In this document: positions 1 to 35,379 of the stretch, piece by piece
Layout of the letters: each line of letters opens with the position of its first letter
Numbering within the stretch: position 1 is the stretch's first letter
Virus record (IMG/VR): IMGVR_UViG_3300033052_000131
Location: 1-35,379 of that record
Reading direction: 5' to 3' (one strand)
Source: a virus
Length of the DNA: 35,379 nt
Program-made: the position numbers and the translations under genes
The notes under the pieces: generated by a model
What the model was told of the DNA's origin: nothing
The model's input: only the letters and a program-made list of their open reading frames with translations
The model's database searches: none

Positions 1-716
1 GCTGCACCGCCTTTCTGTTCTCCCGCCTCGCTGGGTTGGAGCGATGCGAGAGATGGGGCGTCTTGCGGAATCACGAATGGCATCCAGTGCGACGGCGGGT
101 GCATGTTGTTGCCGTCTTCGTCGTAGAACACGCCGTCGATGTGGTACGCAGTGTTGGCGACACGCTCGTTCTCGTGGTTGTCATAGGGCCAGTGCAGGAT
201 GATCACGTCCTTGCCATTCTCCGGCAGGCGCTCGTCCACGCTGATCCAGCCCGGCTCGGCTGGCAGAGGCTTGGCTTGTGCTGGCGGCTGCTGTGCCACT
301 ACTGGCGCAGAGGGAGCAGCAAGGTGCTCGACGGCCATTTCGTAGATGCGCTTGATGGTGTCCCACTCGACAGCCACCTTCTGCTCGATCGTTCCATCTC
401 CGCCGCATTCGACGCAACCCGAGTCATATTCACTGTCCTCGCCCGATCCGTCGCATTCGTGGCAAGTCACGCGGATGCTTTCGCTGAACTCACCCAGGAA
501 CAGCGACTTGGCGCCGTTCTTGGCGGTCAGGCGGCGTGGCATCAGCACATGGTCTTCTGTCGCTCCCAGCACCTGTTGGCTCGCGACCGCGTCTCCAGCA
601 AGGTTATCGAAGTGGCGCAGCAGCGTGGCGCGATACTGCTCGATTGACTGAAACGTGATCGCATACGAGTCGTTGGCGATTAGCTGGCGCACCGCCTGCA
701 GGGTCATGTGGGTCAT
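1..716 (-). CDS. DUF551 protein with DnaJ-like zinc finger, 3' end outside window
   Basis: At least 238 residues are open from the ATG at 716 to the window edge, so the C-terminus is missing. Near residues 88-110 there are two CxxCxGxG-like motifs (CHECDGSG and CVECGGDG), as in DnaJ-type zinc fingers. After a Pro/Ala-rich linker comes a DUF551 domain, recognised by GWISVDERLPENGKDVI and the closing PPSHWMPF. DUF551 is common in phage early regions; its biochemical role is unknown to me. The start overlaps the stop of the upstream gene (ATGA), so translation is probably coupled within the leftward operon. Whether a further domain follows cannot be seen. A zinc-binding phage accessory protein is the most that can be claimed. 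Confidence 0.75.
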   Translation of the reverse strand, partial: MTHMTLQAVRQLIANDSYAITFQSIEQYRATLLRHFDNLAGDAVASQQVLGATEDHVLMPRRLTAKNGAKSLFLGEFSESIRVTCHECDGSGEDSEYDSGCVECGGDGTIEQKVAVEWDTIKRIYEMAVEHLAAPSAPVVAQQPPAQAKPLPAEPGWISVDERLPENGKDVIILHWPYDNHENERVANTAYHIDGVFYDEDGNNMHPPSHWMPFVIPQDAPSLASLQPSEAGEQKGGA

Positions 717-970
717 GCTAGAGTTCCTTCCTTATTCGTTGGCCGCACTTCGATTTCGTCGCTGTCGATGCCGCCAGCGATGCCGGCCAAGTAGACGGTC
801 ATCGAGATGTGCCCGCCGTCGCGGTTGGCGGTTAGGCAGGTGATGAAGTGGTTCTTCTCCTGGTAGACCACCGGACGTGCGCAGTGCATCGACTTGAGCA
901 ACAGCAGATGCGCGCGGTAGGCGGCTGGGTCGTTCGGCTCGTCCTGGTTGGTCGGTACTGGTCCAGTCAC
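713..970 (-). CDS. hypothetical early protein, 85 aa
   Basis: I do not recognise the family. The GTG at 970 is chosen because it sits in a GTGA overlap with the stop of the gene before it, matching the coupling style of the whole operon; the open frame continues upstream but would bury the previous gene. The product has a central stretch (VYQEKNHFITCLTANRDGG) followed by a Gly/Ala/Ile-rich segment and an acidic end. No transmembrane helix or clear motif is visible. Its stop overlaps the start of the DUF551/zinc-finger gene by four bases. Function unknown; position alone suggests an accessory early gene. Confidence 0.6.
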   Translation of the reverse strand: MTGPVPTNQDEPNDPAAYRAHLLLLKSMHCARPVVYQEKNHFITCLTANRDGGHISMTVYLAGIAGGIDSDEIEVRPTNKEGTLA

Positions 971-1161
971 GCGGCCTCCTTGACCTGCTTGGCTGCGGCT
1001 CGCACGCACGACGCGCACGCGCCGTACTGGACGAGCTGCTTGGCCGTGACGACCTTTCCGCATGTGCACTTCTTGCGACGTAGCGTAACTGGCGGCTCGG
1101 CAGCAGTGCGCTCCCGGTAGAGATCGCTGCTAATCCTGCTCGGCATGCCCCAGCTGCTCAT
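967..1161 (-). CDS. small zinc-ribbon-like protein, 64 aa
   Basis: The start at 1161 (MSSWGMPSR) lies in an ATGA overlap with the upstream DUF551 gene. The C-terminal half holds four cysteines, C32-x-C34 and C49-x-x-C52, in a basic background (RRKKCTCGKVVTAKQL), which could bind one zinc ion in a ribbon-type fold. The end is Ala/Lys-rich. Such mini zinc proteins are frequent in phage early operons and may bind nucleic acid or a host protein; neither is shown here. A longer in-frame start at 1275 would lie wholly within the previous gene and is not favoured. Confidence 0.55.
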   Translation of the reverse strand: MSSWGMPSRISSDLYRERTAAEPPVTLRRKKCTCGKVVTAKQLVQYGACASCVRAAAKQVKEAA

Positions 1162-1526
1162 GCTGCGCTCCTGGTCGGCGGTGCTGGCATAGGCATCCAG
1201 TGCGTGACCCGCTCCCCGGTGATCGGCATGGCGTCGACATAGCGCCAGATATCGCCGTCGCGGTAGCCGGTCCATACGTCGTCATCGTTCAGGGCAATCA
1301 GCACCAGGAGATCAGCGTCCGGGAGCTTCTCAGTCACCGGAATCCACGCTTTCTCGCGCTCTTGGCTCAGCAGCACGATGGCTGTTTTTACCTCGGCACT
1401 TCGCTTGGCGAAAAAGCGAGTTGCTTCCCGATGTGGCTTGCTGGAAGGATGGGCTGCCGATTCGACCGCATTCCGGAAAGCAGAAGCCATGCTTGTAAGA
1501 GCGGTGAGGGCGGTGGCGGCGTTCAT
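1158..1526 (-). CDS. DUF551 domain protein, 122 aa
   Basis: An Ala-rich helical N-terminus (residues 1-55) precedes a DUF551 domain from about residue 60, seen as AWIPVTEKLPDADLLVLIAL, then a WxGYRDGDIW segment and the closing THWMPMPAPP. It is the second DUF551 gene of this operon; the other lies at the left edge. Function is unknown. The start at 1526 overlaps the rdgC stop (ATGA), so it is probably translated by coupling. Compared with its paralogue it lacks the cysteine-rich insertion, so the two likely share only the DUF551 fold and not the same partner. Confidence 0.75.
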   Translation of the reverse strand: MNAATALTALTSMASAFRNAVESAAHPSSKPHREATRFFAKRSAEVKTAIVLLSQEREKAWIPVTEKLPDADLLVLIALNDDDVWTGYRDGDIWRYVDAMPITGERVTHWMPMPAPPTRSAA

Positions 1527-2485
1527 GCTGGCAGCGCCTCCTGAGCAGCGCTCTTGTGTGCGGGCGCATCCTTCTGCGATCCGGCGGGTATGTAGTCTGC
1601 TTCCCCGCCCAGTGCGGTCACCACATCAGCGAGCAACTGCGCGAGTTCGCCGGCCATGAGGGCGATATCGTTGTCGAATCGCTCGTCGTCGCTATAGGTC
1701 GGGCTTTCGCCTTCCTTGATCACGTCCAGAGGCTTGATGCACTTGATCGCCAAGTCTTCGGTCAACACGAAGCTGATGCGATCCTTCCAAGTCATGGCTA
1801 GGCGGGTGCATTTTTTGCCGGCGGCGATGTGGCGACCCACGTCGTCTGGTTCGAGCGTATGTTTGACGTAACGCACCGCAGCTCGGCTTTCGCCGGTCGC
1901 GCGCAGCTCGGTGTCCTGGTCGATCGTGAAGCCGTACGGCGCTTCATCGGCTTCCAGCCAGCTGGTCATCACGGCCACCGGCGAACGCTGCACGCGCAGC
2001 GATTCCAGTGGCATCTTGTCGACGGCCTTGAGCAACAGCTTGACGATGTCGTTGGCCTTCGCCGGGCTCGCTGCATCGACCACCAGCCAGCCATTGACCG
2101 GGTCGATCCAGGTCCAGACGTTGCTGCGCAGCGTGAAGGCGCGCGGCAGCAGTTCGTCGGCCACGCGTTCCTTCAGTTCCTTCATTGCCTTCTTGCCTGG
2201 CGGGAAGCCCTGCTGCTCTTCCAGCTCGGCCGCCTTGGCCTTGGCCACCTGGTTGATGACCGATGCCGGCAGCAGCTTCTTCTCGGTGCCGAGCATAATC
2301 AGCATCTGCCTGTTGACCACATGCACCAGGCTGCCGTTCTGACGCGGAGAGTCCCAGCCCTGGCGCACCAGCTCATTGCTGCTGGCTGGAACGAAGCTTT
2401 GACTCTTCAACGCTTGCTCAAGTTGCTCGTGGCCGAATCTCCATGGTGCAGGCAGCCGATAGATTTGCAGGTTTTTGAACCACAT
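1523..2485 (-). CDS. rdgC: recombination-associated protein RdgC
   Basis: The 320-residue product opens with MWFKNLQIYRLPAPW, close to the hallmark N-terminus of RdgC, and keeps the family's LLPRAF, W-D-VNG-VVDAAS and HIAAGKKCTRLAMTW-type blocks and the C-terminal DNDIALMAGELAQL segment. Length matches E. coli RdgC (about 300). RdgC dimers form a ring around double-stranded DNA and limit RecA filament access in bacteria; phage copies probably adjust recombination during replication. The gene starts in a TAATG overlap with the small gene upstream and overlaps the DUF551 gene at its end. The C-terminus carries a short Lys/Ala-rich tail beyond the usual domain. Identity is confident; the phage role is inferred. 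Confidence 0.93.
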   Translation of the reverse strand: MWFKNLQIYRLPAPWRFGHEQLEQALKSQSFVPASSNELVRQGWDSPRQNGSLVHVVNRQMLIMLGTEKKLLPASVINQVAKAKAAELEEQQGFPPGKKAMKELKERVADELLPRAFTLRSNVWTWIDPVNGWLVVDAASPAKANDIVKLLLKAVDKMPLESLRVQRSPVAVMTSWLEADEAPYGFTIDQDTELRATGESRAAVRYVKHTLEPDDVGRHIAAGKKCTRLAMTWKDRISFVLTEDLAIKCIKPLDVIKEGESPTYSDDERFDNDIALMAGELAQLLADVVTALGGEADYIPAGSQKDAPAHKSAAQEALPA

Positions 2486-2682
2486 TACGCAGCCTCCACG
2501 TGCTGCAGCTCATTGACGGGGACGCGCCACGGCGCGCCGTCCAGGGTGCCGGCGACACGTACGAAGGCGACTTTGGCGCCGTTGCCGATGTCGGTGAGGA
2601 TTTCAGCGACCGTGCCTTGCTGCGGGCCTGCTTCGCTGTCGAACTTGACAGGCGAGCCGGGGCCAATGATCTTGCGAATCAT
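2485..2682 (-). CDS. hypothetical early protein, 65 aa
   Basis: This small protein (MIRKIIGPGSPVKFDSEAG...) looks like a compact beta-rich, SH3-like fold with alternating hydrophobic residues (TVAEILTDIGNGAKVAFVRV), but I do not recognise a named family. It has a good ribosome site (AAAGGAA about seven bases before the ATG). It follows the ParB-like gene by ten bases, and its TAA overlaps the rdgC start by one base, so it and rdgC are probably co-translated. A role with RdgC is possible only by position. Confidence 0.6.
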   Translation of the reverse strand: MIRKIIGPGSPVKFDSEAGPQQGTVAEILTDIGNGAKVAFVRVAGTLDGAPWRVPVNELQHVEAA

Positions 2683-2692
2683 GGTGTTCCTT

Positions 2693-3571
2693 TCAGGTGG
2701 TAGTACTGTGGGAAATAGCGTTGGCGATCAGGGTGCGCAGATCGTCACTGTCCGCCGCGCCGGGCGGCACGGACAGGTCGAGCTCGTAGTAGCGCGCCTT
2801 ATCACTGATGTATGCCTGGCTGAATTTGACGTTCTTAACCATCCAGTCAACGATCTGCTTGTCGGTTACACTGGGGCTGGAGCGACGCGCCAACGTCTTC
2901 GGGGTGACTTTCTCCTTGCCCTCGGCCTTGGCATGTTCCAGGCCTTCCTGGATAACCGCGCCGGCCTTGCTGCCGTGCTGCTTGACCGCCTTGAGCGCCG
3001 CGGTGCCCGAGATCTGGCCAGCGTTGACCAGCTGGTGCACGTCGCTGTTCGCTTCGGCCAGCTGGATCATGTCCTTGACGTGCTGCTTGCTCTTCCCGCG
3101 ACGATTTGCGATCTGCTCCTCGGTCCAGCCGAAGCCGATGAGCTTCCGGTATTGGACGCCGAGCTGGAGCGGGGTGAGCGCCAGACCAGAGGCGCTGTTG
3201 AGCATGTGAGCAACGCGGTCGGCGTCGTTGCCGCGGAAGTGGCGCGCCTCCAAGGACTTGATCTCGAAGCCTTCGGAGATGTTCTTCAACGTGGCGGCAT
3301 GGCGATGGTGGCCGTCGACAATGAAGATCTCGCCGTCTTCGACATAGACGTCAAGCGGAGGGAAGACTGCCCCGTTGCGCTGAGCCAGAGCCATTGCGTC
3401 AACGTGTTCTTGATTCAGCGGACGGGCGTTAAAGCCTTCCCTGATCTTCAGGACCAGCGGGTCGACCGCGAATGAGGTTACCTTTGATACGCTCGGATTG
3501 TTCTTGTCCTCGGCAGCTACTTTCAGCGAGACGAAAGCGGTCTTCGGGGTGAGGCTGTTCGGTGTTGTCAT
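2693..3571 (-). CDS. ParB/Spo0J-like nuclease-fold protein
   Basis: Residues 35-95 form a ParB N-terminal domain: IREGFNARPLN, then HVDAMALAQRNGAVFPPLDV and the signature IVDGHHRHAA (85-93). The next block (about 145-210) has a helix-turn-helix resembling the KorB/ParB central DNA-binding domain (EEQIANRRGKSKQHVKDMI). The C-terminal part is not recognised. ParB proteins are CTP-dependent DNA clamps that act with ParA, but no ParA gene is near, and phage ParB-like proteins of this kind often sit in early operons with unknown roles. It could regulate transcription or DNA maintenance. It starts eight bases after the small gene upstream and has no obvious Shine-Dalgarno sequence. Confidence 0.82.
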   Translation of the reverse strand: MTTPNSLTPKTAFVSLKVAAEDKNNPSVSKVTSFAVDPLVLKIREGFNARPLNQEHVDAMALAQRNGAVFPPLDVYVEDGEIFIVDGHHRHAATLKNISEGFEIKSLEARHFRGNDADRVAHMLNSASGLALTPLQLGVQYRKLIGFGWTEEQIANRRGKSKQHVKDMIQLAEANSDVHQLVNAGQISGTAALKAVKQHGSKAGAVIQEGLEHAKAEGKEKVTPKTLARRSSPSVTDKQIVDWMVKNVKFSQAYISDKARYYELDLSVPPGAADSDDLRTLIANAISHSTTT

Positions 3572-3578
3572 CTGGTGG

Positions 3579-3767
3579 TCAATCTTGGTCGTTGGCCTGC
3601 AGCTTCTTCACATCGACCCGCGCTCGGCGCTGCATGTGCCGGCGGGCGACGGCCTCCAAGATGATCTTGAGGGCCGGGTGTTCGAGCATCTCGTCCAGTC
3701 GAGCCTCCGTGCGGAGCGCGCGGTGCGCAACTTCGAGGGCGGCGCGATCTGGCGAAATGCGGTGCAT
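3579..3767 (-). CDS. hypothetical small helical protein, 62 aa
   Basis: A short, charged, mostly helical protein (MHRISPDRAALEVAHRAL...) with many Arg, Ala and Glu residues and no cysteines or membrane segment. I recognise no family. It sits between a 32-codon frame (two-base gap) and the ParB-like gene (seven-base gap). Its place in an unbroken run of same-strand genes is the main support; the amino-acid make-up is simple enough that it could be a chance frame. Confidence 0.5.
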   Translation of the reverse strand: MHRISPDRAALEVAHRALRTEARLDEMLEHPALKIILEAVARRHMQRRARVDVKKLQANDQD

Positions 3768-3769
3768 GG

Positions 3770-3868
3770 CTACCGCCTCGGCATCCGGCGCGCGCGCGCG
3801 AGGCTCACGGCCTGGAGCATCGGCTTGCCGAGGAAACGGTAGTAGCGGTAGAGAGCGAGGAAGCCCAT
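3770..3868 (-). CDS. very small basic protein, 32 aa
   Basis: The frame starts with ATG at 3868, one base after the stop of the preceding gene, and ends with TAG two bases before the next ATG. It exactly fills a gap that would otherwise be empty in a compact operon. The product (MGFLALYRYYRFLGKPM...) has an aromatic, hydrophobic N-terminus and a strongly basic Arg-rich end, which could make it membrane-associated. It is too short for homology reasoning. Filling of the gap is the reason for calling it. Confidence 0.45.
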   Translation of the reverse strand: MGFLALYRYYRFLGKPMLQAVSLARARRMPRR

Positions 3869-3869
3869 G

Positions 3870-4103
3870 TCACGCCGCCTGGATGGACATCAGCGGGAAC
3901 GCCGGGGCGACTCGGGTAGGCTCGGGGCTGTCCAGCAGCCCCCAAAGCATCGCGTCAAGTTCATGGTCGCCAAGCGATTCCATCGAGGCCGAGAGCCGGG
4001 CAACGAAGTTGGCTAGGCGGCGTTCTTCGTCAGCCGGAGCGTCTTTGGATGCATTAGCAACGCATCGTTTGATCGCGTCGCGGAAGGCGGATGCGGGGAT
4101 CAT
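3870..4103 (-). CDS. hypothetical early protein, 77 aa
   Basis: The ATG at 4103 overlaps the stop of the upstream gene (ATGA). The product is helical with an acidic middle (DAPADEERRLANFVARL and LGDHELDAMLWGLLD) and no cysteine, membrane or nuclease motif. I do not recognise the family. The next small frame begins one base after its stop. A structural or regulatory accessory early protein is the most that can be said. Confidence 0.6.
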   Translation of the reverse strand: MIPASAFRDAIKRCVANASKDAPADEERRLANFVARLSASMESLGDHELDAMLWGLLDSPEPTRVAPAFPLMSIQAA

Positions 4104-4822
4104 TGAGCGGCCTCGGCTTGATGACGCTTCCAGATAGCGCGCCCTTCATCCATGCCTGCGCAATAGGCGTCAAACTCGGCGCTGCCCGGCGCAGATGTGC
4201 ACGGCAATTCGCAGCCCGTTGCCTTGAAATGGAGATAGAAATGGGCGCCAGCCTTGTAAGCCGCACTGCGGCGCGTGCGTGTACTCGCTGGATCAAAGGC
4301 CGAGGTCAGCAATTGATCGACGAGTTCCTCGCCATGGCACAATGTCCGTCCGACAACTTCTTTCAAGGGATCTTCATGAACAGCATTCCGCTCGCCCTCG
4401 ACCTTCTCGCCCGCCAAATCGACCTTGCGACGCAAGCGCGTACCGATTTCGAGAAGGCGGCCGTCTTCGCCGCTACCACGGCACTCGTCAACGATTTGGA
4501 GGGCGAGTTGGGCGATCGTGACGGTTACGCTAGCGAAAAGCTCGAGCTGGTTCGCTGGAACGTCTGCTCCTTGGTTGGGTACGACACACGGCAAGGGCAA
4601 TACGACCCATCTCTCGTCGCCGATGCCCTCGGAAATCTGCAAATCTTGCGGGGTCGCCTCTTGGAGGAGTGAGCAAGCGTGAGCGTAGCTCGCGCTTTCA
4701 CGCAGACGTTTCGGGCGGCCTGGAAAAAGTGGAGTGTTCGCGGGGAGGCGGTCGAGCAGCGATTTGAATTCTTGCGCGGCGGCGATTGCGGCCGAGAGCG
4801 GGGTGCGTTTGGCGCGGTTCAT
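4100..4822 (-). CDS. hypothetical early protein, 240 aa
   Basis: The start MNRAKRTPL at 4822 is chosen because it overlaps the stop of the first gene of the operon (ATGA); an in-frame ATG eleven codons upstream would lie inside that gene. The N-terminal two thirds are helical with a hydrophobic-acidic centre (SVTVTIAQLALQIVDECRG). The last 50 residues (AAYKAGAHFYLHFKATGCEL ... DAYCAGMDEGRAIWKRH) resemble C-terminal blocks often seen in early proteins of Gram-negative phages. I cannot assign a function. It is the longest unknown of the left operon. Confidence 0.7.
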   Translation of the reverse strand: MNRAKRTPLSAAIAAAQEFKSLLDRLPANTPLFPGRPKRLRESASYAHACSLLQEATPQDLQISEGIGDERWVVLPLPCVVPNQGADVPANQLELFASVTVTIAQLALQIVDECRGSGEDGRLLEIGTRLRRKVDLAGEKVEGERNAVHEDPLKEVVGRTLCHGEELVDQLLTSAFDPASTRTRRSAAYKAGAHFYLHFKATGCELPCTSAPGSAEFDAYCAGMDEGRAIWKRHQAEAAQ

Positions 4823-4971
4823 GCAGTCACCTCGCCTTTGACGCTGATACCGCACGGGACGCTCGCAAACTGAGTTGCGGCGAGTTCCGCAGCCTCTGCC
4901 GTCGAGTCGGCTGGGATGTTGCAGACGTGGGCTGCGAGGGCAGTCCGGACAATGACGCGGTAGGTGTTCAT
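4819..4971 (-). CDS. first gene of leftward operon, 50 aa
   Basis: A 50-residue product starting MNTYRVIVRTALAAHVCNIP and ending in a Gly/Val-rich segment. The pattern (a beta strand, an Ala/Glu helix rich in A-E-A-A-E-L, then another strand) suggests a small alpha/beta fold. A GGAG ribosome site lies eight bases before the ATG. With the predicted leftward promoter starting near 4992, the leader would be about 21 nucleotides. Its TGA overlaps the start of the 240-residue gene. It holds the position of the first delayed or immediate early gene after the leftward promoter, but shows no resemblance to antiterminator N. Confidence 0.65.
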   Translation of the reverse strand: MNTYRVIVRTALAAHVCNIPADSTAEAAELAATQFASVPCGISVKGEVTA

Positions 4972-4998
4972 GTGCGCTCCATCAAGGTTGATAGAGCA

Positions 4999-5027
4999 AT
5001 TATGGGAGTTCCGGTATTCTAAGTCAA
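4999..5027 (-). promoter_or_regulatory. leftward early promoter (PL-like)
   Basis: On the minus strand, TTGACT (5022-5027) and CATAAT (4999-5004) are separated by exactly 17 bp. The predicted start is near 4992, upstream of the first gene of the left operon at 4971. The same arrangement occurs on the plus strand at 6383-6411, including the flanking operator sequences. Confidence 0.8.
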
Positions 5028-5040
5028 CCGGTATTCCGGT
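5004..5040. promoter_or_regulatory. left operator pair (OL-like)
   Basis: Two ACCGG-based sites flank and overlap the leftward promoter: a near-palindrome ACCGGTATTCCGGT at 5027-5040 abutting the -35 box, and a degenerate copy (ACCGGAACTCCC on the minus strand) at 5005-5015 between -35 and -10. First bases of the two sites are 25 bp apart, the same spacing as in the right operators at 6370-6406. They are the likely binding sites of the CI-type repressor and the Cro-like protein. Confidence 0.72.
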
Positions 5041-5051
5041 ATTTTGTCGTC

Positions 5052-5078
5052 AAAAAATGGCTCCGGATAACGGAGCCA
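5052..5078 (-). terminator. intrinsic terminator of repressor operon
   Basis: Read on the minus strand, TGGCTCCG, a five-base loop and CGGAGCCA (5058-5078) are followed by six T residues (5057-5052). It lies 17 bases past the stop of the zinc-ribbon gene and just before the leftward promoter, so it would end the repressor transcript and insulate the left operon from it. Confidence 0.88.
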
Positions 5079-5094
5079 GATCTAAGGAACGAGA

Positions 5095-5604
5095 TTAGCT
5101 TACGGCTTTACCGATGAGATGCATGTCGTACAGTTCTTTTTTCGCGCAATAACGATTCCAACTAGCATTCGTGGTGCTGAGCTGTTGTTTGACGTACACA
5201 ACATGATCAAGGTTCACCCCGCCAAAGCCGTTGCGGGCGCGGTATTCGACGCAGACGACGCTCGCATCTTCATTGGCGAGGATATTCCGCCATTTGACTG
5301 ACTCTGGATCGCGCAACGACTCCTTGATGGTTTTCACGACTACTAGGGTGCGTTGAAACCGCACCTCTTTCGCTTTCTCGGCGGCGATCTGTTCCGGTAT
5401 TTTGACTGGCTTCGGTTTGTCGGGGGTGACGTCGGACGTTGAGCCAGGTGAGAAGACTCGTATCACCACCGCCAATACTATGAGACCAAGAAGAAGCCGA
5501 CCGACTGGTCCCATTGACTTCTTCGGCCGTGCGCCACACTGCGGACAGGCCGCCGCTTCAGTGCTAATCTTCGCTCCGCATTCCCTGCAGGGCTTCAGCG
5601 CCAT
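5095..5604 (-). CDS. zinc-ribbon membrane protein in repressor operon
   Basis: The 169-residue protein has an N-terminal zinc ribbon (C6-x-x-C9 and C20-x-x-C23), one transmembrane helix at about 32-51 (VGRLLLGLIVLAVVIRVF), a Pro/Lys linker and a C-terminal domain of about 100 residues with LRDPESVKWRN and EYRARNGFGGVN blocks, a pattern I associate with small envelope proteins of unknown function. It lies 27 bases behind the repressor gene with an AGGGGA ribosome site, and is followed by a terminator, so it is expressed with the repressor in the lysogen. That position matches lambda rexAB and other superinfection-exclusion genes. Exclusion or lysogenic conversion is an inference from position and topology. 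Confidence 0.72.
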   Translation of the reverse strand: MALKPCRECGAKISTEAAACPQCGARPKKSMGPVGRLLLGLIVLAVVIRVFSPGSTSDVTPDKPKPVKIPEQIAAEKAKEVRFQRTLVVVKTIKESLRDPESVKWRNILANEDASVVCVEYRARNGFGGVNLDHVVYVKQQLSTTNASWNRYCAKKELYDMHLIGKAVS

Positions 5605-5631
5605 GTATTCCCCTATTCGATTTGCGGCCGG

Positions 5632-6345
5632 TTACAGGCGGCCAGTCACCATGCGACCAGGTTGGTACACCACCCGGCCAACGATGTCGCATTGACCGCT
5701 ACGCACATTCAGTGGCCCGAAGTCGGGATTCAGTGAATGCAGATACCACTGTCCGGCCTTATGTATTAATTGCTTGATACACGCCTCGCCGTCGAAATTT
5801 ACTGCATAGAGCTCGCGGTTACGCGGTGTCTTATCGGCAGTGTTGATAACGACTAGGTCATCCTCGAACAACATCGGTTCCATGCTGCACCCCTTCACGT
5901 ACATCGCAAGGAGTTGATGAGGGATTAGCTGATGCGCTTCGATTAGGGAGAGGGGCATGTGAAGGACGCCACCATCTTCCAGCACCGGCTCGGTTTCATA
6001 GCCAGCTACGCCCGCGCGGAGTCGTAATTTCACCTTGCGAATCGGTACGGTCTGTGGCTCGTCACCGATGCGAATCGCTACCGCGCTTTTCATGAACGGA
6101 CTGTCGTCGGGGCCAGGCTCTGGGCTTAGGACCGGGCTTGGCGACATCGAGCCTTTGCCGGTTTCAAGCCAGAGAGGATTCACCGCCATAGCAGCGGCTA
6201 GAGACGCAACGTTCGTTGTCCCTTGTGACTTTCCAACCTCAAGATCGGAAATGGTGCTTTGCTTCAGCCCAGCACGTGCTGCCAACTCAATTTGAGTCAT
6301 GCCGGCAGCTTTGCGGGCCTGCTTTACTCTGGCTCCTATCGACAT
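5632..6345 (-). CDS. CI/LexA-type S24 phage repressor
   Basis: This 237-residue repressor has an XRE helix-turn-helix at residues 5-60 (MTQIELAARAGLKQSTISDL), a Pro-rich linker, and an S24 peptidase domain. The catalytic serine is S154 in KGCSMEP and the lysine is probably K191 in EACIKQL; an Ala-Gly bond (A114-G115 in AGVAGYE) is a candidate self-cleavage site. RecA-stimulated self-cleavage would link induction to the SOS response, as in lambda. The start at 6345 is chosen because the HTH begins there and a GATAAT box lies seven bases upstream; longer in-frame starts up to 6426 would run through the operators. It should bind the ACCGG sites on both sides. Confidence 0.92.
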   Translation of the reverse strand: MSIGARVKQARKAAGMTQIELAARAGLKQSTISDLEVGKSQGTTNVASLAAAMAVNPLWLETGKGSMSPSPVLSPEPGPDDSPFMKSAVAIRIGDEPQTVPIRKVKLRLRAGVAGYETEPVLEDGGVLHMPLSLIEAHQLIPHQLLAMYVKGCSMEPMLFEDDLVVINTADKTPRNRELYAVNFDGEACIKQLIHKAGQWYLHSLNPDFGPLNVRSGQCDIVGRVVYQPGRMVTGRL

Positions 6346-6351
6346 ACCGAT

Positions 6352-6380
6352 ATTATCTAACAGCACTAAACCGGAATTCC
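6352..6380 (-). promoter_or_regulatory. repressor maintenance promoter (PRM-like)
   Basis: On the minus strand GATAAT (6352-6357) lies seven bases before the repressor ATG, with only a weak -35 (GGAATT, 6375-6380) at 17 bp. The start would fall at about 6345, so the message would be leaderless. The weak -35 overlaps an operator, in keeping with control by the repressor itself. Confidence 0.6.
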
Positions 6381-6406
6381 GGTTGACAGGAAATACCGGA
6401 GTTCCC
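6370..6406. promoter_or_regulatory. right operator pair (OR-like)
   Basis: A perfect 14-bp palindrome ACCGGAATTCCGGT at 6370-6383 is followed 25 bp on by a second, degenerate site, ACCGGAGTTCCC at 6395-6406. The first abuts the rightward -35 box and overlaps the weak -35 of the repressor promoter; the second fills the spacer of the rightward promoter. Layout and spacing match the left operators. Confidence 0.78.
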
Positions 6407-6411
6407 ATAAT
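6383..6411 (+). promoter_or_regulatory. rightward early promoter (PR-like)
   Basis: TTGACA (6383-6388) and CATAAT (6406-6411) are 17 bp apart, a near-consensus promoter. Transcription would begin near 6418-6419, at the start codon of the Cro-like gene, so the first gene is probably read from a leaderless message. Confidence 0.82.
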
Positions 6412-6418
6412 GTTTGGC

Positions 6419-6646
6419 ATGGACATTCCTCATACGATTTCGGGCCTTCGGAAGGCCGGGTTGACCCAAGCGCAAATCGGTAGCGCGGTGGGCCTCAAGC
6501 AAACGTCGATTAGCGACATGGAAGCGGGCAAAGCTGGAATCAAGCGCCCGACCTATGCCGTCGTCAGCGGCTTACAGCAACTCGCGCGCCTTCATGGAGT
6601 CGCGACGGAACCTGATCCGGAGTTGAGTGTTGAGCCCAGTTCATAG
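6419..6646 (+). CDS. Cro-like XRE transcriptional regulator, 75 aa
   Basis: The product has a helix-turn-helix at residues 7-45: ISGLRKAGLTQAQIGSAVGL followed by KQTSISDMEAG, which resembles the repressor's own HTH (both read GLKQ(T/S)(S/T)ISD), so the two proteins likely recognise related operators. A short acidic Pro/Glu tail follows; there is no peptidase domain. It is divergent from the repressor and lies directly behind the rightward promoter, the cro position. The ATG at 6419 is favoured because the promoter places the transcript start there; an in-frame ATG at 6410 overlaps the -10 box and cannot be used from this promoter. Expected role: commitment to lytic growth. Confidence 0.85.
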   Translation: MDIPHTISGLRKAGLTQAQIGSAVGLKQTSISDMEAGKAGIKRPTYAVVSGLQQLARLHGVATEPDPELSVEPSS

Positions 6647-6867
6647 CTCCACACGATGCCGCTCGATGTGAGATGTGCGCGGAGCATCACCAGCGGTCCC
6701 TTCTGAACGTGCACGGTTAATTCGAAAGCCAAGGTGTCATCCCCAGCGCGGCGGTGGAACTTTCGTTCGGTCTGTAAGTTGCACATAGGAAATTTTTTGT
6801 TAGCAGGGTTGCACAAGGTTACCCATCTTGATCGGATCGCAACACCCAAGGAATGGAAGGAAACACT
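6647..6867. other. non-coding gap between Cro-like and YmfL-like genes
   Basis: I see no convincing plus-strand gene. The second half holds the octamer GTTGCACA twice (6778-6785 and 6808-6815), a run of six T at about 6793, and between them GCAGGGTT (6803-6810), the same motif that is clustered behind the primase gene. It may hold a regulatory site or early terminator; nothing is firm. Confidence 0.35.
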
Positions 6868-7344
6868 GTGGATTTATTGTCCGCTTACCAAGAAATGATC
6901 AAGGTGCACGGTTGGAATGGCACCGCCGCCACGCTGGGTATGGCGCGCTCTGCGCTTGAGGCGCGGGTGTACGAAGTCAAGGGCAGCGGCATGCGCGTCA
7001 CCACTGCTTTGCTGATCCAGGCGCATGCCGGTACAACGCATTTCGCCCAGGCCGTGGCAGCTGCAAGCGGCGGCGTTTTCATCCAGTTGCCGGAAGGCGA
7101 GGGCGCCAGCGACGAAGCGCTGCACGGCAAGTTCCACGAGCTGTATGTTGAGCTTGGCCGCCTGTCGGCGACGTACACGGCTGCAATCGCCGATGGTGAA
7201 ATCAATCGTCGGGAGCGCGCGGATCTCGAAGAGATCGCCCAGCAGATGCATAAGACCACCCAGGAGCTGATGGCCCTGATGTTCCAGATTTACTGCCGGC
7301 CAGCCGTGGCCGGTGTCCCACCGAATCGTTCCAATGACAGCTGA
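6868..7344 (+). CDS. YmfL-like phage regulatory protein
   Basis: The 158-residue protein resembles the YmfL family of phage regulators (named after the e14 prophage gene): an N-terminal helical HTH-like region (MIKVHGWNGTAATLGMARSA then LEARVYEVKG), a middle GGVFIQLPEGEG block, and a C-terminal helical pair ending LMALMFQIYCR. YmfL proteins are thought to bind DNA and sit between the immunity and replication genes, as here. GTG at 6868 is chosen because an AAGGAA ribosome site lies just upstream; the ATG five codons earlier (6853) has poor spacing and remains possible. The next gene starts within its end. Function beyond regulation is not known to me. Confidence 0.75.
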   Translation: MDLLSAYQEMIKVHGWNGTAATLGMARSALEARVYEVKGSGMRVTTALLIQAHAGTTHFAQAVAAASGGVFIQLPEGEGASDEALHGKFHELYVELGRLSATYTAAIADGEINRRERADLEEIAQQMHKTTQELMALMFQIYCRPAVAGVPPNRSNDS

Positions 7345-7504
7345 TCTGCAACAAGACGAAAAAGTGCACCAGGTTGAGTGGGAGGTATGCACTGACGTGC
7401 CGGCCTCTCGCAGCCCAGCAGAGAAAGCACGCATCCTCGCGCACCTGCAATGCATGCTTGCCGAGGCCCGCGCGATGAAGGGAGCAGATCATGCTGACGC
7501 GTGA
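7334..7504 (+). CDS. hypothetical small protein, 56 aa
   Basis: The frame starts at an ATG eleven bases before the end of the YmfL-like gene and ends fourteen bases into the primase-helicase gene, so all three are translationally linked. The product begins MTADLQQDEKVHQVEWEV and ends in a helix (AEKARILAHLQCMLAEARAM). I do not recognise it; a small helical partner of the regulator or of the primase is possible by position only. Confidence 0.55.
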   Translation: MTADLQQDEKVHQVEWEVCTDVPASRSPAEKARILAHLQCMLAEARAMKGADHADA

Positions 7505-10244
7505 GGAAGTCGTACAGCAAATGGCTGCGGAGGGGTTGCCCCGGCTGCCGGACGGCCACCCTGTCCTGAATGGCAAGGCGCAACGATTTGGCCCCAAGAA
7601 GAAGGCCTGGTACGTCCTACGCGAAATCGAGCTCAAGTCTGGCCGCAAGGTTGTGACTGGCGCCTTTGGTATCTGGCAAGGGCAAAACCCGAACTCCATC
7701 CCGGTCAAAATGGACTGGGTCGGTCTGTCGCCAGAAGAGCGAGCCGAAGCCGAGCGCAAGCAGGCCGCGCATGAGCGCGCGGAAGCCGAGCGCAAACAGC
7801 GCAAGGCCGAGCTAGCTGCCGGCCGTGCTCGCCGGGATTGGGCCGCAGCAGCAGACAGCGACCAGCCGTCGCCCTATCTCGCGCGCAAGCGCGTAGGCAG
7901 TGAGAAAACCCGCGTCGATCAGGATGGCGTGCTGCTTGTCCCGGTCATGAAGTACAGCGAAACCGGTTCCACGTTGGCCGGCCTGCAGCGCATTCAGCCG
8001 GATGGTGAGAAGCGGTTCAGCTACGGCATCGATATGGTTGGCGGTGCCTGCCTGCTTGGCCGCTTAAGCGCCGAAACCCGGCTGATCGAAATCGGCGAAG
8101 GCTATGCGACCTGCGAGACCTCACGCATGGCGACCGATTTCGACACGCCAGTCATGGTCGTATTCAATGCCGGTAACCTGATGATGGTCGCAAAGCAATT
8201 GCGCGCCAACTTCCCCGATGCTCACTTGCTATTTCTGGCCGATGACGACATGCGCGTCGTCGCGCGGCTCGGCGAGTTCCTGCTCGAAGAGTACGGCACC
8301 GAATGGAAACCGGTAATCGACGGCGAGGACCACGATCTGGTGAGCGTCGGCGGCGATACCGTCTGTGTCCGTGCCACTTGGCGCGACGACTCGACCAAGA
8401 CGCCATACATCGAGGTCGATGTGCGCGCGGGCCGCCGCGTCCAGCAGCTCAAGTTCGAGAACGCTGGCGTGTCCCGTTCGCGTGCGGCGGCTCGTGCTGT
8501 GGGCAATGCGTCCGTGGTGCTCCCCGTATTTGCCAGTCGCGCCGCCGACAGCAAAGAATCCGACTTCAATGACCTGTACTTGGCCGAATCTCTGGACGTC
8601 GTCCGTGAGCAGATACTGGCGGCGCGCTCCCGTGCCCTCACTGTTACCGAGGGACCGCAGCCGTCGGAGGCGGGCGAAGAGCCTCCAGCCTACTTGAGCG
8701 AAGCACCGCTGCCTGACGCGCCTCCTGTCGATGAGTCGCAGGATATCCAGGCCGACATGCGCGCGCCCACGCTGGAAATCCTGCTGGAACACTTTCAGCT
8801 CATCTACCCCACGACCGACGTATGGGATAGCCGGCGCAAGCAGCGCCTGAAGAAGTCGGCGTTCACGGCGTGGGTCGGCAAGGAACTGGCCGCCAGCTGG
8901 GAGAAGGCCCCAAATCGCCGCACCATTCTGCGCGATTCCCTTCCTACCCTTGTGGGCGGGAAGGCCGTCGAAGGCAACGGAAGTGGCGGCAAGCTGGGCG
9001 AGATGCTCGACAACCTCACGCTCCTGCGCGGCACCGAGACCGTGTGGGACGCGATCGGCCAGCAGGTGATGTCGCTTGGTGCCGTGCGCGCCGACTACAC
9101 GGCCGAATTGACCGGCAAGTGGCAGGAGCATGCACAGCGCAAGACCATCGAGGCGCGCAACCTGGTGTTCGACCCGACGCAGCTGGCCGACCCGGTCAGC
9201 CACGTGAACATCTTCCTGGGCTGGCCGCTGAAGCCGAAGCACGATCCCGAGCTAATCAAGCCAATCCTCGCACTCCTGGCCTCGCTGTGCGACGCCGAGG
9301 ATCGCGCCGACGAATACATGGAGTGGATCCTGCGCTGGCTAGCGTATCCGTTGCAGCACCCAGGCGCCAAGATGCAGACGGCGCTGCTGATGTTCGGCGA
9401 GAAGCAGGGCACCGGCAAGTCGCTGTTCTTCGAGGGCGTGATGCTCCCGATCTTCGGCGATTACGGCACGGTGGCCAGTCAACACCAGTTGGACTCGACC
9501 TTCACGTCGTGGCGCAGCAAGAAGCTGTTCGTCCTATTCGAGGAGGTGCTGTCGCGAGACGACAAGTACAGCCACAACGGCACGCTCAAGTACATGATCA
9601 CCGGCAAGACCATGAACATCAACGAGAAGAACCTGCCGGCCCGGGACGAGCGCAACCACATGAACTCGGTGTTCCTCTCGAACGAGCCGCAGCCGATCCC
9701 GATCGAGCTGGAAGACAGGCGCTTCATGGTCATCGAGGCAAGGCGCAAGCAGGATCCGGCGTTTTACAACCAGGTCAAGGATGCGATCGCCAACGGCGCC
9801 ATCGAAGCCTTCTACCACTTTCTGCTGACGCTGCCGCTGGACGACTTCAACGAGCACACCAAGCCACCCATGACGCTGGCCAAGGAGCGAGTGATCGAGT
9901 TCGGCCTGGCCGGCTGGATGTCATTCCACCGGGCCTGGAAGGACGGATACCTGGATGCGCCGTACTGCTCATGCCTGTCGGAGGACCTGTACATCATCTA
10001 CAAGCGGTGGTGCGACAAGAGCGGGGAGAAGCCGCTCACCCTGTGCAAGTTCGCCGGCCTAATCGGTGGGCGTGAGCACAAGGCCAAGAAGAGCGTGGCC
10101 GTCGACAGCAAGCACAAGAAGACCAGGATGGTGTTCGTGGTCGAGAACGCCGATTTCCCGCACCCATTGGACAAGCAGATCGCCAAGTTCCGGGAGCTGG
10201 GCAAGGTCCGTGCGGACCGCGCATTGCAGGGTTATGCAGAGTAG
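7491..10244 (+). CDS. phage primase-helicase (Toprim plus DUF5906-type helicase)
   Basis: A 917-residue replication protein. Residues 80-115 are a charged coiled coil (EERAEAERKQAAHERAEAER). A Toprim-like primase domain follows, with the acidic motif E203 in IGEGYATCETS and D251-D253 in FLADDD. After a Pro/Glu-rich linker (about 385-430) comes a superfamily 3-type helicase of the DUF5906/phage-plasmid primase group, with Walker A GEKQGTGKS at 636-644, a Walker B-like LFVLFEEV soon after and a sensor-like FLSNEPQPIPIE. It resembles the fused primase-helicases of P4-type elements, which can also recognise their own origin. No separate helicase loader or initiator gene is seen. The motif-rich region just downstream is a good candidate for its binding site. 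Confidence 0.88.
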   Translation: MLTREEVVQQMAAEGLPRLPDGHPVLNGKAQRFGPKKKAWYVLREIELKSGRKVVTGAFGIWQGQNPNSIPVKMDWVGLSPEERAEAERKQAAHERAEAERKQRKAELAAGRARRDWAAAADSDQPSPYLARKRVGSEKTRVDQDGVLLVPVMKYSETGSTLAGLQRIQPDGEKRFSYGIDMVGGACLLGRLSAETRLIEIGEGYATCETSRMATDFDTPVMVVFNAGNLMMVAKQLRANFPDAHLLFLADDDMRVVARLGEFLLEEYGTEWKPVIDGEDHDLVSVGGDTVCVRATWRDDSTKTPYIEVDVRAGRRVQQLKFENAGVSRSRAAARAVGNASVVLPVFASRAADSKESDFNDLYLAESLDVVREQILAARSRALTVTEGPQPSEAGEEPPAYLSEAPLPDAPPVDESQDIQADMRAPTLEILLEHFQLIYPTTDVWDSRRKQRLKKSAFTAWVGKELAASWEKAPNRRTILRDSLPTLVGGKAVEGNGSGGKLGEMLDNLTLLRGTETVWDAIGQQVMSLGAVRADYTAELTGKWQEHAQRKTIEARNLVFDPTQLADPVSHVNIFLGWPLKPKHDPELIKPILALLASLCDAEDRADEYMEWILRWLAYPLQHPGAKMQTALLMFGEKQGTGKSLFFEGVMLPIFGDYGTVASQHQLDSTFTSWRSKKLFVLFEEVLSRDDKYSHNGTLKYMITGKTMNINEKNLPARDERNHMNSVFLSNEPQPIPIELEDRRFMVIEARRKQDPAFYNQVKDAIANGAIEAFYHFLLTLPLDDFNEHTKPPMTLAKERVIEFGLAGWMSFHRAWKDGYLDAPYCSCLSEDLYIIYKRWCDKSGEKPLTLCKFAGLIGGREHKAKKSVAVDSKHKKTRMVFVVENADFPHPLDKQIAKFRELGKVRADRALQGYAE

Positions 10245-10489
10245 TAATCAAACCCTGCAAGCCGCAAACCCGCATGGATAGTGGGTTTCAGCAGGGTATG
10301 TAGGGTTAGCCGGGTTTTGCGCACGTAGGCGCGAATAACGGTAGCAGGGGCGATGTGTTTTTTTTGACCGTCACATCATAAACAACCCTGCATGTGTGCA
10401 TACCCTGCCAAGAAGCAGTATCCATGCGGGTTTCAGACTTGCAGGGTTTGAGAAGTAGGCGGCAAAGCCGGAAATTGAGAGGAGCAGGG
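10224..10489. repeat. cluster of eight GCAGGG motifs (iteron-like)
   Basis: GCAGGG occurs on the plus strand at 10226, 10291, 10344, 10441 and 10484, and as CCCTGC at 10386, 10403 and 10253. Three copies extend to TTGCAGGGTT (10224-10233, 10251-10260 inverted, 10439-10448). All lie between the end of the primase-helicase frame and the next gene. Such a cluster beside a replication gene is typical of origin iterons, though other roles are possible. Confidence 0.72.
10249..10450. repeat. imperfect inverted repeat, 52-bp arms, candidate origin
   Basis: The left arm (10249-10300) and the reverse complement of the right arm (10399-10450) match at 43 of 52 positions by hand alignment, including runs of 13 (CAAACCCTGCAAG) and 15 bases (AAACCCGCATGGATA). 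The 98-bp spacer is AT-richer at its right side, with a run of eight T at 10358-10365 flanked by GATGTG and CACATC. The region could extrude a cruciform. It lies immediately behind the primase-helicase gene and before the packaging module. Confidence 0.8.
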
Positions 10490-10490
10490 C

Positions 10491-11246
10491 ATGAGGATGA
10501 GTTTGAAGAGCAGCTTCCCCGCGGTGGCGAACCAAGTCACCGAACTGGGCCGTCGCGGTCCGATCGTTGCGGCCATCGCGCTGACACGTACGGGCAAGGA
10601 TGTGCAGGACGCCATCAAGGCCGAGATGCGCTCGGTGTTCGATCGCCCGACCACGTACGCCGTGAACGGCACGTTCCTCAAGTCCGCCAACCGGAACCGC
10701 CTCGAGGCGCGCGTGTGGGTCAAGGATGACCCGTGGGGCAAGGGCACGCCGGCCGACCGCTTCCTCGGTCCGCAGATCTTCGGCGGCGCGCGCGGTCAGA
10801 AGGGCATGGAGCGGATGCTGCAGGCGAACGGCATGATGCCGCAAGGCTGGTTCGCTGTTCCTGGTGCAGGCGCCGAACTGGACGCAAACGGCAACGTCCG
10901 CCGCGGCCAGATCCGCCAGGTGCTGTCCCAGCTCAAGGTGCAGCACGGTGCCGGCTACGAGTCGCGCGCCAGCGGCAGCCAGCGTTCGAACCGCACCATC
11001 GCGCGTCAAGGCGTCACCTACTTCGTTCTGCCGAACGGCAACAAGGGCCTGCTCCCGGGCGTGTACATGAAGCGCAAGTTCGCTCACGGGACCGCCATCA
11101 AGCCGGTCTTCATCTTCGTCCAGCAGACCCAGTACCAAAAGCGCCTGCGCTTCCACGAGGTGGGCCAGGCAACCATCGACGCGCGCTTCCCGGTGCACTG
11201 GGAGACCGAACTCAACCGGCCGCGGCCGGGTGGCGGCGGCAGCTGA
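10491..11246 (+). CDS. DUF6441-like phage structural or minor tail protein
   Basis: A 251-residue protein with blocks I associate with a phage minor tail or connector family (DUF6441-like): MRSVFDRPTTYAVNGTFLKS, WVKDDPWGKGTPADRFLGPQ, MMPQGWFAVPGA, RRGQIRQVLSQL and AIKPVFIFVQQTQYQKRLRF. In many phages this gene lies among head-tail genes; here it stands alone before the terminase genes and the candidate cos region. A GGAG site lies about eight bases before the ATG; a second ATG two codons in is an alternative start. There is no catalytic motif. Family assignment is from memory of its conserved blocks, so moderate. Confidence 0.65.
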   Translation: MRMSLKSSFPAVANQVTELGRRGPIVAAIALTRTGKDVQDAIKAEMRSVFDRPTTYAVNGTFLKSANRNRLEARVWVKDDPWGKGTPADRFLGPQIFGGARGQKGMERMLQANGMMPQGWFAVPGAGAELDANGNVRRGQIRQVLSQLKVQHGAGYESRASGSQRSNRTIARQGVTYFVLPNGNKGLLPGVYMKRKFAHGTAIKPVFIFVQQTQYQKRLRFHEVGQATIDARFPVHWETELNRPRPGGGGS

Positions 11247-11377
11247 TGCCGCGACCAGCCCCCACCCGGGGGTTAGGTTCTTCCTAGGGTAGGGCGGGCA
11301 AGGGTAATTCAGGCCACGTCATCGCACTAGCGGAACCGAAAAACATTTCCTGACAAACGACCTGACAACGAATCGAC
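11247..11377 (+). other. candidate cos region upstream of terminase
   Basis: This 131-bp gap before the small terminase gene is where lambda-like phages with GpA-type terminases carry cos. It holds a GC-rich symmetric element, CCCCC-ACCC-GGGGG (11259-11272), 24 bases after which there is a purine-rich stretch (AGGGCGGGCAAGGG). Repeats that could be small-terminase binding sites follow at 11349-11396. The exact nick positions cannot be told from sequence. Confidence 0.4.
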
Positions 11378-11396
11378 ATGACGCAAAACCTGACAA
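11349..11396 (+). repeat. three CCTGACAA repeats, possible terminase binding sites
   Basis: CCTGACAA occurs at 11349-11356, 11361-11368 and 11389-11396, straddling the start codon of the small terminase gene. In lambda, the R repeats of cosB are bound by the small terminase and lie next to its gene. Location and repetition fit that role. Confidence 0.55.
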
Positions 11397-11947
11397 CCAT
11401 CGCCGAGTGGGCCAAGTCCGTGGGCATCTCGCGCCAGTCCGCGTACGACGCGGTGACTAGGTGCGGCATCCCGGTGACCGATGGGAAGGTCGACCCGGAC
11501 TACGCGACGCACCTGTACCAGAAGCATACCCGCCCGCGCGCCAACGCCCAGCGACCTGCCTCCATGGCAAACGGGGCGCCCGCCAGCACCCCGGCGGGTG
11601 CGGGAGGTGCGGAGTCCGAGGCCAAGCCGGCCAAGGTGCCTGGCTACGATACGAGCCGCGCTCGCCGGGAGGCAGCGGAGGCTGCCTCCGCTGAGATCAA
11701 GCTGGCCGAGATGTCCGGCCAATTCCTACTCAAGACTGAGGTCGATGCCGTCGCATTCGAAGCGGCGCGCGCGCTGCGCGACGGGCTTATGAACTGCGCG
11801 CGCCGCATCGCCGCCGACGTGGCGCCGTTGCGTACCGCCGAGGAGTGCGAGGAAGTGATCGAGCGCGAGATGCGCGCGCTGCTTGAGAGCATGGCGCACA
11901 CGTTCGGCGAGCGCCTGGACGTGCACCTCGAGGATCGCGTCGGATGA
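11378..11947 (+). CDS. terminase small subunit (Nu1-like)
   Basis: The 189-residue protein has an N-terminal winged or helix-turn-helix segment (TIAEWAKSVGISRQSAYDAV), an Ala/Pro/Gly-rich linker (about 50-95) and a helical C-terminal half opening with the block YDTSRARREAAEAASAEIKL, which is typical of Nu1/DUF1441-type small terminase subunits. It would bind cos DNA and recruit the large subunit, whose gene overlaps its stop by four bases (ATGA). Length is close to lambda gpNu1 (181). The start codon follows a CCTGACAAC repeat; no strong Shine-Dalgarno is visible. Confidence 0.85.
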   Translation: MTQNLTTIAEWAKSVGISRQSAYDAVTRCGIPVTDGKVDPDYATHLYQKHTRPRANAQRPASMANGAPASTPAGAGGAESEAKPAKVPGYDTSRARREAAEAASAEIKLAEMSGQFLLKTEVDAVAFEAARALRDGLMNCARRIAADVAPLRTAEECEEVIEREMRALLESMAHTFGERLDVHLEDRVG

Positions 11948-13941
11948 TTGGTCTGACGCCAGCAGCTGACATCCTACGCCCGGCGATCGCGCGCGGGCTG
12001 CTGCCCGATCCGAACATGACCGTCGACGCCTGGGCCGACGAGCACATGATCATCCCGAAGGAATCGGGTGCGAACGAGTCGGGTAAGTACCGTACCGATC
12101 GGACGCCGCATGCCCGCGAAGTAATGCGCGCCCTGTCCGATAACCATCCGTGCAAGGTGGTCGCGCTGATGGGCGCATCGCAGATGCTCAAGACCCAGGT
12201 CGGCTTGAACTGGTTCTGCTGCTCGGTGCACCAGTCGCCGGCGAACTTCTTGTGGATCATGCCGACTGGCAAGCTGGCGAAGCGTACCAGTGCACGGGTG
12301 AGCAAGACCATCGCGGCGGTGCCGCCAGTGCGTGAGCGTGTCGCGGCGCCCCGTTCGCGTGATTCCGTCAACACGCTCGACACCAAGGAATACATCGGCG
12401 GGTCGCTGTACATCGTGACGGCCGGCGCTGCCGCCAACCTGTCCGAGATCCCGGCACGCCGCGTGCTATTCGACGAGGTCGATCGCGCTGATGCCAACGT
12501 CAACGGCGAGGGCGATCCCGTCGCCCTGGCGAAGGCGCGCCAGACAACATTCGAGCGCAACCGGAAGAGCTACTTCCCCAGCTCGCCGACGATCGCCGGC
12601 CGCTCGATCATCGAAGGCCTGTTCAAGCAGGGCACGCGTCGCGAGGCGCTAGCCGACTGCGTGCATTGCGGTCACGAGCAGCCGCTGGTGTTCGAGCGTC
12701 TCCAGGAGGACGACGCCGGCTGCGCTTGCTACCCGTGTGCGGAGTGCGGTGCGATGATGTACGAGACCGACAAGAACCGGATGTTCGCGCGCGGCGAGTG
12801 GTCGACCGGCGTGGCCGGCGATGGCGAGACCGAGAGCTTCACCATCAGCGCGATGTTCGCCCCGTACGGCTGGCTGCCGTGGAAGGCTCTGCTGCTGGAG
12901 TACCGCGCCGCCCGCGCGAAGCTGGACGAGGGCAGCGACGAACTGATGATCGTGTTCTACAACACGCGCCTGGCGCGGTGCTGGGAGCGCAAGAAGGAAC
13001 AGACAAAGGCGTCCGAACTCAAGGAGCGGGCTGGCGGCTACAAGCTCGGTACGGTGCCGATGGGCGGCCTACTGCTGACTGGCGCCGTCGATACGCAGAA
13101 CGACCGCCTTGAGCTCAAGGTCGTCGCCTGGGGCGAGGGCATGGAGGACTGGATCGTCGACTACCAGGTGGTATGGGGATCGCCGGCTGAGCAGGCGAGC
13201 TGGGACAAGCTCGACGTGCTGCTCAAGGGGAAGTATCGGCACGCGGGCGGACGGGAGATCGGTATCGCGGCGGTGTTCATCGACTCCGGCGGCGCCCACA
13301 CCAACGAGGTGTACAACTTCACGCGCACCCGCCAGCACCGCCACATCTATGCGGTAAAGGGCGCATCCACCTTGAACAAGCCGATCCTCGCAGTCAAGCC
13401 GACGCTGGTCGATGTTAACTGGATGGGCAAGGTCATGCCGCACGGCGCCAAGATGTGGCTGATCGGTACAGACACCGCGAAGGACTACCTGGCAAGCCGC
13501 TACAGCCGGGCAGATGGTCCGGGCGCCACCCACTTCCCGGAAGGCCTGCCGGACGAATACTACGACCAGCTGACGGCAGAGTATAGCGTCACGGTATGGA
13601 AGCGCGGCCGCAAGGTGCGTGTGTGGGAAAAGAAGAAGAACGACCGCAACGAGGCCGGCGACCTGATGGTCTACAACCTGGCTGCGGCGCACTACCTGGG
13701 GCTGCACAAGAAAACCGCCAACCAGTGGCAGCTAGTGCGCGAGATTGTCGTGCCGAGCATGCCCGACCTGTTCAGTGAGCCGCCGGCGATCGCGCTGCCC
13801 GCTGCCGCCGAAGCCTCCACCACCAACCCGATTGCACCTGTATCAACCACAGCACCACTACAAGCACAAGAACCATGGAAACCGAAACCGCAATCGAACC
13901 TACCCCCCCAGCCGCGCCGGCCAGCCGGGAGACAGTGGTGA
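11944..13941 (+). CDS. terminase large subunit (GpA family)
   Basis: A 665-residue packaging motor and nuclease of the lambda GpA family. A deviant Walker A is seen as MGASQMLKT (76-84), Walker B as RRVLFDEVDRAD with D177 and E178, and a zinc-binding set CVHCGHEQ ... CYPCAECG at about 240-275. The nuclease domain begins with LTGAVDTQNDRLELKVVAWG (about 380). It cuts concatemers at cos and pumps DNA into the prohead. The last 60 residues are Pro/Ala/Thr-rich and low in complexity; the Mor-family gene begins at their end. Length is close to lambda GpA (641). Confidence 0.95.
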   Translation: MIGLTPAADILRPAIARGLLPDPNMTVDAWADEHMIIPKESGANESGKYRTDRTPHAREVMRALSDNHPCKVVALMGASQMLKTQVGLNWFCCSVHQSPANFLWIMPTGKLAKRTSARVSKTIAAVPPVRERVAAPRSRDSVNTLDTKEYIGGSLYIVTAGAAANLSEIPARRVLFDEVDRADANVNGEGDPVALAKARQTTFERNRKSYFPSSPTIAGRSIIEGLFKQGTRREALADCVHCGHEQPLVFERLQEDDAGCACYPCAECGAMMYETDKNRMFARGEWSTGVAGDGETESFTISAMFAPYGWLPWKALLLEYRAARAKLDEGSDELMIVFYNTRLARCWERKKEQTKASELKERAGGYKLGTVPMGGLLLTGAVDTQNDRLELKVVAWGEGMEDWIVDYQVVWGSPAEQASWDKLDVLLKGKYRHAGGREIGIAAVFIDSGGAHTNEVYNFTRTRQHRHIYAVKGASTLNKPILAVKPTLVDVNWMGKVMPHGAKMWLIGTDTAKDYLASRYSRADGPGATHFPEGLPDEYYDQLTAEYSVTVWKRGRKVRVWEKKKNDRNEAGDLMVYNLAAAHYLGLHKKTANQWQLVREIVVPSMPDLFSEPPAIALPAAAEASTTNPIAPVSTTAPLQAQEPWKPKPQSNLPPQPRRPAGRQW

Positions 13942-14231
13942 GTACGGAGCTGCTCGATGATCCCGACCTGATCGATTCGATTTTTGCGTTCATCGCAATC
14001 GAGTTTCCGGAGATGAAAGAGCGCGCAGCCGAGCTCAAGCAGATGGCGCGGCGGGAGTTCGCCGGAATCGAGACGTACATTCCGCGCCGTCCGAAAGCGG
14101 AGCGCGATCGAATCATGCACGAAGTCCTGCGCTTGTTCGATGGGCGCAACGCGACGGAGGTCGCTCGCCGGCTCAACATCAGCAGGGCGTCCGTCTACCG
14201 GATCATCAAGACCCCCGGCGGCAAAAAGTAA
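13938..14231 (+). CDS. Mor-family transcription activator
   Basis: The 97-residue product fits the Mor/C family: an N-terminal helical dimerisation part (LLDDPDLIDSIFAFIAIEFP), then YIPRRPKAERDRI and a C-terminal helix-turn-helix, DGRNATEVARRLNISRASVY followed by RIIK. Mor and C of phage Mu activate middle and late promoters by binding a dyad just upstream. The GTG at 13938 is chosen because it makes a GTGA overlap with the terminase stop and has GGGAG at good spacing; an ATG at 13875 is in frame but deep in the terminase gene. Its stop abuts the first of three copies of a palindrome, which suggests autoregulation and control of late modules. Confidence 0.85.
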   Translation: MSTELLDDPDLIDSIFAFIAIEFPEMKERAAELKQMARREFAGIETYIPRRPKAERDRIMHEVLRLFDGRNATEVARRLNISRASVYRIIKTPGGKK

Positions 14232-14255
14232 TCTCAGTTTTCCGAGAAATGAGAC
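14232..14255. promoter_or_regulatory. late-module palindrome, copy 1
   Basis: TCTCA, a 13-base centre holding TTCCGAGAA, and TGAGAC directly follow the TAA of the Mor-family gene and precede the gpW-like and portal genes. Copies 2 and 3 lie at 18433 and 31557. Eleven bases beyond TGAGAC is a weak -10-like TACCGT (14267-14272) that would start transcripts at about the next ATG. Confidence 0.75.
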
Positions 14256-14278
14256 AGTCATGTCGCTACCGTTAGCGC

Positions 14279-14491
14279 ATGGCTATCTCTCAACATGACC
14301 TTGACGCGCTCGATGCCGCGATCACCTCTGGCGCAAAGTCGGTGACGTTCGATGGCCGCACCGTCGTCTACCAAAGCACTGCGGAAATGATCGAGGCGCG
14401 GGAGCACGCTGCCCGCGTTATCAACGGCAGTTTGCAAAACCGCGGCCCGCGCGTGTTCCGGTTCGGATTCACCACCCACAGGGGCGACTGA
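14279..14491 (+). CDS. gpW-like head-tail joining protein
   Basis: This 70-residue protein fits the size and position of lambda gpW, between the large terminase and the portal. It has a helical start (ISQHDLDALDAAITSGAKSV), a short strand pair (VTFDGRTVVYQST) and a second helix, the order expected for the gpW fold, and ends in a Gly/Arg/Phe-rich tail. gpW joins the connector so that tails can attach. No Shine-Dalgarno sequence precedes the ATG; with the weak -10 at 14267 the message could begin right at the start codon. Its TGA overlaps the portal ATG by one base. Confidence 0.7.
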   Translation: MAISQHDLDALDAAITSGAKSVTFDGRTVVYQSTAEMIEAREHAARVINGSLQNRGPRVFRFGFTTHRGD

Positions 14492-15972
14492 TGCGCAACA
14501 TCATCGATCGCATCATTGGCTACGTGAACCCGCATGCCGGCATCGCCCGGCACTTCGCCCGTCGCCAACTGCAGCGCGCATATGAGGCGGCCAGCCCGCG
14601 CGACACCTGGCGTCCACGCCGCGCCGGCGCGAGCGCCAATGCAGATCACCAAGCGGACGCCCGCACGCTGCGCGTGAAGGCGCGTGCCCTGGTGCAGAAT
14701 GTCCCCTATATCTGGGCGGGCCTGGACGGCTTGGTCGCGGCCACCGTCGGCGAGGGAATCGTTCCCCGCGCGACCGGGCCGGAGCGGGTGCGGATCAACC
14801 AGCTGCTCAAGGATTGGTGGAAGGTGTGCGACGCCGATGGCCGCTTCGACTACTTCGGCTTGATCAAGGCCGCATACTGGGCCATGGAGCAGGACGGCGA
14901 GGTGCTGGTGCGCAAGCGCACACGCCGCGCCTCCGATGGCTTGCCTGTGCCGCTTCAGCTTCAGCTGCTTGAGATCGACTGGCTCGACAGCGCCCGCTCG
15001 GGCACGCTCAATGGCAACCAGATCGTCAACGGAATCGAGTACGACATGCTGGGCGCTGTCGCCGCGTACTACCTGTGGGACCAGCATCCGGGCGATATCG
15101 CTGTCGCCCGGGGCCGGGCGCAAAGCCAGCGCGTTCCTGCGAACCAGATCATCCACCTCTTCAACCCGGCTCGCCCGGGCCAGGGGCGGGGCTTCACTCG
15201 CCTCGCCCCGGTGATCGCCCGCGTGCGCGACCTGCAGTTGTATGAGGACGCCGAAATCGCGCGAAAGAACCTGGAAAGCCGCTTGTCGGTCCTGGCAAGT
15301 GGGGACATGAATGCGATGGACAATCCGGCGTCGATGGGGGGCGCGGGCGAGGCGCAGGGCGGTGGCGTACGTGACCTGGGCGAGCTGGGCGGCGGCAACA
15401 TCTTCGGGATGCCGAGCGGGCTAAACTTCACCGTCGTCGAGCCGAAGGCTGCGCCGGGCTACGTGGAGTACGTCAAGTTTGCCCTGCACCTGATCGCCGC
15501 CGGTATCGGCGTTCCGTACCATTTGATGACGGGTGATCTGAACCAAGTCAATTTCAGTGGCGCGCGGGTGCGCATCCTGGACTTCCGCCGTTCGGTACGG
15601 CAGATGCAATGGCTGACCCTCATTCCCAAGCTGTTGGTCCCGATCCACGACGCCTTTGTCGAACATGCGTACCTGGCACGCCTGATCAAGGTGGCCGACA
15701 AGGCGGTCGACTTCAGCCCGCCCAAGTGGGACTACGTCAATCCGGAACAAGAAGTGAAGGCCGACCAGGCCGAGATCGCGGCTGGCCTGTGCAGCATCAG
15801 CGAGAAGATCCGCCAGCGCGGCTACGACCCGGAAGTCGTCCATGCTGAGATGAAGGCCGATATCGACCGGCTGCGCGAAATGGGCATTCTGGATGTGGTG
15901 CTATTCATGCAGCGTGGCAACCTCCCGACCACCGGCAACGGCAAGGATGACGGTGCTGCCCAGCCCGCATGA
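14491..15972 (+). CDS. portal protein, lambda family
   Basis: A 493-residue portal of the lambda gpB family. It opens with a short basic leader and the typical RQLQRAYEAASPRDTWRP block, then ADARTLRVKARALVQNVPYI and a loop (GEGIVPRATG), and later PYHLMTGDLNQVNFSGARV and the conserved RRSVRQMQW stretch. The dodecameric portal forms the head vertex through which DNA enters. Length is slightly below lambda gpB (533). No protease domain follows it directly, unlike lambda where gene C comes next; here the protease is fused to the capsid protein further on. Confidence 0.94.
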   Translation: MRNIIDRIIGYVNPHAGIARHFARRQLQRAYEAASPRDTWRPRRAGASANADHQADARTLRVKARALVQNVPYIWAGLDGLVAATVGEGIVPRATGPERVRINQLLKDWWKVCDADGRFDYFGLIKAAYWAMEQDGEVLVRKRTRRASDGLPVPLQLQLLEIDWLDSARSGTLNGNQIVNGIEYDMLGAVAAYYLWDQHPGDIAVARGRAQSQRVPANQIIHLFNPARPGQGRGFTRLAPVIARVRDLQLYEDAEIARKNLESRLSVLASGDMNAMDNPASMGGAGEAQGGGVRDLGELGGGNIFGMPSGLNFTVVEPKAAPGYVEYVKFALHLIAAGIGVPYHLMTGDLNQVNFSGARVRILDFRRSVRQMQWLTLIPKLLVPIHDAFVEHAYLARLIKVADKAVDFSPPKWDYVNPEQEVKADQAEIAAGLCSISEKIRQRGYDPEVVHAEMKADIDRLREMGILDVVLFMQRGNLPTTGNGKDDGAAQPA

Positions 15973-16023
15973 CGCGGGTCGCAGACCGCGTGATGACGCT
16001 CAAACTAAATTTAAGGAAGAACT

Positions 16024-16443
16024 ATGGCGCAGCAATTTTCCGTGGCGGTGCGAAACGCCCGTCTTGACGCGATCGAGCAGACTATTGGCGCATCGCCAAA
16101 GCTACGTTTCTACAGCGGAGGCCAGCCGGCCAGCTGCGCTGCAGCGCGCTCAGGCACGCTGCTTGCCGAGCTGGCCCTGCCGTCCGACTGGATGGCTCAG
16201 GCCGCAAATGGCTCGAAAGCGTTCGCTGGCAGCTGGTCCGGCGCGGGTGCCGCAGCGGCAGGCGCAGGCACGAACATCGGCCATTTCGCCATCATGGACA
16301 CGACCGGCACCACCTGTCACCACCAGGGCAAGGTCGGCGTTAACGGCGATGCCACGGCCGACATGACGGTCGACAACCTGAACCTGGCACAAGGCCAGGC
16401 GATCTCGGTTACCGCATTCACGCTGACTGATGCGAACGCCTGA
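16024..16443 (+). CDS. head-associated protein of unknown role, 139 aa
   Basis: An Ala/Gly/Thr-rich, probably all-beta protein, MAQQFSVAVRNARLDAIEQT at its start, then alternating strands and NINLA-like repeats near the end (DNLNLAQGQAISVTAFTLTD). Proteins of this build are common next to head genes in Gram-negative siphophages and are usually unnamed; decoration or stabilisation of the shell is plausible. It has a good AAGGAAG ribosome site eight bases before the ATG, the first clear one after the portal, and is joined to the next gene by a TGATG overlap. Confidence 0.7.
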   Translation: MAQQFSVAVRNARLDAIEQTIGASPKLRFYSGGQPASCAAARSGTLLAELALPSDWMAQAANGSKAFAGSWSGAGAAAAGAGTNIGHFAIMDTTGTTCHHQGKVGVNGDATADMTVDNLNLAQGQAISVTAFTLTDANA

Positions 16444-16820
16444 TGAAGCGTTATTACCTGACGGACATCCTGGGCACCGGGCAGGCAGACGTCGACGAGT
16501 TCCGTCCCGTGCCCGCTGAATATCGGGCCAACTTCTCCTGGTCGATGCCATCGGATGCAAACGGTATGCCGCTGAATAATTGGGGGCTGGTTGAGGTCAC
16601 CGCAGCAAGCGACGCTGTGCTGGCCGTGATGGCCGCAGATCCGCGCCTCGACGCGCTGCCGTTCGTGGTGCGCGAAACCCTGGTGGCCGAGATCGACCCC
16701 ACAGCGGCTGCCGCGATGCGTGATGCGCTGGCGCGCCGCAGGATTGACGTCGACTTTACGAGCGCGGCGACCTTCGGCGAAATCCTCGACAACATCACCT
16801 GGCGCTCCAACCACCCATAA
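16443..16820 (+). CDS. hypothetical phage protein, 125 aa
   Basis: The product starts MKRYYLTDILGTGQADVDEF and has a compact alpha/beta look: an ordered N-terminal half with PSDANGMPLNNWGLVEVTA, a middle reading ADPRLDALPFVVRETLVAEI, and a helical end (AAMRDALARRRIDVDF). I have seen such genes in head regions of betaproteobacterial phages but know no function. It overlaps the preceding gene by one base and stops three bases before the lectin-like gene, so the three are probably one translational unit. Confidence 0.65.
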   Translation: MKRYYLTDILGTGQADVDEFRPVPAEYRANFSWSMPSDANGMPLNNWGLVEVTAASDAVLAVMAADPRLDALPFVVRETLVAEIDPTAAAAMRDALARRRIDVDFTSAATFGEILDNITWRSNHP

Positions 16821-16823
16821 AAC

Positions 16824-18239
16824 ATGGCGACCCCGCTTTTTCTCGACGCGTTTGATGGCCCGGATAACCAGTTCCTGGAATCATATTCTGCGAACTGGGT
16901 GAAGTCGACTAGCCAGGCTGGCAGAGCGATGCTGCTCGGTGGTCGCGTCTACCAGAGCACCACTGACAACGCGGTTTATTGCCGTGGCGACGTACAGCCG
17001 CCGACGGCCGACTACGACGTCAGTGCCTCACTGTATTTCGCCAGCGGAAGCGGAACGCCTTCCGTTGGGGTTTGCGGCCGAATGGCCGGACCAGGCGGTG
17101 CGGCAATGACGTTTTACCAGGCCCGAATCGTCAACAATAGCTCCGGTATCGTCCTGGCGCGGTTCATCAATGGGGCGACGGTAACCCTTTCTTCGGTCGC
17201 CTACAGCGCACCCGCTTTCGCTGAGCCGAAGCTGACCCTTCGCATGAAGGGAGACCAGCTCAGTGTTCTGTTGGACGGCGTCGTCGTGGTCGGGCCGATC
17301 ACGGACAGCAACATCACGGATGCCGGATATGCCGGCTTCAGGATGGCGAGCGCGTCCGCAAACCAGATACGCATCGACAACTTCGCGATCGAGCCGATCG
17401 AAGAGAGTGCCGCCTCGATTGCTGCCACGCTGAGCGCGACTCTGGAGCCAGCAGCAATCAGCAGCGCTGCTCAGACGGGAGTCAGGGCCGCGCTCTCCAG
17501 CGTTCTGAACTCGGCGACCCTAGCGTCCGTGGCCGCTCTCGCATCGACGGCTGGCTTGACGAAGACCCTGTCGCCGGCCGTGCTCGCAGCCAGCGCCTTC
17601 GTCGAGGCCGAGCCGCCTGGTCCAGACGGCATCGAAGGATCCCTATCGAAAATATTAGCCGGCGCCAAGCTTGCGGCGACGTCCAGCGTGGCGGTCAAGG
17701 GTGCTCTCTCGTCGATCCTCGCTGGCGCGGCGCTCGCGGCAACGGCCAGGACGGCGACAGCGCTCGATATTTCAGAGGTGCATTCGTCTCGCGTCGTCGT
17801 GTTCGGCGGGACTGGAAGCAGGGTGGTGGTGTTCGAAGGAAGTGGTAGCCGGGTCGTCGTATTCGAAGGAAGTGGAAAAAGGATAAGGGTCAAACAGATG
17901 GATGTGAAAGTACCAATCAAGGACGGTTCAAAATGGAAGGTGGACAGGGACCGGGACGAGATCAGCTACTACGCAGCCGATATCACGGACGAACTACGGG
18001 ATCGGAATACGACCGCGGTCCAGAGCGAGGTTGTCGCGCTGCCCTATGGCGTTGAAGTTCTGGAGGAGGCGCAGATTCAGATTGCGACAATCGAAGGTAT
18101 TGAACGCACCTTCGTGGTCGTGAAGCTTGGCGGCGTCGACGGCGAATTACCCGACGACTGGCGTTGGGTCGCGCGAGTGCCCTGCGCGAACGGCGAGCGC
18201 TTCGACAAAACAACTTGGTTCAATGAGGTGGATCCCTGA
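16824..18239 (+). CDS. large head-region protein with lectin-like domain and repeats
   Basis: Residues 1-188 look like a concanavalin/laminin-G-type jelly roll (LFLDAFDGPDNQFLESYSAN, later YQARIVNNSSGIVLARFING and MASASANQIRIDNFAIEP). Residues 190-320 are Ala/Ser-rich with imperfect repeats (SSVLNSATLASVA, SKILAGAKLAATS, SSILAGAALAATA). Residues 322-351 are three tandem copies of SRVVVF(G/E)G(T/S)G. The last 120 residues (MDVKVPIKDGSKWKVDRD onward) look like a separate small phage domain found near head genes. The build, a sugar-binding domain on a long stalk with a short base, suggests a head fibre or decoration protein. Position between portal and capsid genes agrees; sugar binding is inferred. 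Confidence 0.7.
   Translation: MATPLFLDAFDGPDNQFLESYSANWVKSTSQAGRAMLLGGRVYQSTTDNAVYCRGDVQPPTADYDVSASLYFASGSGTPSVGVCGRMAGPGGAAMTFYQARIVNNSSGIVLARFINGATVTLSSVAYSAPAFAEPKLTLRMKGDQLSVLLDGVVVVGPITDSNITDAGYAGFRMASASANQIRIDNFAIEPIEESAASIAATLSATLEPAAISSAAQTGVRAALSSVLNSATLASVAALASTAGLTKTLSPAVLAASAFVEAEPPGPDGIEGSLSKILAGAKLAATSSVAVKGALSSILAGAALAATARTATALDISEVHSSRVVVFGGTGSRVVVFEGSGSRVVVFEGSGKRIRVKQMDVKVPIKDGSKWKVDRDRDEISYYAADITDELRDRNTTAVQSEVVALPYGVEVLEEAQIQIATIEGIERTFVVVKLGGVDGELPDDWRWVARVPCANGERFDKTTWFNEVDP
17787..17876 (+). repeat. three tandem 30-bp repeats in coding sequence
   Basis: Three in-frame units code for SRVVVFGGTG, SRVVVFEGSG and SRVVVFEGSG. Units two and three differ mainly at third codon positions, with TTCGAAGGAAGTGG shared exactly, which points to recent duplication. 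Confidence 0.85.
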
Positions 18240-18418
18240 TGATCAACATTGCTGACAACCAGATCGTGCGGGAGCAGGTCAAGCGGCTTCCGTCGGACTT
18301 GGCGGCGCAGGAAGATAGCAGCGCGCAGACTGCGCAGCCGCCAGTCACGCTGGCATACCCAGCGAAGAGCATGGTCCTCGAAGGCGGACGCTACTACGCT
18401 TCCAAGCCCGAAAAGTAG
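18239..18418 (+). CDS. hypothetical small protein, 59 aa
   Basis: The ATG at 18239 overlaps the stop of the lectin-like gene by one base. The product (MINIADNQIVREQVKRLPSD) has a charged helix, a disordered Ala/Gln/Pro middle and a C-terminal segment (KSMVLEGGRYYASKPEK). I do not recognise it. It is the last gene before the second palindrome and the capsid gene, so it likely ends this transcriptional unit. It is missing from long-frame lists because of its length, but the tight coupling supports it. Confidence 0.6.
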   Translation: MINIADNQIVREQVKRLPSDLAAQEDSSAQTAQPPVTLAYPAKSMVLEGGRYYASKPEK

Positions 18419-18432
18419 CGCGGCCGAAAAAT

Positions 18433-18459
18433 TGTCTCAGTTTTCCGAGAATTGAGACA
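18433..18459. promoter_or_regulatory. late-module palindrome, copy 2
   Basis: TGTCTCA and TGAGACA, seven-base arms, flank a 13-base centre with TTCCGAGAA. Centre to next ATG (18483) is 37 bases. Eleven bases beyond TGAGAC is TAGAGT (18470-18475), a -10-like box whose start would fall at about 18482, next to the ATG. No Shine-Dalgarno is seen there. Confidence 0.78.
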
Positions 18460-18482
18460 GTGCAATACGTAGAGTGGGCTGC

Positions 18483-20546
18483 ATGACGACGCCCACTACT
18501 ACCCCGCAAACCCGCTCGGCAACCGATCCGCGCAACATGCCGTCGCTCTCCCGCGAAGCACAGTTGGTGCCGACCACCTACAACGAAGCCGACAACACGA
18601 TCGAAGTAGTGTGGACGACCGGCTCGCGGGTCCGACGCTATGACTGGTGGACCGACAAGCCGTACGAGGAGGAATTGGCTGTCACGCCGGAAGCCGTTGA
18701 CATGACGCGCTTCGACGCCGGTACTGTCCAGGTCATCGACAACCACCGCATGCACGGCGGCGTCCAGTCGATCATCGGCATCGCGATCAGCGGCACCATC
18801 GCCAATGGCGAAGGCCGCGCCGTGCTGCGGCTGTCGACGCGCCCGGAGATGGCTGGCATTGTCGCCGATATCAAGGCCGGCATCATCCGTTCGATCTCGT
18901 TCGGCTACAACATCACGACCTTCGAGATTACCCGCGCAATCGACCGCACCGATGGCGTGAACATGGACCTCTACCGGGCCGTGCGGTGGCAGCCGTTCGA
19001 AATCAGCTTTGTCACCGTCCCGGCCGACGCCGAGGCCAGCACGCGCAGCGCGCCGGTCAACGGCATGCCGTGCGAATTCATCACCCGGGCGCCCGCCCAA
19101 ACCGCTCCATCCAACCAGGAAGACAACATGCCAACTGCTACCCCTTCGGGCGCCCAGAACCCTGCGCCCGCCGTTACCCGCGCCGCTGATACGGCACATA
19201 CCCCAGGCACCGCGCAGGACGGGGCGCCCGCCGCCGCCGACGCGGCTACCCGTGCTGCTCAAGAAGCGGTGACCCGTGCCGCCGATATCACCGACCTGTG
19301 CGCACGTCACGGCGTCAGCAATCTGGCCGCCGGCCTGATTCGCAGTGGCAATTCGGTCGATCAGGCGCGCAGCGCAGTGCTGGACGAGCTGGCCCGCAAC
19401 GATGCGGCCCGCGGTGGCCACCAGAACGTGCGCGTGCAGCTGATCGGCAGCGAGCACGAGACCCGCATGGCCGGCATGGAGGAAGCGATCATGCACCGCG
19501 TCTATTCCGGCGCCAAGCTGACCGACAATGGTCGCCAGTACCGTGGCATGGGCCTGCTGGAAATTGGCCGCGAGTTCCTCGAATCGGCTGGCGTCAACAC
19601 GCGCGGCATGGACCGTATGCGCCTGGCGCAGCAGATCCTGCATTTCCGCTCGGGCATGCATGGCACCAGCGACTTCGCTAACCTGTTTGCGAACGTTGCC
19701 AACAAGCGCATGCGCGCCGGCTACGAGGAAAACCTCGGCACCTACACCCAGTGGGCTCGCCGCGCGCCGAACGCCCCCGACTTCAAGAACATCAGCATCG
19801 TCCAGCTTTCGACTGCGCCGCAGCTGCTCCAGACCAATGAGCACGGCGAGTTCAAGTACGGCACGATGAAAGATGGTGGTGACAACTACAAGCTGGTGAC
19901 CTACGGCCGCATGGTGTCGCTGTCCCGCCAGGCCATCGTCAACGACGACCTGCGCGCTTTCGAACGCCTGGTCACCGCGTTTGGCGCGAGCTCCAGCCGC
20001 CTGGAGAACCGCCTGGTGTACAGCCAGCTGGCCGGTAACCCGATGATGGGCGACGGTAAGGAGTTGTTCGATGCTGCACATAAGAACAGTGGCTCGGGCG
20101 CCGGCTCGGCACTGACCCTGGCGGCGCTGAAGGCAGGCCGTACGGCGATGCGCCTGCAGAAAGGCCTCCAGGATGAGGAGCTGAACCTGGCGCCAAACTT
20201 CCTGATCGTGCCGGCATCGCTGGAGCAGGATGCCTACCAACTGACCAGCTCGAACTTTGTGCCGGCCAAGCAGAGCGACGTGAACGAATTCCGCACCGGC
20301 GGCCGCACCGCGGTCGAACCGATCGTCGAGCCGATCCTCGATTCGATCGATGACGCGGCGTGGTACCTGGCAAGTAGCAACAGCCAGATCGACACCGTCG
20401 AGTACTGCTACCTGGATGGTGCTGAAGGCCCGGTCATCGAGAGCGAAGCCGGCTTCGAAGTCGATGGCGTTACCTGGAAGTGCCGCCTGGACTTCGCAGC
20501 CAAGGCCGTGGATCACCGCGGCCTGTACAAGGGCGCTGGCAAGTAA
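18483..20546 (+). CDS. prohead protease fused to major capsid protein
   Basis: A 687-residue fusion. Residues 40-190 are a U35-type (HK97-like) prohead protease with H88 in VIDNHRMHGG and the serine in RSISFGY (S139 likely). A low-complexity Ala/Pro/Thr linker (about 195-260) is followed by a helical scaffold-like region (about 265-370), then an HK97-fold capsid domain (from about 400: ISIVQLSTAPQLLQTNEHGE ... AGRTAMRLQKGLQDEELNLA). The protease would cut itself and the scaffold away during maturation. This one-gene arrangement replaces separate C, Nu3 and E genes of lambda. GTG at 18474 is an in-frame alternative start. The gene follows palindrome copy 2. Confidence 0.92.
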   Translation: MTTPTTTPQTRSATDPRNMPSLSREAQLVPTTYNEADNTIEVVWTTGSRVRRYDWWTDKPYEEELAVTPEAVDMTRFDAGTVQVIDNHRMHGGVQSIIGIAISGTIANGEGRAVLRLSTRPEMAGIVADIKAGIIRSISFGYNITTFEITRAIDRTDGVNMDLYRAVRWQPFEISFVTVPADAEASTRSAPVNGMPCEFITRAPAQTAPSNQEDNMPTATPSGAQNPAPAVTRAADTAHTPGTAQDGAPAAADAATRAAQEAVTRAADITDLCARHGVSNLAAGLIRSGNSVDQARSAVLDELARNDAARGGHQNVRVQLIGSEHETRMAGMEEAIMHRVYSGAKLTDNGRQYRGMGLLEIGREFLESAGVNTRGMDRMRLAQQILHFRSGMHGTSDFANLFANVANKRMRAGYEENLGTYTQWARRAPNAPDFKNISIVQLSTAPQLLQTNEHGEFKYGTMKDGGDNYKLVTYGRMVSLSRQAIVNDDLRAFERLVTAFGASSSRLENRLVYSQLAGNPMMGDGKELFDAAHKNSGSGAGSALTLAALKAGRTAMRLQKGLQDEELNLAPNFLIVPASLEQDAYQLTSSNFVPAKQSDVNEFRTGGRTAVEPIVEPILDSIDDAAWYLASSNSQIDTVEYCYLDGAEGPVIESEAGFEVDGVTWKCRLDFAAKAVDHRGLYKGAGK

Positions 20547-20582
20547 GCCGGCTCGGTCACCACCTATCACGGAAACCACATC

Positions 20583-20915
20583 ATGAAGAACTTCATTCAG
20601 CCCGGCAAGGTCGTCACCGTTACTGCGCCTGCAAACCTCGTCAGCGGCCAAGGCGCTCTGGTAGGGGCAATCTTCGGCGTCGCTGCGACCGATGCGTTGC
20701 AGGGCGCTCCCGTCGAAATCGTCCGCGAGGGCATCTTTGCCCTGGGTGCGGTCACGGCCGACACCCTCGTCACCGGCGAGAAGGTGTACTGGGACAACAC
20801 CGCGAAGCGGATCACCAAGATCGCGACCAACAACGTCCTGGTCGGCGCGGCGGCTGCTCCCAAGAGCGGCACCGAAACCAGCGCAACCGTGCTGCTCGAC
20901 GGCGTGATCCGCTAA
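20583..20915 (+). CDS. capsid cement protein (DUF2190-like)
   Basis: This 110-residue protein has the DUF2190 pattern: an opening PGKVVTVTAPANLVSGQGAL, the middle FGVAATDALQGAPVEIVREG, then KVYWDNTAKRITK and a final ATVLLDGVIR. Members are trimeric decoration (cement) proteins that bind the mature shell and lock it. Length is usual for the family. It sits directly behind the capsid gene after a 36-base gap, in the place of lambda gpD. A weak GGAAA ribosome site precedes the ATG. Confidence 0.88.
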   Translation: MKNFIQPGKVVTVTAPANLVSGQGALVGAIFGVAATDALQGAPVEIVREGIFALGAVTADTLVTGEKVYWDNTAKRITKIATNNVLVGAAAAPKSGTETSATVLLDGVIR

Positions 20916-20924
20916 GCCGCCACC

Positions 20925-21221
20925 GTGAATTTCGCCAACCTCGAAGCCGTCGCCAACAGCATGGTGCTGAACCACCTGGCAAACGTCCAGGTGGAGATCG
21001 GCGGCGTGCTGGTGCCCGGCGTCTTCCGCAAGCCAAGCTCGACCGACTCTCTCGGATTTGGCGCGGCCAATACCAGTCCATCGGTCCAGGTGGCTTCGAA
21101 CGCCGTGATGGCCGAGCCTGTAGGAAAGCGGATCTCGATCGCTGGCGTGCCGTACGTGATCGTGGAAGATCAGCCGGACGGTACGGGCCTGACCAACTTG
21201 ATCGTCGAGTGCACGCAGTGA
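20925..21221 (+). CDS. head-tail attachment protein (gpFII-like)
   Basis: The 98-residue product starts at a GTG (NFANLEAVANSMVLNHLA) nine bases after the cement gene. A helical N-terminus is followed by a beta-rich part with GVLVPGVFRKPSSTDSLG and AGVPYVIVEDQPDGTGL, a layout shared with lambda gpFII and related head-tail joiners, which attach the tail to the gpW-capped portal. Position between cement and tail-terminator genes fits. Its stop overlaps the next gene (GTGA). Family call is from pattern and order. Confidence 0.7.
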   Translation: MNFANLEAVANSMVLNHLANVQVEIGGVLVPGVFRKPSSTDSLGFGAANTSPSVQVASNAVMAEPVGKRISIAGVPYVIVEDQPDGTGLTNLIVECTQ

Positions 21222-21649
21222 GCACCGCATTCTTCCAAGTGGTCTCGGCCGTGAAAGCAAAGCTGGAGGCGCAGCCGCCCGTGTGCAAGTCGATCCATCG
21301 TGCACGGACGACTCCAGTCCCTGAACAGGAGGTCGAGGCGGTCAACGTGCAGTGGGAGCGGGCGCTACCAGCGCAGGGTGGTATTAAGGGCGCCCCCGTC
21401 GACTGGTCGACCAGTGTCACCGTCGAGTGCTTTGCACGTAGCGTCACCGAGAGCGGTGACGCCGCTGTCGACCCGCTACTCGAGCGCGTCGTCGCGAGGC
21501 TGGCAGAAGACCCAAGCCTCGGCGGTCTGGTGGACGACCTGGTGCTTGCTGGCTTGGAGGCCGAGAACACGGCCGAAGGAAAGAAAACCGGATGGGTGCG
21601 GCTGATCTATGCCGCCGAACATCGTACTTACAACGGCAACCTGAATTGA
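21218..21649 (+). CDS. tail terminator/completion protein (gpU/gpZ-like)
   Basis: The GTG at 21218 overlaps the preceding stop by four bases. The 143-residue product begins STAFFQVVSAVKAKLEAQPP and carries the alternating strand/helix order of tail-terminator proteins: a helix, a strand block (SVTVECFARS), then a long helix (VDPLLERVVARLAEDPSLGG) and a final strand pair. Such proteins form a ring that ends tail growth and joins the head. gpZ-type completion proteins have the same position, so the exact counterpart is open. Confidence 0.68.
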   Translation: MSTAFFQVVSAVKAKLEAQPPVCKSIHRARTTPVPEQEVEAVNVQWERALPAQGGIKGAPVDWSTSVTVECFARSVTESGDAAVDPLLERVVARLAEDPSLGGLVDDLVLAGLEAENTAEGKKTGWVRLIYAAEHRTYNGNLN

Positions 21650-21651
21650 TC

Positions 21652-21816
21652 ATGAAGACCGATAACGATCTCGAAAAGAAACCCGTCGCAGCCACGCCGG
21701 CTCGCGACATCCCTCCACCGCCAGGCGGCGGTCAATGGCGCTTCGACGACGTGCGCTGGGAGTGGATCGACATCAACCCGCAGCCGGAACCGGCCGCTCA
21801 CCCGAACCAGGAGTAA
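21652..21816 (+). CDS. hypothetical small protein, 54 aa
   Basis: A very polar, Pro-rich protein (MKTDNDLEKKPVAATPARDI) with one short ordered segment, GGGQWRFDDVRWEWIDINP, that carries three tryptophans. It fits exactly between the tail-terminator and tail-tube genes (two- and three-base gaps). Similar small Trp-containing proteins occur at this position in phages, without known function. A role in tail assembly is possible by position. Confidence 0.6.
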   Translation: MKTDNDLEKKPVAATPARDIPPPPGGGQWRFDDVRWEWIDINPQPEPAAHPNQE

Positions 21817-21819
21817 TCG

Positions 21820-22782
21820 ATGCCTCGCCTTATCAAAAACACGGTCGTGACCGCCAAGGTGGAAACGACTCCTGGTACTGACGCGGCGCCAAGTGGCGCA
21901 GCCAACGCCATCCTGCTCTCTGAAGCCACCGTCACGCCGCTGGACGCTCAGGGCATCGACCGCGCGCTGATCCGTGGCTACTTCGGCGGCAGCGAGCAAC
22001 TGGTTGGTCCCGGCAGCGTCAAGGTGTCGTATGCGGTCGAGCTGGCCGGTTCCGGCACGGCTGCGACGCCGCCGGCCTGGGGCCAGCTGCTGCTGGGCTG
22101 CGCGGCAGCGGAAGGCCAGCTCACTACCCCGGCGCGTGTCGAGTACACGCCAGTGTCGTCGGCCCTGAAGACCCTGACCCAGTACTACTACGACGACGGC
22201 GTCCTGCACAAGCTGCTGGGCGCAATGGGTAACTGCACCCTGTCGGCTAAGATCGGCGAACGCCCGATGCTGCGCTTCGAATGGACCGGCCTGGACGGCG
22301 GCATCGTCGCGACTCCGAACGTCGCGCCGACCTTCACGCCCTGGAAGAAGCCGGTCGCTATGACCAAGGCAAACGTCATCGACATCACGCTGGGCTGCAC
22401 CTATGCGGCTGGCGCGCTGACTGGCGGCACTGTGTACAACAGCACTGGCCTGGAGCTGAACTTCGGGAACGTCGTGAACTTCAGCGCGATGCTCACGACC
22501 GAGACGGTCGACATCTCGGACCGCCAGTCGACGGCAACGCTCGAACTCGAGCTCACCGCAGCGCAGGAAGTGGCGCTCATGGAGAAGGTCAAGGCGAACG
22601 AAACGCAAAGCCTGGGCTTCACCATCGGCACGGCCACCGGCAACAAGGCCATCATCTTCGCGCCCGCCGCGCAGCTGACCAATCCGCGCAAGTCGGAACT
22701 CAACGGTAAGCGCCTGATCGGCTTCGACGTGCGTCTCATGCCGGTCAACGGCAACGATGAATGGCGCATCGTCTGCCTGTAA
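21820..22782 (+). CDS. major tail tube protein
   Basis: A 320-residue tail tube subunit, opening with the usual arm and strand block (MPRLIKNTVVTAKVETTPGT) and continuing with a beta-sandwich pattern that includes VEYTPVSSALKTLTQYYYDD, SAKIGERPMLRFEWTG and, near the end, GKRLIGFDVRLMPVNGNDEW. It is longer than lambda gpV (246) but has no clear extra Ig-like domain. It forms the hollow tube around the tape measure. Position before the chaperone pair fits. The run of non-contractile genes (no sheath gene) supports a siphovirus. Confidence 0.85.
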   Translation: MPRLIKNTVVTAKVETTPGTDAAPSGAANAILLSEATVTPLDAQGIDRALIRGYFGGSEQLVGPGSVKVSYAVELAGSGTAATPPAWGQLLLGCAAAEGQLTTPARVEYTPVSSALKTLTQYYYDDGVLHKLLGAMGNCTLSAKIGERPMLRFEWTGLDGGIVATPNVAPTFTPWKKPVAMTKANVIDITLGCTYAAGALTGGTVYNSTGLELNFGNVVNFSAMLTTETVDISDRQSTATLELELTAAQEVALMEKVKANETQSLGFTIGTATGNKAIIFAPAAQLTNPRKSELNGKRLIGFDVRLMPVNGNDEWRIVCL

Positions 22783-22810
22783 CGAATTACTCACACTGAA
22801 AGGAAACGCG

Positions 22811-23143
22811 ATGGCGTTCATTCTGAAAAAGCTTAACAAACTGCCGGTCAAGGTCAAGGGCAGCCTGCCTGGTGAAGACGGCGATCCGGTGCACTTCGAC
22901 TTCGTTCTGAACTGCAAGCGTCTGACCCAGGGCGAGATCGACGCAGTCATGAAGGACAAAAAGGGCGAGGTCAAGGGCTTCGTCCAGAAGGTCGCCGAGG
23001 GCTGGGACAGCATGCTGGACGCAGATGGCAACGCGGTCCCGTTCACCGCCGAAAAGCTCGACGATCTCCTCGACAACGCTGGCCTGCCGCTGCTGATCAT
23101 GCATACCTACCTGGAACAGGTATCGGCCACTGCAAAAAACTAA
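22811..23143 (+). CDS. tail assembly chaperone (gpG-like)
   Basis: The 110-residue protein begins MAFILKKLNKLPVKVKGSLP after an AAAGGAAA ribosome site. It has a beta-rich N-terminus and a helical C-terminus (GFVQKVAEGWDSMLDADGNA). It stands between the tube and tape-measure genes, the place of lambda G. The last three sense codons GCA AAA AAC precede TAA and hold the slippery heptamer A-AAA-AAC in phase, so a fraction of ribosomes should slip to the next frame and make a longer product, as lambda gpGT. The chaperone would coat the tape measure before tube polymerisation. Confidence 0.85.
   Translation: MAFILKKLNKLPVKVKGSLPGEDGDPVHFDFVLNCKRLTQGEIDAVMKDKKGEVKGFVQKVAEGWDSMLDADGNAVPFTAEKLDDLLDNAGLPLLIMHTYLEQVSATAKN
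23134..23140 (+). promoter_or_regulatory. -1 programmed frameshift site (A AAA AAC)
   Basis: The heptamer is in the required X-XXY-YYZ phase relative to the gpG-like frame (codons AAA at 23135 and AAC at 23138), and TAA follows at once. The -1 frame is open from there through 23505, giving a fusion of about 231 residues. Confidence 0.85.
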
Positions 23144-23505
23144 CCGAGGTCGTGCGCCTCATGGCGCGCGGCCAAATTGAGTTTGGAAACAACGAGCGCG
23201 CCGATACGGATCGGGCCAATGACGCCCTCGCTGCTTTAGGTCTCTACGCTGAAGGAGGCCTGGAACTGCAGCAGGACGAGTATTGGCTCTGGCCGGAGAA
23301 CGATGAAGCCTTCGGTTTCTGGCTGTCCGTTCAAACGCAGTGGAACGCGGGCATGGCTGGGGCGACAGGCTTGAACTATCCCGGTGTCGAAACTTGCTTG
23401 CGCATGCGCGGGATGAAGAAGAAAGCGCGGCAGCAGATGTTTCTGCTGATTCAAATGATGGAACGAGCGTGCCTGGAGGAGTGGGCGCGTCAACGCAAGA
23501 CTTAA
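23140..23505 (+). CDS. tail chaperone frameshift extension (gpT-like part of gpGT)
   Basis: This frame adds 121 residues to the gpG-like protein after a -1 shift. It is rich in Trp, Glu and Gln in its first part (GLELQQDEYWLWPENDEAFG), has a Gly/Asn loop and ends in a helical, basic segment (RGMKKKARQQMFLLIQMMER) well suited to bind another protein. In lambda the T part binds the tape measure. Independent starts exist (GTG 23152, ATG 23161) but no ribosome site precedes them, so frameshifting is the likelier route. The stop lies twelve bases before the tape-measure gene. Confidence 0.82.
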   Translation, partial: LTEVVRLMARGQIEFGNNERADTDRANDALAALGLYAEGGLELQQDEYWLWPENDEAFGFWLSVQTQWNAGMAGATGLNYPGVETCLRMRGMKKKARQQMFLLIQMMERACLEEWARQRKT

Positions 23506-23517
23506 GGAATAGAGACG

Positions 23518-26500
23518 ATGGCAACGCCACGCGCACTTATTGAAATGGTTGTCGATGGCGCCGCTGAAAGTCGGCGCAGGATCGTAACCGTGAGTGACGC
23601 GCTGCGGCAGATGAACAACGAGTCGTTGCAGCGCATCTCTGGCCAGATCGGGGACTTGGGCGACCGCTACTCCAACCTCCAGTCAACCATCGGGAACGTG
23701 GCCGGCTTTGCAATCGCGGGCATTTCGCTCGCTACGCTTGGCGCGAAGATTGGCCAAGTGATGAATTCGATGGGTGAGCTGGACGATCTATCGCAGAAGA
23801 TCGGCACCAGCGTCGAGAGCCTGTCGCGCATTCAAAAGGTGGCGCAAGCGTTTGGGGTCGACTTCGCTAGTAGCGTAGATCCTGCGCTCGTGAAACTGGC
23901 GCGTGGCCTTACGACCGTCGATGAGAAATCGAGCAAAACGGGAAAGGCACTTGCCGCCATCGGAATTTCTGCGAAGGACGCCGCTGGCAATCTGCGCGAC
24001 CCGAGCGATGTGATGGTGGATGTTGCCAAACGGCTTCAGGACTATGAGGACGGCGCTGCGAAAGCGGCGATCGTTACAGATCTGTTCGGCAAGTCAGGTG
24101 CCGACTTGCTCCCATTCTTCAACGACCTGGCCGATAACGTGGACGGTTTCTCCACCACCTCGGCGGAGGCGGTAGCCCAGGCATCGGCGCTGCAGGACAA
24201 GATGGGTATGCTTGGTGTCCGCACGAACGAAGTGTTCACCTCGATCCTCACGGCTGCATTGCCCGCGATGACCGACCTTGCTGACGGTTTCTCCGACGTG
24301 CTCCGGGCGGAAGACGGTCTAGTGAACAGCGGTGAGATCGCAGGTTGGGCGGACGATCTCGCGGTTGGCCTGGCGCGTGTAGCTGATGTCGCAGTGCTAC
24401 TGCCTCGAACTTTCTCGGCAGTATCGAGTAGCTTCAAGGTCGTCGCGGCAGACCTCGATCTCGCTTGGGCAGCGACGCCAGCAAATATGGCAAGGAAGCT
24501 ATTGAGCGGTGGCTCGCCTCTCAAGGATATCAAAGACGCCGCTGCCGAGCGAAATGCGATCCTTGAAGACGCCAACCGAAAGTACGACGACCTCTGGAAT
24601 AAGCCGGCAAACCAGTTTGAGCAGGCGGTCCTGAAGCGTATTGCGAGTCGAGTCGGCGATGCCATTGGGTCAGACGACGTGACCGACCAGCCGAAAAAAA
24701 CGCTTGGTTACAAGGGCGGCGACGAAGAGTCAAAGGATGCTGAACGGCAGGCCGATGCATACGCGAACCTCATGCGCGCCATCCAGGCAAAGATCGCCCA
24801 AACCAGGATCGAGATTAATAGCAGTGCGCCACTGGCGGCCAGCCAGCAGGAGCAGATCAACCTCGCGCAGCAGCTGGCTGCGATGAAGGCAAAGCTGAGC
24901 CCGGTCCAGCGCGCGCACGTCGACATGATGATCCAAGAGTACGTCACCAACCTGGAGGTCATCGAATCGAATAAGCGCGCCGAGGAAGGCTTCACAAGCT
25001 GGAATAAGACCCGCACCGAATACGCCGCTGCCGCGGCCAAGACGATCCAGGATGCGGAGACGGAAGCGAGCCGCAACGAAGAACTGGCGCGCACTTTCGG
25101 CAAGACCCGAAGCGAGATCGCTTCGCTCGAACTCGCGCGCCTAGAGGAGCAGCTGGCCCAGCGCGCATCGACCGGGCTCACGCTCGACGAGATCGAGAAC
25201 CTGGAAAAGCTGATCGCCGCGAAGAAGCGCAGCTCAGCGGCCCTGAGCAGTGTCGAGACGATGGAAGCCGGCAGGAAGGCGGCCGAGTCGCTGGACGAGT
25301 TCCTGGACCCGGCGAAGGCGCAGACCTTTGGCGAGGCGCTGCGCGAATCCCTAGGCGGGGCCGGCACGGCATTGTCCGCGTTGACCGCCTCGCTGGACGG
25401 CTTCGGCAAGCGTCAGGCTGAGATCGACGAGCAGCGGAAGAACGCGGCCCTGGCCCTCGCCACCGGCCAGCGTACCGAAATGCAGAACCTGCAGGACCTG
25501 GCGCGCCTCAACGAGATGGAAGCCAAGAACAGGATGCAGGGTTACGGCGACATGGCGGGTGCTGCGGCCGGCTTCTTTGGCGAGCAGAGCCGCGGCTACC
25601 AAACGCTGATGACGGTCTCCAAGGTCTTTCATGCCGCCGAGCTGGCGATGACGATGGCCGAGCTGGTGCCGAAGGGCATCGCGGCGGTCCTCAACCAGGG
25701 CAGCGGCGACCCTTACACGGCCTTCGGCCGGATGGCGGCGATGGCCGCCGTCGTCGCCGGCCTGGGCGTCGCCATCGGCGGCGTGTCCGGCGGCGGCATG
25801 AGCCTGTCGGAGTCCCGGCAGAAGTCGCAGGGCACCGGCACCGTGCTGGGCTCGGACGCTAAGTCCGACTCGATCGCACGCGCACTCTCGCAGATCGAGC
25901 AGTCGACGCAGGACAACCTGGGCGTCAGCAACGAGATGCTGATCTCGCTGCGCAACATCGAGTCGGGCATCGGCCAGTTCGCCTCGCTACTGGTGCGCAC
26001 CACCGGCGTGACCGGTGACTTTGGATCAGAGTACAACAAGGACGTCTTCGACGCGAAAGCGATCGGGATCGGTGGCGCCCTCGGTGGCGGCGTGCTGGGA
26101 GCAATGGGTGGCGCGTACGTTGGCATGGGCACCAGCCAGATCGGCATGCTGCTTGGCGGCCCGGTCGGCATGGCCTTGGGTGCTGCCCTCGGCGCGGTCA
26201 TCGGAAAGACCTTCATCGGCAAGGCGCTGGGGAGCGTCTTCGGCGGCAAGCAAACCGTCGAGGATACCGGCTTCACCTTCGACCCGACGAACTTCTCCAG
26301 CATCGCCGCGGGCTCGCTCGCCGCCATGCAGTACGCCGACATCAAGAAAGACGGCGGCTGGTTCCGTAGCGACAAGACCAGCACCCAAACCGCGCCGCTC
26401 GGCGCGGAGGGCAATCGCCAGATCACCGGCGTCCTCCTGTCCCTGTACGACACTGTGTACGAGGCCGGCCAGATCCTCGGCCTGGGCGCCGACAGCTTCA

Positions 26501-28467
26501 ACGCGCAGCTCAGCCAGTTCGTGGTCGACATCGGCAAGGTCAGCCTGAAGGGCAAGACGGACGACGAGATCCAGAAGGAACTGTCGGCCGTCTTCTCGAA
26601 GGTCGGCGACAACCTGGCCGCGTTTGGCGTGGCCGGCCTGGAGCAGTTCCAGCAGGTGGGGGAAGGCTACCTGGAAACGCTTGCGCGCGTGGCGTCGAAC
26701 TATGCCGGCCTCGACGCGATCATGGCGTCCATCGGCCGCACGGTCGGCGCTGCCGGCATCGACAGCCTGGCGGCCCGTGAGCGCCTGATCAGCCTGTCCG
26801 GTGGCATCAGCGCGCTGGCCGACCAGGCCGGCACGTTCGCGCAAGAGTTCCTGACCGAGGCCGAGCGCCTGGCGCCAGTCCAGAAGCACGTCGTCGGCCA
26901 ACTGGCCGACATGGGCCTGGCTTGGGTGGACACGCGCGACGAGTTCAAGAACGTCATCCTGGGCATGAACCTGACGACCGAGGCGGGCGCCAAGCAGTAC
27001 ACGTCGCTGATGTCGCTGGCCGAGGCGTTCGCCCAGGTGTACCCGGCGACCGAAGACCTGACCAAGTCGATGCAGGAGATTGTCGACGAGCGCAAGAGCC
27101 TGCAGGACCGGCTCGACGAGATGACGATGACCCGCGAGCAGCTGCTCGCGAAGGAGCGCGCGGCGATCCACGAGAGCAATCTGCCGCTGTGGGACCGCAT
27201 CCAGTCGCTGCAGGCGGAAGCCTCGGCTGCCGAGGCCGCAACCGCGGCGGCGCAGGCGGCGCAGCAGGTGGCCGCCGGCCTGATGGGCAACGTCGACAGC
27301 GCCTTCTCGGTGCTACAGCGCGTGGTCGAGCGCGAGAAGGCGGCGCTGCAATCGCAGATCGCCAACCATACCGAGGCCGCGAACAAGATCCGCGCGGTGT
27401 CGAACAGCCTGCGCAGCACGATTGACGGCATGCGTGGACCCGGTGCGGAGGCGATCGAGCGCGCCCGCGCGCAGTCCGACCTGCGAAGCTTCCTCGAACT
27501 GGCCCGGGCCGGCGGTGGATTGCCGGACGCGGACAAGCTGCAGGCCGTGCTGACCACGCTGTCGCAGGACGCCAGCGACCAGTTCGCTTCGTTCGCCGAT
27601 TACCAAGCCGATTTCTACCGCACCCGCAACGACATGTCCGACCTGGCATCGATTTCGGATAAAGCGCTGACCGTCGAGGAACGCACGCTGGACACGCTGG
27701 AAGACCAGCTGGCGTCGTACGACCAGATGCTGGAACGTGAGCAGGAGCAGATCGACCAGCTCAAGGGGATCAGCACGACCGGGTTGTCGATCCGCGACGC
27801 GATCCTGGCTCTCCACTCGGCGATCCTCGGCGCGAAGGCCAACCCGATCAATGCGGCGGTCTCGTCGATCAGCGATGCGTACCAGAGCGCGCTTGGCCGC
27901 GCCCCGGACGCCGTCGGCCTCGAGTACTGGAAGGGCAGTGCGGCGGCCGGGAACTCGATCTCTGACATCGTCAATGCCATCAGCAATTCGCCGGAGGCGA
28001 AGATCAAGGCGCTCTACAAGTCGACTTTCGGCCGCGACGCTGATGCAGCGGGCCTGCAGTACTGGATGGGACGTGCGGCAGCTGGCGTCTCGTACGACAC
28101 CATCGAGCAAGGCCTCAAGGAAAGCGACGAGTTCAAGAAGAAGCAGACGATTCCAGGCTATGCAGCTGGTGGTGATCACTCGGGCGGCTGGAGGATCGTG
28201 GGCGAGAACGGGCCTGAGCTGGAGGCCACTGGCCCAGCCAGGATTTTTAATGCGGGCCAGACGCGCGACCTCATGGCTCGCTTAGGCAGTCCGGTCGACA
28301 ACTCTGCCGCCCTGGCCGAGGAGGTCCGTCAGCTGCGCACGCAGAACGATGCGCAGCAGAAGGCGCTGGATCGGGCGCTTCTCGCCGTCGCGAAGTATTC
28401 GAAACAGACCGCTGACTTGCTTGATCGGTGGGAAAAGATTGGCTCGCCGAAGGAACGCCTGCAATGA
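23518..28467 (+). CDS. tape measure protein with C-terminal DUF4214-like repeats
   Basis: The 1649-residue protein sets tail length. Order: helical start (MATPRALIEMVVDGAAESRR); helix-rich region with LDDLSQKIGTSVESLSRIQK to about 660; hydrophobic helices near 680-760 (AAMAAVVAGLGVAIGGVSGG) and a Gly/Ala-rich stretch near 850-910 (GGALGGGVLGAMGGAYVGMG), probably membrane-active; long coiled coils near 1180-1300. At about 1440-1543 two repeats of AYQSALGRAPDAVGLEYWKG / LYKSTFGRDADAAGLQYWMG type resemble DUF4214. A WRIVGENGPELEA motif follows. By the usual 0.15 nm per residue, a tail near 250 nm is expected. It has no obvious lysozyme or peptidase domain. Confidence 0.93.
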   Translation: MATPRALIEMVVDGAAESRRRIVTVSDALRQMNNESLQRISGQIGDLGDRYSNLQSTIGNVAGFAIAGISLATLGAKIGQVMNSMGELDDLSQKIGTSVESLSRIQKVAQAFGVDFASSVDPALVKLARGLTTVDEKSSKTGKALAAIGISAKDAAGNLRDPSDVMVDVAKRLQDYEDGAAKAAIVTDLFGKSGADLLPFFNDLADNVDGFSTTSAEAVAQASALQDKMGMLGVRTNEVFTSILTAALPAMTDLADGFSDVLRAEDGLVNSGEIAGWADDLAVGLARVADVAVLLPRTFSAVSSSFKVVAADLDLAWAATPANMARKLLSGGSPLKDIKDAAAERNAILEDANRKYDDLWNKPANQFEQAVLKRIASRVGDAIGSDDVTDQPKKTLGYKGGDEESKDAERQADAYANLMRAIQAKIAQTRIEINSSAPLAASQQEQINLAQQLAAMKAKLSPVQRAHVDMMIQEYVTNLEVIESNKRAEEGFTSWNKTRTEYAAAAAKTIQDAETEASRNEELARTFGKTRSEIASLELARLEEQLAQRASTGLTLDEIENLEKLIAAKKRSSAALSSVETMEAGRKAAESLDEFLDPAKAQTFGEALRESLGGAGTALSALTASLDGFGKRQAEIDEQRKNAALALATGQRTEMQNLQDLARLNEMEAKNRMQGYGDMAGAAAGFFGEQSRGYQTLMTVSKVFHAAELAMTMAELVPKGIAAVLNQGSGDPYTAFGRMAAMAAVVAGLGVAIGGVSGGGMSLSESRQKSQGTGTVLGSDAKSDSIARALSQIEQSTQDNLGVSNEMLISLRNIESGIGQFASLLVRTTGVTGDFGSEYNKDVFDAKAIGIGGALGGGVLGAMGGAYVGMGTSQIGMLLGGPVGMALGAALGAVIGKTFIGKALGSVFGGKQTVEDTGFTFDPTNFSSIAAGSLAAMQYADIKKDGGWFRSDKTSTQTAPLGAEGNRQITGVLLSLYDTVYEAGQILGLGADSFNAQLSQFVVDIGKVSLKGKTDDEIQKELSAVFSKVGDNLAAFGVAGLEQFQQVGEGYLETLARVASNYAGLDAIMASIGRTVGAAGIDSLAARERLISLSGGISALADQAGTFAQEFLTEAERLAPVQKHVVGQLADMGLAWVDTRDEFKNVILGMNLTTEAGAKQYTSLMSLAEAFAQVYPATEDLTKSMQEIVDERKSLQDRLDEMTMTREQLLAKERAAIHESNLPLWDRIQSLQAEASAAEAATAAAQAAQQVAAGLMGNVDSAFSVLQRVVEREKAALQSQIANHTEAANKIRAVSNSLRSTIDGMRGPGAEAIERARAQSDLRSFLELARAGGGLPDADKLQAVLTTLSQDASDQFASFADYQADFYRTRNDMSDLASISDKALTVEERTLDTLEDQLASYDQMLEREQEQIDQLKGISTTGLSIRDAILALHSAILGAKANPINAAVSSISDAYQSALGRAPDAVGLEYWKGSAAAGNSISDIVNAISNSPEAKIKALYKSTFGRDADAAGLQYWMGRAAAGVSYDTIEQGLKESDEFKKKQTIPGYAAGGDHSGGWRIVGENGPELEATGPARIFNAGQTRDLMARLGSPVDNSAALAEEVRQLRTQNDAQQKALDRALLAVAKYSKQTADLLDRWEKIGSPKERLQ

Positions 28468-30077
28468 TTATTGTTGATCCAGTAGCGCTGGGGGATGCGG
28501 CGTGCATGCGCCCATCCCCCAAATGGGTGTACGACCGAACCGGCACGCTGGTCGAGGTGCCGGCAGATACGCTGGCGGTGACCTACGACCCGTCCGACCT
28601 GAGCAAGGCGCCGTATGCACTGATTGAACCTGAGGCACGGAACGTGCTGACCTACTCAGATGGCTTCAATGCAAATTGGAACCGCCCCGGCTCCGATACG
28701 GCGCCTGGCGCAGGCAGGGGGCCAAACGGACAGATGAGCGCGGTCAAATTGATCGCGCAAGCCTCCTCAGGTCTGCATTATCTTGAGCAAGTCCCAACCA
28801 TCGACGCGGCCAAGACTTACACGCGCTTTTGGTACATCAAGGCTGCCGAAATGCAGAAGGTAGAGTTTTCCATCTATTCGCGTCCGACAACGCAAAGGGT
28901 TGTGATCGCGATATTCGATGCCGGCACCGGAGAACTTGTAGTTGAGACCGCTCGCGGTGAGGCGACTCAATCATTCTCAGCAAAGGCTTTGCCAGATGGG
29001 TGGTGGCGTGTCAGGCAGATTTTCACTCTGGGGGGCACAGACGTGTCGTGCTATTGCCGGGTCGCGCTGCTCGACCAGGTGACGAACAATTCAAGCTTTA
29101 TCGGAGATGGGGCAAGCGGATTGTTCATCTTCGGATCGATGCTGGTCGAAGGTGATCGCGATGAATCGCACATTACGAGCGGCGCTGTACAAGGAATCCG
29201 CGCTGCTGACGTGATCGGCCCGACCGCTGGCCTGATCTATTCGAACGTCCCGATGGTAGAGCCGCCGTACGACGCGGCTGTGACCTATGCAAAGGACGCG
29301 CTTGTTCGCGATCCAGTCACGCACAGTGTGTACCAGTCGCTCATTGACGCGAACAAGGGGAAGCTGCTCACCGATGAGGCTTCGTGGAATGTGCGCGGGA
29401 AGACTAATCGCTGGGCAATGTTCGATGAGTACAACAACACGCAAACCACTAACCCAGAAGAGATCGTCGTTGTCCTGTCGCCGCAATCGATTTGTGAGGG
29501 ACTTTACTTGGGCAATGTGGACGCAGACGAAATCGAGTTGGTCGTTGTTGATCAGTCCGATGGGAAGGTTTATTCGGAAGTTATAAGTCTCGTTACCGCT
29601 AGTGGTAGCAGCAGCTATTACGACTGGTGCTTCCGACCAGCTGACCGCGCCGACTATTACTTCACGGTCGCTATGCCTCCATATGCTGCGGCCCTTGTCA
29701 CCGTAGTGCTGAGGAAGGCAGGTGGCGTGGCCAAATGCGGCATGGCTGCCATCGGTCTCGTGGATGACTTCGGCCCTTCTCTTTATGGGCTGTCCGCGAG
29801 TGGTAAAGATTTCTCCTCCACGACTTTCAATTTCGACGGAACGAGCAAGACACAACTTAGAGATTACGCGAAGCAAATGAATGTTGATGTGCAGGTGAAC
29901 AATGGGGAGATCGACTATATCCAGCGGAAGTTATTTCAATTGCGCCAGCGGCCAATTGTTTGGATCGGTGGTCCATATGGTGCGACGGCTGTTTTTGGTC
30001 GGTACGTGAGTTTCGACATTGTCATTCCCGGACTACTCAAGTCAGACATGTCATTGCAAATTGAAGGAAGTGTATAA
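28464..30077 (+). CDS. tail tip/receptor-region structural protein
   Basis: A 537-residue protein whose ATG overlaps the tape-measure stop (ATGA). Residues 1-60 carry MRPSPKWVYDRTGTLVEVPA; 70-260 look like a carbohydrate-binding-type jelly roll (NVLTYSDGFNANWNRPG, DGWWRVRQIFTLGG); then comes YDAAVTYAKDALVRDPVTHS, a chitin-binding-like mini-domain seen in phage tails, and NRWAMFDEYNNTQTTNPEEI with a second beta domain; the end (GRYVSFDIVIPGLLKSDMSL) resembles a baseplate-type strand domain. I recall this family beside tape-measure genes of siphophages. It would form part of the tail tip. No lambda M, L, K, I or J homologue is seen. Bases are AT-richer than the tape measure. Confidence 0.72.
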   Translation: MIIVDPVALGDAACMRPSPKWVYDRTGTLVEVPADTLAVTYDPSDLSKAPYALIEPEARNVLTYSDGFNANWNRPGSDTAPGAGRGPNGQMSAVKLIAQASSGLHYLEQVPTIDAAKTYTRFWYIKAAEMQKVEFSIYSRPTTQRVVIAIFDAGTGELVVETARGEATQSFSAKALPDGWWRVRQIFTLGGTDVSCYCRVALLDQVTNNSSFIGDGASGLFIFGSMLVEGDRDESHITSGAVQGIRAADVIGPTAGLIYSNVPMVEPPYDAAVTYAKDALVRDPVTHSVYQSLIDANKGKLLTDEASWNVRGKTNRWAMFDEYNNTQTTNPEEIVVVLSPQSICEGLYLGNVDADEIELVVVDQSDGKVYSEVISLVTASGSSSYYDWCFRPADRADYYFTVAMPPYAAALVTVVLRKAGGVAKCGMAAIGLVDDFGPSLYGLSASGKDFSSTTFNFDGTSKTQLRDYAKQMNVDVQVNNGEIDYIQRKLFQLRQRPIVWIGGPYGATAVFGRYVSFDIVIPGLLKSDMSLQIEGSV

Positions 30078-31151
30078 ATGGTCTCAAAATTTACTGATCC
30101 ATCCGAGTTGCCGCACCGGTCGCAGCCGAAGCCAGAATTCGACCGGAAAATGGGGAACTACTTTCGTGACTTACCCGCTTACGCCGCCGAGCTTCGTGCG
30201 CTCGCTGATGAAGTCAGCACTGCGATAAGTCAGGTCAATGCGCTGGCCGCCGGCGGTGCCTACTCGTTCCCGTTCACTTTCGACAGTTCGACCGTAAATG
30301 CAGACCCTGGTGTCGGAAAGCTGCGTTTCAACGCAACCAATCAAAGCGCTGCTGGAGTGATCTATATCGATCATCAGATGGTTGGCGGCGTGAACATCGA
30401 TAGCATCTATGCCGTCCTTGCCGCCGTAACGAGCGCAGTGAAAGGGTCGATCCGCATCGTAAAGCAAACCGACCCATCTCGCTGGGTGCTGTACGACGTG
30501 ACCGGGGCGGTGCCTGGTTCAGGGTTTCGCGGGCTGCCTGTCATTTATCGTAATGGTAGCGGTGGAAATCCGTTTGCCAACGGCGATGCGCTCATGGTGT
30601 TTATCGAACGCAACGGCGACAAGGGTGATACCCCAGTGGGCGGCGCTACTGTGTGCTTGGTTGCGGTGGACTCCATATCCGGCACCGGTACCATCAACTA
30701 TCTGAACCTTTTCAGCGCTGAATACGACAGATACAAGATCCAGCTTATCGAACCGGCCATGTCCACATCGAATGTGAATCTTCACATGCGCTTGGGGGTT
30801 GCAGGGGTGGCGCAGCAAGCCGCCGTCTACAGCGACATGACGACGGGGCAGGGACCTGTGAGCGGAGCAAATACGACTATAGCACTCACGCCAGGGGCCA
30901 CCCTCGCGCAAGGAGCATCCCCCGCTTTTGAGATGGAACTTCTTAACGCGAACGCAACCACCTCCCGTAAAGCTTTGTTCGGGAAAATGCACTGGCGAAG
31001 CTCGGCAGCTAATAATCAAGTAGCCGCGGGGAATGTTGTGGCTGACATTCTGCCCGCGATCAGCGGTTTCCAGATCTACGTGTCCTCGGGAACATTCACC
31101 GGCGGCAAGCTACGCGTATGGGGCTACCGCAATCAAGCAGGAGTTATCTAA
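30078..31151 (+). CDS. tail fibre protein
   Basis: A 357-residue protein with an N-terminal attachment block common in fibres (FDRKMGNYFRDLPAYAAELR followed by a heptad-like ALADEVSTAISQVNAL), a beta-rich body and a C-terminal jelly-roll-like region (YLNLFSAEYDRYKIQLIEPA ... LRVWGYRNQAGVI) as in receptor-binding tips. It likely contacts host surface sugars or proteins. It begins on the base after the stop of the tip protein and shares a TAATG with the next gene. Like its neighbour it is AT-richer than the rest of the late region, suggesting exchange of the host-range module. Confidence 0.75.
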   Translation: MVSKFTDPSELPHRSQPKPEFDRKMGNYFRDLPAYAAELRALADEVSTAISQVNALAAGGAYSFPFTFDSSTVNADPGVGKLRFNATNQSAAGVIYIDHQMVGGVNIDSIYAVLAAVTSAVKGSIRIVKQTDPSRWVLYDVTGAVPGSGFRGLPVIYRNGSGGNPFANGDALMVFIERNGDKGDTPVGGATVCLVAVDSISGTGTINYLNLFSAEYDRYKIQLIEPAMSTSNVNLHMRLGVAGVAQQAAVYSDMTTGQGPVSGANTTIALTPGATLAQGASPAFEMELLNANATTSRKALFGKMHWRSSAANNQVAAGNVVADILPAISGFQIYVSSGTFTGGKLRVWGYRNQAGVI

Positions 31152-31537
31152 TGAGCACCCTTATTCTCGACAGCGGGCAGTACCGCGAAGCGACTCCGGA
31201 AGAACTGGCTGAGATCGAGGCGCGAGCAAACGAGCCGCCTCCGCCGGAAATCCGGCATATGACCGTGCTCGCGTTCCGAAACCGCTTCACAAAGTCGGAG
31301 AAAGTACGTATCGAGCTGGCGGCGATCGACGATCCAGCGGCAGACTTTGCGCAACGCGAGCGTGCAGCTATGGTCCGCGTCGGCCAAGCCGATCTCGCCG
31401 CTGCTACTTATGTGGATGTCGACCGCGCCGGTACTCGGGACGATGTGCAAGCGTTCGAGAGTATGGGGCTGCTCGACTCACCAGGCCGCGCGTTGGCGAT
31501 CCTCGACGATGAGATTCAGCCGCACGAGCGCCCTTGA
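31151..31537 (+). CDS. tail-fibre-linked protein, 128 aa
   Basis: The product begins MSTLILDSGQYREATPEELA, has a Pro-rich linker (NEPPPPEIRHM) and a helical end with TVLAFRNRFTKSEKVRIELA and DVQAFESMGLLDSPGRALA. A similar short protein (LAFRxRFTxxEKVxIExA) often follows fibre genes in Gram-negative phages; whether it is a chaperone or a structural piece is unclear. The ATG overlaps the fibre stop by one base. It is the last gene before palindrome copy 3. Confidence 0.65.
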   Translation: MSTLILDSGQYREATPEELAEIEARANEPPPPEIRHMTVLAFRNRFTKSEKVRIELAAIDDPAADFAQRERAAMVRVGQADLAAATYVDVDRAGTRDDVQAFESMGLLDSPGRALAILDDEIQPHERP

Positions 31538-31556
31538 GCTGAGGAGCCATAGTGTA

Positions 31557-31587
31557 ATCGTCTCATTCTTCCGAGAAATGAGACGAT
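31557..31587. promoter_or_regulatory. late-module palindrome, copy 3
   Basis: The best copy: nine-base arms ATCGTCTCA and TGAGACGAT around a 13-base centre with TTCCGAGAA. It lies in the gap between the tail module and the lysis module. Eleven bases after the common TGAGAC comes GAGACT, a poor -10; TATAAC at 31587-31592 and GCTAAT at 31606-31611 are alternatives. Confidence 0.8.
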
Positions 31588-31677
31588 ATAACCGTGAGAC
31601 TGGGGGCTAATCCCGGTGGCTCATGGCGCGAGAACGCGGTGGAGTGTCATGCCGGGGTATCTGACCACGAGAATAAT

Positions 31678-31923
31678 GTGACCCCCACGACTGAACAACA
31701 GAATGCGATCTCCATCGCCCAGATCGAAGTAGAGGTCGCGCACCTCAAGCTGGCCGTCTCGGACCTCCGCTCCAGCCAGGCCGAACTCAACCGCAAGCTC
31801 GATCAAGTCCTTGCACAGCTGGCTGAGGCGCGCGGCGGCTGGCGTATCCTCATGCTTATTGGTGGTGCAGCCGGCTCGCTCGGTAGCGGGCTGACCTGGG
31901 TCATCACCCACTGGAGGGGCTGA
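31678..31923 (+). CDS. small membrane protein of lysis module, 81 aa
   Basis: A coiled-coil N-terminus (residues 10-50: AQIEVEVAHLKLAVSDLRSS and on) leads to one transmembrane helix at about 55-76 (GWRILMLIGGAAGSLGSGLT). This build matches small holin-accessory proteins (XhlA-like) of many phages. The GTG at 31678 gives the common length; an upstream GTG at 31594 is in frame, but the extra residues look unstructured. The endolysin gene begins one base after its stop. Possible roles: holin, antiholin or membrane anchor for lysis; the 3-TM holin follows two genes on. Confidence 0.68.
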   Translation: MTPTTEQQNAISIAQIEVEVAHLKLAVSDLRSSQAELNRKLDQVLAQLAEARGGWRILMLIGGAAGSLGSGLTWVITHWRG

Positions 31924-31924
31924 C

Positions 31925-32422
31925 ATGACCCCCCAGCGTCTGCTCAACCTGGCGATTATTCCAGCTCTCCAGGAGCTCCATTACTGCGGAATCCCCGATA
32001 CCCCCGAGGCGCGCCGGTTCCTGCTCGCGATCGCGCTGCAGGAATCTGCACTTGCGCACCGTCGGCAGGTCATCGCTGGCAAGGGCGAGGCCGGCCCAGC
32101 GGCGTCGTTCTGGCAGTTCGAGCCCGACGGCGGCTGCCAGGGCGTTCTGACGCACTTCCAGGTGGCCCAGTGCATGCGCCGCCTATGCGCCGAGTTCAAG
32201 GTCTCTGCGACTCCGCAGGGCCTTTGGGAGGCGATTCGCTACCACGACATCATCGCCGCCATCGCCGCGCGCCTGCTGGTCTACACGCTGCCCGACAAGC
32301 TGCCGACCACGCCCGAGGAAGGCTGGGCGCAATACATCGAGGCCTGGCGCCCAGGCAAGCCTCACCCACATACCTGGGCTCAGGCCTGGCAGACCGCAAC
32401 TACCGCCGTAGGAGTCCAATAA
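31925..32422 (+). CDS. phage endolysin (lysozyme/transglycosylase-like)
   Basis: The 165-residue protein has a lysozyme-superfamily pattern: a helical start, LLAIALQESALAHRRQ with a likely catalytic E40, then GPAASFWQFEPDGGCQGVLT and a helical rest (EAIRYHDIIAAIAARLLVYT). I recall this soluble family as endolysins of betaproteobacterial phages; it lacks a signal peptide, so export needs the holin. It sits between two membrane proteins in a standard lysis cassette. Its TAA overlaps the holin ATG by one base. Substrate is the murein glycan; cleavage type is not certain. Confidence 0.8.
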   Translation: MTPQRLLNLAIIPALQELHYCGIPDTPEARRFLLAIALQESALAHRRQVIAGKGEAGPAASFWQFEPDGGCQGVLTHFQVAQCMRRLCAEFKVSATPQGLWEAIRYHDIIAAIAARLLVYTLPDKLPTTPEEGWAQYIEAWRPGKPHPHTWAQAWQTATTAVGVQ

Positions 32423-32841
32423 TGGCACCAGCACTCGCAGCTCTCATCCCGGCCCTGGGCAACCTGCTCGATCGCGTGTTCCCAGATCCGCAGGCAGCCG
32501 CGGACGCCAAGGTCAAGGTCATGGAAATGGCCCAGCGCGGCGAGTTGGCCTACCTCGACGCCGACCTGAAGATGGCAACCGGCCAGATGGAAGTGAACAA
32601 AACCGAGGCTCAGCACCAGAGCATCTTCGTCGCTGGCTGGCGCCCGGCCATTGGCTGGGTGTGCGCCGCGGCGTTCGCCTTCAAATTCGTTGTTGGGCCC
32701 AGCGCCGCCGTGCTCATGTCCATGGCCGGCCACCCCATCGTGCTTCCCGAGTTCGACTTTAGCGAGATGAGCACCATCCTGCTGGGCATGCTCGGACTGG
32801 GCACGCTGCGCACCGTCGAGAAGGTCAAGAAGGTATCCTGA
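32422..32841 (+). CDS. holin, 3-TM type
   Basis: A 139-residue protein of the Holin_3TMs kind: an amphipathic start (LIPALGNLLDRVFPDPQAAA), a charged helix (KVKVMEMAQRGELAYLDADL), the SIFVAGWRPAIGWVCAAAFA membrane block, a second hydrophobic stretch (VVGPSAAVLMSMAG) and a final helix (ILLGMLGLGTLRTVEKVKKV). It should open the inner membrane to release the endolysin. Start is set by the TAATG overlap with the endolysin gene. Length and order are typical. Confidence 0.85.
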   Translation: MAPALAALIPALGNLLDRVFPDPQAAADAKVKVMEMAQRGELAYLDADLKMATGQMEVNKTEAQHQSIFVAGWRPAIGWVCAAAFAFKFVVGPSAAVLMSMAGHPIVLPEFDFSEMSTILLGMLGLGTLRTVEKVKKVS

Positions 32842-33026
32842 TGGACTTCGACATCTACGCCCTCACGCCCGGCGGAGGTGGCCACGTCCTGACCGTTCAC
32901 CAGGAGCGAAAGGACGCCGGCGCGCGGCTGGTTGTCATTGCGGGCGATCACCACCTGTCGCAGCCGGCTGAGGCGATGATGGAGCGGCTGTTGGGCGAAC
33001 CCCTCGACGAGGCCCTCCCTCGATAA
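32841..33026 (+). CDS. hypothetical small protein after holin, 61 aa
   Basis: The ATG overlaps the holin stop by one base (TGATG). The product is short and Gly/His-containing (MDFDIYALTPGGGGHVLTVH) with a strand-strand-helix look (GARLVVIAGDHHLSQPAEAM). There is no signal peptide or lipobox, so it is not an obvious spanin. I do not recognise it. The end of the frame overlaps a minus-strand frame at 32935-33162. Confidence 0.55.
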   Translation: MDFDIYALTPGGGGHVLTVHQERKDAGARLVVIAGDHHLSQPAEAMMERLLGEPLDEALPR

Positions 33027-33162
33027 GCACGCGCTGTAAGACCGAGACGGGAACGCCTTGGCCGAGCAGCGACATAATGCCGGCGGCCGCGCCGAACGCC
33101 AGGGCAATGTTTATTGCGAGGTCGACCTGGACGGCCGCCAATCGATCAGTTCGTTTGTCCAT
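32935..33162 (-). CDS. putative small membrane protein, antisense to lysis module end
   Basis: A 75-residue frame on the minus strand starts MDKRTDRLAAVQVDLAINIA and has one transmembrane-like stretch (LAINIALAFGAAAGIMSLLG), then PVSVLQRVLIEGGPRRG, a pattern (helix then RVL-x-GG-x-RR) I have met in small phage or plasmid proteins. It fills the otherwise empty stretch 33027-33162, but its last 92 bases lie opposite the post-holin gene. TATGTT seven bases before its ATG could be a -10. It would be a lysogeny-time gene if real. Confidence 0.42.
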   Translation of the reverse strand: MDKRTDRLAAVQVDLAINIALAFGAAAGIMSLLGQGVPVSVLQRVLIEGGPRRGVRPTAAPSSPQPAATGGDRPQ

Positions 33163-33215
33163 TGGGCGAACATAGCACGCTGGCGGCGGCTGACTTTGAC
33201 CTTGCTCAACAATGC

Positions 33216-33221
33216 TACACT
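33216..33221 (+). promoter_or_regulatory. -10 box of right-end gene, leaderless layout
   Basis: TACACT preceded by TGC (extended -10) lies six bases before the ATG at 33228. TTGACC at 33197-33202 or TTTGAC one base earlier would serve as a -35 with a short spacer (14-15 bp). The transcript would start at about the start codon. Confidence 0.45.
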
Positions 33222-33227
33222 CTGGCA

Positions 33228-33515
33228 ATGCGGGCCAAAGTGAAACGACTTCGAGATCGAAACGGACGGATGTCCGATCATCAAATAGCCTCGGCAATTC
33301 CGGTGGAGGGCGAGCTGGTGCAACACACGGTGGCCGGCGTGAAGATTGCGCAAATACAACAACCAGACAGCCAAGTGTGCGAGCCGCTGCTCACTCTTCA
33401 TCACTCGGAACTCGTCACCATGCATGGCTCGATAATGTTGTTGAAGGGTGAGGAATGGCCCGACGGGAGTGCTCGCAAAGGATTTCTCCAGGAATGGTCA
33501 ATCCGCTTCGACTAA
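33228..33515 (+). CDS. hypothetical right-end protein, 95 aa
   Basis: The product starts MRAKVKRLRDRNGRMSDHQI and has a beta-rich middle (GELVQHTVAGVKIAQIQQPD) and LTLHHSELVTMHGSIMLLKG near the end. No family comes to mind. The start is chosen at 33228 because an extended -10 box sits just before it; longer in-frame starts would cross that box. It has its own likely promoter, faces the host-side end of the late region and is followed by hairpins, features of a moron gene expressed in the lysogen. Alternatively it is a late gene read through from the lysis unit. Confidence 0.6.
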   Translation: MRAKVKRLRDRNGRMSDHQIASAIPVEGELVQHTVAGVKIAQIQQPDSQVCEPLLTLHHSELVTMHGSIMLLKGEEWPDGSARKGFLQEWSIRFD

Positions 33516-33559
33516 GCAGGCTGGCGTAGCTTTCGGCGTAACTTCACCAGAAGTACACA

Positions 33560-33596
33560 TCTCCCCATAGGAGAACACGCCCATGCATCATGGGCG
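33560..33596. terminator. tandem hairpins between convergent genes
   Basis: TCTCC-N5-GGAGA (33560-33574) and CGCCCATG-CAT-CATGGGCG (33578-33596) lie between the ends of the 95-residue gene and the HEPN gene, which converge. There is no T run of the standard kind, so efficient intrinsic termination is unsure; a bidirectional barrier or an attachment-site remnant are alternatives. Confidence 0.4.
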
Positions 33597-33628
33597 AATG
33601 TAACTGAATCTTTTCTGCGCTGTGCGTC

Positions 33629-34273
33629 CTACCTTCTTAAGTAGAGTTTTTGCGCAGCCGCGTTCTCCACAGCTGTTCTAAAATTATTCAAGAGTGATTC
33701 AACTTGATCTAAAATTTCTTTCGCAAAAGCCTGGTCGACGTCAAATTTCTCGCCATGAGCAATTGCATGACGAGTTTTCAAAAGGCTCCTATCTATAAAT
33801 TTCTTCTTGAGCTCGAAATTGTCATCAAGAGGAATTCCCAGTGCGATCGAAAGCTTTAAATATACTTCACTGCTGAGATTTGACTCGGTATCAATCACAT
33901 CTTTATACGGGATCTGACTGACATCCTTAGAATTTTCGCGAAAAAAATCAACCAATTGATGATAGGGCGTTGGTGATCTTGTTAGGCTCGATTCGCGAAG
34001 CGCTTTCATACACGACAATGCCACGAAATTAGTGGCCAGCTCGTCTAATGGGAGGCGCTTTCGTGAGACAAATTGCAGATAAAGAGCACATGCTTCCTTT
34101 ACAAAACCCTCCCAGTGCGAGTATGCCAAAACAACGCCGGCCCGTCCTAAGTGTGGGGTGAGCGATGGTCGACTGGCTGAGAGCGCCGATCTAAAATTAT
34201 GAATTTCACGCCGTCGCCAAGTTAAGGCGTCCTCGATACCGGTAAGCAGATCATCAGTTGTGCGGATCTTCAT
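33629..34273 (-). CDS. HEPN-domain protein (MAE_28990-like), putative RNase toxin
   Basis: The 214-residue protein is helical throughout, with the HEPN active-site motif R168-H-A-I-A-H173 (Rx4H) in KTRHAIAHGEKF and the SHWEGFVKEACALYLQF block typical of the MAE_28990/MAE_18760 HEPN group. HEPN proteins of defence systems are metal-free ribonucleases. It starts in a TAATG overlap with the DUF262 gene, so the two are made together. The pair is far AT-richer than the phage genes and uses AT-rich codons, a sign of separate acquisition. Known pairs of this type are linked to phage defence; here its RNase activity and target are inferred. Confidence 0.8.
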   Translation of the reverse strand: MKIRTTDDLLTGIEDALTWRRREIHNFRSALSASRPSLTPHLGRAGVVLAYSHWEGFVKEACALYLQFVSRKRLPLDELATNFVALSCMKALRESSLTRSPTPYHQLVDFFRENSKDVSQIPYKDVIDTESNLSSEVYLKLSIALGIPLDDNFELKKKFIDRSLLKTRHAIAHGEKFDVDQAFAKEILDQVESLLNNFRTAVENAAAQKLYLRR

Positions 34274-35379
34274 TATGTCGTAAGGTACTTCCGACCCAAT
34301 TCTACAGTCTCAGCTAAGCGCGAGGAGGCGCGTCGACCAGTACTAGATATGCTTGCCCCATTACTTGCCCAGATGGCTTTGTACTTCGTCTCGAGATCGG
34401 CCCGGTTCGCCGGCACGGAGTCATGTTCAAAATTATAGGCGTAGCCAAGAGCAAATATTTCAAACGCAGCCAATAAAAATGGACCTACATGCTTTCCCTT
34501 TTTAGTGTCCCACCTACGGAACACGTCTTCCCCATAGAGCTGATTGAGAGTTTTGAAGGTGTTACTGAAAATTTCTCTCTCGGTTGCCCAATCGAAGTTA
34601 GGGTCTTTCGCTAGTTGCAAAATGCTGTTAGTGAGCGTGCTGTTGAGGTCATTCATCTTTGATAGCGCAACTTGGTCCATATGTCGCAACACCATAAACC
34701 GAACGATTAACTCAACATCGTACTGTTCCGAAATCTGCTTTTCGGTGAGAGTCAAGCTATTCTGAAATTCCGCAACATTCTTCATTGCGTAAAGCTCGGT
34801 GAAGAAATTTCTATTTGCCATGATCAACATGCAATTTCGAACCTCTTGCTCCGTCGCTACAGATCCGCCAGTATTAAGTCGATCAAAGAGCTCAAATTTG
34901 TTCTCTGGATCGCTTTTTGATAAAACAATCTTCACATCCAGGCGCGCGCGCCGGATCCTCAACTTAATTTCAGAAGATAGTTCGAGGGTTGGGTCGTCTG
35001 GTGAGTTCCAGACCTTATCCTTTAACTCAGGAAGATAGCGTGTTGCCGTTAAAACGAGCGGGTCGGCTAGGGTTTTTTCGCGAGTTTTTAAGTCACCGGT
35101 GAGTTGCAGGATAGTTGAAGCTCTCTGGAGACCATCCACTAAGTCCCAAGTAGAATCCGCATTCTGTGCTACAAATAATGGTGGTACTGGAAGGCCCAGC
35201 AAAAGCGACTCGATGAAGCGGGATTTTTGAAAATCACTCCATCGGAAAAAACGTTGAAAATCTGGGTGGATTTCGACCTCGCCACCCTTATACATGGATA
35301 TAAATTCCCCAACTGACATCGAGTAGCTGTCAGTAGAGATCTGCCTACTTGCTTCTAATACTTGTTGTTCAAGGTCCAT
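34273..35379 (-). CDS. DUF262 protein, partner of HEPN effector
   Basis: A 368-residue DUF262 (GmrSD N-terminal-like) protein. Residues 23-95 hold the ParB/Srx-like core: SVGEFISMY, HPDFQRFFRWSDFQKSRFIE, LLGLPVPPLFV and WDLVDGLQRASTI, with VDGLQR in place of the more common DGQQR. FELFDRLNTGG (about 162-172) is the second family motif; a helical C-terminal half follows. DUF262 domains are thought to bind or hydrolyse nucleotides and sense modified DNA in type IV systems such as GmrSD. The ATG is the last triplet of the window, so a longer upstream start or a promoter cannot be judged. Paired with the HEPN gene. Confidence 0.82.
   Translation of the reverse strand: MDLEQQVLEASRQISTDSYSMSVGEFISMYKGGEVEIHPDFQRFFRWSDFQKSRFIESLLLGLPVPPLFVAQNADSTWDLVDGLQRASTILQLTGDLKTREKTLADPLVLTATRYLPELKDKVWNSPDDPTLELSSEIKLRIRRARLDVKIVLSKSDPENKFELFDRLNTGGSVATEQEVRNCMLIMANRNFFTELYAMKNVAEFQNSLTLTEKQISEQYDVELIVRFMVLRHMDQVALSKMNDLNSTLTNSILQLAKDPNFDWATEREIFSNTFKTLNQLYGEDVFRRWDTKKGKHVGPFLLAAFEIFALGYAYNFEHDSVPANRADLETKYKAIWASNGASISSTGRRASSRLAETVELGRKYLTT

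Follow-up and report, generated by a model that had tools for sequence, protein, structure and literature searches.

How a lambda-like phage with no recognisable Q gene might switch on its late genes is the question raised by IMG/VR record IMGVR_UViG_3300033052_000131, the 35,379 nucleotides of which are here called the window. An earlier note, made from the letters alone, had drawn attention to a palindrome present in three copies and no fourth, placed before the portal, capsid and lysis modules, and had suggested a late regulon under a neighbouring Mor-family protein; it had also remarked that no Q gene was visible, and we likewise found no Q-like protein among those scanned. The palindrome is a dyad, TCTCA-N13-TGAGA with the centre TTCCGAGAA, and the whole window contains three exact cores, all on the plus strand. 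The sites and the genes beside them are as follows.

14232..14254, plus strand: site 1, predicted activator-binding dyad; exact match, kept in relatives; precedes the head-tail adaptor/portal module
18435..18457, plus strand: site 2, predicted activator-binding dyad; exact match; precedes the capsid module
31561..31583, plus strand: site 3, predicted activator-binding dyad; exact match; precedes the lysis module
13875..14231, plus strand: gene of the putative Mor-family activator, 118 aa (PF08765; phrog_532, late transcriptional activator)
14279..14491, plus strand: head-tail adaptor gene (phrog_2545), its ATG on the predicted +1 (14279), with the portal gene next
18483..20546, plus strand: protease-capsid fusion gene (Pfam Phage_capsid_4 and Peptidase_S78), its ATG at the predicted +1/+2

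The first base of site 1 lies directly 3' of the TAA of the Mor-family gene (13875-14231), as the earlier note had it, and that gene overlaps the 3' end of the terminase large subunit gene; the terminase genes themselves have no such dyad upstream. Pfam and PHROG calls downstream bear out the placement of the copies before the portal, capsid and lysis modules. The lysis genes 3' of site 3 include a phrog_3427 holin and, from reading the sequences, the first gene 3' of the equivalent site in relatives seems to encode a short membrane (holin-like) protein. All three places had been located correctly, the wider limits originally given taking in flanking complementary bases; at site 3 the symmetry reaches ATCG...CGAT (31557-31587). 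Within 2 mismatches of TCTCANNNTTCCGAGAANTGAGA the window holds no fourth copy, and the reversed control pattern also scored 0. When the arms alone were sought with 2 mismatches allowed, 10 were found in the window against 11.8 expected, which is no excess over chance; hence, the signal resides in the three exact arm pairs with their common 9-base centre and, above all, in their recurrence in other phages.

That recurrence is extensive. In IMG/VR, 102 stretches have the 19-base pattern without a mismatch, and the same element is found in Massilia prophages, with two to three copies per phage before the same modules. Thirteen longer virus contigs each carry exactly three copies of the general pattern with its -10 bases (described below), and the reversed control pattern matched no virus contig. 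Of 13 named host genomes examined for the general pattern with its A/T, 10 were positive, with two to three copies each on one strand, Massilia alkalitolerans DSM 17462 having three, and the reversed control was near zero in the genomes searched. Positive genomes are of 4-8 Mb and mostly from Massilia, the copies lying on a single contig in most cases, and these hosts put the phages in Burkholderiales. One PF08765 gene is present in 36 of the 46 site-bearing contigs; eight of the ten contigs without one are fragments that showed no terminase-adaptor junction. Contig L061 has no PF08765 match, but a divergent Mor stands at its terminase-adaptor junction. A real exception to the Mor linkage is provided by L088, L377 and L378, which represent one 38.9-kb mosaic phage having a lysis-type site, an unrelated head module and no detectable Mor.

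The anatomy of the flanks indicates what the dyads may do. With the dyad numbered 1-23, and positions 37 and 41 counted downstream on the same scale, all 119 of the sites gathered with the flanking bases left unconstrained have A at 37 and T at 41. When the collection was widened to 223 sites, the flanks still being unconstrained, 219 had both bases; the other four are dyads read antisense, which follow the rule on the opposite strand, leaving 219/219 when correctly oriented. Judged from sequence, an A and a T so spaced correspond to -11A and -7T in the -10 element of a sigma-70 promoter. Apart from these two bases the -10 is a poor one, with 3-4 of 6 matches, and at -35 the wider site set matches no better than random. 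In the window the predicted elements are these.

14267..14272, plus strand: -10 element of promoter 1, TACCGT, by the A37/T41 rule; invariant A at 14268 and T at 14272
18470..18475, plus strand: -10 element of promoter 2, TAGAGT, by the A37/T41 rule
31596..31601, plus strand: -10 element of promoter 3, GAGACT, by the A37/T41 rule; predicted start at about 31607-31609, with an untranslated leader

A TATAAC near promoter 3, at 31587-31592, breaks the spacing. The predicted +1 is position 48, that is 14279, 18482 and about 31608 for the three promoters and, because A37 and T41 are taken as -11A and -7T, the dyad would span about -47 to -25 and be centred at -36. On this numbering each dyad is the upstream half of a promoter, a reading supported by the invariant A...T spacing and by the start codons at the predicted +1.

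The position of those start codons was an unexpected result. The capsid start codon lies 24-26 bases 3' of the right arm at 113 of 118 capsid sites, in all clades and with all arm types, and the adaptor start lies 24-25 bases 3' of the right arm at 90 of 139; most of the remaining adaptor sites belong to more distant phages, and their leaders vary in length. The adaptor ATG of the window stands at an offset of 24 after the right arm, exactly at 14279. Because the start codon sits on or next to the predicted +1, leaderless mRNAs are predicted: the capsid mRNA is probably leaderless across the phages, an inference from the position of the -10 alone, and the simplest reading of the positions is that the adaptor mRNA is expected to be so too, there being no transcript data for either. 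At the adaptor ATG no Shine-Dalgarno pairing was found (duplex energy +1.3), and the weak pairing seen 5' of the capsid ATG falls ahead of the predicted start and for the most part within the -10 region.

The protein encoded beside site 1 belongs, by profile score and a modelled helix-turn-helix, to the Mor family (PF08765). Its 118 residues score 33.4 bits against PF08765 in a profile search (cut-off 24.9, E 4.9e-8), and the AF2 model places helices at 74-87, 93-100 and 104-112 with a pLDDT of about 90, giving a C-terminal helix-turn-helix that aligns with those of Mor (9l0y) and C (9l0x). In this model the recognition helix comprises residues 104-112 or thereabouts, with S103 just before it and A105 as its second residue. 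The clear sequence match to Mu Mor is confined to the C-terminal half; 1rr7 and 9l0x aligned over 90-92 residues with an rmsd of 11-12 A, the N-terminal half, where Mor (1rr7) has its dimerisation domain, being loose, and Foldseek E-values were weak (about 0.06-0.09), no match falling under 0.001. The modelled resemblance to Mor and C is therefore weak over the N-terminal half, a point that counts against the proposal. A Tn3 resolvase ranked slightly above Mor in a PDB sequence search, and a resolvase identity was rejected because that match is confined to the helix-turn-helix region and 118 aa is too short for a recombinase catalytic domain. Among phage records, tblastn found no close relative, only weak identity (31-35%) to the Mu-like Mor of Vibrio and Shewanella phages; a divergent homologue used as query had no match in phage records, and plasmid records gave no match to the Mor-family protein.

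The strongest link between this protein and the dyads comes from a comparison across related phages, where the earlier note had proposed that co-variation be sought; the outcome, over 139 homologues, was positive. Homologues were collected by protein similarity and the DNA next to their genes was searched for sites, any base being allowed at arm positions 2 and 3; 139 of 166 distinct Mor-family proteins have sites. Proteins with SRAT, GRAT or SRAS ([SG]RA[TS]) go with TCTCA at 177/177 sites, whereas GRTT goes with T[CTA]CCA (TNCCA; 11/11), SRRT and SKRT with TG[CAT]CA (TGNCA; 12/12), HRAT, NRAT and HRST with TCGCA (12/12) and SRVT with TTTCA (2/2). Among single cases, HRTT is paired with TAGCA/TCGCA, SPVT with TTGCA/TTTCA and GRTT-VWR with TTCCA/TTTCA, and GRST (L255, with S at position 105) has a mixed TCCCA/TCTCA, which was counted against the rule. 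TCTCA on both arms was seen at 0 of 40 sites of proteins with substituted helices. Put by residue, A at 105 accompanies TCTCA, T accompanies TNCCA, R accompanies TGNCA and V accompanies TTTCA, while H or N at 103 accompanies TCGCA; where adaptor-side and capsid-side sites were both found in one genome, both show the changed arm type.

A column test on 77 representatives below 80% identity singled out A105 as the best column for arm base 2 (z 14.3) and for arm base 3 (z 14.8), with S103 next for arm base 3 (z 8.1) and every other column at most about 5. With representatives at 90, 80 and 70% identity, at most 2 of 2000 shuffles reached the observed information; at 60% identity, which leaves 20 proteins, base 2 alone was not significant and the joint measure was. 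A tree built without the helix columns requires at least 14 arm changes. Well-supported branches yield five independent pairs; on average, 4.9 of these show arm and helix differing together, and in none do the two go opposite ways (sign test p 0.0625; five pairs cannot reach p 0.05). Close kin show the contrast directly: L145 (GRAT, TCTCA) against L239 and L259 (GRTT, TNCCA), L268 (SRAT, TCTCA) against L265 (SKRT, TGACA/TGCCA), and L274 against L275. The second and third arm bases change with residues S103 and A105 of the Mor-family protein, and such co-variation implies a contact of protein and site, although this is predicted from sequence and there are no binding data.

Other explanations of the palindromes must be weighed against these results. 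They might be RNA elements, acting as hairpins for antitermination, processing or translation of a read-through late RNA, and sites 2 and 3 do fold well (-13.7 and -13.9 kcal/mol), as any palindrome would; site 1, however, folds weakly (-4.1, z -1.0), the site-3 leader RNA was no more stable than shuffles and no Rfam match was found in the window. Hairpins need complementary arms, but of the 11 GRTT-class sites 10 have a mismatch at arm base 2, for example TCCCA...TGGAA, and several SRRT-class sites likewise have non-complementary arms. Nor would an RNA role account for A and T being fixed at -11 and -7, or for the tie to a DNA-recognition helix, and we consider it very unlikely. Alternatively, the palindromes could be recombination linkers kept at module joints without any regulatory role. 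The sites do stand at module boundaries, one mosaic phage joins a lysis module and its site to an unrelated head module, and in some phages Mor and site 1 are separated by extra sequence, but linkers predict neither the invariant -10 bases, nor the constant distance of 24-26 bases to the capsid ATG, nor arm changes that track the Mor helix, and little credence can be given to them. Both possibilities had been entertained in the earlier note; neither explains the helix link.

A third possibility is a Mor-family protein that binds the sites and represses the late promoters, for example to keep them silent in a lysogen. The dyad lies over the -35 region, a frequent seat of repressors, a protein bound from -47 to -25 might in principle act as one, and sequence cannot separate activation from repression. 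Against this, promoters that, without the protein, have a -35 no better than random and a -10 with just 3-4 of 6 matches offer little to repress, the Mu relatives Mor and C activate promoters lacking a good -35 (PMC4390567, PMC4287176, PMC4461284), and the gene adjoins terminase in the lytic packaging region. Repression seems to us a slight prospect.

We therefore return to activation by the Mor-family protein at three late promoters through the dyads, a model that we regard as very probable as a whole. The 118-aa protein (13875-14231) would be the late-gene activator of this lambda-like phage, its gene probably transcribed earlier with the terminase genes. Presumably as a dimer, it would bind the three TCTCA-N13-TGAGA dyads, S103 and A105 reading arm bases 2 and 3, and from about -47 to -25 would replace the missing -35 element; host sigma-70 RNA polymerase would then start from a minimal -10 (xAxxxT). 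Three transcripts would be switched on, for head-tail adaptor and portal, for capsid and tail, and for lysis, and the adaptor and capsid transcripts, beginning on the ATG or one base before it, would be translated without a leader. The late regulon first proposed in the earlier note thus draws support from the co-variation, the -10 rule and the start codons. Site anatomy, the bases and spacing of the -10, start-codon positions and residue-base co-variation are observations; binding, dimer state, activation, timing and leaderless translation are inferences. Against the model stand the lack of binding, footprint or transcript data, the exception of L088/L377/L378 and the existence of only five supported pairs.

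Comparison with Mu places the system. The dyad recognised by Mor of Mu is of 16 bp, with 5-bp arms and its centre at -43.5, and the promoter has no -35 (PMC4390567); at the late promoters of Mu, C binds a dyad related to it (PMC4287176). Shared with Mor at Pm are a PF08765 protein, a dyad of 5-bp arms in place of the -35, a recognisable -10 and (predicted here) the host sigma-70 holoenzyme (PMC4390567, PMC4287176). Two marks of Mor/C-type promoters are met, a 5-bp-arm dyad replacing the -35 and a -10 at fixed spacing, but that of a Pm-type site, a 16-bp dyad (5-6-5) centred at -43.5, is not: the dyad here is of 23 bp (5-13-5) with its axis at -36, and the geometry is a variant. Furthermore, Mor serves one middle promoter of Mu, whereas three late promoters of a lambda-like phage are proposed here. 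A second parallel is C, one Mor-family activator with dedicated late promoters (lys, I, P, mom) that include lysis, although site sequence, spacing and phage type differ; we know of no leaderless capsid mRNA in Mu. Lambda Q, which would be expected in phages of lambda-like type, has the same role, the late switching-on of head and lysis genes, but acts on elongation from one promoter, where three separate activator-dependent promoters are predicted here. Our verdict, with binding and activation inferred, is that lambda-like phages of Burkholderiales have a late regulon of the Mor/C type, with a geometry unlike that of Mu. The open-access literature searched yielded papers on Mor and C of Mu, but no report of this regulon or of Mor-controlled late promoters in lambda-like phages.

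Across the lineage, a broader proposal appears reasonably likely, though with less assurance: that a simple code from residues 103/105 to the arm bases has been repeatedly rewritten together with all promoters, giving insulated regulons, and that the capsid mRNA is leaderless. If so, related prophages have mutually insulated late regulons, which would explain how prophages sharing a cell avoid activating each other. The proposed regulon would supply a complete late-control circuit (activator, sites, promoters and predicted starts) for temperate phages of a large group that is unstudied, and the natural series of matched activator-site pairs would make the DNA-reading code of the Mor/C family readable; pairs that are matched but different could act as orthogonal transcription switches.

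With a leaderless capsid mRNA, it would become a testable question how the most abundant protein of a phage is made in the absence of a Shine-Dalgarno sequence. The mRNA of lambda cI is a known leaderless example. Others, for instance in Deinococcus-Thermus (PMC12340547), likewise have a -10 element directly beside the start codon, and differ from the present case in that phage structural genes and a predicted dependence on an activator are involved here; no report of leaderless phage late mRNAs was found in the open-access literature. As to the region itself, blastn with the packaging/head part returned only phages of 60-80% identity, over terminase, portal or a structural gene.

In several related viral and prophage stretches, among them L184, L186, L175 and L070, the frame of the Mor-family gene enters site 1, the dyad preceding the adaptor and portal module, and the palindrome itself encodes the final Mor codons and the stop codon, giving C-terminal ends such as SQFSEN*, SQFSGK* and similar. 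In five others (L012, L101, L055, L014 and L021) unrelated sequence, in some of them about 1 kb or more, separates the Mor stop codon from site 1, as if cargo genes were inserting immediately 5' of the site 1 promoter. The dyad centre is 14 bases rather than 13 in L188, L195, L198, L199, L203 and L235, mostly sites of the HR type (arms TCGCA), plus L188; the distance from right arm to -10 element is unchanged.

A lysis-type site also occurs in a mosaic phage (L377/L378):

35982-36022 of contig IMGVR_UViG_3300011624_000029, lysis-type site

Its lysis module and site are the same as in the window's phage group, the head module is unrelated and apparently HK97-like, and no Mor-family gene is detectable in it.

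Site 3, before the lysis genes, is followed by a leader that contains a stem-like sequence:

31611-31657 of the window, CCCGGTGGCTC...GCCGGG, between site 3 and the lysis genes

This sequence recurs ahead of the lysis genes in L043, L088, L026, L087 and L100; the leader containing it is no more stable than shuffles, and the stem-like sequence has no match in Rfam.

The right end of the window carries a gene pair that may represent cargo or a defence pair:

33629-35379 of the window, - strand, two reverse-orientation genes

Judged from its sequence alone, the product of the longer gene resembles a DUF262-type protein.
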